Shown here one piece after another: positions 1-64,000 of a DNA stretch of 64,000 nt; the stretch's first letter is position 1, and every line of letters begins with the position of its first letter. The notes below the pieces were generated by a model, which made no database searches, had not been told where the DNA came from, and saw only the letters and a program-made list of their open reading frames with translations. Source of the stretch: a virus. A program made the position numbers and the translations under genes. The stretch is taken from positions 62,001-126,000 of the IMG/VR virus record IMGVR_UViG_3300020183_000012, one strand, 5' to 3'.

Positions 1-23
1 GCTAATTGGGCGTGCTGTTCTGC

Positions 24-66
24 ATGCCAAAAAAGAACCCGCCCTTTTTTGAGGACGGGTTCTTTT
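24..66 (-). terminator. Rho-independent terminator for the barrel protein gene
   Basis: An 11-bp perfect stem (AAAAGAACCCG at 31-41 with CGGGTTCTTTT at 56-66) is followed on the minus strand by a run of U. It lies about 50 nt past the stop of the minus-strand gene at 118-900. The A/T-rich ends mean it could also work on the plus strand. Confidence 0.75.
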
Positions 67-117
67 GGAAATCAAGCGTACCCTGGCGTGTACGCAAGCC
101 CCTTTGTGGGGAGTTTT

Positions 118-900
118 TTAGAACTTTAGTTGGGCACTGAATCCGACGATGAGTTCGAGTTCGGGTGCATTATTGTTACTGAATGGGATATCGCAATTGA
201 ACCCGAGTGATGCGTTGCTGCATGGTGTCCACTGGAGTGCTGGTCCTATTGTGTTGACGTTGCTGCCGTTGTCGAGGTACCAGAAGTTATAGTTGGCTCC
301 GACTTCGATAGTTTTCGAGAGGTTGTAGGCGAGTCCACCCTTTACGTTGGCGATATCTTCTGTGGTGAAGCCACCGAAGACTGGGATATAGTCTCCATTG
401 GTATTGAACTCCCAGTTCATTCCTGCGTTCCAGTGTAGTGCTTCGACGGGTGTACTGCCGTCCATCCAGGCACCGAGGACGGGGTTAACGCCGTTTCCAC
501 CGAATCCTGCGGAGTCTGTGGGTAGTTTGAGGTCAAGTGCGAGAGAGAGGGTATCTACGAAGGATACTGGCTTGTGTAGTGCGACCCAGGAGAGTCCGAG
601 ATCAAGCATGCCTGTGCCTGTGGATCCGTCCGTATAGACGGGGAGTGTGAGGCTGGCACTGAGGTCTTGTATTGGTGTTTGCCAGTCTATTGTGGACAGG
701 AACTGTGTGACGTTAGTGTTCTGCAGGTTGAAGAAGTTGATTTCTTCGGAGAACGAGAACTTTGCGAGGCTGAGGGCGTCGCATGCTGGTGTTGCTGGTG
801 TTTCGTCCCCTGCGATGGCGGGTGGGCAGCAGCCGTCCCCTGCGATGGCGGCTGTTGAGAGTGCAGCTACGAGGGTTGCTGAAATTGTGTAACTATTCAT
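118..900 (-). CDS. Predicted outer-membrane beta-barrel protein
   Basis: A 260-aa protein. The start at 900 is chosen because AAGGAG lies just upstream and the first 20 residues (MNSYTISATL then VAALSTAAIA) form a classic signal peptide; a longer in-frame start exists but lacks these features. The mature part has Cys-Cys-Pro-Pro near its N-terminus, then many alternating hydrophobic/polar stretches rich in aromatic residues and Gly/Asn, and it ends in ...AQLKF. A terminal Phe is the usual outer-membrane barrel insertion signal. The family resembles transporter-like or porin-like barrels, but I cannot name one. It is unexpected in a phage and may come from a host with an outer membrane. It is followed by a strong terminator. 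Confidence 0.7.
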   Translation of the reverse strand: MNSYTISATLVAALSTAAIAGDGCCPPAIAGDETPATPACDALSLAKFSFSEEINFFNLQNTNVTQFLSTIDWQTPIQDLSASLTLPVYTDGSTGTGMLDLGLSWVALHKPVSFVDTLSLALDLKLPTDSAGFGGNGVNPVLGAWMDGSTPVEALHWNAGMNWEFNTNGDYIPVFGGFTTEDIANVKGGLAYNLSKTIEVGANYNFWYLDNGSNVNTIGPALQWTPCSNASLGFNCDIPFSNNNAPELELIVGFSAQLKF

Positions 901-1273
901 TATATGAATCTCCTTGCCCCTGTGGGGCCTGTAAAGTGTATGAGGGTTATTATCGACAGAGCTGGATATAATCCTTTTTGGTGTACGCTCTGGTATAAAG
1001 GGGCTTCTCCGCACTCTTAAGCAAACCTTACCTTAAAAAATGTGTATTATGAGTTATTAATAATTTGGAGTGGCTGGAGAAGCCCCCTAACCAGTGTCTC
1101 TGTACAGGGTTCTGGAGTTCTGGCTCTGGAGGGTGTGTATCCTGAGTTTTTGTTATCCAGATGTGTCAGAGATATACTGTTCTCGGCCATTTTCTTTTTC
1201 CCTATAGAGTTCAGGTGTAATATTTTCGGTTTTTTATTTTTGTTCCTTCTGGTATTATTTTTGTTTCTGTGAT
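901..1273. other. Gene-poor stretch with no convincing ORF
   Basis: About 370 nt upstream of the barrel gene on its 5' side. Open frames here are hydrophobic low-complexity translations of T-rich sequence without ribosome sites, and I see no tRNA. The promoter of the barrel gene should lie between 905 and about 1000, but no clear -35/-10 pair stands out. Confidence 0.5.
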
Positions 1274-1317
1274 TAAAAAAAGTCCCTCTGCACGCAGAAG
1301 GGGTCTGCGGCAGAGGG
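1274..1317 (-). terminator. Terminator of the 1368-1667 gene
   Basis: CCCTCTGC (1284-1291) pairs with GCAGAGGG (1310-1317), and an inner CGCAGA/TCTGCG stem continues the helix. The minus strand then reads seven U's (1275-1281). It lies about 50 nt past the stop of the minus-strand gene. Confidence 0.75.
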
Positions 1318-1367
1318 TTTGGAAACCGGAGAGTTCTGGACTCTCTGGAATGTTCTATGGGGGTTTA

Positions 1368-1667
1368 TTATTTGGTTTTGGGATATTTTTCCTGCCCCGA
1401 AATATTATTTACGGCCTTTTTTCTTGTATTTTTGAGGTAGGTCCAGTCTTTGTTCCGGAGAGCTGACCAGGAGATGTGGAGGGCCCATGTTGCGTACAGG
1501 TAGTCGTCAATGGCGTCTGGGTGGAGCGGTGGGATTTCCCGAATGGCGTTGTCGAGTTCGGTTTCCAGGAGTTCAAGAAGTGATTCTGCTTCGGGCAGAT
1601 CTGTGTCTACGGCGAGGGCACTGTTTCCGATATCGATGAATTTTTGTGAAGACATGAAAGTTTTCAT
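1368..1667 (-). CDS. Hypothetical protein, 99 aa
   Basis: No family recognised. It is acidic in the middle, with alternating helix-forming residues (PEAESLLELLETELDNAIRE) and a basic C-terminus. No good Shine-Dalgarno precedes the ATG at 1667; a second Met five codons in is an alternative start. It lies 18 nt downstream of the lipoprotein gene on the same strand, so the two are probably cotranscribed and end at the terminator at 1274-1317. Confidence 0.5.
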   Translation of the reverse strand: MKTFMSSQKFIDIGNSALAVDTDLPEAESLLELLETELDNAIREIPPLHPDAIDDYLYATWALHISWSALRNKDWTYLKNTRKKAVNNISGQEKYPKTK

Positions 1668-1685
1668 AATGATTATTTTCTAGTG

Positions 1686-2318
1686 TTAGCGGTTGCGTCG
1701 GAGTTGTTGGCGGATTTCGGGTCCTTGAGAGAGGAGGGTCACGGCTCGTTTTGAAGCATCGGATGCTGCGGTCATGCACGCACTAAACTGGTCCTGTAGT
1801 CCCAGGCCCTGAGCTTCGTAGATCATGGCAATCGCTTCATTCGCACAGATTCCTGTCTGTTCGATCTTCAGGTGGATGGTTTCGGGTTCATCCCAGAGAT
1901 CCATTGACCGATCAATTGAATTGATAGTGGATTTGATGTAGAGAAGTTGATCCTCCGCAGCACTGCGCAGGGGGATGAAGGTGTCTACGTAGGCAAGGGT
2001 CCCTTCCCCTTGGGCGATGCGGAGTCTCCTGAGAAGTTCGTCTCTCTCGTGAGGCGAGAAATCCCATTCGTAGATGTCTCGTCTGATCCCTAGGCGTACA
2101 CTGCGTGCCCAATCGTCTTTAAGAGTTAACTCTTTGTAATTAGGGCACTTACGCATCTCATCCAGGAGCGTAGAGTGGAATCTGAACCAGGTTTCCATTC
2201 GGCTCTCCGGAGAGCCCTGAACGGAGGATCGTTCTGCCTGAGAGTCGGATACAGTCGCGCAGGCTGTCTGGAACAGGAGGGATACAGGAAGGATCAAGAC
2301 GGCTAATGCATTTTTCAT
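1686..2318 (-). CDS. Putative lipoprotein, 210 aa
   Basis: The start at 2318 is favoured over an upstream in-frame ATG because GGAG precedes it and it opens with MKNALAVLILPVSLLFQTAC, a lipoprotein-type signal whose Cys20 would be acylated. The -3 residue is Gln, which is not ideal for a lipobox. The rest is helical and charged, with no recognised domain. Its first 161 nt overlap, in another frame, the 3' end of the DUF4385 gene upstream, which is an unusually long overlap. Confidence 0.6.
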   Translation of the reverse strand: MKNALAVLILPVSLLFQTACATVSDSQAERSSVQGSPESRMETWFRFHSTLLDEMRKCPNYKELTLKDDWARSVRLGIRRDIYEWDFSPHERDELLRRLRIAQGEGTLAYVDTFIPLRSAAEDQLLYIKSTINSIDRSMDLWDEPETIHLKIEQTGICANEAIAMIYEAQGLGLQDQFSACMTAASDASKRAVTLLSQGPEIRQQLRRNR

Positions 2319-2769
2319 ATTGTCTCCAGCCCTGACGCGCACCCTTGTAGTGCTCATTTTCGATGATTTTTGAAAGATGAGATCTGAATATGGAGGCACT
2401 GAGGGCCTTGGGGCCCAGCAGCGCTTCGGGTGAAGCGGGACGCACTGAACCGTCCCTACGGTCATATTTTTTGCCATCAGGATGGTTTGCGTACCTGCGT
2501 GCTCGGGTAAAGCCCATCTGGATAAACTTTCTGGCCATGTCGGCACCAGGGAAGTCTCCGTCCAGTGAGTATCTGCAGTAGAGAGACAGGATGCTGGACG
2601 CACTGAGCTGAGCTTCGGCAGGAGCCCGGAATCTCCAGTGAGGCAAGATCTCTGACTTGTAGGGTTGAACTAAAAGAACCCCCTGCTCTCCTCTTCCGAC
2701 TCTGTACAGATGCGGTGTCTCCCGCATGTTCAGCTCTCCGTAGGGAAGGTTGTAATTAAAAGGAGCCAT
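2158..2769 (-). CDS. DUF4385 family protein with extended C-terminus
   Basis: Residues about 5-145 match the DUF4385 pattern known from cyanobacteria, other bacteria and phages: LYRVGRGEQGVLLVQPYKSE, then ILPHWRF, DMARKFIQMGFTRARRYANH, and a C-terminal IENEHY segment. The biochemical function is unknown. Members usually stop near residue 150; here the frame runs on for about 53 residues across the start of the lipoprotein gene. Either the tail is genuine, giving a long overlapping gene pair, or a small frameshift or lost stop extended it. The start at 2769 has only a weak GAAAAGA ribosome site. Confidence 0.7.
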   Translation of the reverse strand: MAPFNYNLPYGELNMRETPHLYRVGRGEQGVLLVQPYKSEILPHWRFRAPAEAQLSASSILSLYCRYSLDGDFPGADMARKFIQMGFTRARRYANHPDGKKYDRRDGSVRPASPEALLGPKALSASIFRSHLSKIIENEHYKGARQGWRQYEKCISRLDPSCIPPVPDSLRDCIRLSGRTILRSGLSGEPNGNLVQIPLYAPG

Positions 2770-2791
2770 TCTTTTCGAATCTGATGATTGG

Positions 2792-2821
2792 TGACTCTGG
2801 CACCACTTGGTGGCGGAGTCA
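2792..2821. other. Hairpin in the divergent intergenic region
   Basis: TGACTC (2792-2797) pairs with GAGTCA (2816-2821), with an inner CACC/GGTG helix. It sits between the divergent DUF4385 and thioredoxin genes, so it would be in the 5' leader of the former. It could be an operator or leader structure. Confidence 0.35.
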
Positions 2822-2893
2822 CGGTACGAACGGAGGGTCTCGGTTGGGTAATTTTATTTTGCATAATTTTTTTGGTAAAAGAAATGTCCCGCT

Positions 2894-2923
2894 TTGACGA
2901 AAGAATTCTCTAGGTTCTATTTT
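2894..2923 (+). promoter_or_regulatory. Probable sigma70-type promoter of the thioredoxin gene
   Basis: TTGACG (2894-2899) and TATTTT (2918-2923) are separated by 18 bp, about 30 nt before the thioredoxin ribosome site. This is the usual bacterial -35/-10 form, unlike the 23-bp element used from 4.9 kb on. Confidence 0.5.
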
Positions 2924-2954
2924 TGCCCGAATAATTTAAAAAAGGAGTCCAAGC

Positions 2955-3347
2955 ATGGATAGCAAAGCAAGAGAGATAGACGGAAGCCAGTTCAGAGAGG
3001 TTGTTCTAGAGAACCCAAAGCCAGTCATGGTCGATTTTTACGCCCAATGGTGCGGACCTTGTCGTCTCATGTCACCGGTCGTTGACCGGTTAGCAGGTGA
3101 GTGGAGTGACCGCGTGGAGATCGTGAAGGTAGACACAGACAAGGCAGGAGAGATCTGTCGTGAGCTGGGGGTGCAGGCGCTGCCCACGGTCATGATTTTT
3201 TGGGCAGGAGAGACGATTGCCCGATTAGTTGGTTTCCGTGGCGAAGACGGGTTGCGCAGAGAGCTGAAGCGGGCAGAAGAGATCTGTGCGGAATATTCCC
3301 GGAGCTCGGACAGTCCCGACTCGGGGCACCGAGAAGGGGCGGACTAG
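2955..3347 (+). CDS. trxA: Thioredoxin
   Basis: A 130-aa thioredoxin-fold protein with the canonical redox motif W-C-G-P-C at residues 32-36 and the cis-proline segment ALPTVMIF near residue 76. The expected beta-alpha order is present (VMVDFYAQ before the active site, VEIVKVDTD after it). It should act as a cytoplasmic disulfide reductase; phage thioredoxins can serve ribonucleotide reductase or DNA polymerase processivity, but neither partner is seen here. The last 25 residues are a charged tail beyond the usual ~108-aa family length. AAAGGAG lies 8 nt before the ATG. The gene is convergent with the next one, overlapping it by 4 nt. Confidence 0.95.
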   Translation: MDSKAREIDGSQFREVVLENPKPVMVDFYAQWCGPCRLMSPVVDRLAGEWSDRVEIVKVDTDKAGEICRELGVQALPTVMIFWAGETIARLVGFRGEDGLRRELKRAEEICAEYSRSSDSPDSGHREGAD

Positions 3348-4039
3348 AGAGACGTGCCTATTAGGGTCTCTTCTCTTTGGGTCAAGGGTGGGTAAAAGTC
3401 AGGGTTCTGCCACAATCCATGGTGTAGCCAGTACTTTGAATACATATTACGAGTATTCCAGATCTCCCCACGTGTCCATCCATACAGGTGGAATGGCAGC
3501 CCCCAATGCATGCGCAATAGCAGGAAGATCATTATCCCAGTCTCAAAATTTCTGCTTAGGTAGGGCGCACTGAATGCAAAACGGAAAGGAAGCAACCAAG
3601 CAAACTCCGCCTGCTGGAGGGCTCGAGCTGACTCGAGAGCCCGTATGTGCTCAATTGCCTTTATTATAAAGGCCTCACCACTTTCCCTAGACAGACAACC
3701 AGTAGGTATGGGGTCTGCAGGTACACGCAGAGGGGGCGTCTTGGTTCTACGAATCTCCCAGTCAGATCCAGAACGGGCGTCCACAGAGGCCTGAACAAGT
3801 GATGCGACGGAGCTCACGTGTTCCGTTTTTAGGGTACCCATATCCGTTACCTCTCCGTACAGTGCATAGACTTTATTAATCAGCAACATTGTCCCCCGAA
3901 TGGCAGGATCTGTTTGCTCCATTCGATTGTGGGTGTGCTCAATAATTGAAAAATCGCTACGTTCCACCCCCGAAATATGGAGGAAGTTTTTCACAAATGT
4001 GGAAAGGTAGACAGGTTCAACCCGAGGAAAAGGACGCAT
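3344..4039 (-). CDS. Hypothetical protein, 231 aa
   Basis: No recognised family. There is one hydrophobic segment (ETGIMIFLLLRMHWGLPFHL) near the C-terminus and an aromatic-rich tail. The gene is convergent with thioredoxin (4-nt overlap) and divergent from the 4113 gene. No convincing ribosome site precedes the ATG. I cannot propose a function. Confidence 0.5.
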   Translation of the reverse strand: MRPFPRVEPVYLSTFVKNFLHISGVERSDFSIIEHTHNRMEQTDPAIRGTMLLINKVYALYGEVTDMGTLKTEHVSSVASLVQASVDARSGSDWEIRRTKTPPLRVPADPIPTGCLSRESGEAFIIKAIEHIRALESARALQQAEFAWLLPFRFAFSAPYLSRNFETGIMIFLLLRMHWGLPFHLYGWTRGEIWNTRNMYSKYWLHHGLWQNPDFYPPLTQREETLIGTSL

Positions 4040-4112
4040 AGGCTTTAAAAAAATAACGAATGGATTTGTTAAAAACGTACCCTTTTCTCGTCCAAATTAA
4101 GAGAATCAAAAA

Positions 4113-4748
4113 ATGACAAGTTTAGTAAAAGAAAATTATTCACACGTCAGGAAAATGACGGATCGCTCAAAATCAGGAAGCACTGAACTTCTTAAACTGA
4201 GGAAACACCATCTCAGCTCATGTGAGCTCTCGTGTGTGAGTAGAGCTTGGTCAGACGGCGTATGGGTAGCACCGTACCGCAAAGGCATACGTTCCTGCTT
4301 CGTAGGCGCACTCTGGGAACTTGGCAAGGACACTCCACACAGGACAGAGAATGTTTGCGAAAAATTCATCGATATCGCTGCCCTGACGGAACTTAAAGGG
4401 GGTACGGTTCTTGACTCCTATAGGAAGAGAAGAGCTGGATCAGAGAACCCGAAGAACATGATCGACATCGGTCGGGAGCTCCAGAGACTCTCCGGCATGC
4501 ATCCCTATGGCCTCAAACTGGCACAGATAGGACATTCTGTGGATATATTGAGCATTGGTGGGGATATCCATATCCGCTTGGCTTCACACGTCCAGGGGAA
4601 GGTCGTCATCCCCCGGAATGACCTGGTCACCCCGTACCGCAAGAACACAGTGCTGGCGACGGTGGAACTGACATCAGATCTGCAGAATTCGGGAAGATGG
4701 ACAACAATCCGCGAAATCCGTGACTGCGACTGTGATAGCAAAAATTAA
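4113..4748 (+). CDS. Hypothetical protein, 211 aa
   Basis: No recognised family. The phrase (W)VAPYRKG recurs as TPYRKN later in the protein, hinting at an internal duplication. It is rich in Arg/Lys/Ser and ends in a Cys-Asp-Cys-Asp tail. The start lacks a strong ribosome site. It lies just upstream of the first sigma70-like promoter and of the block governed by the 23-bp element. Confidence 0.45.
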   Translation: MTSLVKENYSHVRKMTDRSKSGSTELLKLRKHHLSSCELSCVSRAWSDGVWVAPYRKGIRSCFVGALWELGKDTPHRTENVCEKFIDIAALTELKGGTVLDSYRKRRAGSENPKNMIDIGRELQRLSGMHPYGLKLAQIGHSVDILSIGGDIHIRLASHVQGKVVIPRNDLVTPYRKNTVLATVELTSDLQNSGRWTTIREIRDCDCDSKN

Positions 4749-4811
4749 TCGGATGAAAGTTTCCGGGAAGCGGTTCTGAAAATTACATCGGCGGATCGAA
4801 GCACGCACCAC

Positions 4812-4839
4812 TTGACAGAGGGGTGCGCTGTGGTATATT
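4812..4839 (+). promoter_or_regulatory. Sigma70-type promoter upstream of the RadA-like gene
   Basis: A consensus TTGACA (4812-4817) is followed after 16 bp by TATATT (4834-4839). It sits 39 nt before the first copy of the 23-bp element (4878-4900), so the RadA-like gene appears to have both a host-type promoter and an element-type one, as if expressed in two phases. Confidence 0.65.
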
Positions 4840-4940
4840 ACGACACTTTGGTGAGTTGTTTAAGACCGGGGCAAAAGTTTCATCGTGAGAATACGCTAGT
4901 AGGGTTCGCCACATTTCTGATTCAGAGGAGAAAAATAATT

Positions 4941-5900
4941 ATGGCTCGTACAAAGGGGACTGTGGAGGGAATTGTCGGCAAGGTTTCTCTCGGCAGACAG
5001 GTTGAGTTCTTTGTCCAACTGTTCGGTTGGGACGAGGAACGGATTGTGGCTGCTCTCGTTGCCACCGATCCGACCGTTTCCGATCCTGATAAGATGAAGA
5101 ATCTCAGGAATCTTATCCGTGTAACAAAAAGCAAGTTCAAGTTTGAAACTCAGGAGAGTGACATGATTGATGGCATTGTCGGCAAAGGCGAAATGGTTGG
5201 TTTTGACAATATCAAGGCTCAACCAGTTGACCGGATTGCCTGTGGAATAAGCCAAATTGACGAATTGTTTGGTTATTCCGATGAGTTCAAGCGTTGGGGA
5301 TTTCCGCGTGGTCAGGTGAGCCTTATCGCGGGAAGTCCGGGTGTCGGAAAGACCCGACTCATGGTTGCCGTCTGTGGCTCCATGACGGAACCCATAGCCA
5401 AAAAGAAGTCCACGGCTGTCTACTTTCAGAACGAGTTTGCCCTAAGCCAGTTCAAAGTCATGTCTAGCCGCGTAATCAAGGAAGGCAGTCGCTTCATCTG
5501 CGGCGATCTACACAGGTTGAAGGATCAGTTGGACTGGATTACGGAGCAAAAACTTTGTCCCGACCTTGTTGTCGTTGATTCGATTCAGATGCTTGCAGAG
5601 GCAAAGAACAGATCAGGCATTGAGCGATGTATTGCTGCCTACAAGTGTGCTGCAATGGAGCGCGGTTTCCATGTCTGCTTCATCGGTCAGTTGAACAAGC
5701 AGGGTGAAGTTGCGGGTAGCCGAAGCGTGGAACACCTTGTGGATCAGGTATTTACGGCGAAAACTGCCTTTCTTCCAAACCAGTTCTCTCTCCATGTCAC
5801 GAAGAACCGTTGGGGTCGTTCAGGTATCTCTGCCCGGTTTGAACACCACGGGTTCGGAGTCCGCTGCGTCAGCGAAGGGTTGAGTTTGGCGGAAAAATAA
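4941..5900 (+). CDS. RadA-like RecA-family ATPase (lacking zinc finger and Lon-like domain)
   Basis: 319 aa from the ATG at 4941, preceded by GAGGAG; an upstream in-frame ATG has no ribosome site. Residues 1-90 are an N-terminal helical region; the ATPase core has Walker A AGSPGVGKT (131-138) and a Walker B strand LVVVDSIQML. The segment GQLNKQGEVAGSRSVEHLVD followed by K-N-R-W-G (288-292) is the hallmark of RadA/Sms, whose KNRFG motif acts in branch migration during recombination. The N-terminal C4 zinc finger and C-terminal Lon-protease-like domain of bacterial RadA (about 450 aa) are missing. It is likely a phage recombination or replication ATPase; a DnaB-like helicase is a less good fit. 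Confidence 0.85.
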   Translation: MARTKGTVEGIVGKVSLGRQVEFFVQLFGWDEERIVAALVATDPTVSDPDKMKNLRNLIRVTKSKFKFETQESDMIDGIVGKGEMVGFDNIKAQPVDRIACGISQIDELFGYSDEFKRWGFPRGQVSLIAGSPGVGKTRLMVAVCGSMTEPIAKKKSTAVYFQNEFALSQFKVMSSRVIKEGSRFICGDLHRLKDQLDWITEQKLCPDLVVVDSIQMLAEAKNRSGIERCIAAYKCAAMERGFHVCFIGQLNKQGEVAGSRSVEHLVDQVFTAKTAFLPNQFSLHVTKNRWGRSGISARFEHHGFGVRCVSEGLSLAEK

Positions 5901-6028
5901 TTAATCGTTTGAAAAGTCTCAAACTTCTTTCCCCAAAATTACATCAGGGGAATACACTAATGGAGTGACCAACAAGAACTCTCAGCGTTGAGAGTCAGGA
6001 TTGGTCAATAACAAGTAAGGATACAGTA

Positions 6029-6649
6029 ATGTTTAATCCCATTGTTCGTCCGTCCGCTGTCTACAACGAGTCCACCGGGGAATACGATTGCTCGGTCACG
6101 AAGGATCAGGCGATCCTCGCCGCAGCCATCTCCTCCTGCTTTGGTTCAGGCGAGGCTGACAAGGCAATCATCGCCGCTTGCAAGCGTTCGTTTGAGCCGA
6201 ATCAGCAGTACCACTTCGATGCCAACATCCGCATCCGTGGGACGCTCAAGACGCAGAAGCCCCGCGTCTGCGCGGTCAAGGCGAAGGACAACTACAAGGC
6301 GGCTCTCATCGAACTCCTCAGCGATGCAGCCGTTCCTCAGTCGGTCAAGGACCGCATCCGCATCAAGTTCACCGCTGAGTCCGCTCGGCGTGATGGCTTC
6401 GACACCAAGACCATCCTCACATCGGTTGATCCCGCCGTGCGCGAGACAATCGAAGGCATGGACCGTTCGCTCCCCGAAGAGGTGACTTATCCGCCGTCCG
6501 TCAGCGGGACCGTCACTTGGGAGACTGTTGAAGTCCCCGTTGCCCGTTCGGAGCCTGAGCGCATCCCGGTCGGCACGGGAGGAAAGGCGATCACCAAGCG
6601 GAGCGATGAGGGCAAGACCTCGCCGCGCAAGAGCGTGAATGGTCGCTGA
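6029..6649 (+). CDS. Hypothetical protein, 206 aa
   Basis: No family recognised. The N-terminal half looks folded (DQAILAAAISSCFGSGEADK; IRIRGTLKTQKP), while the C-terminal 60 residues are Pro/Arg/Lys-rich and probably disordered. It lies between the RadA-like ATPase and a DUF932-like gene, with an element at 5939-5961 in front, and may belong to the DNA-processing group by position only. Confidence 0.6.
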   Translation: MFNPIVRPSAVYNESTGEYDCSVTKDQAILAAAISSCFGSGEADKAIIAACKRSFEPNQQYHFDANIRIRGTLKTQKPRVCAVKAKDNYKAALIELLSDAAVPQSVKDRIRIKFTAESARRDGFDTKTILTSVDPAVRETIEGMDRSLPEEVTYPPSVSGTVTWETVEVPVARSEPERIPVGTGGKAITKRSDEGKTSPRKSVNGR

Positions 6650-6664
6650 GACAGACACCGCAAA

Positions 6665-6702
6665 CCCTCCCGGCATGGTTTTCTTTCGCCATGTCGGGAG
6701 GG
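6665..6702 (+). terminator. Strong hairpin after the 6029-6649 gene
   Basis: A 14-bp stem (CCCTCCCGGCATGG with CCATGTCGGGAGGG, one G-U pair) lies 16 nt past the stop. There is no proper U tract; the next promoter element begins 5 nt later (6707). It is the usual arrangement here: gene, hairpin, element, gene. Confidence 0.6.
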
Positions 6703-6749
6703 AATCTTTCATCCCGTGAATAGGCTAATCGTGACACAAGGAGAACCCG

Positions 6750-7856
6750 ATGACTACCAAGACAATCGCCCGAATGCCGCTTGCATCAATGGTCAAGGTC
6801 GATGAACTCATCTCCAAGTTGGAGAAGCGTGACCGTGACCGCGAGGACTTTATGATCCTTGACCCTAAGGATGTGGACTTGCGCTACGAGATCGGAGACA
6901 AGGAGCAGGGAGAGAAGGACAAGTTCCTGATGACCTTCAACGACAGGGACATTGAACTGTCTGACTCCGCGATCTCATCCGCTTGCAGGATGCTCAAGAC
7001 AACTCCGCAGTATTTCCGCGAGAACTTCTCTGATTGGCAGCGGAAGTTCTGCTCCGACTTTTCGTCAGCAATGAGGCACAACGAGCGGGGCTGCTACGCC
7101 CGTACCGACTGCCTCCGCGATGGAATCAGCCGAAGGGTTGAGAGTTTCGTTGGAGGAAACTGGCAACTGAATGTCGGTGAAAGCACCATCGTCCGTGGAG
7201 TCGCGGAAAGACTGAACGCTCAGTACGGCGACAGCATCCTCGGTGTGCAAGTCGTGACCGAAGGCGGTCGCAACAGCGTGTACCGATTCGTGTTCGGCAA
7301 CACGATCATGGGCAACGACAACCATGTGAAGATGTATCCCATGATCTCGCTGATCCACAGCCCGTATGGATTCAGCACTACGGAACTCTCGCTCGGCATC
7401 TACCGCGTGATCTGCGAGAACGGTGCGTTGCGCCGTGACTTCTCTGCGGGAACCGCCAAGTGGAATCAGCGCAGCAACCCCGACACATTCTTCTCCAAGA
7501 TGAACGGTGCGATTGACGCTGCGGGAGACTTCTCAAACGAGTGCAAGCGTCACTTTGAGCGAATGGTTGAAAAGAGAATCAACCACCACCCGCTCATCGT
7601 TCTTAAGAGCCTGTTCAACGGGAAGGCGATCACCAACTCCCATCTTGAGAGCGCAACGATGTTCCTGACGGAGCGTGACATCAGAACGGAGTACGATATG
7701 CTCAATGTCCTGACGGACTCTGCAAAGACGCTTCACCCGCTTCAGAAGCGTCAGGAAGCAGAAAGCAACGCCCTCCGCATTGCCATGCATGGGGACGGGT
7801 TTGGCGGGTTCGTCACGGAATCCCGTCTTGCCGAAATGGAACTTCTTGAGTCCTGA
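6750..7856 (+). CDS. DUF932-like phage protein
   Basis: 368 aa. The central part has the flow of DUF932 proteins (LGVQVVTEGGRNSVYRFVFG; MISLIHSPYGFSTTELSLGI; YRVICENGALRRD), where a Cys-Glu-Asn-Gly type motif follows a beta-rich core. DUF932 proteins are common in phages and plasmids; some are implicated in recombination or replication but the activity is unsettled. A clearer DUF932 member lies at 22993. The start is supported by ACAAGGAGAACCCG before the ATG, and an element at 6707-6729 precedes it. Confidence 0.6.
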   Translation: MTTKTIARMPLASMVKVDELISKLEKRDRDREDFMILDPKDVDLRYEIGDKEQGEKDKFLMTFNDRDIELSDSAISSACRMLKTTPQYFRENFSDWQRKFCSDFSSAMRHNERGCYARTDCLRDGISRRVESFVGGNWQLNVGESTIVRGVAERLNAQYGDSILGVQVVTEGGRNSVYRFVFGNTIMGNDNHVKMYPMISLIHSPYGFSTTELSLGIYRVICENGALRRDFSAGTAKWNQRSNPDTFFSKMNGAIDAAGDFSNECKRHFERMVEKRINHHPLIVLKSLFNGKAITNSHLESATMFLTERDIRTEYDMLNVLTDSAKTLHPLQKRQEAESNALRIAMHGDGFGGFVTESRLAEMELLES

Positions 7857-7986
7857 TAACAACAAAAATTACATCGCAGAAATAAAGTAATATAAACAGG
7901 AAAGCGTTTGACTATTCTTGGCAAATGGCTATCCTAAATTGAAGTTAGGCGTTCCTAACAGATCCTTACCCCGGAGATTCAACACA

Positions 7987-8634
7987 ATGGCTAGAACTGC
8001 TACTCCCACCGTGACCGATTTCTCGGTCGAAACCATCCGCAAGTTCGCTCTGTCGAACAAGTCGTTCATCTCTGCCATCAACAAGCGGCGCAGGGAACTG
8101 ACGAGCCAACTCAGCGAGATCGACACGATGCTCGGCAACGAGGAAGAGGCTCCTAAAGGCAAGCCCGGTCGCAAGCCCGGTCGCAAGCCGGGTCGAAAGC
8201 CCGGTCGCAAGCCCGGTCGCCCCGCTGCGGTCAAGCGCGGTCGCCCTGCCAAGAAGAAGGCAGGAAAGGTTGGTCGCCCCCCGATGAAGAAGAAGCGGGC
8301 TTCGGCTACCGCTGCTCCGGCAACAGGTCGCGGTCGCGGTCGCCCGTCGAAGGGCAAGCACTCGCTCCGTGATGCCGTCCTGACCGTGATCCGCAACAAC
8401 GGCGGTCGCGTGGATGTCAGCGATATCATCAGCCACCTCAAGAGCGCGGGTTACGATGTGTCTGCCAAGACCATCAATGTGATGATCCAACACGCTCTCA
8501 GCGCACTCGCTAAGGACGGCATGATTGACCGTTCGGAGCGTGGCGTGGCGAAGGTCACCGCGAAGGGTTCCACCGCTACCGTGGTGGTCGAAGCGGCTGA
8601 TAACGCTGAGGAGTCCTCGGAAGTTGCCGCGTAA
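7987..8634 (+). CDS. AT-hook / histone H1-like DNA-binding protein
   Basis: 215 aa from the ATG at 7987 (GGAG about 10 nt upstream). Residues about 1-50 form a coiled helix (SFISAINKRRRELTSQLSEI). Residues about 58-120 hold five KPGR repeats and several G-R-P cores (PGRPAA, RGRPAK, VGRPPM, RGRPSK), the AT-hook signature for minor-groove binding. Residues about 125-195 look like a winged-helix domain (LRDAVLTVIRNNGGRVDVSD, then TINVMIQHALSALAKDGMI). Likely a nucleoid-organising or transcription-modulating protein. Its start MART is shared with the proteins at 4941 and 9948. Confidence 0.8.
   Translation: MARTATPTVTDFSVETIRKFALSNKSFISAINKRRRELTSQLSEIDTMLGNEEEAPKGKPGRKPGRKPGRKPGRKPGRPAAVKRGRPAKKKAGKVGRPPMKKKRASATAAPATGRGRGRPSKGKHSLRDAVLTVIRNNGGRVDVSDIISHLKSAGYDVSAKTINVMIQHALSALAKDGMIDRSERGVAKVTAKGSTATVVVEAADNAEESSEVAA
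8161..8220 (+). repeat. Five 12-bp tandem repeats encoding the KPGR linker
   Basis: The 12-bp unit AAGCCCGGTCGC occurs five times head to tail with two base changes. It encodes KPGR x5 inside the AT-hook protein. Such exact DNA repeats are prone to slippage, so copy number may vary between related genomes. Confidence 0.9.
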
Positions 8635-8655
8635 AAATCCCAAATAGTGGGTGAC

Positions 8656-8764
8656 GGACAGGAGAGCAGAGCCGTATACTCTCCTGTCCCCACCCTCTAA
8701 AGGGAACACCAAGCCCCCGGAAGGCGGTAGAGGTTGACTGCAAAGTCCCTCTACCGCTTTTTTA
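8656..8764 (+). terminator. Two consecutive hairpins, the second a clear terminator
   Basis: First hairpin: GGACAGGAGAG (8656-8666) with CTCTCCTGTCC (8679-8689), no U tract. Second: GCGGTAGAGG (8724-8733) with CCTCTACCGC (8748-8757), followed by seven T's. Together they end the AT-hook transcript before the tRNA-Leu. Confidence 0.8.
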
Positions 8765-8812
8765 TTAACCACCTTTTACCGATACAGACTTTGTGTTCGT
8801 AATCTTTAATGC

Positions 8813-8897
8813 GGGACTGTGGCGGAATCGGCATACGCAGCAGACTTAAAATCTGCCGACCTCAAAAGTCTTGTGGGTTCAAGTCCCACCAGTCTCA
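8813..8897 (+). tRNA. tRNA-Leu (UAA)
   Basis: Class II tRNA of 85 nt. Acceptor GGGACTG/CAGTCTC with one G-U pair, anticodon loop CTTAAAA with anticodon TAA, a long variable arm, and T arm GTGGGTTCAAGTCCCAC. The discriminator is A, as for Leu. The 3' CCA is not encoded. The next gene starts 4 nt downstream. Confidence 0.93.
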
Positions 8898-8900
8898 CTA

Positions 8901-9080
8901 ATGACCAATCAGTCAAAAACTTGGATAGCAATGGTTCAGCAGCAAGAGGATGAAGTATTCATCCCTCTGCCTGATGAATTAGTTAATCAATTGGGTTGGA
9001 GCGATGGAGACAACCTCAATTTTCAAATAAAGGATGGCTCCCTGATTTTGAGTAATCAGTCAATCCTAAAGTCGGAGTGA
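8901..9080 (+). CDS. AbrB/MazE-like DNA-binding protein, 59 aa
   Basis: The core EVFIPLPDELVNQLGWSDGD followed by a beta strand and SLILS is the swapped-hairpin AbrB/SpoVT fold pattern, used by transition-state regulators and MazE-type antitoxins. The ATG lies only 4 nt after the tRNA-Leu 3' end and has no ribosome site, so after tRNA 3' processing the message would begin almost at its start codon. No toxin gene is adjacent. Function is inferred from fold only. Confidence 0.65.
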   Translation: MTNQSKTWIAMVQQQEDEVFIPLPDELVNQLGWSDGDNLNFQIKDGSLILSNQSILKSE

Positions 9081-9110
9081 TTGTTCTCAAATCAAGGGAA
9101 AGGAGACACT

Positions 9111-9329
9111 ATGTTTTGGTCGGTTGTTTTTTCTATAGGAGTAGGATCGTTTGGTTATTGGATAGGCTTCAAGCAAGGCAAGAAAGACGGATTTGCCTTA
9201 GGCGAATCCACAGGCTACAATAAGGCGAAGTCCAAGTATGACATACCTTTACGCAAGAGCGTGAACCATCAGGTCAAGCCAAGCGTAAGAGCAAAGTCAG
9301 GACCAGTTGATACCGTATGGATGGGCTAG
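9111..9329 (+). CDS. Small membrane protein, 72 aa
   Basis: The ATG at 9111 is preceded by AAAGGAGACACT. Residues 1-20 (MFWSVVFSIGVGSFGYWIGF) form one transmembrane segment followed by a basic cytoplasmic tail. No family recognised. Confidence 0.65.
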   Translation: MFWSVVFSIGVGSFGYWIGFKQGKKDGFALGESTGYNKAKSKYDIPLRKSVNHQVKPSVRAKSGPVDTVWMG

Positions 9330-9387
9330 TGCCATTCAAGTCTTGCAAGGAAGCAATTTTAAGTCCCGTTTTTAGGAGTTGTTAACA

Positions 9388-9732
9388 ATGAGTATGAGTG
9401 AACACGCCGTTAGCATGAGACTGAGCCCCACTTTCTCCGAGATTGAAAGCAGAGTTTCGTCATCAAGAGTTCCGCGTCCGAAGAGTTTCATCTTCCCCCA
9501 AGCACCATTCGCTGCGGGTAGCATCTTCATGTGCGTGAACCAGGAAATGGCGAAGGAACTGATCGCTTTGATCAAGGACACTTGCTGCGATGATCGTGGC
9601 AATGTCGTTGAAGACGGTTGCAACGAGGAACTCGTTGGGCTTGCCGAAAAGTTGCAGAACAACATGGACTTCAGCGACTTCCACCGGGAGCGCAGACGAA
9701 GGTTCTACAACGCGAACCACGGAAACGACTGA
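9388..9732 (+). CDS. Hypothetical protein, 114 aa
   Basis: Start at 9388 with AGGAG 10 nt upstream. Contains adjacent Cys (DTCCDDRGN) and a very basic C-terminus (RERRRRFYNANHGND). Not recognised. Followed by a GAAA-tetraloop terminator. Confidence 0.6.
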   Translation: MSMSEHAVSMRLSPTFSEIESRVSSSRVPRPKSFIFPQAPFAAGSIFMCVNQEMAKELIALIKDTCCDDRGNVVEDGCNEELVGLAEKLQNNMDFSDFHRERRRRFYNANHGND

Positions 9733-9755
9733 GAAACTTGCTCAGTCAATTAAAA

Positions 9756-9784
9756 GGACCGCACCGAAAGGTGTGGTCTTTTTT
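9756..9784 (+). terminator. Terminator with GAAA tetraloop
   Basis: GGACCGCACC (9756-9765), GAAA loop, GGTGTGGTCT (9770-9779), then T's to 9784. It ends the 9111-9732 transcript before the next tRNA. Confidence 0.85.
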
Positions 9785-9832
9785 GTCCAAATGTAATCCC
9801 CAACCGTATGTTTGTCTTGCTTGAAGGTTGAA

Positions 9833-9906
9833 GGGAGATTAGCTTAGCGGCCTAAAGCCTTCGACTCATAATCGAAATACCACTGGTTCGAATCCAGTAT
9901 CTCCCA
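9833..9906 (+). tRNA. tRNA with CAU anticodon (elongator Met or Ile2)
   Basis: Acceptor GGGAGAT/ATCTCCC, anticodon loop CTCATAA, T arm CTGGTTCGAATCCAG, discriminator A. A G1-C72 pair rules out a typical initiator. Whether it is Met or the lysidine-modified Ile tRNA cannot be settled by eye. CCA not encoded. Confidence 0.9.
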
Positions 9907-9947
9907 CTCGTTGATATTTAAGAATCTCGCTAATAAAGGAAACAGAA

Positions 9948-10325
9948 ATGGCAAGAACATCTCGCAATTCTCATAATGGCCTTAAATCAATCAGCATCCG
10001 TGACGAAGAGAGCGCATCCCGTTACATTGACGCTTTCGCTGGCACGATTAATTCTTCTCCCGCAGCAAACGGTGCTTATTCCAAAGCCGTGAACAATGGC
10101 GGCTGGACTAACCCATCCGGTCCTTTTGGACTGACCAATCAGGGACTCATCAAGAGTATCGTATGGTCAGTCTCGATTCTCTCGTCCCGCGCAAAGAACG
10201 GAGATGCAGAAGCAAGAGAGATCATCGCGTCTATTGAGCCGATCATCAACGGAGCGCAGGACCGCCCGGTGTCTGCTCCGGCTGTTGCCATCGCCAGTAA
10301 CAGCCAACCCGCTGAGGTGGCCTGA
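9948..10325 (+). CDS. Hypothetical protein, 125 aa
   Basis: AAAGGAAACAGAA precedes the ATG. A Gly/Asn/Ser-rich N-terminal half (GAYSKAVNNGGWTNPSGPFG) and an Ala/Pro-rich tail. No recognised family. It opens with MART like two other proteins in this block. Confidence 0.55.
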   Translation: MARTSRNSHNGLKSISIRDEESASRYIDAFAGTINSSPAANGAYSKAVNNGGWTNPSGPFGLTNQGLIKSIVWSVSILSSRAKNGDAEAREIIASIEPIINGAQDRPVSAPAVAIASNSQPAEVA

Positions 10326-10349
10326 GGGCGGAGTGAGGGAATCTGGGAG

Positions 10350-10376
10350 AACGCTCACCTTCGGGTGGGCGTTTTT
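10350..10376 (+). terminator. Terminator whose U tract merges with a promoter element
   Basis: AACGCTCACC, TTCG loop, GGTGGGCGTT, then T's. The T's form the TT of the next element (core 10375-10397), so termination and re-initiation signals share bases. The same fusion is seen at 14834 and 26030. Confidence 0.8.
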
Positions 10377-10412
10377 ACATCCGGGGAATAAACTAATGGC
10401 GGAGACTCAAGA

Positions 10413-10817
10413 ATGACCAATCAACAAGAACGAATGGCTTGGGAACTTCACAAGAACAACAGGATCAACAGCAGACCTGCGCCACCGGACATGAACCGAA
10501 CCTGCTACGAAGTGTTTGATTCGTTCGATGAGTTCGTGGCCAACGGCAGCCCGTATCACCTTAACGGGTGCGGAGGTCTGCCACCGCAATTCGTGCAAAC
10601 GGCATCTTCTTCTGTGCCGATGGTTGAGTACCATGAACAGGACAGGGGACAGGTAGGCGAATCCGTCACCATCAATCAGGATTCAGGCATCAGTCCTCAA
10701 ACCGATGCAGCCCTGTGGTCACAGGCCACCGGAATCCCTTTTACTCCCTACTTCGGAACCATCGGCGCGGAACACATGAGGCTCCTGCGCGAGATGAATC
10801 AAGGATACAGGTGGTAA
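10413..10817 (+). CDS. Hypothetical protein, 134 aa
   Basis: GGAG precedes the ATG. Contains a helical opening, a central Gly-rich loop (PYHLNGCGGLPPQF) and an aromatic C-terminus. No family recognised. Stop is 5 nt before the GTG of the UvsE gene, so the two are likely translated from one message. Confidence 0.55.
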   Translation: MTNQQERMAWELHKNNRINSRPAPPDMNRTCYEVFDSFDEFVANGSPYHLNGCGGLPPQFVQTASSSVPMVEYHEQDRGQVGESVTINQDSGISPQTDAALWSQATGIPFTPYFGTIGAEHMRLLREMNQGYRW

Positions 10818-10821
10818 TAAA

Positions 10822-11733
10822 GTGATTCGTCATTTCGGGTATGCCTGTCAGAACATGACATTGAGTGAGTTGGTCAAACCCAAGAGCAAGAGGGTTTTCA
10901 CAGACCGCACTCTCAGGCTTGCCAATTTCAGCATCCGAAGAGTAGATGAACTGATCCTTCAAAATGTGAAGGACTTGCTCAAGATCGTCCATTGGAACAA
11001 GGATCACGGAATCCACTTCTTCCGGGTAGGCAGCAATGTGTTTCCATTCATGGATCACCCGGAACTGAAGTACGGAATTGACGATCTTGCACACGCATCA
11101 GACATCAAGGCGATCATCGCAAGGGCAGGAGAAGTGGCGCACTCAGCAGGGATGAGACTCAGTTCTCATCCGGGTCCGTACACCTGTCTTGCATCTACTG
11201 ATGAAGCGATTGTCCAAAAGTCAATCGACTCTCTCAATATGCACTCGCTCATGGGCGATCTGCTCGGTCACGATGAGTTCGTCATCAACATCCATGTTGG
11301 TGGCTCATACGGTGGAGATTTCAATGGGACCGCAGACAGGTTCATCGCCAACTGGAACAAATTGTCTGATCGGGTAAAATCTCGCCTTACCATCGAAAAC
11401 GATGACAAGAAGAATATGTGGACCGTTGACAAAATCAACGACCTCATCTGTAAAAGAATTAATCTGCCAATCGTGATGGACATTCATCATCACAGGCTCA
11501 ACCCCGGAACTCTGTCCGTGGAGGATGCGCTTATGACTTCCTTGATTACTTGGAAGAGTGGAAGGGTTCCGAAGATTCATTATTCGGACCCGCGTGACGA
11601 AGAGTATCCTCAAGCCCACCATGACTTCGTTGATGGATGGAAAGACCTTCCCGATGTCGGAATGGAGTTCGACTGTATGCTTGAGGCGAAGCATAAAGAG
11701 TTGGCATTGCTCAGGTTACGCGAACGAATCTGA
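10822..11733 (+). CDS. uvsE: UV damage endonuclease UvsE/UvdE
   Basis: 303 aa starting at GTG. A TIM-barrel nuclease that nicks 5' of UV photoproducts and abasic sites. Family motifs run throughout: FGYACQNMTL at the N-terminus, RTLRLANF, NVKDLLKIVHWNKDHGIHFF, RVGSNVFPFMDHPE, RLSSHPGPYTCLAS, NIHVGGSYGG, RLTIENDDK and VMDIHHHRLNPG. The His and Asp/Glu residues of these blocks are the metal ligands of the family. Length matches bacterial UvsE. Phage-borne repair of UV damage fits a sunlit habitat. It is translated from the same transcript as the 10413 gene. Confidence 0.95.
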   Translation: MIRHFGYACQNMTLSELVKPKSKRVFTDRTLRLANFSIRRVDELILQNVKDLLKIVHWNKDHGIHFFRVGSNVFPFMDHPELKYGIDDLAHASDIKAIIARAGEVAHSAGMRLSSHPGPYTCLASTDEAIVQKSIDSLNMHSLMGDLLGHDEFVINIHVGGSYGGDFNGTADRFIANWNKLSDRVKSRLTIENDDKKNMWTVDKINDLICKRINLPIVMDIHHHRLNPGTLSVEDALMTSLITWKSGRVPKIHYSDPRDEEYPQAHHDFVDGWKDLPDVGMEFDCMLEAKHKELALLRLRERI

Positions 11734-11759
11734 GAAACTTTCATCCGGTGAATAAAATA

Positions 11760-11791
11760 GTCCTGCCCGTGTGGGCGGGACTTGTCTTTTT
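11760..11791 (+). terminator. Terminator flanked by two promoter elements
   Basis: GTCCTGCCC, GTGT loop, GGGCGGGAC, then a T-rich run. One element lies just before it (11739-11761, sharing the last base) and another after it (11807-11829). RNA started at the first would run straight into the terminator and be about 30 nt long. Confidence 0.75.
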
Positions 11792-11849
11792 CGGGACAGT
11801 CAGAACTTTCATCGAAGAAATAAACTAGCGTCACTAAGGAGAAATCACC

Positions 11850-12749
11850 ATGTCACCCATTACTGCTGCAATCAACAAGTTCAACGGCGTTTTCGTTCCC
11901 CCGGTCAATGACACCTACTTCATCACCGCAGAGGTTGAGAGTCTTTTCAACCGACTGAACATCCTGTCTAAGAACAAGACACAGAAGGTTCTTCTGCAAG
12001 GCGCACATGGCGCAGGCAAGACTGAGATGGCAATGCAGTACGCAGCCCGTGCGAACAGACCCATGCTCATCATGGACTGCGCGAATCTCAAGGAGCCGCG
12101 TGATTGGTTCGGATACAAGACAATCGTGAACGGAGAGATTGTGTGGCACGAATCTCAGTTCGACCGTGCAATCAGCACGGGTGGTCATGTCATCCTGCTT
12201 GACGAAATCAACCGTGTTCATCCCTCTGTCCTCAACACTCTTATCCCGCTGCTTGACGGTCGTGGATTTACCTACCTTGAGGAAAAGGGAGACTGCATCC
12301 GTGTCGGCAACGAGACTGTGATCTTTGCTACCATGAACGAGGGCGCGGGTTACACGGGTACAAGCGCGACCGACATCGCTCTGCGCGACCGCTTCTCTCG
12401 CATCGTTGAGGTTCAGTATCTTGTGAAGGCAAAGGAGATCGAACTGCTCTGCAAGCGCACGGGCATCAGCAAGTCTGACGCTACTAAGTTGGTGGACATT
12501 GCCAATCAGATTCGCAAGAAGAGCATGGGTGTTGGATCGTCCTTCTCTATGGCTTTCTCAACCCGTCAGTTGATCGCTGTCGCGGAGGACTTCGTTATTG
12601 ACGGCTCTGATTCACTTCAGTTCACCATGACCAATCTGTTCTCTGCCGAAGGTGGGACGAACAGCGAACGAGCCTCCGTGCTTCAGTTGATTCAAGGCAA
12701 GTTCGGCAGCGGCGAGGACGCCGCCAAGAGCAAGATCAAGGGCGAGTGA
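11850..12749 (+). CDS. MoxR/CobS-like AAA+ ATPase
   Basis: 299 aa. Walker A GAHGAGKT (51-58), Walker B VILLDE (114-119), sensor-1 ATMN (about 160-163), and an arginine-finger region ALRDRF near 177-182, the order of the AAA_5/MoxR clade. In CobS/MoxR systems a hexameric ATPase works with a VWA-domain partner to remodel or metallate a target; the partner here is the next gene. A chelatase role cannot be assumed: no CobN or cobalamin gene is present. ACTAAGGAGAAATCACC precedes the ATG. Confidence 0.85.
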   Translation: MSPITAAINKFNGVFVPPVNDTYFITAEVESLFNRLNILSKNKTQKVLLQGAHGAGKTEMAMQYAARANRPMLIMDCANLKEPRDWFGYKTIVNGEIVWHESQFDRAISTGGHVILLDEINRVHPSVLNTLIPLLDGRGFTYLEEKGDCIRVGNETVIFATMNEGAGYTGTSATDIALRDRFSRIVEVQYLVKAKEIELLCKRTGISKSDATKLVDIANQIRKKSMGVGSSFSMAFSTRQLIAVAEDFVIDGSDSLQFTMTNLFSAEGGTNSERASVLQLIQGKFGSGEDAAKSKIKGE

Positions 12750-12793
12750 AAGTTACATCCGCTGAATAAAGTAGTCGCACAAGGAGACTTCCC

Positions 12794-14719
12794 ATGAGCA
12801 AGAGAAACGACAAAGAAGGTCAATCCGAAAGCGGTTGGTGGTTTGACCGCTACGACTACGATTACCGTGATTACTCGTATAGCCGCGAGAGTGGTTCCCG
12901 TGGTTGGATGAGCAAACTCGGTGGCTACGATGACTGCGGCTATTCGGGATGGTACGGTTATCAAAAGGATGATCCGAAGCGGGTCTTTCAGAATCTACTC
13001 AATCAGTTGCAGAACAGCGCGAACATCATCGGTGATAACGATGATGGTGTCCTCAAGGTAAAGTGGTCGAATGGCGAGAATTGCAATGACACGACAGGTG
13101 TTGTCTACCTGTCTCCCGACAACCTCACCAACCAAGAAGGATGTGTCGAAGAAGAGACTGTTGATGCCATGACGGGCAAGGTCTACCTCGCATCAGCCAT
13201 GCGCGATACGGTCGATGAAGATTCGTACCGTGCTGCTCAAGTTGCCCGTGATATGTCGGCAAAAAGCCATATTCATCGTGGTGCTGTGAAGATTTGGGAA
13301 GCAATCGAAACCTCCATCGCCCGTCACAAGGTGATTGGGGATTGGGTTGGGTTTGCTCCCTATATCTGCAAGGATTCGGAACGCTCCTCTGCGACAAAGG
13401 ATGACATTCAGAAGTTCATTGATGCCTCTTCTGAAAATCCAAACATTGATGCTGCGGTATTGGCTATCTCTTGGAATCTCTTGAACCCAAGTGACCGCAT
13501 CAGGATTCCCGACTGCTATGACTCCTGTGTTGATGCCGCAGCAGAAATCCTAAGCGAGGAGATCAAGTCGAAGGATCGTTTCCGTACCGCGTTCTCTCTG
13601 TCATCGAAGATCGCGTCTATGCTCCCTAGTCCTCCGAAGGAAGAGGACAGCAGCGAAAGTGGGGTCGATAGCAAGGATGACGATGATGGTTGCAACTGTG
13701 CGGAATGTCGCAAGAGGAGAGCAGAAGCAAAGAAGAAGGGAAGCAAGAGTAAGGATCATACCCCGAAGGTATTGGATAGTTCTCTTCTTGGTGATCGCGT
13801 GACAAACAATACCGATGAAAGTCTCGCCAATCAAGAGGGCGAGAGCGATGATGAATCCGATACCGACAAGAGAGTTGACATTCAGTTGGACGGCGATGAT
13901 GATTTCTCAAGACAACATGAGTTCTTGATTGCGAAAGAGGGCAACAAGAGTCAGTTTGATTCCATACTGAAGAAGCACTCGTCTGCCATTCGTGCGATTC
14001 GCAACGGTCTTTCGTTCCGCAACAACTCCATGAAGATGCCCTCGTATGGTCATCGTTCAGGGGATATTGACGAGAACGCTCTGTTCAAGATCAAGATGAA
14101 TGATGACAGGATCATGCTTCGCAGCGAAACCATCTCTGAAAAGAGCATCGCCGTGTGCCTTCTCGTTGACGAGAGTGGTTCAATGGGTGGCGACAGAGTT
14201 CGCAATGCGCGTGATGTCGCAATCACTCTTGCCTCTGCATTGGGTGGCGTTGGTGGGATTACCACTTCTGTTTATGGTCACACAGCAGAGGAGAATGTTT
14301 CGGGTTGTACCATCAGAGAGTATTTCACTCCTCGCAATCCGAATCTCTCATCCTGCATGGGAATGTTGGGTCGCATGGAAAACCACGATGGATTTGCGAT
14401 TCAGCACACCGCCAATGCGTTTTACCGCGACTATGGAACCTATGATCGCAAGATCATGTTCGTCATCTCTGATGGTCAACCCGCAGGGAGTAACTATGGC
14501 GGATCGACAGCCCGTAAGCACATGAAGAAGGTTGCCGATGCCTGTCGCAGAAAACTTGGCGTGGAGGTCTACGGCATCGGCATTGACAAAGCATACGAGA
14601 ACAGGCATGGCAATGAAATGTATGGTCAGGACAACTTCGTGGTCTTGGAAGATGTTTCCTCGTCACTCCCGATCATGTCTCGCTTCATCCGTCAGATTGC
14701 GATGTCAATGAAGAAGTGA
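12794..14719 (+). CDS. VWA-domain protein, CobT-like partner of the AAA+ ATPase
   Basis: 641 aa. N-terminal 60 residues are Tyr/Gly/Arg-rich. A middle region ends in an acidic, Cys-containing linker (DDDDGCNCAECRKRRAEAKK) that may bind zinc. The C-terminal ~200 residues are a von Willebrand A domain with an intact MIDAS motif D-E-S-G-S starting at residue 459, then later Thr and Asp (VISDGQPAG). Order and spacing (acidic linker, then VWA) are those of CobT and other MoxR-associated VWA proteins. It lies 44 nt after the ATPase, each with its own element. Confidence 0.85.
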   Translation: MSKRNDKEGQSESGWWFDRYDYDYRDYSYSRESGSRGWMSKLGGYDDCGYSGWYGYQKDDPKRVFQNLLNQLQNSANIIGDNDDGVLKVKWSNGENCNDTTGVVYLSPDNLTNQEGCVEEETVDAMTGKVYLASAMRDTVDEDSYRAAQVARDMSAKSHIHRGAVKIWEAIETSIARHKVIGDWVGFAPYICKDSERSSATKDDIQKFIDASSENPNIDAAVLAISWNLLNPSDRIRIPDCYDSCVDAAAEILSEEIKSKDRFRTAFSLSSKIASMLPSPPKEEDSSESGVDSKDDDDGCNCAECRKRRAEAKKKGSKSKDHTPKVLDSSLLGDRVTNNTDESLANQEGESDDESDTDKRVDIQLDGDDDFSRQHEFLIAKEGNKSQFDSILKKHSSAIRAIRNGLSFRNNSMKMPSYGHRSGDIDENALFKIKMNDDRIMLRSETISEKSIAVCLLVDESGSMGGDRVRNARDVAITLASALGGVGGITTSVYGHTAEENVSGCTIREYFTPRNPNLSSCMGMLGRMENHDGFAIQHTANAFYRDYGTYDRKIMFVISDGQPAGSNYGGSTARKHMKKVADACRRKLGVEVYGIGIDKAYENRHGNEMYGQDNFVVLEDVSSSLPIMSRFIRQIAMSMKK

Positions 14720-14833
14720 AAAATACAAAAATCTTGGAAGGATAATTAACCGTATGTCGATAAACATAATCCACATCGGCAGACCCAACCTTACCGTAAT
14801 TCAAATAATCGGTATAAATGGGAATCATGGTAG
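14720..14833. other. Short noncoding stretch
   Basis: Contains GATAAACATAAT at about 14760, which also occurs just before the tRNA-Gln at 24109, and a GGTATAAAT. These may be -10-like sequences. No ORF or tRNA seen. Confidence 0.3.
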
Positions 14834-14861
14834 TCCCCCATCCTCACGGGTGGGGGATTTT
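14834..14861 (+). terminator. Terminator fused to the next element
   Basis: TCCCCCATCC (34-43) pairs with GGGTGGGGGA (48-57), then TTTT, which runs into the element core at 14860-14882. Confidence 0.8.
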
Positions 14862-14913
14862 ACATCCGGGAAATAAAATAGTGGTGTCCGAATGCATCTG
14901 TCAGCCGTATCAT

Positions 14914-14946
14914 AAAAAAAGAAAGGGGCGGGTCGAAACCCACCCC
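14914..14946 (-). terminator. Terminator of the small minus-strand gene
   Basis: GGGGCGGGT (14925-14933), CGAA loop, ACCCACCCC (14938-14946). The minus strand then reads UUUCUUUUUUU. It lies 26 nt past the stop of the 43-aa gene. Confidence 0.8.
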
Positions 14947-14972
14947 AATCTCCACAAGAATGAAATAACTAA

Positions 14973-15104
14973 TCAAACCTTCTTGTTCCAAGGGAAAAAC
15001 TTATTGACCCACGCCCAAAGGGGTGCGCCAATCAAGGCTCCTGCAACGAACACGACAACGCTGTAGAAAACCGTACCAAGCGTACTATTAAGAATCTCCT
15101 GCAT
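14973..15104 (-). CDS. Small single-pass membrane protein, 43 aa
   Basis: A minus-strand gene inside a 32-kb block that is otherwise plus strand. AAGGAGGT, a near-perfect ribosome site, lies 5 nt before the ATG at 15104. Residues about 10-32 (TVFYSVVVFVAGALIGAPLW) form one membrane helix, followed by a Trp/Phe- and Lys-rich end. Its own terminator follows. Size and shape would fit a holin-like peptide, a type I toxin-like peptide or a small regulator; the sequence does not decide between them. Confidence 0.7.
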   Translation of the reverse strand: MQEILNSTLGTVFYSVVVFVAGALIGAPLWAWVNKFFPWNKKV

Positions 15105-15143
15105 AGTTACCTCCTTAAAAAAGATTAATGGTATTTCGACCAA

Positions 15144-15266
15144 ATGGACAACTTTCCTCTTTATCTGCGTCAGTTGGAAAGGGTCATGGAATGGTGGATA
15201 AGTACCGTGCCAACTTGGATGCAGCCCAAGTGGTTTTGGGACTTTTATTACTATCTCATCGACTAA
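15144..15266 (+). CDS. Possible small aromatic-rich protein, 40 aa
   Basis: Divergent from the 43-aa membrane protein. The product MDNFPLYLRQLERVMEWW... has five Trp and four Tyr and would be an amphipathic, membrane-surface peptide. There is no ribosome site, so this is only a possibility; an overlapping frame from 15128 is less protein-like. Confidence 0.35.
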   Translation: MDNFPLYLRQLERVMEWWISTVPTWMQPKWFWDFYYYLID

Positions 15267-15306
15267 GACGAGTCAAAGTTGCATCAGATGAATAAAGTAA
15301 CTTTGG

Positions 15307-15921
15307 ATGACACCCATGAGCGAAGAAAAATCACAGTCCATTTCCCTGTGGCTCGTCAATGAGAACGCTTGGGAATACAATGACGAATATCACTATCCGA
15401 CTGAGGGCTATCATACTTTTGGAATCTTTTCTGATTCTGAAGTCGCTCAGAAAGTCGTGAATGAAATTAACCTTCGCTATTGGAGCAAAGGAGTTGGAGA
15501 CTTCATCAGCGTAGACCACGAAGAGGAGTTTAAGACTTTTTGCGAAAAGCGTTCCATCGTTTGCGATGAAGATAGCGGAAATACTTGGAATGACTTTATT
15601 GAAGGATCAGCGACAAACATGACGGAAACTGATATTTTATCTTTTCTGTCTAGGATTGGATTGTCATTTGCTCATGTTGGTCAGCAAGTAACTCAAGTTT
15701 GCTTGAGTGAAACGGAAATCAACGGAGGCTTCTGTGCTACGCTTGGGGGTGGCATGGAGAGCGTAGTTCGTGACGCTATGAAAGGTCGTCCCAAGTCTGA
15801 TATCGTCAAAATCGGGAAGATTGCAGTTGGTGCTTGCAAGTGTGACGGATGCGGCTACATTAACCCTGCGGGGGTTGCTACTTGCCGCCTGTGTAATCGT
15901 GAAATCGAAAAAGAAGGATAA
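15307..15921 (+). CDS. Zinc-ribbon hypothetical protein, 204 aa
   Basis: The ATG at 15307 lies 5 nt after an element (core 15279-15301), so it may be read from a leaderless mRNA; ATG 15316 is an alternative. The N-terminal region (SISLWLVNENAWEYNDEYHY) looks like a small beta domain. The C-terminus carries C-x2-C-GYINPAGVAT-C-x2-C, a rubredoxin-type zinc ribbon. No family recognised. Confidence 0.6.
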   Translation: MTPMSEEKSQSISLWLVNENAWEYNDEYHYPTEGYHTFGIFSDSEVAQKVVNEINLRYWSKGVGDFISVDHEEEFKTFCEKRSIVCDEDSGNTWNDFIEGSATNMTETDILSFLSRIGLSFAHVGQQVTQVCLSETEINGGFCATLGGGMESVVRDAMKGRPKSDIVKIGKIAVGACKCDGCGYINPAGVATCRLCNREIEKEG

Positions 15922-15924
15922 CAA

Positions 15925-16758
15925 ATGTCTATTGACAAGAACATCAACTCTCACTTTGACGGCATCAACAAGGATACTGCCGAAGTAATCAACGATGCGA
16001 TCAACGCTCCCGCCCCTACCGCAATGTGCGGCATCATTGGTTTCGACAATCTTGAGTGGGGAGAGAAGGCAAAGGCTCTTGCTGATGCGGTCAGCAATGA
16101 AGATGACTTTGACTTATGTGATCTTATTGATGACATCAAGAAGGATTGCATCCATCAGATCAAGGGTCAGAAAGATGAAGGCGAACAGTTTGAGTTCGTT
16201 CAGGCAATCGTTTTTGACAAGTTCCTAGCGGTCATCAAGCCGATGCAGTTCCGTGACAGCGATGACAAGGACATTTTCATGGAGGCTGTCGGGGTCATCG
16301 TTGAGAAGATCAAGGAGGACTTCGATGCGAAGCCGATCTTCACTTTCTCATACGGAGAGGCGTGGACTTGTGCGCTTCGCAAGACTTTCGCCGTTCGTCT
16401 TGGCAAGGCTGCGGACAATAGAGATACAATCAATCGTCTTGTGAAGTCAACTGTTGATGAGTTTGGTGGCATTGGTGCTATCCCTGAGAACCATCCCGCG
16501 CTCAAGCGTTTCGACATTATGATGTTCCTGTCGCAGTTCAACACGCAAAAAGGGTACGCATCAATCATCAGCACAGTCCCTATGGATGATTCTGTCATAG
16601 ACGAACTGCACGAAGGACATCGTGCGATCCCACGGGCGCACTTGGTTGAGTCTGATGACTACGGCAAGATTGAAGGTCGAATGGTGATCGACACAGGGGG
16701 CTACGAGAAGATCAAGTTCGACATTTCCAAGTTCGATGGCGAACACACGGATATGTAA
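15925..16758 (+). CDS. Hypothetical protein, 277 aa, paralogue of the 17277 product
   Basis: AGAAGGATAACAA precedes the ATG, 3 nt after the previous stop. Acidic helical N-terminal half. Its middle segment VDEFGGIGAIPENHP resembles SDEFGGVHNIPHDHP in the protein at 17277, each followed by a hydrophobic beta strand and VIASI/ASIIST-like segments, so the two share a domain. Function unknown. Confidence 0.65.
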   Translation: MSIDKNINSHFDGINKDTAEVINDAINAPAPTAMCGIIGFDNLEWGEKAKALADAVSNEDDFDLCDLIDDIKKDCIHQIKGQKDEGEQFEFVQAIVFDKFLAVIKPMQFRDSDDKDIFMEAVGVIVEKIKEDFDAKPIFTFSYGEAWTCALRKTFAVRLGKAADNRDTINRLVKSTVDEFGGIGAIPENHPALKRFDIMMFLSQFNTQKGYASIISTVPMDDSVIDELHEGHRAIPRAHLVESDDYGKIEGRMVIDTGGYEKIKFDISKFDGEHTDM

Positions 16759-17039
16759 TGAGACTCAAGATCAGCGAAACATTGTTCAAGGATGTATGCA
16801 AGAGTTCTGTCCTCAAGGGACATGGCAGAGTCATTGACCTTGATAGGGTTCGCCAATCTAAGGCTCATGCCTTCCGCGCTCAAATAATTCAACTAAACAG
16901 GATCAAGACATCTTTCGGTGAGACAAACAGATGCTTGGTTATTTTCTATGTTGACAGAGCATCAAGCGTCAAAGAGTTCATAGACATTGATGATGAGTTG
17001 ATGAAGGAGATTGTCGTTGAGCAAGACTCTGTTTGCTGA
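16758..17039 (+). CDS. Hypothetical protein, 93 aa
   Basis: Its ATG overlaps the previous stop (TAATG), pointing to translational coupling. Basic N-terminus with a beta strand CLVIFYVD. Not recognised. Confidence 0.55.
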   Translation: MRLKISETLFKDVCKSSVLKGHGRVIDLDRVRQSKAHAFRAQIIQLNRIKTSFGETNRCLVIFYVDRASSVKEFIDIDDELMKEIVVEQDSVC

Positions 17040-17280
17040 CGGGTTTGAGGATTGCGTGATTGGTTATTTCCGCAGATGCGGGCAACCAACGGTCATAGCC
17101 TATGATGCAGATAAGTGCATTCAGAAGATGGTCGCCCGTGATGGAATGACCGAAGAAGAAGCAATTGAGTATTTTGAGTTCAATGTGACAGGTGCTTGGG
17201 TTGGCGAAGGCACTCCTGCCTTCGTCTACAAAGTTACATCCCGTGAACTAAATAATATGGCAAAGGAAGGTTTTCTATGA
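17017..17280 (+). CDS. Conserved small phage-type protein, 87 aa, TTG start
   Basis: Start chosen at TTG 17017 because AAGGAG ends 7 nt upstream; it overlaps the preceding gene by 23 nt. The segment MTEEEAIEYFEFNVTGAWVG followed by EGTPAF matches a small family found widely in phages and plasmids, of unknown function. A promoter element (17234-17256) lies inside its coding sequence, encoding VTSRELNN near the C-terminus. Confidence 0.75.
   Translation: MSKTLFADGFEDCVIGYFRRCGQPTVIAYDADKCIQKMVARDGMTEEEAIEYFEFNVTGAWVGEGTPAFVYKVTSRELNNMAKEGFL
17234..17256 (+). promoter_or_regulatory. Element copy inside a coding sequence
   Basis: TTACATC, CCGTG, AACTAAATAAT. It sits wholly within the 17017 gene, 21 nt before the ATG of the next gene, and would drive the 17277 gene separately. 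It is one of the more divergent copies, plausibly because the protein frame constrains it. Confidence 0.6.
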
Positions 17281-18074
17281 ATAAGCAAAAGAAGAAGTGG
17301 AGCGTCATCAACAACAAAAAAATCAATGACAAGGAATCATTGATTGAAACGGAAATCGTTTTCTCCAACGATGATGCAACCGAGGTGGTGACATTCGGTT
17401 TCATTCCTTATAGTAAGCATCCCTTGTTCTCAGGTGGACTTATGTCTGTTCCCGACTTTGAAAACATGAGGACAACTGACAGACTTGATGCCCGTAGGAC
17501 ATTCGCTGCAACCTACCACAAGTTTGAGTTCACCACATACTGCACGAAGAACTCCAAGCGCGATAAGATGTATGATTGCGTCAACATCATCACGGAGAAC
17601 GGAGTTTGGTGGGGCATGGTCAGCAACACCAAGAATACGAGCGGAGTCGATTCAAACGGACTCATCAGCGCATCGAACTTTATTCTTGAGGAAGTTGAGG
17701 ACGAGGACAGCGACAATCCTTTTTGTGTGATCTATAGTGGTCCTCTTGTTCGTGCAAACGAAGATAAGGACATCAAAAGAATGAAGATTATCTCTGACGA
17801 GTTTGGTGGAGTTCACAACATTCCGCACGACCATCCTTTTTTCTTGACCCGTCAGAGGGTTGCTTCAATCGCCTTTTTCCGTTCGGGAGACAAGGGCAAG
17901 GCTGTGATTGCAAGTATCAAAAAGTCCGAACTGAGTAAATTTTGTTCTAACAAGCCCGATCTAGCATCTTCCGTATCGCCTTCTATTGCTCTTGAAAATA
18001 CCGAGGAAGGAGATGAAAGTTGGATTTCGCATCCAGTATTGAGCATCAAGAGACTTGCTATGGTGAGTCGGTGA
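17277..18074 (+). CDS. Hypothetical protein, 265 aa, paralogue of the 15925 product
   Basis: ATGA overlap with the previous stop; GGAAGG precedes it. It shares the DEFGG-x3-IP-x2-HP motif and the following strands with the 277-aa protein at 15925. The N-terminus is basic and beta-rich. Function unknown. Confidence 0.6.
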   Translation: MNKQKKKWSVINNKKINDKESLIETEIVFSNDDATEVVTFGFIPYSKHPLFSGGLMSVPDFENMRTTDRLDARRTFAATYHKFEFTTYCTKNSKRDKMYDCVNIITENGVWWGMVSNTKNTSGVDSNGLISASNFILEEVEDEDSDNPFCVIYSGPLVRANEDKDIKRMKIISDEFGGVHNIPHDHPFFLTRQRVASIAFFRSGDKGKAVIASIKKSELSKFCSNKPDLASSVSPSIALENTEEGDESWISHPVLSIKRLAMVSR

Positions 18075-18229
18075 TCTACATGGTCCCGATGTTCCAAACG
18101 CCAAAATCACAACAACTTCTTTGGTTGCGAAGAAAAATCGCCCTTCAGAGGCTTCGGGAAAGTGTCGAGAAAGAAGAAGGCACTATTCGGCTGAAGGAAA
18201 TAATTAATGAAGAATCAGAACAGAGATAA
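18020..18229 (+). CDS. Hypothetical protein, 69 aa, TTG start
   Basis: TTG 18020 has AAGGAG 7 nt upstream, the same layout as the TTG start at 17017. A GTG at 18071 or ATG at 18080 are alternatives. It overlaps the previous gene by 55 nt. The C-terminal half is a charged helix (LRRKIALQRLRESVEKEEG). Confidence 0.5.
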   Translation: MDFASSIEHQETCYGESVIYMVPMFQTPKSQQLLWLRRKIALQRLRESVEKEEGTIRLKEIINEESEQR

Positions 18230-18512
18230 ACTGATTGAGCATTTCTTCTTCAAAGGCGGATATGTCACCGTTGCCTTAGACTATTACGGCAATCGGTATG
18301 TGAGGGTTTGTATCAACGAGGCAGAGGATGAAAGTCTCTGCCCTGAACCTGAGTTTAACATTGACGCTTGGAGATATGCTTGGCGTTCGGTTTCTGTTAG
18401 CGTCAACACTCTGATGAACAGCACCGATTGTATCCTTACCGATAAAACAAAATCGGCAATCGAACAGATCAGAGAAAGAACACTTAATCAGTTTGTTCGT
18501 TCTTGTTCTTGA
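18207..18512 (+). CDS. Hypothetical protein, 101 aa
   Basis: GAAGGAAATAATTA precedes the ATG; it overlaps the previous gene by 23 nt. Contains GGYVTVALDYYGNRYVRVCI, a small beta-sheet pattern. Not recognised. Confidence 0.55.
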   Translation: MKNQNRDKLIEHFFFKGGYVTVALDYYGNRYVRVCINEAEDESLCPEPEFNIDAWRYAWRSVSVSVNTLMNSTDCILTDKTKSAIEQIRERTLNQFVRSCS

Positions 18513-18617
18513 ATGTCACTCCATGTATATGGAGTAGATAGAGAGACAACCGGATATTCGGTTCTGCCCCACCGAAAGCGAGATACATCCTCTTCCAATT
18601 TTTCATCCGGGGAATAA
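18513..18617 (+). CDS. Possible small protein, 34 aa, ending in an element
   Basis: ATG immediately follows the previous stop. Product MSLHVYGVDRETTGYSVLPH... ends ...NFSSGE with its TAA supplied by the promoter element at 18601-18623, as in several neighbours. No ribosome site of its own; weak support. Confidence 0.3.
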   Translation: MSLHVYGVDRETTGYSVLPHRKRDTSSSNFSSGE

Positions 18618-18626
18618 GATAGAGGC

Positions 18627-19178
18627 ATGGATACCTCCTCCGTTGACAATCCCAAAGCACATGAAGTGATTGGTCAAGACCTAGATTCTCGTCCGCGTGG
18701 CAGACCCGCTAAAGTCAGGTTTGAACCCGGAGAGATCGCTGAAGGCAAGATCATCACCGCAGAGATCATCTCCCGCGTTACGGGAGTTCCGACTGATTGC
18801 ATCGGAACTGACCGCTGGAGCATCGCTCGTGTGAAGTGTCGTGGTTATATCAAGACGGCTTTCAAGAGAGATTTCGGTCACGCCTGTTTCGTCAAGAACA
18901 GCGGTTCGGGTCTTGTTCCTGTTCGTGCAGTCGATACGCTGCGCGAGAGCGACAGGCGTTACCGCGAATCCATGCGAGACATCCGAGATAACGCGAGGGT
19001 GTGCTTGGAGACTGCGGCTCATAGCAACTCCATCAATCAGGCTGACAGGTCTAGTCTTACGAGTCGTGGTGCAGCCCTTGCTGCTATCGCATCATCGGTT
19101 GAGGCCCGTGAACTGAGCAAAAGACTGTGGATGGGCAAACGCGCTTTTGAAAAGCGAGATATTGCATCGGGTGAATAA
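18627..19178 (+). CDS. Hypothetical protein, 183 aa
   Basis: The ATG is 3 nt after an element core (18601-18623), with no room for a ribosome site: likely leaderless. Contains an AT-hook-like core (RPRGRPAKVRF) near residue 25. The rest is helical and basic (RESDRRYRESMRDIRDNARV). It ends ...DIASGE with its stop inside the next element (19162-19184). Confidence 0.6.
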   Translation: MDTSSVDNPKAHEVIGQDLDSRPRGRPAKVRFEPGEIAEGKIITAEIISRVTGVPTDCIGTDRWSIARVKCRGYIKTAFKRDFGHACFVKNSGSGLVPVRAVDTLRESDRRYRESMRDIRDNARVCLETAAHSNSINQADRSSLTSRGAALAAIASSVEARELSKRLWMGKRAFEKRDIASGE

Positions 19179-19204
19179 ACTAAACCTGAAAGGAATAATG
19201 CCCA

Positions 19205-19660
19205 ATGGACGAGCATGAAAACTGCAAATGTGCATACTGTAGTGCGCCTGACAAGGCGGCGGAATGGGAAGCAAAGGCACTCATGGAATATGGGTTCTTT
19301 ATGCACTATGTTACGGACCATGACCCGCAGAGTCCGAGCGGATTCAATTGCCATACTCACGGTCTTGACCTGATCGGAGGATTTGATCTTCAGATCACCC
19401 TTCCACTCAAGCCTGAGATCGCTTCTTCTATTTTCCATGATCTTGCCGCAAGAACGAAAAGTGGTCGCAAGTTCTCCGATGGAGAGATTCTTGACGATGT
19501 TCTGTCAGGCGGATACAAGTGCAGGTTGGTCTTGGCAGAGGAATGTGAACGGCCTGTACTGAGGATCATTCTGCCCGACCCGAAGGGCAGAATTATGCCA
19601 AATGACATGGACAAGGCATACCGAGATGCACAGTATAAGGATATTTCATCCCGGGAATAA
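19205..19660 (+). CDS. DUF4262-like protein, 151 aa
   Basis: The N-terminus carries C-x-C-x2-C (CKCAYC). The body (NCHTHGLDLIGGFDLQITLP, then EIASSIFHDLAARTKSG, and RPVLRIILPDPKGRIMP) follows the DUF4262 pattern of strand-HTHG-strand-helix seen in phage and bacterial proteins of unknown role. It ends ...DISSRE within the next element. Family assignment is from memory of the pattern. Confidence 0.6.
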   Translation: MDEHENCKCAYCSAPDKAAEWEAKALMEYGFFMHYVTDHDPQSPSGFNCHTHGLDLIGGFDLQITLPLKPEIASSIFHDLAARTKSGRKFSDGEILDDVLSGGYKCRLVLAEECERPVLRIILPDPKGRIMPNDMDKAYRDAQYKDISSRE

Positions 19661-19672
19661 AATAATAGTGCC

Positions 19673-20347
19673 ATGCACGCAACATATGCATTCCTGATCT
19701 CCGTGCCAAGTTGTTTCTCTCTTAAGGGAAAGGCAGAACACGCAGCAAAAGTCTTTGAAAACGACTATGCATCATCCAGTCACATGGATGAAAACAACTG
19801 GTACGAGATTTGCGGAATCATTTCTGAAGATGGCGAATCTTTCAACTTGCTTGATGGCAAGGAAGATTACAGGGGTCGTGATTCCATCATTTCAAAGTTC
19901 ATCAAGTCTAGTCCCGAGGAGACTTGGAACGGGCTAATTGATTTCAGTCACGAAACTGTCAAAGGTGAACTTATTTGGAAATTAGGTCTTTACAAGAAGG
20001 ATGGGACAGTAGGAAACCCTCCACCAATATGCAAGAAGGATTTGGCTGCTTATTTGGACGCACACATTGTTGAAACGATCCAGTCAAACAAAGTTTGGTG
20101 GATGGATGGTGTGGACATAGAGACAAAATCAAATGGAGATGAAGAGGTAGCCAAAATGCTTCAAGAGGAGGTTTCAAATCACATCCACAGGACAAGACTT
20201 ATAAGAGATTGCATTCTTTCTTCCCGGTTTGGGTTGTTCAGTCGTACAATGGCTACGCCATATGACTACCGCTGCTTCGACCTTCGTGATGCTGCCGAGA
20301 CTGAAGAGACACAAGATGTTGTCCTTTTGGTGGACATTCACACCTAA
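19673..20347 (+). CDS. Hypothetical protein, 224 aa
   Basis: ATG is 6 nt past an element core (19644-19666), probably leaderless. Opens with MHATYAFLISVPSCFSLKGK and is otherwise acidic; no family recognised. Confidence 0.5.
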   Translation: MHATYAFLISVPSCFSLKGKAEHAAKVFENDYASSSHMDENNWYEICGIISEDGESFNLLDGKEDYRGRDSIISKFIKSSPEETWNGLIDFSHETVKGELIWKLGLYKKDGTVGNPPPICKKDLAAYLDAHIVETIQSNKVWWMDGVDIETKSNGDEEVAKMLQEEVSNHIHRTRLIRDCILSSRFGLFSRTMATPYDYRCFDLRDAAETEETQDVVLLVDIHT

Positions 20348-20380
20348 ATGTCGAAAACAGAAATGACTGATTGAGCAAAA

Positions 20381-20455
20381 GGCTCTGTCGTCTAGTCTGG
20401 CTCAGGACTCAGCCCTTTCAAGGCTGCTACACGGGTTCGAATCCCGTCAGAGTCA
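20381..20455 (+). tRNA. tRNA-Glu (UUC)
   Basis: Acceptor GGCTCTG/CAGAGTC, anticodon loop CTTTCAA with anticodon TTC, T arm ACGGGTTCGAATCCCGT. CCA not encoded. Confidence 0.93.
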
Positions 20456-20466
20456 CTCATAAAAAC

Positions 20467-20539
20467 GCCCTCATAGCTCAGTTGGTAGAGCAACCGGCTT
20501 TTAACCGGTTGGTCGTAGGTTCGAACCCTACTGAGGGCA
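20467..20539 (+). tRNA. tRNA-Lys (UUU)
   Basis: Acceptor GCCCTCA/TGAGGGC, anticodon loop CTTTTAA with anticodon TTT, T arm GTAGGTTCGAACCCTAC, discriminator A. 11 nt after tRNA-Glu, so cotranscribed. CCA not encoded. Confidence 0.95.
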
Positions 20540-20733
20540 TTTGGAGATGTGTAACACCGATGTCGGAGTCGGTGTTCCGAACAAGCGTCTAAGGGTACTC
20601 AGGCGAAGTACGGCAAGCCTTGAACTTGCACGGCTAACACCGAGTCTTAAATCTCTTGCATTTCCTCAAGTTTTACAAAGGATTTTTTCTTTTCATATAG
20701 AAATGCTTAGTTCTATGTGTTTGAAGGATTGTC
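20540..20733. other. Noncoding stretch after the tRNA pair
   Basis: Contains a hairpin AACACCGA/TCGGTGTT at about 20555-20578, possibly ending the tRNA transcript. No convincing ORF. The remainder shows nothing I can name. Confidence 0.4.
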
Positions 20734-21030
20734 ATGTCAAGAAAGAACAGATCATACATTTTGGTAGTTCGCTGCACCGTAGACGCGGTGGAATCTGTGC
20801 TTTCTGCGGAAAAAAGGTGTCCTTTTATTAGCAATCAGGTGGATTCCCGATATGCTTCGTCGTGGGGAAGTCAATACGAAATTGTTTATTCATGCAAACT
20901 AAAAAAAGACGCCTTTGCAATCAAGAGATGGTGGCTTGAAAATGGGCAACTGGACAATCCTGAGTTTTCAATAAATCAGTCATGCTCCACATATTCTACA
21001 ACCCGTCAAACGATTCTTTTAGGGTACTGA
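20734..21030 (+). CDS. Hypothetical protein, 98 aa
   Basis: A small mixed alpha/beta protein (RSYILVVRCTVDAVESVLSA). No strong ribosome site. Overlaps the next gene by 49 nt. Not recognised. Confidence 0.45.
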   Translation: MSRKNRSYILVVRCTVDAVESVLSAEKRCPFISNQVDSRYASSWGSQYEIVYSCKLKKDAFAIKRWWLENGQLDNPEFSINQSCSTYSTTRQTILLGY

Positions 21031-21191
21031 AATACGACTACGAAGTAAGGGACTTCATCAATCGCCCAATTTACTCAGGCGGTCAATGGAAATACATTCA
21101 ACTAAGTCCCGATGACTGCATCGCAAAGTTGATGCAATTCGTCAGAGATGAAACACCGAGCGATGAGTACCGCTCTGACGAACTTATTTGA
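20982..21191 (+). CDS. Hypothetical protein, 69 aa
   Basis: MLHIFYNPSNDSFRVLKYDY start, acidic C-terminus. Overlaps the preceding frame. Not recognised. Confidence 0.45.
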   Translation: MLHIFYNPSNDSFRVLKYDYEVRDFINRPIYSGGQWKYIQLSPDDCIAKLMQFVRDETPSDEYRSDELI

Positions 21192-21269
21192 CACAACAGG
21201 GTCAGTTTAGGTTGGTTGAGGCTTGTTTAGATAAGGTATGATTTTTCATCGGGTGAATAAACTAATGGC

Positions 21270-21635
21270 ATGAGTCACCCTTACCATCACGCTCTGTCAA
21301 GTGTCAAGCGTTTCGGAGGCACTTGGAGCGATTACATTGAGATTCACGAATGGTTCGATCAGACGAAGGCTCTTATCCCTGATGTTCGTCATCGGGCAAT
21401 CCTTCATTCGTCTTTCGGAATCTTCCTGTGCCAACAGGTTTTCGGTGAGGTTCTTGTGCGGGATTCTGACGGAAAGCCCGTGCCTGTCCGTACCATTGCG
21501 GAGCAACACATTATTGAGGACATGGGATTTATCCCTACTCCTCAAGATTGGTTTGCGGGTATGCAGCCCGAGAAGTGGATGGCAAGAGGAGCAAAGCCTC
21601 TTTCCGCTGAAACAGAACAAGTTTTGGCTGACTAG
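21270..21635 (+). CDS. DUF6915-type phage protein, 121 aa
   Basis: The opening MSHPYHHALSSVKRFGGTWS followed by DYIEIHEWFDQTKA, DVRHRAILH, VRTIAEQHI and a closing WMARGA match a small conserved family of phage and bacterial proteins of unknown function. The ATG lies 3 nt after an element core (21244-21266), one of the clearest leaderless candidates. Confidence 0.8.
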   Translation: MSHPYHHALSSVKRFGGTWSDYIEIHEWFDQTKALIPDVRHRAILHSSFGIFLCQQVFGEVLVRDSDGKPVPVRTIAEQHIIEDMGFIPTPQDWFAGMQPEKWMARGAKPLSAETEQVLAD

Positions 21636-21645
21636 ACAATCTTAA

Positions 21646-21719
21646 GTTCCCGTGGCTCAGTTGGATAGAGCAGCCGCCTTCTAAGCGGCAGGTCGCTGGT
21701 TCGAGTCCAGCCGGGAACG
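21646..21719 (+). tRNA. tRNA-Arg (UCU)
   Basis: Acceptor GTTCCCG/CGGGAAC, anticodon loop CTTCTAA with anticodon TCT, T arm GCTGGTTCGAGTCCAGC, discriminator G as expected for Arg. CCA not encoded. Confidence 0.95.
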
Positions 21720-21727
21720 CTTCTACG

Positions 21728-21753
21728 ATACCCGGTTCATAGCCGGGTATTTT
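21728..21753 (+). terminator. Terminator after tRNA-Arg
   Basis: ATACCCGG (21728-21735), seven-base loop, CCGGGTAT (21743-21750), then T's. Confidence 0.75.
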
Positions 21754-21944
21754 AACTAATCCGGGGAATCTGCATTATTTTGCTTGCCTATTTGGTCTAT
21801 TGGGCTATAGTTCCACCTCTGAAGAGATGATTCAAGGTGCATAGACTACATAGGTGAAAGTTGCATCCCGAGAATAGACTAATGGGGTAATAGTGCCGCA
21901 CCGAGTGGCACAACAAGTTGAGCATTCGCACAAGGATACAAATA

Positions 21945-22583
21945 ATGCCTGTTGCAAGTCCTATTGATACCGGAACACGCACCTTGACTTTCATCATCAA
22001 GGGAATCGCACCGTTGATGATGCACAACGGTCTGTTGGCTTCGCCCTTCTATTCGTATACCAAGCGTCTGAAGGAGATCACCAAGAAGCGCGGCAAGACC
22101 GAAGAGGATCATATTGAGGTGGCTAAGATTGAGTGGGAAGGCGGTCTTTACATGAGTAGCCGCGATGCGGATACTGGTCTTTGGTCTGAGGACTCGCATC
22201 CCATCATTCCCGCTGAGTGTCTTTACGCGACCCTTCTCGCGGGAGCAAAGGCTTTCAAAGGCGGGATGTCTTTCAAGGCAGGAGTGTTCATTACTCAATC
22301 GGCTCGTCTGCGCTACAAGGGAGACAACAAGATCAAGACTCTTGCTGACCTTCGTGGCAAAGATATTTTCATCGACTCCCGCCTCGTTGATGTAAACGGC
22401 AGCAAGGTGACGCGAACCCGCCCGATCTTCCACGATTGGTCGTGCGAGTTCAATGTTGAGTATGATCCGTCCGTTGTTGATGAAGCAGACCTTATCCGTT
22501 GGGTTCAAACGGGCGGTAGGCTCAAGGGTCTTTGCGAACTGCGTCCAACGATGGGTCGGTTCACCATTGAGTCTTACAAGTGA
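21945..22583 (+). CDS. Conserved phage protein, 212 aa
   Basis: Start at ATG 21945 with AAGGATAC upstream. Motifs IKGIAPLMMHNGLLASP, KRGKTEEDH and KVTRTRPIFHDWSCEFNVEY and a closing LRPTMGRFTIE belong, as I remember, to a conserved phage protein family without a settled role. The pattern of a core fold with long beta strands suggests a structural or nucleic-acid-associated protein; I do not assign a function. Confidence 0.65.
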   Translation: MPVASPIDTGTRTLTFIIKGIAPLMMHNGLLASPFYSYTKRLKEITKKRGKTEEDHIEVAKIEWEGGLYMSSRDADTGLWSEDSHPIIPAECLYATLLAGAKAFKGGMSFKAGVFITQSARLRYKGDNKIKTLADLRGKDIFIDSRLVDVNGSKVTRTRPIFHDWSCEFNVEYDPSVVDEADLIRWVQTGGRLKGLCELRPTMGRFTIESYK

Positions 22584-22671
22584 TGCTCTCCTCTCTCCGC
22601 AGAAATGCGTAGAGAGGCTTTCTTATGGTCTGCTTTGGCAGGATACGGTTCGTTGCGCTCAGGAGTGGTCT

Positions 22672-22911
22672 GCTTCTCGCCTTCTACCGGGGAAACCCGG
22701 TTTGGAGGCTTTCTTTAGGTCGGATGCCCTCAGATTGGGCTAGTTTAGGTAGGGTGTGATGCGATGTGTTCCGCTTCTCGCCTTCTACCGGGGAAACCCG
22801 GTTTGGAGGCTTTCTTTAGTCTTGTTGGGGCATGATACGGTCAGGTTCGGTAAGGTCAGAAGAGGTATGCTTCTCGCCTTCTACCGGGGAAACCCGGTTT
22901 GAAGGCTTTCG
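22672..22911 (+). repeat. Three tandem GAAA-capped hairpins about 100 nt apart
   Basis: Copies at 22672-22718, 22773-22819 and 22869-22911. Each holds GCCTTCTACCGGG, a GAAA tetraloop, CCCGGT and GGAGGC or GAAGGC, followed by CTTTCTTTAG in the first two copies: a terminator-like hairpin. Spacers of 50-55 nt differ in sequence but share GT-rich words (TTTAGGTAGGG, GGTTCGGTAAGG). A cognate hairpin with GAAA loop lies at 24071. The 22584-22992 interval has no ORF, so it may encode a set of short RNAs, each ending in such a hairpin. Confidence 0.75.
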
Positions 22912-22992
22912 TGGGTACGGCAAAGTTGCATCCGTTGAATAAAGTAGTCTTGCCCAAGTGGGCAATCTCAATCATCTAGGAGCAGAACAACA

Positions 22993-24003
22993 ATGGCACA
23001 TGGAATTAAGAATCGTGATCGCGTCCTCATCGTTGGTGACCGTGGTTGGCACGGGTTGGGTCAGCAGATGGATTCGATCAGCATGACCGATCTCAAGGAG
23101 CAGTTCCCATACTCCTACGAGAAGGTTCCGATGTTCACCGCCGATGGCGTGGAAGTTGAAGGCTTCAAGGCTGTCATCACTACCGATGACAAGCAGAGCA
23201 ACGGTGTCGTGGGTGACACCTACGAGATCATCAACCTTGACGAGATGTTTGGTCTTGCTAACGATCTTGTTGTTGCTCACGGGACGGGTCGTGTTGTCAG
23301 CGCAGGAAGCCTTCACAACCGCGAGGACTTTTTCGTTGATCTCGGCATCGACCGCGAGTTCCGCAGCGGTGAGGATGTCAACAAGCCATTCATCGGTATC
23401 ACCAACAACTTCTGTGGTATGCGCCACTTCGTTGCGGGAGCGCACATGAACAGGATCGTCTGCGCCAATACTCTGAATCTCATGCTCCGCGAAGTCAAGG
23501 GTTCTCCTCGCGCCATCAAGATTCGTCACACTAAGGGTGCATGGAACCGACTCGCTGAGGCGAAGCGCATTCTCGGCATCACCCTTGCCGCGTTCGACAA
23601 GGCTGATGAGGAGATGCACCAAATGATCTCCAAGAAGATGACCGATGCAGAGATCGCTTCGTACTATGATGCCATCATGCCGATGACCAACATCCCGCCT
23701 CGCCGTGCAGACGAGAACGAGGAGCAGTATGAAGCCCGTGTTGAAACCATCGAACGCGCAAACCGCAAGGCTTCCCGTGTCCGTGCAGAGTGGAGCATGA
23801 CGCTTGACAACGAGCGCGGCGTTCTTGGTCAGGAGCCGAACCTTTGGCTTGCGATGAACTCCGTGACCAAGTGGGTTCAGCATGAGAATCAGGTGAAGAA
23901 CGAATCGACCAATCCCCTGATCCGTGGTTGGAGCAACCGTTTTGCAACGGGCTTCAAGATGACAAACGAAGCCCATGACGCAGCATTGTCTGTGCTTGGG
24001 TAA
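22993..24003 (+). CDS. DUF932 protein
   Basis: 336 aa with the DUF932 landmarks in order: RGWHGLGQQM near the N-terminus, VVGDTYEIINLDEMFGLAND, a beta-rich core, MNRIVCANTLNLMLRE, and IKIRHTKGAWNRLAEAKRIL. Found in phages and plasmids; role unsettled. An element (22926-22948) and AGGAGCAGAACAACA precede the ATG. It is one of two DUF932-type proteins in the window. Confidence 0.85.
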   Translation: MAHGIKNRDRVLIVGDRGWHGLGQQMDSISMTDLKEQFPYSYEKVPMFTADGVEVEGFKAVITTDDKQSNGVVGDTYEIINLDEMFGLANDLVVAHGTGRVVSAGSLHNREDFFVDLGIDREFRSGEDVNKPFIGITNNFCGMRHFVAGAHMNRIVCANTLNLMLREVKGSPRAIKIRHTKGAWNRLAEAKRILGITLAAFDKADEEMHQMISKKMTDAEIASYYDAIMPMTNIPPRRADENEEQYEARVETIERANRKASRVRAEWSMTLDNERGVLGQEPNLWLAMNSVTKWVQHENQVKNESTNPLIRGWSNRFATGFKMTNEAHDAALSVLG

Positions 24004-24070
24004 ACCGAACTAAGGTTAGGTATGGCGAGTCTAGGTATGCCCTGCCATTGTATGGTCTGTCAAGTTCAGT

Positions 24071-24104
24071 CCCCTTCACCGGAGAAATCCGGTGGAGGGG
24101 TTTT
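24071..24104 (+). terminator. Strong terminator with GAAA tetraloop
   Basis: A 13-bp stem CCCCTTCACCGGA/TCCGGTGGAGGGG closed by GAAA and followed by TTTT. It ends the DUF932 transcript before tRNA-Gln. Confidence 0.9.
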
Positions 24105-24122
24105 GCCGATAAACATAATGAC

Positions 24123-24193
24123 TGCCTTGTGGTGAAACGGTATCACGGGAGACTTTGGATCTCCTTTTCTTGGTTCAAATCCAAGCAGGGCAA
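24123..24193 (+). tRNA. tRNA-Gln (UUG)
   Basis: Acceptor TGCCTTG/CAGGGCA, anticodon loop CTTTGGA with anticodon TTG, T arm CTTGGTTCAAATCCAAG. CCA not encoded. Preceded by GATAAACATAAT, a possible -10 region. Confidence 0.9.
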
Positions 24194-24236
24194 ATCTTTC
24201 ATCCTGGAAATAAACTAATCGGACAAGGAGAACCGG

Positions 24237-24452
24237 ATGCAGAACCCCGTTACCATCACCGAAAACTGCCGAATCACCGGAGAGGCTTACTCAGTCACGG
24301 TGGATTCAGGCGACCTTGAGCGTTACAAGAACGGCGAGGGTCTGATTCAGAACATCTTCCACTACCTTAACGCAGGGGATCGTGAGTTCATCAAGACAGG
24401 CATCTCGCCCAAGGGTTGGGAAATCATGTTTGCAAACGAAGAAGAGGACTAA
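24237..24452 (+). CDS. Hypothetical protein, 71 aa
   Basis: Behind an element and ACAAGGAGAACCGG leader. The leader plus first codons (ATGCAGAACCCC, MQNP) are repeated almost exactly before the gene at 24777, though the proteins then differ. The C-terminal half (SPKGWEIMFANEEED) is acidic. Not recognised. Confidence 0.6.
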   Translation: MQNPVTITENCRITGEAYSVTVDSGDLERYKNGEGLIQNIFHYLNAGDREFIKTGISPKGWEIMFANEEED

Positions 24453-24454
24453 CA

Positions 24455-24712
24455 ATGTCATTTGAACTACGCGCACGGATTATGATTGGAAGAGGGTACA
24501 AGTTTGCCCTCGCTCAGATTTCTGAGGACGGTGTTAATGAGTTCATCCCTGCATTTGCAAACCGTGGTGCTTTTCTTGTTCCCATATGGATCAAGTCTCA
24601 GGATGCCCACAATGTTGTCGCGGTTCTTGGTAGTGAACCAACAGACGATCAGAAGGAAGTGACCATCCCGCGTGGCTACATCCTCAGCATCGCAATGATG
24701 CCAAGTATGTAA
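24455..24712 (+). CDS. Hypothetical protein, 85 aa
   Basis: Starts 2 nt after the previous stop. Predicted beta-rich domain (KFALAQISEDGVNEFIPAFA). Not recognised. Confidence 0.55.
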   Translation: MSFELRARIMIGRGYKFALAQISEDGVNEFIPAFANRGAFLVPIWIKSQDAHNVVAVLGSEPTDDQKEVTIPRGYILSIAMMPSM

Positions 24713-24776
24713 GTGCCATCTCAATAATTGGCAATCTTTCATCGGGCAAATAAACTAATAGGACAAGGAGAACCGG

Positions 24777-24974
24777 ATGCAGAACCCCTTTGACAACGAA
24801 CCTGAGTGTTCCTGTGACGGCTGTGACGGCAAGTTTCCCGAATCATTGATGCGTCCTGCCACCTACCGTTATGTGGACGAATCTTGGGAGACTTTCCACT
24901 TCTGCCCGTCATGCATCGCTAGAGATAGAAAACTGGATGAAGAAGCGCACCTCCGGTCACCGCACCTGTGGTGA
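24777..24974 (+). CDS. Zinc-binding small protein, 65 aa
   Basis: Four-cysteine site: CSCDGCD near residue 11-16 and CPSC near residue 45. Start MQNP copied with its leader from the same source as 24237. Not recognised beyond the zinc site. Confidence 0.6.
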   Translation: MQNPFDNEPECSCDGCDGKFPESLMRPATYRYVDESWETFHFCPSCIARDRKLDEEAHLRSPHLW

Positions 24975-24999
24975 TCGACAAATGAACTAACTGTGCAAA

Positions 25000-25203
25000 A
25001 TGAGCAAGAAAGACGATTCTTCAAGAAAATCAAAGAGCCTTGGGGAACTGATTGACCGTTGTCCAAGATGCGGTCGTACAATCACTTGGTTCAACGACAT
25101 TCCGCTCAGGGGTTTCTGTTGGGGAACGCCCGATAACGAACACGAAGAGTATTCCGTGATTGTCTGTCAGAAGAAGATCGAAGATTTTTCATCGCGGAAA
25201 TAA
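25000..25203 (+). CDS. Small protein with CPRC motif, 67 aa
   Basis: Contains RCPRCGRTITWFND, half of a zinc ribbon, then GFCWGTP. Preceded by a degenerate element lacking CATC (AATGAACTAACTG at 24981). It ends ...EDFSSRK with its TAA provided by the element at 25187-25209. Confidence 0.55.
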   Translation: MSKKDDSSRKSKSLGELIDRCPRCGRTITWFNDIPLRGFCWGTPDNEHEEYSVIVCQKKIEDFSSRK

Positions 25204-25226
25204 AGTAGTTGCACAGGAAACAAGCA

Positions 25227-25544
25227 ATGAGCGATGCATTTTCTAAAGAAATAAACTCTCATGTCTCCTCCATGAAGCAGGACATGAAAGATGTGGTTGA
25301 CAAAGAACTTAAGTCTCTTGTCCTCTCCCTTGTTTCCGAGGGAATCGTCAATGCCAATTTTGACGACAAGGGCTATCTGAACGACATTTCGTTTACGGAA
25401 GGAGGCAAGGCTTTCATGGAAGTCTTGGCTTTCAATCTATCGCACCGAATCGAAAAGATTATTGAGAGCGATGGCATCAAGGAAAAGGAAAAGCAGGAAC
25501 TTAAATCAGTCCTGAAGCACATGAAAAACTTGCCGCTCCCGTGA
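25227..25544 (+). CDS. Hypothetical helical protein, 105 aa
   Basis: CAGGAAACAAGCA precedes the ATG. Almost entirely charged helix ([37 protein letters not shown]). Not recognised. Confidence 0.55.
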
Positions 25545-25565
25545 TGGAGCCGTATAGTTTGGAAA

Positions 25566-25639
25566 GCCCTCGTAGTTCAGTTGGATAGAGCGACGGTTTC
25601 CTAAACCGTAGGTCACAGGTTCGAACCCTGTCGGGGGCG
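25566..25639 (+). tRNA. tRNA-Arg (CCU)
   Basis: Acceptor GCCCTCG/CGGGGGC (one T-G pair), anticodon loop TTCCTAA with anticodon CCT, T arm ACAGGTTCGAACCCTGT, discriminator G. CCA not encoded. Confidence 0.93.
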
Positions 25640-25673
25640 TTTCAAAGTTTCATCACAGGAATAAACTAGAAAT

Positions 25674-25985
25674 ATGAACACGAATTACGAAGATTTCCTC
25701 AGTCTCAGCGAAGTGACCGCTGCCGTTGCGCTTGCAGAAGGCGACAATACAACGGGAATGGAACTCATCCTGCTGAATGACGATGACGGCAATCTGACGG
25801 GAGCAGTTGCAGTCCATACGGACGGTACGCTTGTCGGTCTTGATACTTCCGACATTATGACTGCCGTAGGATATCACAAGAACAAGGATGCTTTCACAAA
25901 TGACGGCGAAGGAGCCGTCACGGTGCGCCTTGAGGACGGATTCGTAACGGGGATTGATGTCGTTTTGAGAACCCACGAGTCTTGA
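25674..25985 (+). CDS. Hypothetical acidic protein, 103 aa
   Basis: ATG 3 nt after an element core (25648-25670), leaderless candidate. Beta-rich, acidic (LILLNDDDGNLTGAVAVHTD). Not recognised. Confidence 0.5.
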   Translation: MNTNYEDFLSLSEVTAAVALAEGDNTTGMELILLNDDDGNLTGAVAVHTDGTLVGLDTSDIMTAVGYHKNKDAFTNDGEGAVTVRLEDGFVTGIDVVLRTHES

Positions 25986-26029
25986 GTTCATCTCACGGGT
26001 CGCACTCTCGTTATAAGTGCAAACACTAC

Positions 26030-26065
26030 GACCATCTGTAGCCTAAATGCTCAGGTGGTCATTTT
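26030..26065 (+). terminator. Hairpin merging with an element
   Basis: GACCATCTG (26030-26038) pairs with CAGGTGGTC (26052-26060); ATTTT leads into the element at 26064-26086. Confidence 0.65.
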
Positions 26066-26089
26066 ACATCCGGCAAACAGGATAATAGT

Positions 26090-26284
26090 ATGAAGAAGCA
26101 AAGACAGAGCGAAATACGCAGGGCTTTGAGTCCAAACTCAGAATCCATCATGGCTTCATTTTGGTTTCTATGCGGATTCTTTGTGTTACTTTACATTTTC
26201 ATAAAGACACCAATACTAAATGTCATTTCACAGTATGTTCTTCATCCTATCAGGGATGCCCTGATGCCGGGGCCGCCGCCATGA
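26090..26284 (+). CDS. Small membrane protein, 64 aa
   Basis: Basic N-terminus then SIMASFWFLCGFFVLLYIFI, one clear transmembrane segment, and a Pro-rich end. ATG 3 nt past an element core, leaderless candidate. Confidence 0.55.
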   Translation: MKKQRQSEIRRALSPNSESIMASFWFLCGFFVLLYIFIKTPILNVISQYVLHPIRDALMPGPPP

Positions 26285-26340
26285 GAACGAGCACGAAAGT
26301 TTCATCCGTTGAATAAACTAATCGTACAAGGAGAGCATAA

Positions 26341-27051
26341 ATGCCAAACTGGACTGGAAATCTTCTCAAGGTCAAGGGTAAGAAGGCCGACCGCGATCTG
26401 TTTGCATCCGAACTCAAGGCTTTCATCCGCAGCAAGTTCAAGCCTCTAATCAACAAGTGGGCGGAGGAAAACCCAGACGAGTGCCGCAACAAGTACGAGA
26501 AGCGAATCGTTCCGGTGTTCGACTTCAACTTCGTGATCCCAATGCCCGAGGAACTGGAAGGCACTACTTCTCCCCGTCCGATGACGCGAGAGCAAATCAT
26601 TCATTTGGCGAAGGAGAATGAATGGCCGGAGGACACTCTGAAGTGGCGGCTTGAAAACGCTCTTACTGAAGATGATGCAAAGCGTCTTGATGAACTTAAG
26701 AGCCGCTATGGTTTCGATAACTGGTACGAATGGTGCTGTGCCCATTGGGGGACTAAGTGGAATGCCTGTAACTCTGAAGGTAACAGCCCCCAAGAAACAG
26801 CGACCATGACTATCTACAGTTTCGATACCGCTTGGTCACCGCCTGTCCCTGTCATTCACGCACTTGCCGCTGCCTACCCCAAACTGACTTTCCGCCTTGA
26901 CTTTACCCTTGAGGGTGAGTCAGGAAAGTGGAACATTATTGGCGATTCCAAGCAATACGCAGGGTGCATCAAGGCACTTGCGAAACGCCAAGTGGAGTTG
27001 GAACAGACGATCTGTGCAATGTTCCGTGAAGGCACTATCGAAAGCAAATAA
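26341..27051 (+). CDS. Api92-like ferredoxin-fold phage protein
   Basis: 236 aa. The opening MPNWTGNLLKVKG, the segment FNFVIPMPEEL, then YGFDNWYEWCCAHWGTKW and FDTAWSPPVPVIHALAAAYP are the landmarks of the Api92/DUF1281 family, common in phages and conjugative elements and of unknown function. CGTACAAGGAGAG precedes the ATG and an element lies at 26300-26322. Confidence 0.85.
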   Translation: MPNWTGNLLKVKGKKADRDLFASELKAFIRSKFKPLINKWAEENPDECRNKYEKRIVPVFDFNFVIPMPEELEGTTSPRPMTREQIIHLAKENEWPEDTLKWRLENALTEDDAKRLDELKSRYGFDNWYEWCCAHWGTKWNACNSEGNSPQETATMTIYSFDTAWSPPVPVIHALAAAYPKLTFRLDFTLEGESGKWNIIGDSKQYAGCIKALAKRQVELEQTICAMFREGTIESK

Positions 27052-27069
27052 TCTGCCGATAGAGGAGAT

Positions 27070-27516
27070 ATGGCTAACTTTCTCCGTTCCATCTTTGCTG
27101 CGCTAAAGGAGCCATTTCCGGCTGCGATATGCAACTGTATCCTTGATGCCTATGTCCATCCACGCGACATTCCTGTCGTGATCCAATACATGAAGGACTT
27201 TACTTATCAAGATATAAGTCTTTCTTTCGGAAACACGGACAGTCCAGATAGGACTCACATTGAGGTGAAATTCAGGGATTCGGAGTGGACTCCCAACGAG
27301 ATCGTTGATTCTTTCTTTATTTATCAGGACGATCTTCAAAGACTCATCCCCAATGGGGAATTCGTTTTCTCCATCCAAGATCACCATGTTGTTCCGTCAT
27401 TTAGGAACATCATAAGGGAGAAGTACCGCACCTTCTTGTCGCGGTGGACTAGACACCGGATGAAGGTAAGCAAGCGTTGGAGGTCAGGAGATGTCGAAGT
27501 TACATCATGTAAATAA
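27070..27516 (+). CDS. Hypothetical protein, 148 aa
   Basis: AGAGGAGAT precedes the ATG. Mixed fold with aromatic-rich middle and basic C-terminus (RWTRHRMKVSKRWRSG). It ends ...EVTSCK with the TAA inside the element at 27500-27522. Not recognised. Confidence 0.55.
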   Translation: MANFLRSIFAALKEPFPAAICNCILDAYVHPRDIPVVIQYMKDFTYQDISLSFGNTDSPDRTHIEVKFRDSEWTPNEIVDSFFIYQDDLQRLIPNGEFVFSIQDHHVVPSFRNIIREKYRTFLSRWTRHRMKVSKRWRSGDVEVTSCK

Positions 27517-27540
27517 ACTAATTGGACAAGGAGAACACCC

Positions 27541-27903
27541 ATGACATTCATTCCCGCCAACTTTGATGCCATGCTGACCGATCCCGGCAAAACCGTTGCG
27601 AAAGACCCATGCTTCCGTTCATGCCGAAACATGGGTTTTCAGATGACCTTCTCCAACGGATGGATGATCTCCGTACAGTTTGGAGCGTTCAACTACTGCT
27701 CCAACCGCGACTTGAACGCAGACTCAACCATGTTTCTTGATGGGCCGAAGGGGACTCTGGAGTGCGCCAACGCCGAGGTTGCCGTCTTCAACCCTGACGG
27801 CGATTTTGTTCGCCCCGATGGTTTTGACTTTAGTGAAGATGTGAAGGGTTTTGTTAACCCTGACGAGGTTTCTCTTTTGGTTAGGTGGGTTTCTAGCCGA
27901 TAA
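27541..27903 (+). CDS. Hypothetical protein, 120 aa
   Basis: Opens MTFIPANFDA, encoded by the same 30 nt as the start of the gene at 29700 although the rest differs. Behind the element and leader GGACAAGGAGAACACCC. Contains repeated aromatic/acidic strands. Not recognised. Confidence 0.6.
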   Translation: MTFIPANFDAMLTDPGKTVAKDPCFRSCRNMGFQMTFSNGWMISVQFGAFNYCSNRDLNADSTMFLDGPKGTLECANAEVAVFNPDGDFVRPDGFDFSEDVKGFVNPDEVSLLVRWVSSR

Positions 27904-27928
27904 AGGGTTCCTACAGAAAGGAACTCCT

Positions 27929-28219
27929 ATGGGCAAGATCAAATCATTTACATTAAATATAGAACCGGAAATCGTCAGTCAGACCTACCCTGAACTTACC
28001 GAAGCACAGGTCGCCGCCGTCATGGAAGAACTGATTCAGTACGAAACTGACATCTTTGACTTCATATTCGAGAAAATTGAAGAGATTGTTGAGGATACAA
28101 CCGATGGCGACGAAGAGGCGGATGATGATGACGAAGATGACGAAGATGACGACGACAATGACGAACCGTGGATGGATGAGGACGAAGACGAAGACGAAGA
28201 CGAAGACGAAGACTTCTGA
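27929..28219 (+). CDS. Hypothetical protein with polyacidic tail, 96 aa
   Basis: AAAGGAACTCCT precedes the ATG. A short folded helix region (EAQVAAVMEELIQYETDIFD) is followed by about 40 residues of Asp/Glu, the last encoded by GACGAA repeats (about 28179-28210). Polyacidic tails can mimic DNA or bind basic proteins; that is only a suggestion. Confidence 0.65.
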   Translation: MGKIKSFTLNIEPEIVSQTYPELTEAQVAAVMEELIQYETDIFDFIFEKIEEIVEDTTDGDEEADDDDEDDEDDDDNDEPWMDEDEDEDEDEDEDF

Positions 28220-28261
28220 AAGTTTCATCCGCTGAATAAACTAATCGGACAAGGAGAACCC

Positions 28262-28564
28262 ATGACGAAGAAGATGACCGTGCACGAATCGTTGGCTTGC
28301 AACAATTGCCTCATCGCAATTACGATGCTCGACCTGTCGCTGAACGATGTCTACGGTGGTGGTGGTGCGAAGTCGATGATCCGCGAACTCGCCCCTGAGT
28401 TTTGCGGGAGCCACTACAACTCCGAACACATCACCGACCGTTGGGATGATATCAAAGAGATTCTGATGAATCTTGACATTCCTGACGATCATCAGTCGAA
28501 TCTCGCAGGGATGGCTGCGGAGGAGTCCATTCAGACTCTCCTGCTTGTCCGCGCTGTCGGTTAA
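28262..28564 (+). CDS. Hypothetical protein, 100 aa
   Basis: Element at 28223-28245, leader GGACAAGGAGAACCC, then ATG: the consensus cassette. Helical protein with a Cys-Asn-Asn-Cys near residue 13. Not recognised. Confidence 0.6.
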   Translation: MTKKMTVHESLACNNCLIAITMLDLSLNDVYGGGGAKSMIRELAPEFCGSHYNSEHITDRWDDIKEILMNLDIPDDHQSNLAGMAAEESIQTLLLVRAVG

Positions 28565-28588
28565 GACTTTGGGTTCTCCTCCCCATTA

Positions 28589-28624
28589 GACGGGTAGGTT
28601 CTTCTTCGGAAGTTCCTACCCGTC
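28589..28624 (+). terminator. Long hairpin before an element
   Basis: GACGGGTAGG (28589-28598) pairs with CCTACCCGTC (28615-28624), with an inner CTTC/TTCG/GAAG hairpin. The element core starts 5 nt later. Confidence 0.65.
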
Positions 28625-28668
28625 AACTTTACATCCGGGGAATAAACTAACTGTACAAGGAGAACCCG

Positions 28669-29124
28669 ATGAACTTCAGGTACAACGATGGAGGACGAGC
28701 CGCTGCCGGATACAAGGGACACACCGGAGACTGCGTGACTCGTTCGATTGCGATTATCACCGGGCTTCCGTATCAGGAGGTCTACGATGTCCTGTCGAAC
28801 GGATGCCGCACTCAGCGCATCACCCGTGGAGGTCGCTACAAGTCATCTGCCAGTAACGGAGTGAACACCAAGCGCAAGTGGTTCCGCGATTACATGGAGG
28901 CACTTGGCTTCCAGTATGTCGCAACGATGGGAATTGGCAGCGGGTGCAAGACCCATTTGCGTTCGGATGAACTGCCGAAGGGCCGTCTTATTGTGCAGGT
29001 CAGCAAGCATTACACCGCCGTGATTGACGGAGTAATCAACGATACCTTTGACCCGTCCCGTGACGGCACTCGTTGCGTCTACGGTTACTGGATTCACAAA
29101 CCCCTGTCCAAGATCACTGCCTGA
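28669..29124 (+). CDS. Papain-like cysteine-protease-fold phage protein
   Basis: 151 aa. GDCVTRSIAIITGLPYQEVY puts a candidate nucleophile Cys22 at a helix start; GRLIVQVSKHYTAVIDGVIN supplies a His about 95 residues later and TFDPSR an acidic residue: the Cys-His-Asp layout of small papain-like phage proteins. Whether it is active is unknown. Leader GTACAAGGAGAACCCG precedes the ATG. Confidence 0.65.
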   Translation: MNFRYNDGGRAAAGYKGHTGDCVTRSIAIITGLPYQEVYDVLSNGCRTQRITRGGRYKSSASNGVNTKRKWFRDYMEALGFQYVATMGIGSGCKTHLRSDELPKGRLIVQVSKHYTAVIDGVINDTFDPSRDGTRCVYGYWIHKPLSKITA

Positions 29125-29150
29125 TACCTCTCACACTGGAGAACCTGACC

Positions 29151-29630
29151 ATGCAAATCAAGATCACAATCAACCTCGCATGCAACAACGCCGCATTCGC
29201 CCCGGACGATGCTAGAGGATCGAGCGTTGCGGCATACGAGGAGGTCATGCGCATCATCAACGACGGCACGATGCCTTGGGTCATCGAAACGGCACTTGAG
29301 ACGGCGACCGATACCGTCACCTCGCACATCGGGCGCATCCTGAAGGATGTGAACGGCAACACAGTCGGGCGCATCGATGCGGAGGTGCAGTCGGCGCGGA
29401 TGCACCACGCGGCGGAGATCCCAGCACCGTGCAGGAACGACTCGACACCAACAACGAAGACCGCGATCAGTGGATGGACCGATTCCGATCTGACGATTGT
29501 GCTAGAAGCCGCCTATCAGGCTCTGTCCGACAGTCGCACTGGAGCGTCCATTGCAGAGCGCATGGACATCAGTGACGATGAACTCGATGCGACCATCTTG
29601 CGCCTCCGCGCAGTGCTGTGGACTGACTGA
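29151..29630 (+). CDS. Hypothetical protein, 159 aa
   Basis: TGGAGAACCTGACC precedes the ATG at 29151. Ala/Thr-rich with a helical C-terminal domain (LTIVLEAAYQALSDSRTGAS) resembling small helix-turn-helix folds. Not recognised. Confidence 0.5.
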   Translation: MQIKITINLACNNAAFAPDDARGSSVAAYEEVMRIINDGTMPWVIETALETATDTVTSHIGRILKDVNGNTVGRIDAEVQSARMHHAAEIPAPCRNDSTPTTKTAISGWTDSDLTIVLEAAYQALSDSRTGASIAERMDISDDELDATILRLRAVLWTD

Positions 29631-29699
29631 CCGATGTACGCCGCCGCGTGAAAGAAAGTTTCATCCAATGAATAAACTAATCGGACAAGGAGAACACCC

Positions 29700-30035
29700 A
29701 TGACATTCATTCCCGCCAACTTTGATGCCGACCAGTACGAACTGTATACCCCCGACAACGGAGACCGGAGTCAGTCAGAGGATGCGGCAGCGAAGATCAA
29801 TAACATCATCAACTGTCAACTTCAGAACAACATCACGAATTGTCGCACCGCTGCGGTTGGTGCTGCCACGAAGATGCTCCGTGAGGTTGAGCGTCAGATC
29901 ATCGCACTTGGATATGAAAAGAAGTTTGGTGCGCTAGACACCGAGCCTCGCTACATCATCCGCCTTGCAATCGCCCGTAACATCCGCAAGTGGGCGGATA
30001 TGGAAGAATACGAGTTCAACACGGACTCATTCTGA
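29700..30035 (+). CDS. Hypothetical protein, 111 aa
   Basis: Same opening MTFIPANFDA and leader as 27541, then an unrelated helical sequence (AAAKINNIINCQLQNNITNC). Not recognised. Confidence 0.6.
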   Translation: MTFIPANFDADQYELYTPDNGDRSQSEDAAAKINNIINCQLQNNITNCRTAAVGAATKMLREVERQIIALGYEKKFGALDTEPRYIIRLAIARNIRKWADMEEYEFNTDSF

Positions 30036-30067
30036 AACTTTCATCGGGCAAATAAACTAACTAGGCA

Positions 30068-30289
30068 ATGTTTCATCCTTCCCAACAGCACCGCAGAGGG
30101 ACTCCCGTGATTCAACTCCATGAAACTGTAATGGGTCAAAGGCTGATTCTTCGTGACATTCCGACTTTGGTTGACCAACTGGCTCTCCTCAACCGTAACC
30201 TTGAGGCGTTGACAATTCAACTTTCCTCACTCCGTGCAGAACAGAAGCCTAACACCGAGGCTGAAGTTTCATCGGAGAAAATGAAATAA
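30068..30289 (+). CDS. Hypothetical protein, 73 aa
   Basis: ATG 6 nt past an element core (30039-30061); GTG 30107 is an alternative. Leu/Gln-rich coiled-coil (LLNRNLEALTIQLSSLRAEQ). It ends ...EVSSEKMK within a divergent element copy at 30267. Confidence 0.5.
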   Translation: MFHPSQQHRRGTPVIQLHETVMGQRLILRDIPTLVDQLALLNRNLEALTIQLSSLRAEQKPNTEAEVSSEKMK

Positions 30290-30306
30290 TCAAACAAAGG
30301 AATCCA

Positions 30307-30573
30307 ATGCACGAAGAACTCATGACACTTGACCAGTATATCGAAGCCCTCAACGCCATGAAAAAGACGCATGGTGGGGACAGCCTGATCTTCGTCTTTG
30401 ATCGCTCGTTCAGCGATCTTGCTACTCAGGTTAAGAAGATGGGCAAGCGAGAGTTTGACCGTGAAATGTCGGACGATGATGTGGACAGCATCATCTTCTC
30501 CATCAACCCGAGTCCTGTTCACGATGCCATCAACGGCGCGATTGAGAGTGCCTTTGATTCGTATGTGAAGTAA
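30307..30573 (+). CDS. Hypothetical protein, 88 aa
   Basis: AAAGGAATCCA precedes the ATG. Acidic/helical (MTLDQYIEALNAMKKTHGGD). Not recognised. Its stop lies 3 nt before the element driving the RNA candidate. Confidence 0.55.
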   Translation: MHEELMTLDQYIEALNAMKKTHGGDSLIFVFDRSFSDLATQVKKMGKREFDREMSDDDVDSIIFSINPSPVHDAINGAIESAFDSYVK

Positions 30574-30575
30574 AC

Positions 30576-30598
30576 TTTCATCGCAGGAATAAACTAAC
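30576..30598 (+). promoter_or_regulatory. Element driving the noncoding RNA candidate
   Basis: TTTCATC, GCAGG, AATAAACTAAC. It is a consensus-quality copy followed not by a gene but by about 260 nt of structured noncoding sequence. Confidence 0.75.
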
Positions 30599-30603
30599 TG
30601 CGG

Positions 30604-30862
30604 ACTCGTCTGAGCGAGTATAAACAGGGTATTAGGCTCAGAGCGGCAGGGAAACCTGCTTTACCGCCTCCCACGCCATGCAGAAAGTCCGGACTTTCAG
30701 CACCGCGTTCCAACTGTGGTGAATGCGCAGCCGCAGGGGAGAAAGAGCGTCGGCATCCTTCCCTCGCTCAAGGTGTTAAAAAGGGTGCGAACGGAACCCA
30801 CCGCAGCCCCACTAGACCCAAAGAGGAGAAATTCTCGCGGGAAAGGTGGGGCTGTGCGTTGG
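30604..30862 (+). ncRNA. Candidate structured RNA between an element and csrA
   Basis: A ~260-nt gap in a tightly packed block, with its own element, no believable ORF on either strand and much pairing potential: ACTCG/CGAGT (30604-30619), GCGG..CAGG-GAAA-CCTG..CCGC (about 30643-30666), a 16-bp palindrome GAAAGTCCGGACTTTC (30683-30698) that would expose GGA in a hexaloop, GAGCG/CGCTC (about 30747-30769), and CAGCCCCAC/GTGGGGCTG (about 30804-30854). It carries seven GGA triplets. Parts resemble RNase P RNA (AGAAAGUCCGGACU; GACCCAAAGAGG) but the pairing partner and order do not fit. Adjacent csrA genes suggest a CsrB-like decoy or target; unproven. Confidence 0.6.
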
Positions 30863-30908
30863 CAAACTTACATCAGTCGAATAAACTAATTTCAGCAAGG
30901 AGGCTAAA

Positions 30909-31091
30909 ATGCTTGTAATCACCCGTAGAGAAGGCGAAGAGATCGTGATAGGTGAGCCACGCGCACCGCTTGGGATCATCCGTATTGTAGCCATCAAGGG
31001 AAGCCAAGTTAAAGTGGCACTTGAGTTCCCGAAGGAAGTCCCGGTGAACCGCCGCGAGATTGCGGAAGAGATCATCAGCGAAGAGGAGTGA
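30909..31091 (+). CDS. csrA: CsrA-family RNA-binding regulator (copy 1)
   Basis: 60 aa with the CsrA fold pattern: MLVITRREGEEIVIG, then five strands and VPVNRREIAEEI. Arg6 and the Arg equivalent to E. coli Arg44 (here Arg48), the main RNA contacts, are present. CsrA dimers bind A(N)GGA motifs near ribosome sites and repress or stabilise messages. AGCAAGGAGGCTAAA precedes the ATG, so its own leader holds GGA. The second paralogue is at 31334 and the RNA candidate lies just upstream. Confidence 0.92.
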   Translation: MLVITRREGEEIVIGEPRAPLGIIRIVAIKGSQVKVALEFPKEVPVNRREIAEEIISEEE

Positions 31092-31095
31092 TCGA

Positions 31096-31317
31096 ATGAA
31101 AACCTTTCATGTGTGTTGGAAACTGAAGACGAGCGTGGTCACCGTGGAGGTGATTACGATGACGGGACGCGAAGACAGCATGGTGGAAAAGACCGCCATG
31201 CACAATCTCAAGCGCGACGGGGTCTTCATTGACAAAACTCGTCTTGAAAAACCGACCATCACTCTTGTCTACAGCGGGGAGTCAACAGCCAAAACTTTCA
31301 TCGGGCAAATAAACTAA
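31096..31317 (+). CDS. Hypothetical protein, 73 aa
   Basis: Starts 5 nt after csrA with GAGGAG upstream (ATG 31096). Beta-rich (FHVCWKLKTSVVTVEVITMT). It ends ...KTFIGQIN, a tail encoded by the element at 31296-31318. Not recognised. Confidence 0.55.
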   Translation: MKTFHVCWKLKTSVVTVEVITMTGREDSMVEKTAMHNLKRDGVFIDKTRLEKPTITLVYSGESTAKTFIGQIN

Positions 31318-31333
31318 CCCGACAAGGACAGAT

Positions 31334-31555
31334 ATGCTTAGCATCACCCGTTCAGAAGGCCAAGAAGTTGTGGTCGGAAATCCTGCCGCACCGCTTGGAA
31401 TTATTCGGATTGAAAAGATCAAGAGCGGGAAGGTAAGGATAACCTTTGACTTCCCAAGAGAGATGCCTGTGCATCGCGCTGAGGTTGCAGCCGAAATCTT
31501 GCGTGATCGGGAGGCTCAAGACAAGGAGTTCATGAAGAGGACTTTCGGGGAGTGA
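31334..31555 (+). CDS. csrA: CsrA-family RNA-binding regulator (copy 2)
   Basis: 73 aa: MLSITRSEGQEVVVG, APLGIIRIEKIK shared with copy 1, and MPVHRAEVAAEIL. Both RNA-contact Arg residues are kept. It has a charged C-terminal extension (RDREAQDKEFMKRTFGE) beyond copy 1. Its leader CGACAAGGACAGAT contains ACAAGGA, a strong candidate for autoregulation. The shared PLGIIRI segment points to duplication of one ancestor. Confidence 0.92.
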   Translation: MLSITRSEGQEVVVGNPAAPLGIIRIEKIKSGKVRITFDFPREMPVHRAEVAAEILRDREAQDKEFMKRTFGE

Positions 31556-31598
31556 AACTTTCATCGGGCAAATAAACTAACTGCACAAGGAGAACCCA

Positions 31599-32141
31599 AT
31601 GCGACTTGTGATTGACGCAGAAACAAACGCAATCGACTTCAATGCTTGGAACAAGGGAGACAGTTCTTCGCTCAAGAAGATTCATTGCCTTTGCGCGATT
31701 GACGCAGACACCGGAGAGGAATACTCTTACGAAAGCGACACGCTGAACATAGGTCTGATCCATGTTTACTCTGCTGATATGCTGATCGGACACAACCTTG
31801 CGTTTGATATCCGTGCAATGGAGGTGTGGAGTGGAACACCGCTTCCCTCCCGGATCAAGAAGAACTGCACTTACAAGTCCGTTAAGAAGATGTTTCCCCA
31901 CGGCTTCCGCGAACACCGCATCACCAACCCTGATCGCAAGGGGTCGAACTCGCTTGAGGCTTGGGGATACCGCTTGGGAGTCCACAAGGAAAAGCCTCCG
32001 ATTGATTGGAGCAAGCCGGATCCGTTGATGCTTGGTTACTGCTTGCAAGACTGCCGTGTGACGCTTGCGCTGCATCGCCTCATCGAACGCCGCAAGAGAT
32101 GGGGAATGCTTTCCCCGCTCATTGAAACTTTCATCGGGTAA
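31599..32141 (+). CDS. Stand-alone 3'-5' exonuclease domain of T7-type DNA polymerase
   Basis: 180 aa. ExoI D-A-E at Asp6/Glu8, ExoII GHNLAFDI (Asn66, Asp70), and ExoIII Y-C-L-Q-D (Tyr147 to Asp151), the DEDDy order of proofreading domains. GSNSLEAWGYRLG (115-127) is typical of the exonuclease part of T7-like family A polymerases. No polymerase domain follows in this window; the protein stops inside the next element (32129-32151, tail ETFIG). Confidence 0.85.
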   Translation: MRLVIDAETNAIDFNAWNKGDSSSLKKIHCLCAIDADTGEEYSYESDTLNIGLIHVYSADMLIGHNLAFDIRAMEVWSGTPLPSRIKKNCTYKSVKKMFPHGFREHRITNPDRKGSNSLEAWGYRLGVHKEKPPIDWSKPDPLMLGYCLQDCRVTLALHRLIERRKRWGMLSPLIETFIG

Positions 32142-32168
32142 ATAAACTAACTGGACAAGGAGAGTCTC

Positions 32169-32444
32169 ATGTGCAAGTCAAAGACTGACATCAGCCCGAA
32201 GGTCGCAGAGAACCTCATCAGCGAGATCAACCGTCTGAAGGCGAAACTGGACATCGCACCGCGTGTCGCCGTGAAGGGAAACCCGGACTCGCAGATGGTT
32301 GAGGTTTCTCGTACCGGATTCGAGGACGCGCTTGACTGGATGGCGTTTATCATCCACCGTGCCTCTGAAACACCGGAGCAGCGCGAAGCCCGTGAGCAAC
32401 TGGACGAACAGAACAGCGTCTACAATCGCGGACTGGGAATCTGA
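32169..32444 (+). CDS. Hypothetical protein, 91 aa
   Basis: GGACAAGGAGAGTCTC leader. Two helical segments (SPKVAENLISEINRLKAKLD; PEQREAREQLDEQ). Not recognised. Confidence 0.55.
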   Translation: MCKSKTDISPKVAENLISEINRLKAKLDIAPRVAVKGNPDSQMVEVSRTGFEDALDWMAFIIHRASETPEQREAREQLDEQNSVYNRGLGI

Positions 32445-32549
32445 GCCATCCTGTGTGGCGGGGTGCGGCAGTCCGAGCGGGCTGTCCACCCCGTCACCTT
32501 ACGAACTTGCATCGGGGAAATAAACTAACTGGACAAGGAGAACCCAGCC
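32445..32549. other. Hairpin-containing intergenic region
   Basis: GGCGGGGTG near 32457 can pair with CACCCCGTC near 32487, a likely terminator, before the element at 32507-32529. Confidence 0.5.
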
Positions 32550-32789
32550 ATGATCGTCCACTTCGTCAAGTCCAACCCCGAATACCCGAACATGATCGTC
32601 TTCGTCTACGAGGACACCATCAGCCTCTGCAAGGGCAGCACTGGCAACGCCATCGTGACCGCTTGGGCTAAGGCTGACCGCTCCGTCCCGAACGAGGACG
32701 AGGTTCACGACATCATCAGCGACTTCATTGAGCGTTGGCAGGACGAATACAGCCCGAGCGAGTGGAGCAAGTTCGCACCCGCCACCTGA
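32550..32789 (+). CDS. Hypothetical protein, 79 aa
   Basis: Leader GGACAAGGAGAACCCAGCC. Small alpha/beta protein with a Trp/acidic C-terminus (RWQDEYSPSEWSKF). Not recognised. Confidence 0.55.
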   Translation: MIVHFVKSNPEYPNMIVFVYEDTISLCKGSTGNAIVTAWAKADRSVPNEDEVHDIISDFIERWQDEYSPSEWSKFAPAT

Positions 32790-32802
32790 CGAGGATCAAC
32801 CA

Positions 32803-33042
32803 ATGAACACGACTCCGCTCCGCGTCTCGTTCACCTGCCCCTGCTGCAACAGCGGGGGCTTCTTCAGTCCTGAGTTGAAGTCTTTCGACCAAATCGCGGG
32901 TTCCACCACCGATTGTGGGAACTGCGATGCCCTCCTCATCGTGACCCTGGACGGGACTGTCGCACCGTTCCATGAGTGGGTTAACACGGGAGATTACCGT
33001 TGGCCGAAGGACGGCAAGGGGACGAGTTTCATTACCGTCTGA
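32803..33042 (+). CDS. Zinc-ribbon small protein, 79 aa
   Basis: Start at ATG 32803 behind GAGGATCAACCA. Cys-Pro-Cys-Cys near residue 11-14 and Cys-Gly-Asn-Cys near residue 38-41 form a four-Cys zinc site. Not recognised further. Confidence 0.6.
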   Translation: MNTTPLRVSFTCPCCNSGGFFSPELKSFDQIAGSTTDCGNCDALLIVTLDGTVAPFHEWVNTGDYRWPKDGKGTSFITV

Positions 33043-33085
33043 AACTTTCATCGGGCAAATAAACTAATCCGACAAGGAGAACCGA

Positions 33086-33364
33086 ATGACTTACAAGAAG
33101 GAAGGCTACATCTCGGTCGATAGCGGTCAGATCATGATCATCGACCCGTGCTACATCAAGAAGGACTTTGAGAGCGAAAGCACCGACAAGGCGGGTCTGA
33201 ACTACGCAGGTGCTTGCGCTGTCACCCTGTCGGAGAACCTCTGCGGTGAGTTCGGTGGCCTTGCGTTTGCCTCCTCCACCTATTCAGGTGACGGGGAATA
33301 CCCTGTCTATGTCAAGCGTGACCGCTACGGCAAGATTCTCTCCGTCAAGATCAAGTTTGCCTAA
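33086..33364 (+). CDS. Conserved phage protein (DUF4241-like), 92 aa
   Basis: GYISVDSGQIMIIDPCYI and STYSGDGEYPVYVKRD are features of a small phage family similar to DUF4241, function unknown. Leader CGACAAGGAGAACCGA. Confidence 0.6.
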   Translation: MTYKKEGYISVDSGQIMIIDPCYIKKDFESESTDKAGLNYAGACAVTLSENLCGEFGGLAFASSTYSGDGEYPVYVKRDRYGKILSVKIKFA

Positions 33365-33376
33365 TGGGTGCATCAT

Positions 33377-33447
33377 GGGGCGTGGCAGGGATTCTCTGAC
33401 GAGATCCTGTGGCGGGTAGCCAACGGGTGCGTTCCTGACCACGCCCC
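33377..33447 (+). terminator. Long-loop hairpin
   Basis: GGGGCGTGG (33377-33385) can pair with CCACGCCCC (33439-33447) across a 53-nt loop, just before the element at 33455-33477. Confidence 0.45.
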
Positions 33448-33493
33448 TCCAATCTTTCATCGGGCAAATAAACTAATCGGGCAAAGAGAACCC

Positions 33494-33763
33494 ATGAACA
33501 CCCGAATCACCATCAAGGACTTGGATCGCGCTGTGATCGAACTGAACTCGCTCCTCGGCTACACGATGGGGCAGGAAGGATCGTTCTGCTTGCAGGGATC
33601 CTACGGCGGATGGCAACTTCAGCGCAAGTGTGGCATCGGAAACGAGGCCGTCACGAACGGATACATTCCGAAGCGCAAACTGTTTGACCGCATCACCGAC
33701 ATTCGACGGGGCGTACAGATCACCAAGAAGGTGCTGAATCTCAACGCCTACTACACGAACTAG
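33494..33763 (+). CDS. Hypothetical protein, 89 aa
   Basis: Leader GGGCAAAGAGAACCC. Contains GSFCLQGSYGGWQLQRKCG, a compact aromatic-rich pattern with two Cys, then a basic helix. Not recognised. Confidence 0.55.
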   Translation: MNTRITIKDLDRAVIELNSLLGYTMGQEGSFCLQGSYGGWQLQRKCGIGNEAVTNGYIPKRKLFDRITDIRRGVQITKKVLNLNAYYTN

Positions 33764-33810
33764 CAACAATCTTTCATCGGGGAAATAAACTAATCCGACA
33801 AGGAGAACCC

Positions 33811-34128
33811 ATGTCGAACCAAGCAATGTACCGCGAAGGCGCACCCTGCCCGTGGGGAAAGATTCTTGACACTCAGAAAGTGGCTGACGGAATCCACTTC
33901 CTCAGCACCGCAGGACACGGAGGCTACCTTCTGTCCCGTGAGCGTTTCAATCAGATGCCCGAGCACCTACGCAACCTTTCGTTCACCTCCGATCAATACT
34001 TTGAGGAAGATGTTTCGTGGTGTGCCGTTCCAATCGCCTTCCCTGAGGCGTTCAGCAAGGGAACCGTTGCAGCCGCCCAAGACTGCTACGACTCATGGCT
34101 TCACAACAATCTTTCATCGGGCAAATAA
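33811..34128 (+). CDS. Hypothetical protein, 105 aa
   Basis: Leader CGACAAGGAGAACCC. Has a Gly/His motif (HFLSTAGHGGYLLSRERFNQ). It ends ...NNLSSGK with its stop in the element at 34112-34134. Not recognised. Confidence 0.6.
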   Translation: MSNQAMYREGAPCPWGKILDTQKVADGIHFLSTAGHGGYLLSRERFNQMPEHLRNLSFTSDQYFEEDVSWCAVPIAFPEAFSKGTVAAAQDCYDSWLHNNLSSGK

Positions 34129-34151
34129 ACTAATCCGACAAGGAGAACCCA

Positions 34152-34544
34152 ATGAACCGGAACCTCAAGTACCTGACCGTTGCCCTGACTGGTGGAGCAG
34201 TCTCGTTTGCCGTGGCAATCGCATTGGACAGATCCATGCCCAAGGCATTGACCTTCATCGCTACTGGTGTGGCAGCATCGCTCGTCTCCCACATCGTGCT
34301 GTCGCTCATGGTCGCACGGAAGGTCAACCGTGTGAGCAAGACGAGCAAGAAGTTCGGTGACTTCCACCACGATCTCAACCACCTCAAGTATCCGGTTTAC
34401 AACCGCAGCAAGGTGATTGAGAAGGAATCACCTGCCGCACCGAAGGGCAAGACCAAGCCGAAGCGGAAGAACCCGCCAAAGGGAAAGAAGCCAAACCCGC
34501 CCACCGATGCGGTGAATGACGCTTCAAGCCTCAACACCGACTGA
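34152..34544 (+). CDS. Membrane protein with basic tail, 130 aa
   Basis: Two transmembrane segments (YLTVALTGGAVSFAVAIA; ALTFIATGVAASLVSHIVLS) then a Lys/Pro-rich cytoplasmic tail (KGKTKPKRKNPPKGKKPNPP). It may tether DNA or another acidic partner to the membrane; inference only. Confidence 0.65.
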   Translation: MNRNLKYLTVALTGGAVSFAVAIALDRSMPKALTFIATGVAASLVSHIVLSLMVARKVNRVSKTSKKFGDFHHDLNHLKYPVYNRSKVIEKESPAAPKGKTKPKRKNPPKGKKPNPPTDAVNDASSLNTD

Positions 34545-34590
34545 AACTTGCATCAGGGAAATAAACTAACTGCACAAGGAGAACCCACCA

Positions 34591-34974
34591 ATGAGCAGCA
34601 CCAAGACGATGATCCTGATCAAGGTCGATGGAACCGTGAGCGAAATCCCTAACACCGGATACGAAAGCATCGTGGCCGCAATCGGCGGCGGTTACATTGA
34701 GGCAGTCCCGATGGGCGATGGTCACGCAGCCTACATCGACGAGGAGGGCAAGTTGAAGAACCTCCCCATCAATCCGGTCGCAACCTTCCTGTGGTACAAG
34801 CGTCTGCGACCAATGGGAGACTTCCTGTGCGGAGACTGCGTGGTTGTCCGCAGCGTCAACGACGAGGGCGAACTGGACGGCGAGGACTACACTCCCTGCC
34901 CCGAAATCCGCAAGACCGCAGATCAGATCACCGCGATGGACGACCTTGCACGGTGTCACTTCGTCACCCCCTGA
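34591..34974 (+). CDS. DUF3846 family protein, 127 aa
   Basis: The core IGGGYIEAVPMGDGHAAYID then GKLKNLPINPVATFL and LCGDCVVV matches DUF3846, a family of phage and plasmid proteins of unknown role. Leader GCACAAGGAGAACCC. Confidence 0.8.
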   Translation: MSSTKTMILIKVDGTVSEIPNTGYESIVAAIGGGYIEAVPMGDGHAAYIDEEGKLKNLPINPVATFLWYKRLRPMGDFLCGDCVVVRSVNDEGELDGEDYTPCPEIRKTADQITAMDDLARCHFVTP

Positions 34975-34991
34975 CACATTGGGTTCCGCGT

Positions 34992-35030
34992 GTGGGGCAG
35001 GGCAGGCAGCGTCTCGCCTCCCTGCCCCAC
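34992..35030 (+). terminator. Strong hairpin terminator
   Basis: An 11-bp stem GTGGGGCAGGG/CCCTGCCCCAC, eight bases before the element at 35039-35061. Confidence 0.65.
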
Positions 35031-35082
35031 CGCGTTTCTTGCATCCGGAGAATAAACTAATCGGGCAAGGAGAACCCACCAC

Positions 35083-35253
35083 ATGACCACCAAGCCACCC
35101 ACCGGACACCGACCCGGAAAGTTCGTACACGACGCCTTCCGAGCAGGCATCCGACTCCGCGCCAAGACTTGGGGCAAGCGGAACACCGACCCCCGCACCG
35201 AACGCAGACGCGCCAAGAGCGAACTGCGGCGGGAAGTTGCATCAGGGAAATAA
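35083..35253 (+). CDS. Small basic protein, 56 aa
   Basis: Element (35039-35061), leader GGGCAAGGAGAACCC, then ATG 35083. Product MTTKPPTGHRPGKFVHDAFR... is very basic (13 Arg) and ends ...REVASGK with its TAA in the next element (35237-35259). Probably nucleic-acid binding. Confidence 0.6.
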   Translation: MTTKPPTGHRPGKFVHDAFRAGIRLRAKTWGKRNTDPRTERRRAKSELRREVASGK

Positions 35254-35298
35254 ACTAATCAGGCAAGGGAATAGTTCCCCTGCAAGGAGAACCCAACC

Positions 35299-35697
35299 GT
35301 GAAGCAGATCAGCAGCGTCAGCAAGGATACCGCCACCGCACTCCGCGATGCCGTCAAGACCCACTTCGACATCACCCCCGGAAGCGCGATGAGCGGCGAG
35401 ATCACCTTCGCCATCACCTTCGACATGAAGCGCGGCGAACCGTACACCAAGACCGTCCCCCAAGCCGCTTGCCCGTGGACGCTACTCTCTGTGGCACTCC
35501 ACCTCGCAGGATTCGGTCGCGGTCGCATCACCGAGATCGTCAGTACCGTGCAGCAGATGACCGATGAGCAGCGCAAGGAGTACCGCGACTCCATGAGCGA
35601 ATCCGTCAAGGAAGTCATGGAAGGGATCGGCGCAACCACCGTCCGCACCGTGCCAGGAACGCAGACCTTCAACACCTTCACCGTGCAGGTCACCTAA
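35299..35697 (+). CDS. Hypothetical protein, 132 aa, GTG start
   Basis: AAGGAGAACCCAACC precedes the GTG. Beta-rich N-terminal half (GEITFAITFDMKRGEPYTKT), helical C-terminal half. Not recognised. Confidence 0.6.
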   Translation: MKQISSVSKDTATALRDAVKTHFDITPGSAMSGEITFAITFDMKRGEPYTKTVPQAACPWTLLSVALHLAGFGRGRITEIVSTVQQMTDEQRKEYRDSMSESVKEVMEGIGATTVRTVPGTQTFNTFTVQVT

Positions 35698-35728
35698 ACG
35701 GGTGAACCCACGGTCAGGATGAACCAAG

Positions 35729-35759
35729 CAGGGCGTGGTGAGCCGTACACCGCGCCCTG
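35729..35759 (+). terminator. Hairpin terminator
   Basis: CAGGGCGTGGTG pairs with CACCGCGCCCTG (one G-U), loop of seven, before the element at 35768-35790. Confidence 0.6.
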
Positions 35760-35810
35760 TACCATTGTTGCATCGGGGAAACAAACTAACTAGACAAGAG
35801 GAACCCACCC

Positions 35811-36206
35811 ATGCCCACCACTACCTACACCGCCGAAACCGTCCGCACCAAACTGATGACCGATGACGCTTGGCTCATTCGTGGCTTGCTTGCCATCTTC
35901 GCCCTACAGACCGAGGACGAACGCGCCGCAGGCAGCACAACCCATCACAACGGCGTAGGCTTCAACGGAGTGGATGCTTCGTTCTGCACCTCCCTTGTCG
36001 AGCAGTTCAAGGGGCGTGGCTCCCTGTCCCCCAAGCAGATCGCATCCCTCCGCAAGATCATGCCCAAGTACGCCGCGCAGTTGGCAGCCGTCGCCAACGC
36101 GAAGGCAGCCGCAGCCGCAGCCACAGCAGACGCAGACGCAGCCCGTGCAGCCGCAGCCGAAGCCGCTCACGAAGCCCGTCTGCAAGCCGAGTACGGCGAA
36201 CCCTAG
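35811..36206 (+). CDS. Conserved phage/plasmid protein, 131 aa
   Basis: The segment ALQTEDERAAGSTTHHNGVG then FNGVDASFCTSLVEQF and LSPKQIASLRKIMPKYAAQL matches a small family I recognise from phages and plasmids, without a known function. The C-terminal 45 residues are almost pure Ala/Glu/Arg helix. It is the last gene of the element-governed block. Confidence 0.65.
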   Translation: MPTTTYTAETVRTKLMTDDAWLIRGLLAIFALQTEDERAAGSTTHHNGVGFNGVDASFCTSLVEQFKGRGSLSPKQIASLRKIMPKYAAQLAAVANAKAAAAAATADADAARAAAAEAAHEARLQAEYGEP

Positions 36207-36525
36207 TAAGTCGAACCGGGCAGAGCAGCACGCCGCTACACTAGACCCTGCACAGACGGACTCAGCCACAGACCAACCGGAATCCGTGGGGTAACAAGTT
36301 GCATCCCGCGAATAGACTAACTGTGCAACCGAACCACGAAAAAACCACGGACAAACCAGCGTCAAACTGAGCCGACCGGAAAGTGCCTTGGCGGCTACCC
36401 CCTACCGTACCCCCCTATTACTTGGGGTAAAATCCCTCTGAGGGGATACCTTAGTGGGAAAATGGTAGTTTTTTAATTTTGGGTGGAAGGGATACCTTAG
36501 TGGGAGGTGGTATAGGTATAATATT
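36207..36525. other. Junction between the two regulatory regimes
   Basis: 319 nt without a gene. It contains the last 23-bp element (36299-36321), then a C-rich stretch, then the first two copies of the second repeat (36442 and 36488). No ORF is convincing. Base composition and codon use start to change here. Confidence 0.6.
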
Positions 36526-37566
36526 ATGAACTGGTTGAAATTTGCAAGGGACGAGCGAGATAATTTTTCGGGAAAGAAACCCAGGGTGCTTTCGGGAAAG
36601 AAACCCAGGGTGCTTATGGTGTCTCTTCCGGACATGTGGGGCATTACGGACGAAGATCTGAAGCCTTTGCGTGAGATTGCCCAGGTGGATTGGGTTCAGA
36701 CGAAGCACATTACGGAGCGTGAGCTTGGTAAGCGTTGCGAGGGCTACGACTATCTGATGTTGAACATGGATCCGATGCCTTTTCCGGACCCGAACAAGTT
36801 GGACAAGCTTACGGAGGTATTTTATAAATTTCCGGGTGTTCGGGGTTTGAAGGGGATTAATGTTGACATGACTGACGCGGACTTCTTTAGTCCTGGTATT
36901 GCGAAGCGGCTTGGTATTGTGCTTCAGGATTCTCCTGACACTACGACAGAAAGTGTTGCTGAATCAGCACTTACGGAGATACTTTTGCATGCCAGGAACC
37001 GTCATCTTGCGTATGTTGACGTGGTGAAGGATCGTGACGTGGAGTGCAGGAAGTCTCTTGACCTGAAGGGCAAGGTTGCAGGGGTGATAGGTAAGGGACA
37101 CATAGGTTCACGCGTGGGTTCATTCCTTGAGGCTTTGGGGATGCGTGTTATGTACAACGATGTGGATCCGAAGCGTGGCGGCGGGGATTCTCTGGAGGAC
37201 ATATTCAGGGAGGCTTGCGTGGTGAGCATCCACGTACCGTGCCACCAGCCTCATACGAACAAGAGCAATGAGGGTCTTATAGGGGAGAAGCTTTTGGGTA
37301 TGTGTAAGGACCTGATACTGGTGAATCTTGCAACGGACATTATTGTTGACATTGGGGCGTTGAAGGATGCTCTGGACGGGGGCAGGATTCGCGGTTACTC
37401 TGTGGAGAGTGGCAGGCATGAGACCGAAAGTCTGCGTCGTTACGAGAACGTCCACATATCTCCGTGTTCATACGATTCAGATGAGTCGGTTGCGAACGTG
37501 AAGAGGGTGTGGATCCGCAACATGATCTCTGCGGTACGGGGTTCTCCCGAGAACGTTTGGATTTAA
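36526..37566 (+). CDS. D-2-hydroxyacid-dehydrogenase-fold protein, probably inactive
   Basis: 346 aa. Starts MNWLKFARDERD, one of the N-terminal tags described in the findings. A Rossmann motif GVIGKGHIGSRVGSFLEALG (about 186-205) with Asp at the end of strand 2 fits NAD binding, and VSIHVPCHQPHTNKS follows the family order. But the usual Arg of N-x-A-R-G is absent (VNLATDIIVD) and the catalytic His of the T-P-H motif is replaced (ISPCSYDSDES). It likely binds a cofactor or is a repurposed fold rather than a working dehydrogenase. Confidence 0.7.
   Translation: MNWLKFARDERDNFSGKKPRVLSGKKPRVLMVSLPDMWGITDEDLKPLREIAQVDWVQTKHITERELGKRCEGYDYLMLNMDPMPFPDPNKLDKLTEVFYKFPGVRGLKGINVDMTDADFFSPGIAKRLGIVLQDSPDTTTESVAESALTEILLHARNRHLAYVDVVKDRDVECRKSLDLKGKVAGVIGKGHIGSRVGSFLEALGMRVMYNDVDPKRGGGDSLEDIFREACVVSIHVPCHQPHTNKSNEGLIGEKLLGMCKDLILVNLATDIIVDIGALKDALDGGRIRGYSVESGRHETESLRRYENVHISPCSYDSDESVANVKRVWIRNMISAVRGSPENVWI
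36567..36614 (+). repeat. Perfect 24-bp tandem duplication
   Basis: TTCGGGAAAGAAACCCAGGG followed by TGCT is repeated exactly, encoding SGKKPRVL twice near the start of the dehydrogenase-like protein. Its exactness indicates a recent event. Confidence 0.9.
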
Positions 37567-37617
37567 TTTTCGGGCGTAGGGGATACCTTAGTGGGAGGTG
37601 GTATAGGTATAATATTA

Positions 37618-37659
37618 TGAACTGGTTGAAAGAGGAACTTTACGAAGCGGTGGGGTAAA
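37618..37659 (+). pseudogene. 13-codon stub copy of the dehydrogenase gene start
   Basis: The second repeat at 37579 carries ATGAACTGGTTGAAA with it, giving MNWLKEELYEAVG and a stop. It shows the repeat moved together with the tagged first codons. Confidence 0.6.
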
Positions 37660-37667
37660 ATGTAATC

Positions 37668-38606
37668 GTGAGAGACATCAATCGCAACATGGCGGCAAGA
37701 ACGGTGGGCAACTGGTGGAAGCGTGCGGGCATCGTAGACAATCCATCCAAGGAGTTGAGCGATGTATTTGATCCGGGCTCCACCCGCATGAGCGATTATG
37801 TCGTTGAGATGATCAACAGGGGTCTTGCACAGATACAGGAATATCTTGATTCCACCCATCCCGGGGTCAAGATCACGCATCATGAAGTCATTGGAGCAGC
37901 AGTAACTTACCAATACACCCCCAAGAGCGACATAGACACCACCGTTTTCATCAACATGCCTAAAACAGATCGGAGGTTTTGGGTCATCAACGATTGGATT
38001 ATAGAAAATCTTGACAAAACTATGTATTTTAAGGAGAGGCCAATCCAGTTCAAGATCGCACCAGATTCGTTAGTGGGGACCCAGAGTGCCAATGCTGATG
38101 CCATTTACGACCCCACCGAAAGGCGCTTTGTGAAGAAGCCCTCTCTGATAGGTGCCTCAGGTAGTTATCGCAAATTAGTTGAGTTAGGAAGTTCTGAGGA
38201 ACGCAAAGAGTACCGTCGCCTTGAGGAGGAGTTGCGAGGGATGGCAAGGTCCTGGGCAAAGGTGGGCAGACAGGCACTTGAATCAGGTAAGCCAAGCGAG
38301 TTAGGGAAGTGGCTTTGGCCCCAAGCTCGTGAGATAGCTTCAGCAATTAAGCGGATAAGAAGTTTGAGAGGCGAGGCCTACAGCCAGCCTGCAGCTCCTG
38401 GAAGAATAAGCCAAAACTGGGGTCGGGGTAACATACTATTCAAAATGATGGAGAGGGATGGATACATTGAGCTGTTTTCACTCATCAAAAAAACCTTGGG
38501 TGATCGGCAAGTTTTACACCCTGAAAATCTTGCAGCATCTGTAGAAATGGCTGAAAAAATAATGAATCAGCGTGTTGGTTTCGATCCAACCACCGATCCA
38601 GCATAG
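37668..38606 (+). CDS. Nucleotidyltransferase-fold protein, 312 aa
   Basis: GTG start at 37668. NWWKRAG at residues 15-21 is a variant of the tag. VIGAAVTYQYTPKSDIDTTV (Ser87-Asp88-x-Asp90) is the G-S/A...SDID metal-binding core of polymerase-beta-type nucleotidyltransferases. The rest is helical. Families of this fold include tRNA-modifying and toxin enzymes; the substrate is unknown. Confidence 0.7.
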   Translation: MRDINRNMAARTVGNWWKRAGIVDNPSKELSDVFDPGSTRMSDYVVEMINRGLAQIQEYLDSTHPGVKITHHEVIGAAVTYQYTPKSDIDTTVFINMPKTDRRFWVINDWIIENLDKTMYFKERPIQFKIAPDSLVGTQSANADAIYDPTERRFVKKPSLIGASGSYRKLVELGSSEERKEYRRLEEELRGMARSWAKVGRQALESGKPSELGKWLWPQAREIASAIKRIRSLRGEAYSQPAAPGRISQNWGRGNILFKMMERDGYIELFSLIKKTLGDRQVLHPENLAASVEMAEKIMNQRVGFDPTTDPA

Positions 38607-38764
38607 TCTTGACAGCAGGGTGTTTGGATTTAATTTTCGGGCGTAGGGGATACCTTAGTGGGAGGTTATGGCATTATTATTTTCGGGCGTGGGGGATACC
38701 TTAGTGGGAGTTTATGATATTATTATTTATGTAAAGTCGATAGAAGCCTAAAGGAGCACGCACT

Positions 38765-39535
38765 ATGGAAAGTTATAAAATAGAACATTTCAGCGTAAGC
38801 AAGACCAACGACCACGTTGAGAACGACCCTACCGACTACGGGAGGCTGTGGAAGGAGCTAAACCGCCAGCAAGCGGAGAACGAGCTTAAGCACGGCAGTC
38901 TTTTCAATGGTCAGTGGTACAAGCCATGGAGAATGGTGAGGATGATGAAGCTGTGCAAGCTTATGGGTGGCAAGGGGTGGTTTGGGGGCAAGAGGATTCT
39001 TGAGCTTGGTTGTGGTCACGGTCATGTGAGCAAGATGCTGAAGGACTGGGGAGCGAACCCATTGGCAACGGACGGCAGGGAGTGGTGCGTGGAGGCAACG
39101 AACTACTACTGGCCAGACCTTGAGGTAAAGCTTGTGGACCAGACGAAGGACTACGATCTTGGGAAGTTTGACCTTGTGATACACTGGGGTATATCGCACC
39201 ATCTTCCTCCTGATGCATGGGAGTACGATCTGATGTGTGCAGTGGGTCATGCCCCGGTAATGAGCTACGAGTGTGAGGTAGTGGACTCGAGTGATCCTAA
39301 GTGGGTGAAGATAAACTCGAATGACACGGGAGGCATGGACAAGAGCCTTACGGGTGTAGGTACGTTTTTGAGTGCTGCAGCCGTAGAGAGGTGCTTCGGT
39401 GATATAGGCTGTAGTTTCAAGCGATACGACGACAGGGATCTGGACTGCGGATCGTGTCACTATTCATGGAAAGAGATGGACTCTGGGGATTTCAATTACG
39501 GGCACATGCGTTTATGGATGGTCCATGGGACGTAA
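38765..39535 (+). CDS. Class I SAM-dependent methyltransferase
   Basis: 256 aa, AAAGGAGCACGCACT before the ATG. Motif I RILELGCGHGH near residue 80, Asp after strand 2 (ATDGREWCVEATN), and motif IV-like FDLVIHWGISHHLPP. The substrate is not evident; the HWGISHHL motif resembles small-molecule or sugar methyltransferases. A second-repeat copy precedes it (38692). Confidence 0.8.
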   Translation: MESYKIEHFSVSKTNDHVENDPTDYGRLWKELNRQQAENELKHGSLFNGQWYKPWRMVRMMKLCKLMGGKGWFGGKRILELGCGHGHVSKMLKDWGANPLATDGREWCVEATNYYWPDLEVKLVDQTKDYDLGKFDLVIHWGISHHLPPDAWEYDLMCAVGHAPVMSYECEVVDSSDPKWVKINSNDTGGMDKSLTGVGTFLSAAAVERCFGDIGCSFKRYDDRDLDCGSCHYSWKEMDSGDFNYGHMRLWMVHGT

Positions 39536-39863
39536 GGTGTTTTGGTAATAAAATTTTGGGGCAAGGAGAAGCCTGGTATATTTTCCCTGTTCTGCCCGTA
39601 GGGCAGTTGTGGCGGATCCGTTCCCTCTAGTGATGAAAAGCCCCTTATGGGGATACCTTAGCGGCTGAGTGGGCATCCGATGGAGTCCGATGGCACAAAC
39701 CCAATAGGTATTATTGAAGCCCGAAAAATATTTATACGGTAAGAGATACATCTCAGAAAGTGGTGTATTAGCGCATATGGGTAACATAGAGAATGGGTGT
39801 GGCGATAGAAGTTATAATAATCAAGGGGGGATCCACCGAAACGGGTGGCTGAAAAGGCAATGG
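39536..39863. other. Noncoding stretch
   Basis: About 330 nt with a shortened second repeat (39649) inside CCCC/GGGG pairing and a GGGGGGATCC stretch at 39826. No ORF I trust. Confidence 0.4.
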
Positions 39864-39968
39864 ATGGGAGACACAAATGATTTAATGACAAAGCAGCTTA
39901 TAAGTTATGGTATTGGAATAGGATTAATTATATCTGGATTCTTTGGATCTTTCAGACGAATCAAGTAA
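39864..39968 (+). CDS. Small membrane peptide, 34 aa
   Basis: ATG at 39864 (an internal ATG gives 27 aa). LISYGIGIGLIISGFFGSF is a single transmembrane segment with a basic end. Weak ribosome site. Confidence 0.4.
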   Translation: MGDTNDLMTKQLISYGIGIGLIISGFFGSFRRIK

Positions 39969-40107
39969 AATTTATGGTTTAACTTGCCCCAAAAATATAA
40001 ATTTATAAAATTCATGGGGGAGATCCCTAAAAGGGTCGGCTTAGGATATTGGGAATTAGCAATCAAAAAAAAGGTTATTATAATCTATAATATTAAATAT
40101 TAGTATC

Positions 40108-40557
40108 ATGAATTGGTATAAGAGCGCAGGAAAATGGACAAAAGGAGACGGAGACTGCTTTAAAGCGGCATTAAATCTTCTTTTAGTGAGGAATTTTCCT
40201 AAAGACAACGGAGATTTGCTGGTTCACGCATTGGTGCACGGTCGCGGAAGTGCATACGGGCATCGATTTCCTCATGCTTGGGTTGAGACAAAAGAGGGCA
40301 TTGCAATGGACCACTCCAGTGGTAAGAGTATAGATATACCAAAAGAAATATATTACGCCCTTGGAAACATAAATCCAGACGAAAAGGGAAGCTACATGTC
40401 GTACACGCTTGCAGACGTAAGAAAGAAAATTACCGAGCACAAGCACTACGGACCATGGGATCTAGATACAGAACTGCAGAGAACTCCAGAAGACTGGAAT
40501 GAACCAGAGGAAGAGACGGATGATGATGAAGACTGGGATGACGATGAGGATGAATAA
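40108..40557 (+). CDS. Tagged papain-like-fold protein, 149 aa
   Basis: Starts MNWYKSAGKW (tag). GDGDCFKAALNLL offers a candidate Cys17; HRFPHAWVETKEGIAMDHSS gives a His and Asp, the order seen in small cysteine-protease-like phage proteins. The last 20 residues are acidic. Its stop overlaps the next start (TAATGA). Confidence 0.6.
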   Translation: MNWYKSAGKWTKGDGDCFKAALNLLLVRNFPKDNGDLLVHALVHGRGSAYGHRFPHAWVETKEGIAMDHSSGKSIDIPKEIYYALGNINPDEKGSYMSYTLADVRKKITEHKHYGPWDLDTELQRTPEDWNEPEEETDDDEDWDDDEDE

Positions 40558-41108
40558 TGAATTGGTATAAAAATGCATCTAATTACAGCGAAATGAAAGA
40601 TTTTATGGAAGAATTTCAGTGGTACAGGGACCGTGGTGTCGCATCCGGACTCACGGACAAAGAAATAGAAAAAATATGGACAGAATCTCCAGTGGGATAC
40701 ACCGATCCAGTTGATCTAGACAGAATAGGGAATACATATACTCCAGAAGTTACAGGAGAATCCGAAGAGGAAAGAATTAATAAATTTATAGAATGGGCAA
40801 AGAAAGAGAATAGAGAAGACAGTGCGGAGAGCGAATGGGGAGAGAAAAGACTAAGAGATCCAGAAGGATATCTTCGCAATCTTTTAGTGGGTATAGGCAG
40901 AGGTGACTATCCTGCAGTAAACATCGTTGAAGCTGAGGGTCTGGGAAGCTTTATTGTTGGAGGTAGAACTCGCGCTGCGGCTGCCCGCGCACTAGACATG
41001 CCTCTGAGGACCAGAAAAATAAAAATGCCCTGGAAGGAAAATGAGAGCACCAGAGAGGTAAAGGATTTATTTTATAAATTTGATGAACAGGAAAGTAAGG
41101 ACGCTTAA
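40557..41108 (+). CDS. Tagged ParB/sulfiredoxin-like protein, 183 aa
   Basis: Starts MNWYKNASNY (tag). The C-terminal half has SFIVGGRTRAAAARALDMPL, the G-G-R-x-R-x-x-A-A motif of the ParB/Srx nuclease fold. N-terminal half is acidic and helical. One-nucleotide overlap with the previous gene. Confidence 0.6.
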   Translation: MNWYKNASNYSEMKDFMEEFQWYRDRGVASGLTDKEIEKIWTESPVGYTDPVDLDRIGNTYTPEVTGESEEERINKFIEWAKKENREDSAESEWGEKRLRDPEGYLRNLLVGIGRGDYPAVNIVEAEGLGSFIVGGRTRAAAARALDMPLRTRKIKMPWKENESTREVKDLFYKFDEQESKDA

Positions 41109-41121
41109 GGGCAGAATCTCA

Positions 41122-41835
41122 TTAATTCTTTCGGAGTACCCAATAGGTCTGTTCAAAAACTTTTCCCCATCCTCTGAGGAGTGAGAATACTCCCAGTGGT
41201 ATCTTGGTTCTCTCGACAAACTCATTGACGCCTATCTCCACTCCCTGCCAGCTGTTGTAGTCGTCTCCGAATATAACGCCTCCTGGAGAGAGTAGATCCC
41301 AATAGAGATTCAGGTCACGGGTAAAGTCTTCGTAATCGTGACTTGCGTCTAGATAGATCATATTCGGATGTACTTTGAATGTCTTTAGGATGGTGGCTCC
41401 TGTCACTGATGTCTGTGGAAGTGGAATGACTCTTTCGGAATATCCCTTATGTACGCAGTTGCTCAGGAATTGCTGATAGATGGTGGGGTATCCGTGCACC
41501 AATTTCATATCCCTCTCCCTTAGCCATATTTTTGCATCATGTTCATTAAGAGATCTAGGAGGAAGATTCGTCCTCATCTCTTGGGATCCTAGCCAGGTGT
41601 CTACGCATATGATGTCTGTATCTAGTCCTTCCTTGGTTGCAGCATCGAGCATTGTGAAGCAGGATTGTCCTTTCCAGGTTCCCACTTCTAGTATAAAGGG
41701 GGGTTTGTATTCCCTCACTAGATCTCCGAATATTCTTGCTGTACCGTTCCATCCGCTGTAATCAGGCTCCATCAATTGAAGTCCAGACCAGATGTCTCCT
41801 CTAAGTAGCTTTTCTTTTGTTTCTATATTAAGCAT
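41122..41835 (-). CDS. Class I methyltransferase (Methyltransf_24-like)
   Basis: 237 aa from the ATG at 41835; a GTG 42 nt upstream is an alternative. FILEVGTWKGQSCFTMLDAA is motif I, MIYLDASHDYEDFTRDLNLY and GGVIFGDDYNSWQGVEIGVN are the later motifs typical of the family, often near sugar-modifying genes. Its first 41 bp recur at 43271-43311 as a separate fragment. Convergent with the ParB-like gene. Confidence 0.8.
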   Translation of the reverse strand: MLNIETKEKLLRGDIWSGLQLMEPDYSGWNGTARIFGDLVREYKPPFILEVGTWKGQSCFTMLDAATKEGLDTDIICVDTWLGSQEMRTNLPPRSLNEHDAKIWLRERDMKLVHGYPTIYQQFLSNCVHKGYSERVIPLPQTSVTGATILKTFKVHPNMIYLDASHDYEDFTRDLNLYWDLLSPGGVIFGDDYNSWQGVEIGVNEFVERTKIPLGVFSLLRGWGKVFEQTYWVLRKN

Positions 41836-41867
41836 AACTTGTATATCGACACATGACTGAATAACAA

Positions 41868-41993
41868 ATGAAGGCACGAAACAAAAAGATCAATCCCTAT
41901 GGTGGTAGATGCGTGCACGGATACGTGAAAGACTGGAGAAAAGGAATAAAATTAGAATTTCTTAAAAAGGGGGATACCTTAGCGGGAGTGTAA
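41868..41993 (+). CDS. Possible small basic protein, 41 aa
   Basis: MKARNKKINPYGGRCVHGYV... ends KKGDTLAGV with its last codons made by the second repeat (41969). No ribosome site; weak support. Confidence 0.3.
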   Translation: MKARNKKINPYGGRCVHGYVKDWRKGIKLEFLKKGDTLAGV

Positions 41994-42029
41994 GAATATT
42001 ATATTAATATTACATTTTAAGGAGACCAC

Positions 42030-43109
42030 ATGGCAGTACTGCGCTACTACAAACCCAACATCCACGATGTGTACCGCTACCCAACACAAGCCACACCAAC
42101 AAGCGGGGGTATCGCACCCAATGGTTACAACTCAGAGTGTCAGTCATATGACCACATTGACTGGTCGGGCACCAGCGCCCTCCATCGAAACTTCTGCAAC
42201 AACATTCCAAACAATAGTTTCAACAATATTTTCTTCACGATTCCATATGATCGAAACAGCGTGAACTTTTGGAATCAATGCACCTATGGCGCGGTGCTGA
42301 TCTCGCCACGGCATGCGCTTATCTGCCAACACTTCCGTGGTGCTAGACCCGACCCGAATGACAACACAGGTGGTATTCGGTTCCTAGGAAAGAGCGGTGC
42401 TTTCTATGAAAACAAGGTCACTCGCGTCTATCTCAACATCGGCCCTGATACGACTATGCTTGAGTTTGATAAGGAACTTCCCGATTCCGATGTCAAAATC
42501 TATAACAGGATCGCTGATCCGCTTTACATTCCCACAGGCACTTCGCTGTGGACGAAGGATAGCAACGGCAAAATCTACAAGACACTCTTTAAGAGCGCAT
42601 ACTTGGATACAACTACCAACGATACGAGAGGGTACAACTTCAACGCATGCTTGGATGGCATCAACGATGGGGCGTTCAGGAACGGAGCACTCGCTATCTT
42701 TGCTGGCGACTCGGGTTCACCTGTGATGGTGCGAGACGCATACGGAGACACAGTCTTTGTTGGATTGGAGTACGGTGGTCAATCGGTCAGCAAGGCTACC
42801 TTCGCAAACCTTGTTGCAGCACTCACTCCCTTTGGATATAAGGTGCAGCATGTCAAGTTGTCTGCCAAGATGGAAGACATCAATCAGGACGGTGTGGTTG
42901 ATCAGGAAGACCTAAATCGAATCCTCGCCAGATGGGGTCAAACGAAACCTGTCTTTGAGGACATGGATGGAGACGGCAAGGTGGACGGGATCGACCTGTC
43001 ACGGGTACTAGCGGCATGGGGGTCGTACACCATGCCAACATTCCCGCAAGCCGTGGTCAACCCAGGAACGGTCATTACGAATCCCCCAACTGGCAAGCCA
43101 CGGGCATAA
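42030..43109 (+). CDS. Trypsin-like protease with C-terminal dockerin-type repeats
   Basis: 359 aa. YGAVLISPRHALICQHF carries the His (101), TTMLEFDKE a candidate Asp (147), and FAGDSGSPVMV the Ser (228) in the GDSGSP motif, so the trypsin triad looks complete. Residues about 283-333 hold two calcium-binding dockerin loops, DINQDGVVDQEDLNRILARWG and a second ending VLAAWG. VLAAWG-type dockerins are frequent in planctomycetes, which hints at the host. Its GC is higher than its neighbours, suggesting transfer. TTAAGGAGACCAC precedes the ATG. It may be a virion-associated or secreted protein; no signal peptide is evident. Confidence 0.8.
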   Translation: MAVLRYYKPNIHDVYRYPTQATPTSGGIAPNGYNSECQSYDHIDWSGTSALHRNFCNNIPNNSFNNIFFTIPYDRNSVNFWNQCTYGAVLISPRHALICQHFRGARPDPNDNTGGIRFLGKSGAFYENKVTRVYLNIGPDTTMLEFDKELPDSDVKIYNRIADPLYIPTGTSLWTKDSNGKIYKTLFKSAYLDTTTNDTRGYNFNACLDGINDGAFRNGALAIFAGDSGSPVMVRDAYGDTVFVGLEYGGQSVSKATFANLVAALTPFGYKVQHVKLSAKMEDINQDGVVDQEDLNRILARWGQTKPVFEDMDGDGKVDGIDLSRVLAAWGSYTMPTFPQAVVNPGTVITNPPTGKPRA

Positions 43110-43145
43110 ATTGCTTACCTAATTATTAGTAAACAAGAGGGCACT

Positions 43146-43265
43146 TCATAGCAAGCAGCAAAGGTGGTTTTCTCAATACAAGCAAGAGAGCGCAGAAGCA
43201 TGCCGCTTTCGTAAAGGCTCTGAACCGCAAGCGCAACCAAGATGGAACCTCCAAGAAGAAAGGGG
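43146..43265 (+). pseudogene. Gene fragment without a start
   Basis: An open stretch with basic translation (SKGGFLNTSKRAQKHAAFVK) and GC above its surroundings, but no start codon. It is followed directly by the 41-bp copy of the methyltransferase start, so it looks like recombination debris. Confidence 0.4.
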
Positions 43266-43270
43266 GCGGT

Positions 43271-43311
43271 CTTTTCTTTTGTTTCTATATTAAGCATAGC
43301 TTGTATATCGA
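43271..43311 (-). repeat. 41-bp copy of the methyltransferase gene start
   Basis: Matches 41809-41849 with one mismatch; both read IDIQ[V/A]MLNIETKEK on the minus strand. It is a truncated duplicate of the 5' end of the gene at 41122. Confidence 0.8.
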
Positions 43312-43401
43312 TAGAGGATAAAGCATCGATTAAATAATATAGCATAAAACATAGGATCTAATATGATTATGTTCTAATATAGAATAGAAAAAGGAGATTT
43401 C

Positions 43402-43566
43402 ATGCAATATAAATTATCAAAAGATCAGTGGTTGGAAATAGGGGAAAAAGCTGGATGGATAAAAGAAGCAAAAAAGAATAAAGGGCAGTGTTGGGAGGGG
43501 TACAAAATGGTTGGAATGAAAAATAAAAATGGTAAAAAAGTGCCAAACTGCGTGCCTAAAAATTAA
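43402..43566 (+). CDS. Conserved small phage protein, 54 aa
   Basis: AAAGGAGATTTC precedes the ATG. The segment GQCWEGYKMVGMKNKNGKKV followed by PNCVPK is a motif I recognise from many phages, especially of aquatic bacteria. Function unknown. Confidence 0.8.
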   Translation: MQYKLSKDQWLEIGEKAGWIKEAKKNKGQCWEGYKMVGMKNKNGKKVPNCVPKN

Positions 43567-43592
43567 TCATATAATTTGTATCATGGTACTTT

Positions 43593-44504
43593 ATGAAAAT
43601 AAAAAAAGAAAAGTTGAGACAAGATAAAGTACTTTGGGCTCTACCTACATATCCAGCTAAATATAAATATATACCAAAAATAATAGAAGCAGTTGAAAAA
43701 GAGCCAACTGTTGATATTGTATTTGTTATAACAAGGCAATCAGAAAAGAAAGAGCTTAAAAAAATAACAAACGGCAAATACAAGATATTAATAGTTGGTG
43801 ATGATGTAGGAGAAGAAAGATTAAAACATATAGAAAAAGTAAATGCAATACGTAGTTATAAGCAATACTGGGCTTTAGATAAACTTAGAAAAAGTGGATA
43901 TCGTTGGGTTGTAATGACTGAAGCAGAAGTAGAGCCAGTAGACCTTTCTCTCATGCTAGATGCTTGCATAGCGCTTGATAGAAATAAGGTCTTGGCCGGT
44001 TTTTCTGTTCACCTTACTGATATATTCAGAAATATAAGTCATGCTTCATTCAACATAATATCAAATGGAGAAAGGGAAAAATTTGTACTTAAAAATAAAT
44101 CTTCTTTAGAGAAGATGAGACTAAATAACATTATGATGAATGTAAATATATGGTTTAGTGAAATGCTAATATATGACATGTCGGTCGTTCCTTCCTTTCT
44201 AAAGGCTTCTAATTGGAGTGACTGGAACTATATCAAAGATACACTTACTTGGTACACATTTTGTTATGTCTCGTATTATTATTATCTTATGATTAATAAT
44301 GGATATCGAATATGGGAATTTAAACCAAGACCAATAGGAGACGACAAAATGCCTGGAGGCCTAGAACACATAAACAGAGAAAACTGGGAAGCATTAAATA
44401 AAAAAATAAAGATATACTGGACTCCATGGTGGGTTTATAGAAAAGAAGATAGGGTATGCTTAAAATTTCATCTTGACTGCAATCCGTGGTTTATTAAAAA
44501 ATGA
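43593..44504 (+). CDS. Putative glycosyltransferase, 303 aa
   Basis: Alternating helix/strand pattern of a GT-A-like enzyme (DKVLWALPTYPAKYKYIPKI; DIVFVITRQSEK; YRWVVMTEAEVEP). A clear D-x-D is missing; T-E-A-E may replace it. Tentative. Confidence 0.4.
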   Translation: MKIKKEKLRQDKVLWALPTYPAKYKYIPKIIEAVEKEPTVDIVFVITRQSEKKELKKITNGKYKILIVGDDVGEERLKHIEKVNAIRSYKQYWALDKLRKSGYRWVVMTEAEVEPVDLSLMLDACIALDRNKVLAGFSVHLTDIFRNISHASFNIISNGEREKFVLKNKSSLEKMRLNNIMMNVNIWFSEMLIYDMSVVPSFLKASNWSDWNYIKDTLTWYTFCYVSYYYYLMINNGYRIWEFKPRPIGDDKMPGGLEHINRENWEALNKKIKIYWTPWWVYRKEDRVCLKFHLDCNPWFIKK

Positions 44505-44566
44505 TCTTTTAATTGAAGGATGATTCACTATAAAATAATTGAAAATAAAAATTCAGGAGTACACAA

Positions 44567-44827
44567 ATGGGATTAAAAGAACAATTGGGGTTTGAAAAAA
44601 ATGGAGATACATGGATTTTGTCAAATTCTGGAATAGACAAAGCAAAAACTGCGTCCATAAAAAGAATAGAGCATTTTATATCAGAGGCAAACATTGCTTT
44701 TAATGAAGAAAATGGTCAAAATTTAATCTTTAATCGTACTTGGGGTTCAAAAATTATTGAAAGTGCTTTTGATTTTGGTTTTATAAATCAAAATGAAAAA
44801 AATGACTATAAAAACAGACTAGGATAA
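44567..44827 (+). CDS. Hypothetical protein, 86 aa
   Basis: Opens MGLKEQLGFEKNGDTWILSN. Upstream ACTATAAAATAATTGA also occurs before the gene at 55206, a possible late promoter. Not recognised. Confidence 0.5.
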   Translation: MGLKEQLGFEKNGDTWILSNSGIDKAKTASIKRIEHFISEANIAFNEENGQNLIFNRTWGSKIIESAFDFGFINQNEKNDYKNRLG

Positions 44828-44858
44828 AAAATATATTATATATATAAGGAAAAATAGT

Positions 44859-45257
44859 ATGAAATTTAATCTAAAAAAATTTAATCTCAATAAAAATAGG
44901 CAAAAAATAAGTCATCATCTCAAGCAGGCATCAAGCTGGTCTGGAAAATTCAATTACGAATTTGATGATTTAGAAATAAAAAACCCACCATGTAAATGTA
45001 GTGGAGAGGCTGAAATTTCGTATCAAGCTAGTTATGACAGTGGAACATGGTATGATCCGCCAGAATCAGATATAAAAATAAAAGTAAATATAACAGCGGT
45101 TAAATGCATTGAGGAATCAGGAAGAGAAGAGCCCATGGATCCTTATATTATGGATAATATAAAAGAACAGCTTGAAAAAGATGAAAATATTAAGGAGATG
45201 GCCTTTAATCAAAAAGGCATGGACGAAGACGAACCCGATTACGATATAGAATATTAA
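44859..45257 (+). CDS. Hypothetical protein, 132 aa
   Basis: Basic N-terminus (KFNLKKFNLNKNRQKISHHL) with LKQASSWSG, loosely like the tag. A Cys-Lys-Cys pair and an acidic C-terminus. Not recognised. Confidence 0.5.
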   Translation: MKFNLKKFNLNKNRQKISHHLKQASSWSGKFNYEFDDLEIKNPPCKCSGEAEISYQASYDSGTWYDPPESDIKIKVNITAVKCIEESGREEPMDPYIMDNIKEQLEKDENIKEMAFNQKGMDEDEPDYDIEY

Positions 45258-45265
45258 ATCACGCT

Positions 45266-46015
45266 ATGAAAAAAACCAAATATAAAACAATATTTGTAAG
45301 CGATTGGCATCTTGGAAGCGATGGCTCTAAGAGCAAAGACATTGCTAATTGGCTTGATAGTGTTGAAGCAGAAAAAATTTATCTAGTAGGTGACATAATA
45401 GACTGGTGGAGATTGAAAAAAAGATGGAAGTGGTCTGAAAATGATGCAAGACCAGTTGTAAAAATATTAAAAGCAGCAAGAAAAGGCACCAAGGTAATTT
45501 GGGTTGCAGGAAATCATGACGAATTCATGAGAGAGGTTAGCAAATTTGCAGACACGATAGCAGGCATAGAGCTTGTCCCATTAGAAACTATTCATGAATG
45601 TGCAAACGGGAAAAAAATGATGATTACTCATGGAGACATGATAGATGCGTCTGTGAGACTTACTCCATGGCTTGCAATAATTGGGAGTCACGCATATGAC
45701 AATTTAGTGGTAATATCAAGGATGATTGACAGAATTAGAAAAATAATTGGTCTCAAGCCCTGGTCTGCAAGTAAATTTGTAAAAAGTAAAGTTAAAAAAG
45801 CGGTTGACTGGGTGACTGGCTGGGAAAATTCAATAACTATGATAGCAAAAAGAAGAGGGTACGATGGCGTAATATGTGGACATATTCACAACCCAGAAAT
45901 AAGAATAATTGATGGAGTTCAGTATGTAAATTGTGGAGACTGGATAGAGCATGCTACATGGGCAGCAGAAGAAGAAAATGGAGATATAAAAATATTTTAC
46001 TGGAATAAAGAATGA
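45266..46015 (+). CDS. plcP: PlcP-like metallophosphoesterase (LpxH superfamily)
   Basis: 249 aa. All calcineurin-type metal motifs are present: DWHLG (Asp13, His15), GDIID (Asp43), GNHD (83-86), HGD (122-124) and GHIHNPE. The central part (SHAYDNLVVISRMIDRIRKI then KPWSASKFVKSKVKKAVDWV) resembles bacterial PlcP, a phosphoesterase that removes phospholipid head groups under phosphate starvation, more than true LpxH. It overlaps the GT4 gene by 4 nt, the order of the known PlcP-Agt pair. Confidence 0.75.
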   Translation: MKKTKYKTIFVSDWHLGSDGSKSKDIANWLDSVEAEKIYLVGDIIDWWRLKKRWKWSENDARPVVKILKAARKGTKVIWVAGNHDEFMREVSKFADTIAGIELVPLETIHECANGKKMMITHGDMIDASVRLTPWLAIIGSHAYDNLVVISRMIDRIRKIIGLKPWSASKFVKSKVKKAVDWVTGWENSITMIAKRRGYDGVICGHIHNPEIRIIDGVQYVNCGDWIEHATWAAEEENGDIKIFYWNKE

Positions 46016-47010
46016 AGATAGCAATAGTTACTGATACTTCCTGTAGGCAAATGAATGGCGTATCAACAAGCGTAAAAATTCTTTTTGAAGAATTAAAAGA
46101 AAAAGGCAAAAGAGCAATAGTCATCGATGCTGAAAAAATAAACGGAATAGATCTTTCAAGGTGGAGTCCAGGATTGCATTTAGCGAATCCAATAAAAGCA
46201 CAAAGATACTGCTATGAATTGCTGGATAAGTTCAAGCCAGACCATGTTCATGTTGCCACTGAAGGACCAATGGGATGCTCAGGATTAAAATGGGCATCAT
46301 ATAATGGCGTAAGAAGCAGTGCTTGTTCTCATACTGATTGGGAAAAAATACTTTCAAAAATGGTACCTTTGATAGGCGGACTGATTGGAAGATGGTTTAC
46401 ATCTAGAACTACAAAAGCAGATATACGTTTTTTTAGAAATAGCAGTGCAGCTAAAGAATGGAAATTAAAAACCGGGATGGATGGGCACGTGCTAAAAGGC
46501 GGAGTTGACAGGTGCTTTAAATATAGAAATGGCATCAGGAAAAATTCAATATTGTGGGCTGGAAGAATATCAAAAGACAAAAATCTAGAAGACGTAAGAA
46601 TGGTTGCAGAGCATGGATTTAGGGTGGTGATCGCAGGAGACGGTCCAATGGTTGGATCGGATATATTGGCACATAAAAATATAGAATATCTTGGCAGATT
46701 GAGCAAATGGGCTCTTAGCGACTCAATGAATAGATACAGAGGTTTTTTATTCACAAGCAAAACAGATACTTTGGGACTTGTTTGTTTGGAATCCGCATGC
46801 TGCGGCATGCCCACAGTTGCATATGAAAATGATGCAACATCAGATAGTGTAATTAATGGGAAGACTGGGTTAAAAGGTGAAAACTTAATAGAATTAATTG
46901 AAAAATTAGAACAAATAGATTATGCAGATTGTGCAAATTTTGCAAGCAAAGAATGGGGAACTGGAGCTATGGCCAAGTCTTTTTTAAATAGCATTGACAA
47001 AAAAAGTTAA
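46012..47010 (+). CDS. GT4 glycosyltransferase, probable glycolipid synthase
   Basis: 332 aa. N-terminal IAIVTDTSCRQMNGVSTSVK, the donor-side HVHVATEGPMGCSG, and the GT-B C-terminal domain (ILWAGRISKDKNLEDVRMVA; VIAGDGP; TDTLGLVCLESACCGMPTVA). This pattern is shared with Agt/MgtA-type enzymes that add sugar to diacylglycerol. ATGA overlap with the PlcP-like gene implies translational coupling. Together they could swap phospholipids for glycolipids in the host membrane; inference from family and pairing. Confidence 0.8.
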   Translation: MKIAIVTDTSCRQMNGVSTSVKILFEELKEKGKRAIVIDAEKINGIDLSRWSPGLHLANPIKAQRYCYELLDKFKPDHVHVATEGPMGCSGLKWASYNGVRSSACSHTDWEKILSKMVPLIGGLIGRWFTSRTTKADIRFFRNSSAAKEWKLKTGMDGHVLKGGVDRCFKYRNGIRKNSILWAGRISKDKNLEDVRMVAEHGFRVVIAGDGPMVGSDILAHKNIEYLGRLSKWALSDSMNRYRGFLFTSKTDTLGLVCLESACCGMPTVAYENDATSDSVINGKTGLKGENLIELIEKLEQIDYADCANFASKEWGTGAMAKSFLNSIDKKS

Positions 47011-47049
47011 AAACAAAGGTTTGTATATAATTATTAATTAAAAAACGAT

Positions 47050-47274
47050 ATGCATTGGTACAAAAAATGTTCCCAAAAAGAAGATAAAAAGACCGTTTCT
47101 GATCTTGCAAAAGATCTAATGAAAAGGTTGTTAGCATATGGAATGACCCCTGAAGAAATAGAAAGAGCAATAAAATCTGGATACCTTGAAAGAATTATTG
47201 GTAAAAAACCACCATTATCAAATACATCTGATTCAGGATGGGATGATCCATCATTTTGGAAAGACAACAATTAA
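47050..47274 (+). CDS. Tagged hypothetical protein, 74 aa
   Basis: Starts MHWYKKCSQKED (tag), followed by a helix and Gly/Ser/Asp-rich end. Not recognised. Confidence 0.55.
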   Translation: MHWYKKCSQKEDKKTVSDLAKDLMKRLLAYGMTPEEIERAIKSGYLERIIGKKPPLSNTSDSGWDDPSFWKDNN

Positions 47275-47275
47275 T

Positions 47276-47947
47276 ATGAACTGGAAAAAAAGAGCGCAAT
47301 TTTCTGGACCAGCAATTGGTGACATTGATGACATTTTGGGAAACATACATCAGACTAAAATGTATGAAGAAGATGCCAAACAAGGTACAATTAGGGGACG
47401 TAGGCCTTCCGAAGATTCTGTACCAACAGTGCAAACAGAGCCTGAATATTTATTGACCCAAAAAAGAGAGAAAGATCTTGAGAATAAAGAAACAAAAATA
47501 TCAAGATATTATTCTCCTCACATTTCAGAACAAGTTAATCATTCTGTAAATAGCGCTATTGATTCGATATTAAAACTAAGCAAAGCATTTAAACTCGGCA
47601 AGGCCATTAATGAATTAATGGAAAATAAAAATATTATAGATAAAATAACTTTGCATTCCTACAAGATGTTAAGAGCAAAGCTTGTTTCAGGTGTTCTTAG
47701 CAATATTAATAAAAAGAATGAATGGGCAGATAGAGAAACAGCTATAATATCTAATATAAGAGTAAAAGAATTATTATCTGTTTACGAGAATGAAGAAAAA
47801 AATATACTAGGAGTTTTTAAAGAAGTAGTAGAAGAAATTTCTTTTAAGACAAAAAAAATTGCTGAATATTCAGCGATATTTGAAATGATAGTAAAAGAAT
47901 TTTTAAACAGTTTGAAATATAATAGTTTAGATTATTCTGAAAGTTAA
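47276..47947 (+). CDS. Tagged hypothetical protein, 223 aa
   Basis: ATG 1 nt after the previous stop. Starts MNWKKRAQFSG (tag variant), then a disordered region and a long helical domain (NHSVNSAIDSILKLSKAFKL). Not recognised. Confidence 0.5.
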   Translation: MNWKKRAQFSGPAIGDIDDILGNIHQTKMYEEDAKQGTIRGRRPSEDSVPTVQTEPEYLLTQKREKDLENKETKISRYYSPHISEQVNHSVNSAIDSILKLSKAFKLGKAINELMENKNIIDKITLHSYKMLRAKLVSGVLSNINKKNEWADRETAIISNIRVKELLSVYENEEKNILGVFKEVVEEISFKTKKIAEYSAIFEMIVKEFLNSLKYNSLDYSES

Positions 47948-47973
47948 AACCTTACAGACAATAAAAATTAAAA

Positions 47974-48711
47974 ATGAAAGTAGCTGTTTGCGTATCTGGA
48001 AAATTTGAAAGTGCACGCGATTTAATAATCTCCAATAATAGTATATTGAAAGACAAATTTTGTGGTGCTGATTTTTATTATGCAACATGGGATTACTATA
48101 AAGATTCTTTTTTAAACACTTTTCCAACATATGAATGTTTTTATTTTCAAGAGCCAGAAATAGAATATCATCCATATAAAGATATTAATCCAAAAAATTA
48201 TATATCTGCACGTTTTAAGGAAGCTTTTAAATATATAAAAAAGAAAAAAGACGGAAAAGGGATGGAGTGGTCATCTCATCATACAAAACAAATAATAATT
48301 CATTCTTGGCTTGCCGATTTGATAAGTGGAAAATACGACATTGTAATAAGAACAAGATTTGATGCAAGAATATGGGAAGAGGCAAATTTTGAATCATATA
48401 TTAGTGATTCTTATAAAAATAACAGGACAATAGGTTTTGCAACGACAAGACATAGTATGTTTAATAAAATATATGAGTCTACCAAGGGAGAAAAAAAAAG
48501 CACATCTGATTGGTTGCTTGATCAACTGATCATTCATCCTGCAAATTTCATAAATAGAAAAACCGTAGAAGAGCTGGACAGAAATAAAATACTTCATCCA
48601 GCTGAAATGGGATGGTATCAAGTTTTAAGTATGCCATATGGTTCAAGGCACAGAAATATGCATGGATGGGTAAATCATGATCGAAACATACCAGAAATAT
48701 TTATTAAGTAA
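47974..48711 (+). CDS. Putative glycosyltransferase-like protein, 245 aa
   Basis: Contains KYDIVIRTRFDARIWEE, typical of capsule or polysaccharide transferases, and MKVAVCVSGKFESARD at the start. Tentative. Confidence 0.45.
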   Translation: MKVAVCVSGKFESARDLIISNNSILKDKFCGADFYYATWDYYKDSFLNTFPTYECFYFQEPEIEYHPYKDINPKNYISARFKEAFKYIKKKKDGKGMEWSSHHTKQIIIHSWLADLISGKYDIVIRTRFDARIWEEANFESYISDSYKNNRTIGFATTRHSMFNKIYESTKGEKKSTSDWLLDQLIIHPANFINRKTVEELDRNKILHPAEMGWYQVLSMPYGSRHRNMHGWVNHDRNIPEIFIK

Positions 48712-48723
48712 AAGGATTGAGTA

Positions 48724-49389
48724 ATGAAAAAAATCATAATGCAGCATTATACTGGTGAAATAAGCGGCTTAGTAAAATTATCAATAGAAAATATAAGTAA
48801 ATATGCAAAGAAGGTGGGATCAGAATATAAGCTTATAACTGGAAATGTTTTTCATTCCAATCTGAGTCCCCCGTGTCAAAAAATGCACATGCTTAATGAA
48901 ATTTTTGATTCATATGATGTTGTAGTAATGATGGATACAGATATGTTTAAAACAAAAAATGTTAATTTAAGTATATTCGAAGATACTGACGGAGTTGGGA
49001 TATTCACAAAAGATCAAAAAAGAGTTTTTAAAATGTTCAAAAAAATCCATCCAAATTTAGCAAATATAGAATATCCATATTTTGGAGGATGCATATGGAG
49101 AATGGATTTAAATTTGAGACAAACATTAAGAAAACACTTAGTTGAAGATGAAATATTAAAATTTAATTGTTCATTTGAAGATGAGGCAATATTCCATAGA
49201 CTTGCAACTAGAGCAGGAATAAAAGAATGTAAAATATTAGAAGAGATGTGGGGATACGGGAGTTATTATCCTAATCTTGAAGAACAGGCCATCATACACA
49301 TAAGAACAAAAATAAATCCAAATAATAAATTTTTAAAACGAACAAAAATGGAAAATTATATTGAGATTAAAAATGGGGGGATAATATAA
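48724..49389 (+). CDS. Putative GT-A glycosyltransferase, 221 aa
   Basis: YDVVVMMDTDMF carries the D-x-D metal-binding motif of GT8-like enzymes; YFGGCIWRMDLN may be the acceptor side. Overlaps the next gene by 1 nt. Confidence 0.55.
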   Translation: MKKIIMQHYTGEISGLVKLSIENISKYAKKVGSEYKLITGNVFHSNLSPPCQKMHMLNEIFDSYDVVVMMDTDMFKTKNVNLSIFEDTDGVGIFTKDQKRVFKMFKKIHPNLANIEYPYFGGCIWRMDLNLRQTLRKHLVEDEILKFNCSFEDEAIFHRLATRAGIKECKILEEMWGYGSYYPNLEEQAIIHIRTKINPNNKFLKRTKMENYIEIKNGGII

Positions 49390-50183
49390 TGAAATATTTA
49401 ATATATCAATACTGGGATGGAGATATAAATGAAGGTGCTAAATTTTCATCAAAACTGATGAAAGCATATGCAAAACAAATAGAATCAGATTATGTTTTTG
49501 AACTTAATCCAAAATTCAGAACTGATCTTGGTAAATATTCTCCTCACTATGGCCAATTTAAAATTGTATATGACAGCTTATTTAATAAGTATGATAAGAT
49601 TTTGTTTGCAGATACCGATGTGTTTCCAGTGGAAAATTTAAATAAAAATATTTTTGATGAATTTACATCAGATGTTGGGATGTGCACTGAACCATATCAG
49701 CCAAAAGCAAGATTAAAAATGAAAGGAAGTATAAATTCAAAAAATGACGAAAAGTGGGCAAAAGCAATAGAAAAAAAATGGAAAGCAAAAATGCCAAGGG
49801 GAGAAGATGGATTGTTGAAGGTTTACAATTCTGGTGTTGTTCTTTATTCCCAAAAGGGGATAGAGCAAATGAGAAAAAGATTTGTAGATTTTAAAAAATA
49901 TGTAAATTATATAAAGTCATGTGACTTGCCAGTTTTTTATACATGTGACCAGCCATATTTGCATGCTATGCTAAAAGTTTGCGAATTAAATTATCAAGAA
50001 ATGGAAAATGGATGGAATAGTTATATACATTATATTTTAGATGAAAATCAAAACAAAAAAATAAATGACACTCGTAATAAAAATACAAAGTTTGTGCACA
50101 TTCAACTTAGAGGAGCAGACAATTTTAGCGAAGATGTTTTATGGAGAATAACAAATAGATCTATAGCGGAGTGGGGAATATGA
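49389..50183 (+). CDS. Putative GT-A glycosyltransferase, 264 aa
   Basis: YDKILFADTDVFPVENLN has D-x-D; later VYNSGVVLYSQKGIEQ and TCDQPYLHAML are GT-A-like. Fourth in a run of glycosyltransferase-like genes, so the group probably acts on one glycan. Confidence 0.55.
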   Translation: MKYLIYQYWDGDINEGAKFSSKLMKAYAKQIESDYVFELNPKFRTDLGKYSPHYGQFKIVYDSLFNKYDKILFADTDVFPVENLNKNIFDEFTSDVGMCTEPYQPKARLKMKGSINSKNDEKWAKAIEKKWKAKMPRGEDGLLKVYNSGVVLYSQKGIEQMRKRFVDFKKYVNYIKSCDLPVFYTCDQPYLHAMLKVCELNYQEMENGWNSYIHYILDENQNKKINDTRNKNTKFVHIQLRGADNFSEDVLWRITNRSIAEWGI

Positions 50184-50285
50184 TTGACTCCAAATAAACA
50201 AGAGTGTATAGAATATCTAAATAAATTAAATTATATTCAGTTTGATAAAACTGATGTAGACTATTATTTTTTAAAGTCTAATTGA
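50184..50285 (+). CDS. Possible short protein, 33 aa, TTG start
   Basis: Reads LTPNKQECIEYLNKLNYIQF..., codon use like its neighbours, with GGGGA just upstream. Overlaps the end of the convergent gene. It may be a remnant of the preceding glycosyltransferase. Confidence 0.3.
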   Translation: MTPNKQECIEYLNKLNYIQFDKTDVDYYFLKSN

Positions 50286-50967
50286 TATTTTTACTAAGAG
50301 CAATTATACATCTTTGTATTGTGTCTTTTTTTTCTTCTTCTGAAAATTCTACTCGTATTTTTTGTAAAAACATCATAGAGTCCTCACCCATTAGTTCAAG
50401 TATGACATGTTCGTAAAAGTTTCTATAGGAACCCGAGTATCCATCATGTATTTTTCTATGATCTATGCCAAGTTGTTTCTCAAGATCACATAAATCAGAC
50501 CACCATTCATCTATATCTTTTTTTGACAAAGTTCTACCATCAACTGTTTTTATCAGACTGCATTGATTTCTTGTGTTTGGATATATCACTTTTAGTCTTT
50601 CATATCTGGGCTTAAACTCTTCTTCTGGTATTATCCCATATATTCTGCAGTTATATGGGCGTTTATCGTGTATGGTGCATTTGTTTTCTTTAGATAGAAA
50701 TATGCATGGGTTGTCTTGTGAATTAAAAACATATGATGTCAGTGCTTTTTCAACAAGGTTTATAAAGGACTCTTTGCTCCAATTATTTGTTATAAAATTC
50801 CATATTAATTTAAATTCAACATTAAGTAAATTAGGCTGCTGTTTGGAGCAGCACCATGATGAACAGCCACCCTCATTTTCTGGCTTTAATATCCAATCCA
50901 TGCAGCCTGTAGTTTCAGGTATTTTGTTATACAGTAAAGACAGATCTTCAAATATTTTTTTACTCAT
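50278..50967 (-). CDS. YkgJ-family cysteine-cluster protein
   Basis: 229 aa. GCMDW, GGCSSWCCSKQQP, then NPCIFLSKENKCTIHDKRPY and NCRIYG form the Cys-rich metal-binding core of the YkgJ/UPF0153 family, found in many bacteria and phages and of unknown role. Confidence 0.75.
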   Translation of the reverse strand: MSKKIFEDLSLLYNKIPETTGCMDWILKPENEGGCSSWCCSKQQPNLLNVEFKLIWNFITNNWSKESFINLVEKALTSYVFNSQDNPCIFLSKENKCTIHDKRPYNCRIYGIIPEEEFKPRYERLKVIYPNTRNQCSLIKTVDGRTLSKKDIDEWWSDLCDLEKQLGIDHRKIHDGYSGSYRNFYEHVILELMGEDSMMFLQKIRVEFSEEEKKDTIQRCIIALSKNIN

Positions 50968-51041
50968 ATATAATTTTCGACATCATTGACAAATGATTAT
51001 TTTATTAAAAAATATAATATGTCAATAGGATGTAAATAAAA

Positions 51042-52637
51042 ATGAAAAATTGGTATAAACACATTAAAATATCTGAAACAAATACTGAAGAAGACAAACA
51101 CATAACTCTTACTTCAAATGAAGAAAATATTTTTAACATAATAAGATCTGCACGTAGCAAATACGCGAGTGATGTATCTCTTAGGGTTGCTGGAGGATGG
51201 GTTAGGGACAGGTTGCTAGGCAATATGTCTGATGACATAGATATAGCAGTTAGCGGAGGAAATGGCATAGTAATAGCAGAAGCAGTAAGAAAATTTGATC
51301 TTGATATGACTGGCGGAAAAAGAACAGATGATCCTTATTCTGTAAGTCTAGAAAAATCAAATAAAGGCTTAAAGGAAAAAAGTGCAGGCTTGCAGGTTGG
51401 TGGTATCAATATACTCGGTATGAAAATTGAATTTGTTCCAATGAGAACAGAAGTGTATTCTGAAGAAAGTAGAATTCCCTTAATAAGAGCAACTGACAGC
51501 CCATCTGAAGACGCAAAAAGAAGAGATCTTACAATAAATTCTCTATACTACAATCTAGATACAAGAGAAGTAGAAGATTACACTGGGGGATTTGATGATC
51601 TTAAAAGCAAGGTACTGAAAACACCAATAAGCCCACTAGAGACATTAATAGAAGATCCGCTGAGAGCGCTTAGGGCGATAAGATTTGTATCTAAAATGCC
51701 TGGTTTTAAACTTGATGATTCTTTGCTTTCTGCTCTATCAATGAAAGAATTACACGATGCATACAGAAAAAAAGTTTCACCAGAAAGAGCAAAAGTAGAG
51801 ATAGAAAAAATAATAAAGGGAGAAAGACCGTCAGATTCTATTAGATTGCTTTTGCAAAGCGGACTTTATTTACCCGTTTTTTCAAGTGAAAGACTTGACT
51901 CATTTAAGCCAATAACCATGGATCAAAACACCAAGCACCATAAATTAAACTTACTTAACCACACAATTTTAGTTGTTGAAAATCTTGATAGGATCATGAG
52001 AGAAAATGGATTCTCTGATAGAGAAAGATATCTTGCAGTACTTGCTGCTCTTTTTCATGATTTTGGCAAAATGGATCCTTCAATAGAAAAACCAAGTAAA
52101 AAAGACCCATCTCAATCAAGCTATCATGGACATGAAAATGTTTCAGCAGAGATTGCCGAAGAAATACTTAAAAGACTTGGTTTTGGCGCGGACAGAAATA
52201 TAGTAAAGTCAATAGTAGAGAGCCACATGATACCGCACTCTTTTATTGATTTGAGCAACAAGTCAATCGGAAATTTTATTAGAAGATTTGAAAGTTTGCC
52301 TATTGATGATGAAATAAAAGAGTCTCTTTGGAAACTTGTGTTTGTCCATTCAATTGCAGATACTATGGGCAAGGGAAAAATAGATGAAAAAGAACTTGAA
52401 GAAATAGAGCAAAAGAAAAAATCTATAAGTAAAATAGAAGAGTTCTTAAAAGAAAGAGAAAAAGTGGGCAAAAAACCTATTTTAAATGGCAATCAAATAA
52501 TGAAATTGTTTCCAATGAAAGATCCTAAAAGTCGATACATAGCAGATATGCAAAAAACACTTTTAGAAGCACAGGACAATGGATCTGTAACTAACGAAGA
52601 GCAAGCAAAAGAATATTTACTTGAATTGTTTAATTAA
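51042..52637 (+). CDS. cca: CCA-adding tRNA nucleotidyltransferase with HD domain
   Basis: 531 aa. Starts MKNWYKHIKI (tag). The nucleotidyltransferase core is intact: VAGGWVRDRLLG (49-60), SDDIDIAV with catalytic Asp65/Asp67, RRDLTINSLYYN (160-171), and EDPLRALRAIRF (204-215). A C-terminal HD domain has LAALFHDFGK (HD at 339-340). It should restore or add 3' CCA. None of the seven tRNAs in this window encodes CCA, so the enzyme and tRNAs make sense together. Confidence 0.9.
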   Translation: MKNWYKHIKISETNTEEDKHITLTSNEENIFNIIRSARSKYASDVSLRVAGGWVRDRLLGNMSDDIDIAVSGGNGIVIAEAVRKFDLDMTGGKRTDDPYSVSLEKSNKGLKEKSAGLQVGGINILGMKIEFVPMRTEVYSEESRIPLIRATDSPSEDAKRRDLTINSLYYNLDTREVEDYTGGFDDLKSKVLKTPISPLETLIEDPLRALRAIRFVSKMPGFKLDDSLLSALSMKELHDAYRKKVSPERAKVEIEKIIKGERPSDSIRLLLQSGLYLPVFSSERLDSFKPITMDQNTKHHKLNLLNHTILVVENLDRIMRENGFSDRERYLAVLAALFHDFGKMDPSIEKPSKKDPSQSSYHGHENVSAEIAEEILKRLGFGADRNIVKSIVESHMIPHSFIDLSNKSIGNFIRRFESLPIDDEIKESLWKLVFVHSIADTMGKGKIDEKELEEIEQKKKSISKIEEFLKEREKVGKKPILNGNQIMKLFPMKDPKSRYIADMQKTLLEAQDNGSVTNEEQAKEYLLELFN

Positions 52638-52647
52638 TGTAAAAAAT

Positions 52648-53331
52648 ATGAGATGTCCATCTGTTTTTATAGTTTCTCAAGGAGGGTGTGGATCCTCAGT
52701 TTTTTTTGATCAACTTGGATATGGATCAAAATGTGAGCGTGTAACTGGCTGTGTATGTGTAAAAAAACATGTAAAGTCTTCATTCTTAAAAAAAATGAAG
52801 TTCCCAAAAAATACTAAAATTTTATACATATATGGAAACCCATATGATCAAATCATATCATTGTCAAGAAGAAATTTGATACCGCTTTTAATATATGAAT
52901 ATGAAAATTCATGTAATGAAAAATACATAAACGCGTTTAGTAATTCTAGTTTTTTAAAATGGGTTAACTATGAATTAAAAAATGCTACAAAAAAAAATGA
53001 CGAAGACCTTACGGCTGAATATCTATCTAGATACACAGAAGACAATAATGTACTTTTGGACTTTAAGGAGCACTATATGTCTTGGAGAAAAGTACCAATT
53101 AAAAATGTTTCTGTGAGGCTTATAAAATATGATGAAATATTAAAATCTGGAAAAGAAAAAATATGCTCATGGCTTAAAAGAGATTTTCATTTTGAACCTA
53201 AAAAAAGAAATTCAAACTATATAAATTTCAAAAACAACCATCCTGATTTGTTTAAAAAAATAGAAAATAAATATAAAAATTGGTTCAATATATATGAAAA
53301 ATTACCATTAGTTGAAGACATAATATGGTAG
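52648..53331 (+). CDS. Sulfotransferase-like protein
   Basis: 227 aa from the ATG at 52648. VFIVSQGGCGSSVFFDQL resembles the PAPS-binding 5' loop, and YIYGNPYDQIISLSRRN the 3'-phosphate segment. It could act on the same glycan as the neighbouring glycosyltransferases. Moderate confidence. Confidence 0.5.
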   Translation: MRCPSVFIVSQGGCGSSVFFDQLGYGSKCERVTGCVCVKKHVKSSFLKKMKFPKNTKILYIYGNPYDQIISLSRRNLIPLLIYEYENSCNEKYINAFSNSSFLKWVNYELKNATKKNDEDLTAEYLSRYTEDNNVLLDFKEHYMSWRKVPIKNVSVRLIKYDEILKSGKEKICSWLKRDFHFEPKKRNSNYINFKNNHPDLFKKIENKYKNWFNIYEKLPLVEDIIW

Positions 53332-53455
53332 ATGAATGAAAAACCGCAAACAGTATAAATTAAATTTATACCAAGTTGGGGGTAAATTAAGAAAAGGTCT
53401 GGTAACAATTGTACGGTAATAGATATCGTATATTTATAAATTAAGGAAATTTAAA
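53332..53455. other. Short AT-rich intergenic region
   Basis: Contains GTATATTTATAAATTAAGG before the next gene, possibly promoter plus ribosome site. No ORF of note. Confidence 0.35.
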
Positions 53456-53974
53456 ATGAAAAATTGGTTTTTGAAGTCAGCAGAATCTGGAGATGAAAAA
53501 TTAAAGTCTTTTGTTGAAAGCGTAGAGTTTAAGACAACAAAAAAGAAGCCACTTAATTATGTTTTTTATCAAATAATTAATGGAGACGTAAGTAAAATGC
53601 CAGCTTTGAGCTATGGAGTAAACGACAAAGATCAGAATCTTATAGTTACTCAATTTCCGGACGAAGGTGAGGAAGAAACACAAAATATGGCAAAGAATGG
53701 AGATATAATCGTATCCGGGCCTGCGCATGAAAAATATGTAGTAAAACAAGAAAAATTTAAAAAGAACTATTCTGGAGAGATTGGTGAAAGCGTTTCTCCT
53801 GAGCAGTCTACCAGGATGGCTGCAAAGTATACAGGACAAGAAGAAATAATGTTTACTGCTTCATGGGGAGAAAAAATGAGGCTTAAACCTGGAGACTACA
53901 TAATAAAAGAAGATGAAAACAAATACTATAGAGTTAGACGTAAAATGTTTGAGTTGACATACGAGCCAGTGTAA
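53456..53974 (+). CDS. Tagged hypothetical protein, 172 aa
   Basis: Starts MKNWFLKSAESG (tag). The C-terminal segment FTASWGEKMRLKPGDYIIKE then YYRVRRKMFELTYEP resembles a small beta domain found in other phage proteins. Function unknown. Confidence 0.55.
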   Translation: MKNWFLKSAESGDEKLKSFVESVEFKTTKKKPLNYVFYQIINGDVSKMPALSYGVNDKDQNLIVTQFPDEGEEETQNMAKNGDIIVSGPAHEKYVVKQEKFKKNYSGEIGESVSPEQSTRMAAKYTGQEEIMFTASWGEKMRLKPGDYIIKEDENKYYRVRRKMFELTYEPV

Positions 53975-53990
53975 ATGGTATAAATATGTT

Positions 53991-54623
53991 ATGAAAAAAC
54001 CATTCAATCTACATAGATTTGCGTCAAATAAAATACCAGCGACAAAAGCCAGTATTCTTGTTGACAATTTGAGAAACACGTATGTCGCTAAAATAATTAA
54101 AAATAAAAAAATAGATAAAAATCTATATATAGATTTAAATAAAAAAAATTTATATGTAATAGCTGAACTTAATAGTATATTTAATCATTCTAGGTATAAA
54201 AATTTAAGCATGATGGTTTATTTACTTCAATCATCGATGCCGATTCAAAATATTCCAGTTGGAATAATTATTGATTATTTGTTACACAATCCAATGGCAC
54301 TATTAGAAGCAATAGGAAATGCATATTCATACAAAAACTTTACACATCCAGATCGGTTTACAGCACCTTATACGAATAATATTAAAACAAAAAATAAAAC
54401 CGACTTTAAAAATATATTAGAAATTTTACCATTAGATTGGATTAATTTAGTACTGTTAAAAGGCACAAACATAATAGAAGTTGTAAAAATTATGTGTGAA
54501 ATAAATTTTGATTTTTCAAAAGTCAATAAAGAATCTATTAGGGCATTAAGATTGAACAAAAGAATTTTAAATAGTATCGATGATTGTCCTAATCTTAAAG
54601 GTTTTTTAGCCAGTAAAAAGTAA
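53991..54623 (+). CDS. Hypothetical protein, 210 aa
   Basis: Basic N-terminus KKPFNLHRFASNK, then a largely helical protein. Not recognised. Confidence 0.5.
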   Translation: MKKPFNLHRFASNKIPATKASILVDNLRNTYVAKIIKNKKIDKNLYIDLNKKNLYVIAELNSIFNHSRYKNLSMMVYLLQSSMPIQNIPVGIIIDYLLHNPMALLEAIGNAYSYKNFTHPDRFTAPYTNNIKTKNKTDFKNILEILPLDWINLVLLKGTNIIEVVKIMCEINFDFSKVNKESIRALRLNKRILNSIDDCPNLKGFLASKK

Positions 54624-54634
54624 TATTTTATATT

Positions 54635-54862
54635 ATGAATACATTATTAATAAAATTAAAGTCTTATGTATGTGCGTTTTTTTCTTTTATATCTTCTGAA
54701 TTAAATATAATTGATAGCCAGGTAAAGCAAAAACAAGAACCTAAAAAGTCTACAAGAAAAACCGGATCTGAATCTGAAAGGCTTTCATATTCTCAAAAAA
54801 ATAAAATAGAAAGTTACTTAAAAAATAATTCAAAGTCTAAATCAATAAAGAAGAATAAGTAG
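54635..54862 (+). CDS. Hypothetical basic protein, 75 aa
   Basis: Short hydrophobic start (LKSYVCAFFSFISSELNIID), then a Lys/Ser-rich disordered tail. Weakly supported. Confidence 0.4.
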   Translation: MNTLLIKLKSYVCAFFSFISSELNIIDSQVKQKQEPKKSTRKTGSESERLSYSQKNKIESYLKNNSKSKSIKKNK

Positions 54863-54867
54863 CATAC

Positions 54868-55125
54868 TCATCTTCTTTTCTTTTTGCATTCAGATTGAGG
54901 AATAAGAAAAATTGGGAATGTGGCAATAGACATAAATATTAACATTGCTATAAAGCTTGAAATCTGTTCGTCAACCATTATATACTCTTTCAGTATATGG
55001 CCAAATATTGAAGAAACAGGAAGAGATGGCAACATAAAAACAGCACAACACAACCACGGTATAAAGTTGGCGCAAACAGTTTTACCAGTTCTTTCCAGTA
55101 TTATCTTAATTTTATTATAATCCAT
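54868..55125 (-). CDS. Small membrane protein, 85 aa
   Basis: AAAGGAGAAAACA precedes the ATG at 55125. Two transmembrane segments (FIPWLCCAVFMLPSLPVSSI; ISSFIAMLIFMSIATFPIFL) and a basic end. Not recognised. Confidence 0.6.
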   Translation of the reverse strand: MDYNKIKIILERTGKTVCANFIPWLCCAVFMLPSLPVSSIFGHILKEYIMVDEQISSFIAMLIFMSIATFPIFLIPQSECKKKRR

Positions 55126-55205
55126 TGTTTTCTCCTTTGTATATTTAATTATTATATTAATATAAAAATTACCCTCCTAAAAGTACGATATAAAATAATT
55201 GATTT

Positions 55206-55922
55206 ATGAAGTACTTGGTATACACTGTATCTGATTTTACTGATTACGCAGAAGAGTGCATAGCATATCTTTATGAAAGCATAATAAACAATAATGATGC
55301 GTCGATTTTTGATTTTTGTATAGTTTCAAATAATAAAAATTTAAAGTCTAATTTTGATATAATATTTGATGATAATAATAGTAGCTATATAGGGTGGTCA
55401 AAGTACACAAAAAAATTACCAAACGGATATGATGGCTATCTATATTTAGATAGTGATATATTATTTAATGAAAAAATTAAAAACATGTTTGGGCAATATG
55501 ATAATTCAGTTGTATGTGAAAGTCAACAGATGGCATCTCCATGGTTTATGTTTAGTTTATCAAGCGAAGAAGAAAAAAAAGAAATGTCAAAAATAAATGG
55601 ATTTAATGCTGGGACTTTTGCTTTCAAAAAAAAAGATGTTTTGATAGAGATAAGTAACATATGTGATAGAATAAAAAATAAAAATTTTAATACGATACAG
55701 CAGGCCTGTACTGAGCAAACATGTTTTAACTATTGGATTTTTAATTGTTTAAAGAAAAAAATACTTTTTAACAACTTGACAAGAATGGTTCAATTGCATG
55801 TTACTGAAAAGCAAGAAAATAAAAGCGTTTTTCATTTTTGCGGATTTACGGGTAATATGAAAGACAAATATGAAAGAATGAAAAAATTTATAGAAAGGTA
55901 TGAAAAAAATGGATCGAGATAA
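55206..55922 (+). CDS. Putative GT-A glycosyltransferase, 238 aa
   Basis: DGYLYLDSDILFNEKI carries a D-x-D (LDSD) motif in the GT8-like context; NGFNAGTFAFKKKD is a typical later segment. Overlaps the methyltransferase gene by 23 nt. Confidence 0.6.
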   Translation: MKYLVYTVSDFTDYAEECIAYLYESIINNNDASIFDFCIVSNNKNLKSNFDIIFDDNNSSYIGWSKYTKKLPNGYDGYLYLDSDILFNEKIKNMFGQYDNSVVCESQQMASPWFMFSLSSEEEKKEMSKINGFNAGTFAFKKKDVLIEISNICDRIKNKNFNTIQQACTEQTCFNYWIFNCLKKKILFNNLTRMVQLHVTEKQENKSVFHFCGFTGNMKDKYERMKKFIERYEKNGSR

Positions 55923-56436
55923 AATGATATCGCTTTTACCTAAAAATCTAGTTTGGGTTGAACTTGGAGTTTTTGAGGGGGAATTTTCTAAAAAAATATT
56001 CGAACTAACACAGCCAAAAGAACTTCATCTTGTTGACATATTTCCAAAATCTATGGTGTCTGGAGATAAAGACGGGAAAAACAGAAAAACGCTAGACTTA
56101 AGAAATATTCCAAGTGAACTTAAAGATTATTTTAGGGGCAAAAATGTTCATATACACAAATGCACAACAACGGAATTTTTAGAAAAAGCAATAGAAACTT
56201 CTATGCATATAGATGCAGTGTATATAGACGCTGATCATTCTTATGGAGCTGTTGCTTCTGATTTAAAAAGAAGCTTTCAGGCCTTAAAAAAAGGTGGATA
56301 CATATGTGGGCACGACTATAATCCTCAAAGATTTCCAGGAGTAGTAAAAGCAGTTAATGAATTTTGTGCAAAAAGAAATCTAAAGATAGAGACAAAGACA
56401 GAAGATCTGCTACCTTCTTATCTTATAAAGTTATAA
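55900..56436 (+). CDS. Class I methyltransferase (Methyltransf_24-like)
   Basis: 178 aa. WVELGVFEGEFSKKIFE is motif I, DAVYIDADHSYGAVASDLKR and GGYICGHDYNPQRFPGVVKA the later motifs. Close in type to the methyltransferase at 41122. Coupled to the glycosyltransferase before it, suggesting sugar methylation. Confidence 0.8.
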   Translation: MKKMDRDKMISLLPKNLVWVELGVFEGEFSKKIFELTQPKELHLVDIFPKSMVSGDKDGKNRKTLDLRNIPSELKDYFRGKNVHIHKCTTTEFLEKAIETSMHIDAVYIDADHSYGAVASDLKRSFQALKKGGYICGHDYNPQRFPGVVKAVNEFCAKRNLKIETKTEDLLPSYLIKL

Positions 56437-56439
56437 AAA

Positions 56440-57120
56440 TTAACTTGAAATGTTTTTTCTTGTCTTTTGATTTATATAAGAATAAACCTCTAATATATCG
56501 TCATGGGCTGTAGTTATGTGCTCAAGCTCCCAGCCTTCTATTTTATCAGAATTTGATATTTTTTCTTTCATTTCTTCAAGCATTGGTATCATTTGATGTA
56601 TTTTTTCCATCATCATACCTTGGTTCTGATTAAAGCAATCATCACATGATGAAGAAGCTTTTTTTGTTGCAGGATTAGACTTAATTATATTTATAGTGTC
56701 GGTATAGTTTTTATCGTATCTCTGTTTTATAAATGCATTTAAATTATTAACTTGTTGAGGAGAGGCGATTCCAGATATTGCATTATTAAAAATTTCTATC
56801 ATTTGACCGTTTATAAACTCAAGTTGCCCTCCAATGTTGTTTGGCAAATTGTTCATTGGAAGCGCTTCAAATATACCTTTATTAGCTTTTCCTAATGAGG
56901 TGATCATTGCAGCAATATCTTTAGCCCCAGCAATTCCAGAAGATGCAATCATATTTTTAAGTTGACTGGAATAGGCATTTAGTGTTTGCGAAACTTGCTG
57001 ATTATTTGATTGATTTGCACCTTGTGCATTTTGGGTATTTTGTTCGTACTGTGGTGCTGCGCCAGGAATTACTGCACCGAATCCTTGATTTTGCTGCGAT
57101 GACTTAAACCAATTATGCAT
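56440..57120 (-). CDS. Tagged Gln/Asn-rich protein, 226 aa
   Basis: Starts MHNWFKSSQQNQ (tag), then a Gln/Asn-rich low-complexity region and a helical domain with SSCDDCFNQNQG. Not recognised. Confidence 0.5.
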   Translation of the reverse strand: MHNWFKSSQQNQGFGAVIPGAAPQYEQNTQNAQGANQSNNQQVSQTLNAYSSQLKNMIASSGIAGAKDIAAMITSLGKANKGIFEALPMNNLPNNIGGQLEFINGQMIEIFNNAISGIASPQQVNNLNAFIKQRYDKNYTDTINIIKSNPATKKASSSCDDCFNQNQGMMMEKIHQMIPMLEEMKEKISNSDKIEGWELEHITTAHDDILEVYSYINQKTRKNISS

Positions 57121-57161
57121 AATATATATGTATTATGTATAATATTTAAAAAACCTTTAAG

Positions 57162-57494
57162 CTATTCTTCTGGGTTTATTCTAAAATAAATGTCTTTTAT
57201 TTTAGAATTAAGATATTCATTTTGAAAATCTGCATCAATAGCATCTTCTATTGCAGAAAAAAGATCATCTAGTAAAGATGATGAATTTTTACTAAAATCA
57301 AATGTTTCGTTGACAAAATTTTCCATTTGATCTGAATTTTGTATATTATTTGGATTTATATAAAATGGATAAATGTAGCTATTGGGACCGTTGAGACCAT
57401 CTGGTATTTGCCAAATTTGATCCCAATTTATGCCTTCTATTTTTTCTAAATTATGGCTATTCTCTTCTTTGTTTTCTTCGTTTTTGTCTTTCAT
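57162..57494 (-). CDS. Hypothetical acidic protein, 110 aa
   Basis: Acidic, Asn-rich, no recognised family. It lies 41 nt past the stop-proximal neighbour on the same strand. Confidence 0.5.
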   Translation of the reverse strand: MKDKNEENKEENSHNLEKIEGINWDQIWQIPDGLNGPNSYIYPFYINPNNIQNSDQMENFVNETFDFSKNSSSLLDDLFSAIEDAIDADFQNEYLNSKIKDIYFRINPEE

Positions 57495-57558
57495 ATATCT
57501 TATTTCGTCATAGGATAATATTTTTTTTAAGAGAATATACTCATATTAGGAGATTTAA

Positions 57559-58974
57559 ATGACACCAGAGTTATATGTACCAATTTCTTGTTTGCTAGAC
57601 AAAAAAATATCCGATGAGATAAACACTAAACTTGAGATTGTATATAAATTTGCACAAGACAACATGATATCTTTTAGTGAAGTTCCAGAATATATATCTG
57701 AAATTTTAAAAAATAAAAAATATGCATCAGCTGGAATAAAATCAAGTCTTTCTAAATTACCTGATTTTATTTTCAAATTAGCTGATTTAAAAAACGATTC
57801 TTATTTCATAAAAACAGCTCAAGAAAAAGAACAAGAAGCTTCTAATGAATCTGATGGATCTGATTCCTGGACTAGAAGCTGGTGGGCAAGCGTTCTTGGT
57901 TTTATACCAGGAGTTGGCGGAGTAATAAGTTTAGTAAATATATATAAGTATAGTTATAAGGCATGCAAAAATGAAGGAGCTTTAAGTTGGAGCTGTGTAG
58001 AATTTGTCTTTGATATACTTGTTATATTACTTGATGCAGTGACAATAGCTGGAATTATGGGATCCGTTGGGACTGCCGGAGCATCAGGTGTTGGTGCAGC
58101 TGCAGCAATAGCAGCAGGAACAGTTATAAAGGCCATGAGACCAGTATTAAAAGTTATTATGCTTGGTGAAAAAATAACTAGGCCAATAAGGTTAGCGCTA
58201 ACTCAGTTTGGAAAAGGATTTATTGCAATTTTAGAAGCAGTAGGAATAAAATCTTCAAAAGTTATTGCGTGGTTTGCTGCAAAAAAATCTACTCCAGGAG
58301 TTTTAGGTAGAATATTTACAAAGCTAGAAAATATGTTTATATCATTTAAGGCAATAACAGTAAACATAATAAATAAATTGAAAAATGCAATAAAGGCAGA
58401 GAAAGATCTTTTAGATCCTTTTGCTTCTGCAACAGCAACAGGTCGGGGAAGGACGGCACGAAGGGCTGCCTATGCTGCAATAGTAAGCAGGGGCCAGTTG
58501 GGTTCAAGACAAATACTTCAGTGGTGTTCTTTCTTTAGACAAGGAAGTGGATGGATGTATACGTTTAATTTAAATGCATTAAGGTCTTTTGGAATATTAG
58601 GAAAAGCCGCAGAGTCACTTACAAATTGGTTTATGTCAGAAGGCGCTACCGACATAGAAAAAAGCGTTTCAGAAATGGAAAGCGAAGTTATGCAAAATCC
58701 TAATGCAATTGTTAGTGGTCAGCAAATGAAAGCAAGAATTAAATTAATAGTTGAAGAAAACTCTGAAAAACTAGTAGCAAGACTAAGAACTGAAGGCAAA
58801 AGCGAAGCAGAAATAGCCAAGATTAAGGAGGGATATGCAAGGTATATGGCCGAAATGCTTGAGGGTATCGCTGTTTCTGGAAGCGAGACTTCCGATGAAT
58901 ATACAGTACAAATGCCAGGTTATGGAAAAGATGCAACATTTGATAAAATGTCGATTCCAATCGGTCCTGGCTAA
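57559..58974 (+). CDS. Large hydrophobic protein, 471 aa
   Basis: TTAGGAGATTTAA precedes the ATG. Acidic N-terminal 100 residues, then Trp-rich SWTRSWWASVLGFIPGVGG and several hydrophobic helices (VFDILVILLDAVTIAGIMGS; GVGAAAAIAAGTVIKAM), then a basic and helical C-terminus. The IPGVGG-hydrophobic pattern appears in pore-forming or pre-toxin domains; it could be a membrane-penetrating virion protein. No family assigned. Confidence 0.5.
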   Translation: MTPELYVPISCLLDKKISDEINTKLEIVYKFAQDNMISFSEVPEYISEILKNKKYASAGIKSSLSKLPDFIFKLADLKNDSYFIKTAQEKEQEASNESDGSDSWTRSWWASVLGFIPGVGGVISLVNIYKYSYKACKNEGALSWSCVEFVFDILVILLDAVTIAGIMGSVGTAGASGVGAAAAIAAGTVIKAMRPVLKVIMLGEKITRPIRLALTQFGKGFIAILEAVGIKSSKVIAWFAAKKSTPGVLGRIFTKLENMFISFKAITVNIINKLKNAIKAEKDLLDPFASATATGRGRTARRAAYAAIVSRGQLGSRQILQWCSFFRQGSGWMYTFNLNALRSFGILGKAAESLTNWFMSEGATDIEKSVSEMESEVMQNPNAIVSGQQMKARIKLIVEENSEKLVARLRTEGKSEAEIAKIKEGYARYMAEMLEGIAVSGSETSDEYTVQMPGYGKDATFDKMSIPIGPG

Positions 58975-59193
58975 TTAATTTGATTTTTCGCAGCCAAGTT
59001 GAGGATATTCAGTATAATCAGGAGGGACATCAAAATTTTCTTTTGATAATATCTCCATTCCTGGTTTTTGATTGTCTATAAAATCTTGAATTCTTTCCCA
59101 TGCCCTGTATTGATTGTTGAAATTTCTCCAACAACCAGGGTTTCCGTATATTTTGTCAATTAAAATTTGTTGTAAATTTGGAAATTTAGACAT
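58975..59193 (-). CDS. Hypothetical protein, 72 aa
   Basis: Trp/Asn/Pro-rich small protein; 5 nt after the SNF2 helicase stop, so translationally coupled. Not recognised. Confidence 0.5.
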   Translation of the reverse strand: MSKFPNLQQILIDKIYGNPGCWRNFNNQYRAWERIQDFIDNQKPGMEILSKENFDVPPDYTEYPQLGCEKSN

Positions 59194-59198
59194 TTTTA

Positions 59199-62180
59199 TT
59201 ACCTTGATATTTTATACCAGTTTGTGTTTGTATTTAAGCTTGCTTTTTTCATTTCTTTGCCTATTTGCTCTACTTTCTGTTCCAGTTTTTCATCTATTTC
59301 TTCAAGTTTTGCCTGAAGTTCATTTTTTCTTTTGTCATTTTCAGTAACCTCAAATCGACCTTCAGATATTCTTTCTATTTGTTCTTCATCTAGCCTTTGT
59401 ATCAACTCCATTATCATAATTTTTTGCTTGACTATTTCATAAATATCTTCATCAGCTGTGCCTTTTGCTATCATATAATAAACGTTTACGTCTTCTTTAC
59501 TATTAATTCTAAAAAATCTTCCTCTGGCCTGCTCGTCTTTTGCTGGACTCCAATCATAATCATTAAATATTACATCGGTTAGTATGTTTGGAAGATCTAT
59601 TCCAGTTCCACCAGCTGCTATATTTATGACAATTGCAAAATATTTACTATTTTCTGACTTAAAATCTTGAATTATAATGTCTCTATCTGCTTTTTCTTGG
59701 TTGCCTCTAATCTGAGCGACATTTTTGTTCATGGGTGCTAGCAACTTTGTTAGACCATCAGTAATAATATCAGCAGATTCGTTAAACGACGTAAATATTG
59801 CAACCTTTTTGCCTTGATTTATGAAAAATTTTGCAAATTCGAGTGTTTTTGGTGCTTTTGCGGAAGCAAGTTCGACTCTAATTGCACTTTGTTCATTAAG
59901 GGTACTCCTTCCTCGGTACGAACTCATGCGGGCGTTTATCTTAGCCATAAGCGTAGCCTTATCTAGATCAACATTTTTTTCTCCAACTGCAATATTTGGA
60001 AGATTTTCTTCCATCATTTTTTTAGTTCTTTGAATATATATTCTTTGAAGTATCAAAATTTGCCTTAATTTGTCTGCGTTGGCAAATTTTTCAGATGGAT
60101 TTTTTGTTTTTGGATCAAAATTGCCTTTAAAGCGACCGTGATCGAGTTTTCCAAGAGGATGATTTACAGCTCTAAGCTGATTATAGAGATCTACTGGCTT
60201 ATTCGCTATAATTGTTGCAGACAAACCCCATACGTATGGTATGTGCTGCGTAATATCTTGACAATTAAAGGTTGTTTTGTTCTTTTTGTGGTCTCCAGCT
60301 GGGTCTCTTGAGGACGGAGAGCCATTTTTTATGGTGTGACATTCATCAAGGATACAAAGAGCTATCTTGCCATCCATTGCTTGTTTTTTTAGAAATTCGG
60401 TAACTTCTTTTGACCTACTGGAAACAGAAAGATCGTTATATGGAAGAACTTTCCACATGGCTGACTCATTATTAAAAGAGTTGGAAACTTGATTTTCAGG
60501 TAGCCCTGTAATGTCTATTACATTTTTTGTGTATTGACTAACTACAGAGGGAAGAGTAAATACAAGACACTTTTTTCTAAATGAAGAACATACATTCGGA
60601 TCGGTTAAATTTGCGTCAAATGGTATGTTGTTCTCTCTCATGAGTCTTAATTGTGCGGCCATAATAGATTGAACAGTCTTGCCTGTTCCTGTTTCGTCGC
60701 CAAGAAGAGCGGAAGACCTGGAGTAAAGGAACTGGATACCGTGAACCTGCAGATCTTTAAGGGTAAACTGTTCTCCAGTTTTTATTTTGCTTATGTTTGA
60801 TTCAAATTTTTCAAGTGCTGATCTAAATTGTTCCTTATTGTCAAAGCCATCTACGCTTCCCTCAAGTCTCTCTTGCTTTATTATGCCTTTTGAAACCAGA
60901 GAGGATACAATCCTCTTGAGTTCAGACGCATCAAACCCTCTACTCTCACAACATTGTATGAATCTTGCATAATCATTAAGGGAACCCCTGGTTGGTCTTT
61001 GGTATTTAAATCTTGTATCAGAGCTTTCACTCATATTGAGATACGTATGTATATCTGGATCAGTGTTGTTTATGTCACTAGTTGAATTCACAAAACAAAA
61101 TCTAAGAGATTCATTGATAAATTTTCTTAATTCTTCTGGTTGAGATCTACTTAGATAGAAAATGCTTATAAGCCAGTTGTTATTTGTATCTGCAGATATG
61201 TCTTTGCAGGTTATTGACGTTCTTGAGTTTCCGTCTTCAAATATGGTACTTGCAGAAGATGCTTGATCAAAAGGATTGCGATCAAAACCAATTTTATCTG
61301 ATTGATCTCCAAGCTGTTTTAATGTTTCTTTTGACGGAGAATACAAAATCCAGCATCTTTTGGCAGCATCAAAAGTTCTTCTGGATTTTACATTTCGTAT
61401 AACATTAACCATTTCTGAACTATACTCAAAGTAAATTTCATAATTATTGCCATCTCTTATTATTTTTACTTTTTTCTTGTCTGTATTCTTACTTTCAAAT
61501 ACACCTTCTCTTGTATCAGCTGCATCACTTGTTGTTTTTTGTGTTGAGACTGCAATATTTGCGTTTTCTGTATTGTAGTCAAGCGATTTTAGATAATTGA
61601 AGACTATGCCCTCAACAAGTGGATGTATTTCTATTATGTCTGGTTGGCTTCTTGGATAAAAAAGCTTCCAAACTTGAATTTTGTCACCTGAAAAGTAGGA
61701 AGAAAAATCTTGTCTTTGCTCAGGAGGCAAAGACATAATTTTTTCTGATATTTCTTTTATGATTTTTCTAATTTTGACTGGGTCTAGAGACGGAATTATG
61801 TATGTACTTCTTCCATATCCTCCAGTACCAATTTTTTTAATAGATTTTGTTTTAGAAAGTTCGTTTATATCTTTAAATTCTGGATTTGTTTCAGAAAACT
61901 GGTCATTAATTCTACTTTCTATTTGATCTAAATTTTCATTTTTTAGTTGAGTATTTTTATATCTTTTTAATATGTATAGTATGCCATATATTTCATCCCA
62001 AGTCAATGGATCACTTATTTGCATTCTATATACAGACCTAAGAAGCGGATTATCATAATCAAATTTATTAAATCCTGAATTGTCATATGTTGTTGGAGCT
62101 CCTTTTCCAAACATATTTTTTACAATTTCTATTATTTTAGAAACTTCTGCACTACTGTGTTTTGATTTATTGATAGACAT
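59199..62180 (-). CDS. SNF2-family helicase with C-terminal tag
   Basis: 993 aa. Helicase motifs: Q-type region LKDLQVHGIQFLYSRSS, Walker A GDETGTGKT (494-502), DECH box in LCILDECHTIKNG, SAT in GLSATIIANKP, and the second RecA-like domain (VAIFTSFNESADIITDGL; INIAAGGTGIDLPN; QARGRFFRINSKEDVNVYYM). Residues about 230-290 look like a HARP-type annealing domain (FEYSSEMVNVIRNVKSRRTF). The very last residues read NTNWYKISR: the tag at the C-terminus. Likely remodels DNA during replication or repair. Confidence 0.85.
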   Translation of the reverse strand: MSINKSKHSSAEVSKIIEIVKNMFGKGAPTTYDNSGFNKFDYDNPLLRSVYRMQISDPLTWDEIYGILYILKRYKNTQLKNENLDQIESRINDQFSETNPEFKDINELSKTKSIKKIGTGGYGRSTYIIPSLDPVKIRKIIKEISEKIMSLPPEQRQDFSSYFSGDKIQVWKLFYPRSQPDIIEIHPLVEGIVFNYLKSLDYNTENANIAVSTQKTTSDAADTREGVFESKNTDKKKVKIIRDGNNYEIYFEYSSEMVNVIRNVKSRRTFDAAKRCWILYSPSKETLKQLGDQSDKIGFDRNPFDQASSASTIFEDGNSRTSITCKDISADTNNNWLISIFYLSRSQPEELRKFINESLRFCFVNSTSDINNTDPDIHTYLNMSESSDTRFKYQRPTRGSLNDYARFIQCCESRGFDASELKRIVSSLVSKGIIKQERLEGSVDGFDNKEQFRSALEKFESNISKIKTGEQFTLKDLQVHGIQFLYSRSSALLGDETGTGKTVQSIMAAQLRLMRENNIPFDANLTDPNVCSSFRKKCLVFTLPSVVSQYTKNVIDITGLPENQVSNSFNNESAMWKVLPYNDLSVSSRSKEVTEFLKKQAMDGKIALCILDECHTIKNGSPSSRDPAGDHKKNKTTFNCQDITQHIPYVWGLSATIIANKPVDLYNQLRAVNHPLGKLDHGRFKGNFDPKTKNPSEKFANADKLRQILILQRIYIQRTKKMMEENLPNIAVGEKNVDLDKATLMAKINARMSSYRGRSTLNEQSAIRVELASAKAPKTLEFAKFFINQGKKVAIFTSFNESADIITDGLTKLLAPMNKNVAQIRGNQEKADRDIIIQDFKSENSKYFAIVINIAAGGTGIDLPNILTDVIFNDYDWSPAKDEQARGRFFRINSKEDVNVYYMIAKGTADEDIYEIVKQKIMIMELIQRLDEEQIERISEGRFEVTENDKRKNELQAKLEEIDEKLEQKVEQIGKEMKKASLNTNTNWYKISR

Positions 62181-62252
62181 TTTAAAAACAGTATTTATTG
62201 CTAGTATACAGGTTTATTTAAAAAAAACAAGAACTATCCTTTAGAGAAACTC

Positions 62253-62591
62253 ATGAACTTCAGCAATAACAAAGATTGTCACTTCTCATTTCATTACTCC
62301 ATTAATACTATTGGAGATCCCAATCATTTAGATGAGTCTTTTATAGATATAAAAATATCTAAAATTGATTTTTCGCATAAAAATCACGTTTCTTTTTCAA
62401 GAAAAATAAGTATTGGGCCATTTACTATGATAGAACAGGCCTATGAAGAGGGAACTATAGAAAATTTGATAAAATTAGCAATAGACAAATTTATGAATTC
62501 TGAAGAGTCTTTAAAAATGGTAAAATGCAACTTAGTTGAAATAATAAAAAATGGATTATATAAATATATTCATGACGAGGGTCTAATATGA
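62253..62591 (+). CDS. Hypothetical protein, 112 aa
   Basis: Opens MNFSNNKDCHFSFHYSINTI, beta-rich, with helical C-terminus. Its stop overlaps the next start (ATGA). Not recognised. Confidence 0.5.
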   Translation: MNFSNNKDCHFSFHYSINTIGDPNHLDESFIDIKISKIDFSHKNHVSFSRKISIGPFTMIEQAYEEGTIENLIKLAIDKFMNSEESLKMVKCNLVEIIKNGLYKYIHDEGLI

Positions 62592-64000
62592 GCCACATAA
62601 CTGTAACCTTATCGAATACAACATATGATATAAATGAACAGTTTATAGAAAATGCAAAATCATGGTTTAATAGCAATGAAAAAAACATTCCAAATGTGTT
62701 TGGGAAAGTGACTATGGGTATATTTGTTGGAAACATGCCACAGGGATCTTCGAAAGATCATGAATGTGATTTTGTAAGATCAAAAATAGAAGGACTTAAA
62801 AAACCATTTAACACTTTAGGGTGTGAATATTATGTAGATAAAGATAAAAATCAAAAATATGTACCAAGAAATCAAAATCCTTACTTTTTTGCTCCATTTG
62901 TAATAGAAGGAGGCAATAATTTTTCTTTTGACCAATTAGATCAGGGCTTATACGGCGCTTTGGCTTACAGCGGTAATTTTAGAAGAATTTCATCTGGAGA
63001 TGTGCAAAGTCACTTGCTATATACTGTGCAAGTTCACGAAAATGTAGAAATGATTACCCCTAAAAGACCAAATAAAAGCACCATATTTAATTTTAGTGGC
63101 ATGGCAAGCAGCCTGCCTTTTATACAACAAGCTAATAGAAAGGAAAGTATAGGGATGAAAAAAATATCAATATCTGAAGATCTTTATAAATCAAGGGGAG
63201 AAGAAATTGCAGGTGGACTTGACAGAATAGACAGAAATAAAAGAACAGGAAAAGAAAAAAGTACCTTTATTCCAGGTATTGCCATGCTATTTAGCAAGAC
63301 AATCAGAGATCTTCCTCAAAAGGTAATAAACCCGATACTTGAAAGGTTCAATCAGAAGATGATGGAAGCTGGCATAACAACTATTGAAGCTCTTGATATG
63401 CCATTAATAGCGTTTCTTGGTAAAAATGATATATGGAACCTGGATGGAAGGGCAATTATTCCATTAGAAATAGAAAAAAAATCAAAAAAAGGTATTCAAG
63501 AAATTGAAATTACATATTTAGATCTTTCAACTATGCAAGTTGAAAAAAATGAAAGCCAAGAATTAAAAGACAGAGTTGAAAGAATTATAATAGAGCGTCA
63601 GGAAATGAAGCAGCTCAGAATTAATGCTTTGATAAGAGATAGAAATGCTTTTATAGAAAAAATGCAAACTTCTTCTAGGCCATCGGCGGGTGGATTCCCT
63701 GCAATTATTTTCATGATGAATAAACTTGACTCTTTGCTTAATTCTAGAGCATCTACATTAAAAATGCAGATAGCCTCAATGACAAAAAAATCAAGTAGTT
63801 TTGAGCAAAATCCATTGTTGTTAGAAATAGAGCAACAGTCAGAAGAGGAAATGACAAAACCTTTTGGCGAATCTGCTTTTTATACACATCCAGCTGACTA
63901 TTTAAAATCAATATTAAGAGAAATGCACTACAAAGGCAAACTAGAACAAATAATGAAAATGCTTGAAAGCGGAGAACTTCAAAGGAAGTATAATCCAGAG
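62588..64000 (+). CDS. Hypothetical protein, partial (runs off the window)
   Basis: Open for 471 codons from ATG 62588 to the window end without a stop. Mixed fold with the segment GGFPAIIFMMNKLDSLLNSR and a Lys/Glu-rich C-terminal region. Start MSHITVTLSNTTYDINEQFI. No family recognised. Confidence 0.6.
   Translation, partial: MSHITVTLSNTTYDINEQFIENAKSWFNSNEKNIPNVFGKVTMGIFVGNMPQGSSKDHECDFVRSKIEGLKKPFNTLGCEYYVDKDKNQKYVPRNQNPYFFAPFVIEGGNNFSFDQLDQGLYGALAYSGNFRRISSGDVQSHLLYTVQVHENVEMITPKRPNKSTIFNFSGMASSLPFIQQANRKESIGMKKISISEDLYKSRGEEIAGGLDRIDRNKRTGKEKSTFIPGIAMLFSKTIRDLPQKVINPILERFNQKMMEAGITTIEALDMPLIAFLGKNDIWNLDGRAIIPLEIEKKSKKGIQEIEITYLDLSTMQVEKNESQELKDRVERIIIERQEMKQLRINALIRDRNAFIEKMQTSSRPSAGGFPAIIFMMNKLDSLLNSRASTLKMQIASMTKKSSSFEQNPLLLEIEQQSEEEMTKPFGESAFYTHPADYLKSILREMHYKGKLEQIMKMLESGELQRKYNPE

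What the first reader, a model, noticed from the sequence alone, without database searches (positions are those of the whole stretch)
36526..62180. A short N-W-[Y/F/L]-K tag on about ten unrelated proteins
MNWLKFA (36526), NWWKRAG at residue 15 (37668), MNWYKSA (40108), MNWYKNA (40557), MHWYKKC (47050), MNWKKRA (47276), MKNWYKH (51042), MKNWFLKSA (53456), MHNWFKSS (56440) and, at the C-terminus, NWYKISR of the SNF2 helicase (59199). The bodies are unrelated: dehydrogenase fold, nucleotidyltransferase, protease-like, ParB-like, CCA enzyme, helicase. All lie right of 36.5 kb; none is in the left block. A short portable sequence at a terminus suggests targeting, comparable to the capsid-targeting peptides of T4 internal proteins, or import into a phage compartment.
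Basis: partly seen in the sequence, partly recalled or inferred. Interest (0 to 1): 0.92.

Follow-up and report, generated by a model that had tools for sequence, protein, structure and literature searches.

The report
Packaging tag of giant-phage cargo proteins
A seven-residue label, MNWYK-x-A-Q, is stuck on the front (rarely the back) of dozens of unrelated proteins in a group of very large bacteria-infecting viruses, and it looks like the address tag, cut off by the virus's own head protease, that loads those proteins into the virus head for delivery into the next cell.

Summary
In detail: all ten listed sites exist. The window is part of a 146.7-kb viral contig with about nine more tags outside it. 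A strict tag pattern finds 45 stretches in IMG/VR, nearly all at starts of real ORFs, but only one such case in 257 Gb of prokaryote genomes. In 16 contigs NW[YF]K occurs 99 times in the first 20 residues, 9 in the last 25 and 8 internally; permuted controls give 0-7. Relatives carry a major capsid protein 55% identical to that of Bacillus phage G. The tag's second half, (hydrophobic)-K-x-A-[Q/S], also recurs at homologous positions inside head-module proteins, above all the ~2,000-residue head maturation protease (27 seen, 2.6 expected), including just before its protease domain; it is absent from terminase and capsid protein. Phage G has its own tag, M-K-R-L-x-K-K-[A/S], on about 25-30 proteins of the same kinds (ADP-ribosyltransferase-like, ParB-like). 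Best explanation: a T4-style capsid-targeting propeptide, removed by the head protease, that loads effector and repair proteins into the virion. Packaging and cleavage are inferred, not shown. New variant of a known kind. A second, C-terminal tag (RFEILDL) was found in one 548-kb relative.

The parts
36526..36546 (+). N-terminal tag MNWLKFA of a 346-aa 2-hydroxyacid-dehydrogenase-like protein (36526-37566)
   Evidence: PF02826 E=1.3e-20; homologue in G005 also tagged, MNWLKWA
37710..37730 (+). N-terminal tag NWWKRAG of a ~305-aa protein; likely start ATG 37689
36458..36540 (+). 83-nt leader + ribosome site + ATGAACTGGTTGAAA (MNWLK), copy 1 of a direct repeat
37549..37631 (+). copy 2 of the leader+tag repeat (86% identical), giving an aborted tag ORF MNWLKEELYEAVG-stop in front of the 37668 gene
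40108..40131 (+). N-terminal tag MNWYKSAG of a 149-aa protein (40108-40557)
40557..40580 (+). N-terminal tag MNWYKNAS of a 183-aa ParB-like protein (40557-41108)
   Evidence: aligned with tagged homologues in G005, G031, G003 and phage G
47050..47070 (+). N-terminal tag-like MHWYKKC of a 74-aa ORF (weak)
47276..47299 (+). N-terminal tag MNWKKRAQ of a 223-aa protein (47276-47947)
51042..51077 (+). N-terminal tag MKNWYKHIKISE (extended form with shifted IKIS) of a CCA/poly(A)-polymerase-HD protein (51042-52637)
   Evidence: homologue in G015 tagged MNWYRKVSQ
53456..53482 (+). N-terminal tag MKNWFLKSA of a PGDYG-domain protein (53456-53974)
57097..57120 (-). N-terminal tag MHNWFKSS of a 226-aa protein (56440-57120)
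59202..59222 (-). C-terminal tag NWYKISR of the 993-aa SNF2-family helicase (59199-62180)
57808..57822 (+). internal site IKTAQ (in FIKTAQEKEQ) of the 471-aa protein 57559-58974, the same (hydrophobic)-K-x-A-Q motif without NW

Best explanation
The tag is a capsid-targeting propeptide of a lineage of very large tailed phages related, by their capsid protein, to Bacillus phage G. Cargo proteins made late in infection carry M(x0-9)-N-W-[Y/F]-K-x-[A/S]-[Q/S] at the N-terminus, sometimes at the C-terminus or at both ends. The peptide docks them in the assembling prohead core. The phage head maturation protease then cuts at (hydrophobic)-K-x-[A/S], the same site type found inside the protease polyprotein and other core proteins, freeing the cargo in the head; it is ejected with the DNA into the next cell. 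Shown by sequence: portability, position, enrichment, virus-lineage restriction, motif sharing with head-module proteins, cargo classes, and swapped tags on homologous bodies in phage G. Inferred: docking, cleavage, presence in virions and ejection.
For: Enrichment and terminal position. Found in viral contigs, not in genomes of cells (against 18, 20); forward pattern about 110 hits against 0 for the reversed pattern. (Hydrophobic)-K-x-A-[QS] enriched internally (128 against 55 shuffled; [ILV]KxAQ 45 against 12) and concentrated in head-module families: protease polyprotein 27 against 2.6, cluster 13 10 against 0.4, cluster 16 4 against 0.4; zero in TerL, MCP, RNR and dUTPase. Sites sit at homologous alignment columns: protease polyprotein column 47 in 6 of 8, cluster 13 columns 147 and 488 (FNLKKAQ, FNWKEAQ), cluster 16 column 32. 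In the six intein-free metagenomic protease homologues K5 and A7 of the N-terminal K-x-A and A38 of [IV]K[TLIF]A[SA], just before the protease domain, are invariant; phage G gp19 keeps A38. 17 of 35 tags lacking A/S at position 6 have a shifted (hydrophobic)-K-x-[AS] just downstream. Cargo: ART-PolyVal (E=8e-15), GNAT, AAA_33, cREC, PcfJ, CCA polymerase, SNF2. Phage G: own N-terminal tag RLxK in 30 proteins against 2.3 expected, 6 of 7 ART-like proteins tagged (p=5e-8), four or five tagged genes among its head genes. Homologous ParB-like and ART bodies carry NWYK in one lineage and MKRL in the other. In G000 a 1017-aa protein is a fusion, with SWYKTIKLAQ at the junction, of two proteins separate in G005, where the first ends in NWYK. 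T4 precedent: 10-residue CTS, 7-residue Alt propeptide, Alt processed at both ends (PMC9026906).
Against: No virion proteomics or cleavage data. Some tagged proteins (G6PD, dehydrogenase, CCA enzyme) are not obvious ejection proteins. The window's own contig lacks capsid, portal and protease genes; it is tied to the lineage only through other shared gene families and tag-bearing relatives. 18 of 120 tags have no clear (hydrophobic)-K-x-[AS]. In phage G the internal enrichment of such sites in the head module is weak. The structure model of the protease was too poor to use and it has no PDB or Pfam match, only PHROGs.
Confidence: 0.72

Rival explanations
1. The tag marks proteins for import into an intracellular phage compartment (nucleus-like shell or early vesicle), not for packaging.
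For: Cargo include DNA/RNA-handling enzymes (SNF2, CCA enzyme, ParB-like); a portable terminal peptide would fit an import signal.
Against: The tag's K-x-A-[QS] half recurs inside head-assembly proteins and the head protease but not in terminase, ribonucleotide reductase or other core metabolic genes. Phage G served as an outside comparison, not a member, in the study that defined the nucleus-forming family. No compartment gene was searched for.
Confidence: 0.1
2. The peptide is a binding (docking) motif for the prohead core or portal and is never cleaved; the similar internal sites in head proteins are interaction motifs.
For: Conserved W and N beyond what a protease site needs; FNWKEAQ and FNLKKAQ in a core protein look like docking elements.
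Against: Sites lie just before the protease domain and at a gene-fusion junction, as expected of cleavage; P1 = Ala/Ser and P1' = Ser/Gln are plausible for a head protease (SPN3US gp245 sites favour Ser at P1', PMC10052503).
Confidence: 0.15
3. A DNA- or mRNA-level element (leader cassette, translation enhancer) that merely happens to encode NWYK.
For: One 83-nt leader+tag duplication in the window.
Against: Synonymous codon variation, offsets of 1-15 residues from Met, C-terminal copies, and Y/F/L/I substitutions.
Confidence: 0.01
4. The tagged proteins are one divergent paralogous family, so the shared start is common ancestry.
For: Some tandem paralogues in G018 (NWYKQIKLALPV...GH) look related.
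Against: Distinct Pfam folds, and homologous bodies with different or no tag.
Confidence: 0.02

Closest known systems
T4 capsid-targeting sequences (IPI, IPII, IPIII, Alt; gp21 protease), PMC9026906
   Same: Short N-terminal peptide (7-10 residues) on otherwise unrelated proteins including an ADP-ribosyltransferase; peptide overlaps the head-protease site; some proteins processed at both ends; cargo varies between related phages.
   Different: No sequence similarity (T4 protease cuts after Glu); far more cargo per genome; different capsid and protease families; packaging and cleavage not yet shown here.
P1 DarB capsid-targeting N-terminus (Dar system), PMC9024508
   Same: N-terminal signal that loads an anti-restriction protein into the head.
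   Different: P1 signal shown on one protein, in the first 30 residues; no genome-wide repeated tag.
Polyvalent proteins of phages (Iyer et al. 2017, PMC5512222)
   Same: Overlapping domain repertoire: ART-PolyVal, GNAT, Pol-beta NTase, ParB-like.
   Different: There the domains are fused in one long protein; here they are mostly separate proteins each with the same tag.
SPN3US/phiKZ head propeptides cut by their prohead proteases, PMC10052503
   Same: Large phage, several head proteins with N-terminal propeptides cut at a short motif.
   Different: Different motif (cut after Glu), no short uniform tag known.
Encapsulin cargo-loading peptides
   Same: Short terminal peptide directing cargo into an HK97-fold shell (own knowledge).
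   Different: Bacterial compartment, usually C-terminal, not cleaved (own knowledge).

Membership tests
T4-type capsid-targeting sequence | Short (10 residues or fewer) N-terminal peptide shared by unrelated proteins | tested here: met
T4-type capsid-targeting sequence | Sequence homology to the T4 CTS / Glu at P1 | tested here: not met
   tag is NWYKxAQ with A/S at the proposed P1; T4 and giant-phage proteases cut after Glu
T4-type capsid-targeting sequence | Peptide contains a site of the phage head protease | tested here: inconclusive
   shared motif with sites in protease and core proteins; no cleavage data
T4-type capsid-targeting sequence | Cargo found in mature virions | not testable with these tools
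   phage G mass-spectrometry paper (PMC7316594) not held
T4-type capsid-targeting sequence | Fusion of the peptide to a foreign protein packages it | not testable with these tools
   needs an experiment
Phage-G-like (Donellivirus-related) huge phages | Phage-G-type major capsid protein in tag-bearing contigs | tested here: met
   55% identity to gp27 over 277 residues; phrog_2522 E=1e-64
Phage-G-like (Donellivirus-related) huge phages | Same capsid protein in the window's own contig | tested here: inconclusive
   capsid family has no member in G000 (fragment); lineage link only by other shared families
Head maturation protease | Profile match to a phage head maturation protease and conserved His/Ser | tested here: met
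   phrog_18299 E=1.4e-11; invariant H103 and S154; no Pfam or PDB match
Nucleus-forming phages (Chimalliviridae) | Chimallin shell protein | not tested
   no chimallin model or sequence used

The most novel reading that the evidence does not exclude
Phage-G-like huge phages run a general address-label system. Each lineage has its own short N-terminal packaging label (NWYKxAQ, MKRLxKK[AS]) co-evolving with its head protease and carried by dozens of effectors per virion. At least one lineage has a second, non-overlapping C-terminal label (..[NS]RFEILD[LI], 64 proteins in about 45 body families of one genome) that sends another protein set elsewhere.
Probability: 0.35. Interest if true: 0.92.

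Novelty: new variant of a known kind. Interest (0 to 1): 0.8.

Why it matters
What the huge heads of giant phages carry besides DNA is poorly known. If the tag is a packaging signal, the injected proteome of a whole lineage can be read directly from sequence, including from metagenomes. That would give a list of dozens of candidate host-takeover and anti-defence proteins per phage, most of unknown function, and a portable peptide for loading foreign proteins into very large phage heads. The swapped tag in cultured phage G makes the idea testable at once.

Tried and rejected
T4 gp23-type capsid family (PF07068) search of the tag-bearing contigs: nothing, but the control genomes also gave nothing, so it is uninformative. 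Structure prediction of the protease N-terminal region (pLDDT 47) and of the window's ParB-like protein (pLDDT 53): too poor for a fold search. PDB profile search of the protease: only spurious coiled-coil hits. Phage G C-terminal WKENDRYL motif (about 30 proteins): all bodies fall in one connected family, so paralogy, not a portable tag. G004 N-terminal 'KINGECY' enrichment: Ser-rich paralogues. Chimeric-assembly explanation for the GC-rich left block: unlikely, because G003 carries homologues of that block and tags in one contig. Literature search for 'MNWYK': two irrelevant hits. Phage G virion paper (PMC7316594) is not in the library.
Full report
What was checked. The ten reported motifs are all in the sequence. 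The window is G000:C1:62001-126000 of a 146,719-bp IMG/VR virus record. Reading the rest of the record added about nine further N-terminal tags, left of the GC-rich block and right of the window. In G000, NWxK lies in the first 21 residues of 13 proteins against 0.38 expected.

Is it more than chance? A strict DNA pattern for MNW[YF]Kx[AS]Q hit 45 stretches of IMG/VR. Nearly all are the starts of real ORFs, and several contigs have 3-5 copies. A near-identical pattern (Y only at position 3) in 257 Gb of bacterial and archaeal genomes gave nine hits; eight are not starts of real genes (very short frames), and one is a phage-like contig filed in a Patescibacteria bin. Within the tag-bearing records the shorter pattern matched about 110 times and its reversed control never. 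These contigs were chosen by the tag, so their counts are biased upward; but the internal, C-terminal and permuted counts come from the same contigs, and G000 was not chosen that way. After gene calling of 16 contigs, NW[YF]K was 99 N-terminal, 9 C-terminal and 8 internal, and it is the strongest N-terminal motif found de novo. Position frequencies over 120 tags: N 108, W 120, Y 99/F 14, K 112, then A 56/S 29 at position 6 and Q 50 at position 7; the tag follows Met directly in 97. Codons vary synonymously, so the peptide is selected.

Whose tag is it? Core genes of the better contigs were matched to PHROGs: terminase, portal (phrog_16240), major head protein (phrog_2522, E=1e-64) and a ~2,000-residue protein beginning with a head maturation protease. 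The capsid protein is 55% identical to Bacillus phage G gp27, and the protease domain is 42-48% identical to phage G gp19. G000 itself lacks these genes (a fragment) but shares other core families with the lineage. None of the identified core genes (terminase, portal, capsid protein, protease) carries the NW tag; most tagged genes are variable.

The key link to head assembly. The second half of the tag, (hydrophobic)-K-x-A-[QS], is over-represented inside proteins (128 against 55 in shuffles; [ILV]KxAQ 45 against 12). It is concentrated in head-module families: 27 against 2.6 in the protease polyprotein, 10 against 0.4 in cluster 13, 4 against 0.4 in cluster 16, and zero in terminase, capsid protein, ribonucleotide reductase and dUTPase (the last two named from their sequence, not from a profile hit). 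The sites recur at the same alignment columns: KPFNLKKAQ and KPFNWKEA[QS] in cluster 13, [IV]KTA[SQA] at column 32 of cluster 16, IKTAS before the protease domain and at column 1985 of the polyprotein. In the six intein-free metagenomic protease homologues the invariant residues include K5 and A7 of an N-terminal M..[YDM]KxA and A38 of the IKTAS site; A38 is also invariant with phage G gp19 included. This is the layout of a self-processing head protease with a propeptide. Where a tag lacks A/S at position 6, half the time an IK[LVI]A-type site follows within a few residues. In G000 and G016 a 1017-aa protein carries SWYKTIKLAQ exactly where two proteins that are separate in G005 are fused; the first of these ends in NWYK in G005. 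Some proteins are tagged at both ends (G010 120-1943, G031 4925-6685).

Cargo. Tagged proteins include ART-PolyVal (E=8e-15), other ADP-ribosyltransferase-like proteins, GNAT acetyltransferases, AAA_33 kinases, cREC, G6PD, PcfJ, CCA enzymes, SNF2 and ParB-like proteins. These overlap strongly with the 'polyvalent' domains proposed to be injected by phages (PMC5512222) and with T4 Alt (PMC9026906).

Independent support from phage G. De novo analysis of this cultured phage found its own N-terminal motif, M-[KST]-R-L-x-K-[K]-[AS]: RLxK in 30 proteins against 2.3 expected, permuted controls 0-20, the highest of them being overlapping KRL/RLK forms. It is carried by 6 of 7 ART-like proteins (p=5e-8), a ParB_N protein (E=3e-9), a nucleoside deoxyribosyltransferase-like and a SLOG protein. 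Several tagged genes (gp9, gp10, gp17, gp20) lie among the portal, protease and capsid genes. Homologous ParB-like and ART bodies carry NWYK in one lineage and MKRL in the other. So the position, the cargo and probably the role are conserved while the letters change.

Interpretation. The simplest account is a capsid-targeting propeptide: docking in the prohead core, cutting by the head protease, retention in the head, ejection into the host. T4 is the precedent: ten residues suffice for IPIII, Alt loses seven, Alt is processed at both ends; P1 DarB is a second. Shown here: portability, position, enrichment, lineage, motif sharing, cargo class, tag replacement. Not shown: presence in virions, cleavage, ejection. 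In phage G the sharing of the motif with internal head sites is weak apart from gp19, so the cleavage half is less certain than the targeting half.

Novelty. No paper in the library mentions MNWYK in this sense. The kind (capsid-targeting sequence) is known; the sequences, the phage lineage, the number of cargo per genome, the tag exchange between lineages and the shared site with the head protease are new as far as I could check.

Noticed in passing
G002 = IMGVR_UViG_3300033145_003233 (548 kb), e.g. L110-L111; also L201, L207, L209, L211, L213: 64 proteins end in a C-terminal motif [NSD]R[FSA][ED][IL][LM]D[LI] (RFEILDL); bodies fall in about 45 unrelated families; RFEI[LM]D[LI] itself never occurs internally or at N-termini; no overlap with NWYK-tagged proteins. 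Also in 351-kb and 298-kb contigs. Function unknown.
   Followed up: partly
Bacillus phage G NC_023719, e.g. L158:35181-36314, L158:28218-28733: N-terminal tag M[KST]RLxK[K][AS] on about 25-30 proteins; MKRLIKK[AS] also found in repeated copies on metagenomic contigs 3300042923_001771 and 3300039191_000589.
   Followed up: partly
L069:4753-5652 (-) and L141:8083-8982 (+): Intein-like insertions inside the head maturation protease at the conserved SMG/C position in G015 and G023.
   Followed up: no
window 36458-36540 and 37549-37631: 83-nt leader+RBS+tag cassette duplicated, suggesting that tags can spread with their leader.
   Followed up: partly
window 1-36000: GC-rich (about 50%), tRNA-bearing block without tags inside a ~32% GC contig; homologues of several of its genes are in G003, which has tags, so it belongs to the lineage rather than to a chimera.
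   Followed up: partly
G000 10570-14090 and G004 11787-25516, 78407-88307: Arrays of long Ser-rich (SSSSS) proteins; in G004 at least 14 paralogues start with a conserved (F/L)xDYQGxSIKINGxCY element.
   Followed up: no
Bacillus phage G 26-33 kb and 354-370 kb: About 30 small zinc-ribbon and ~200-aa proteins share a C-terminal WKENDRYLxKIL, apparently by paralogy.
   Followed up: partly
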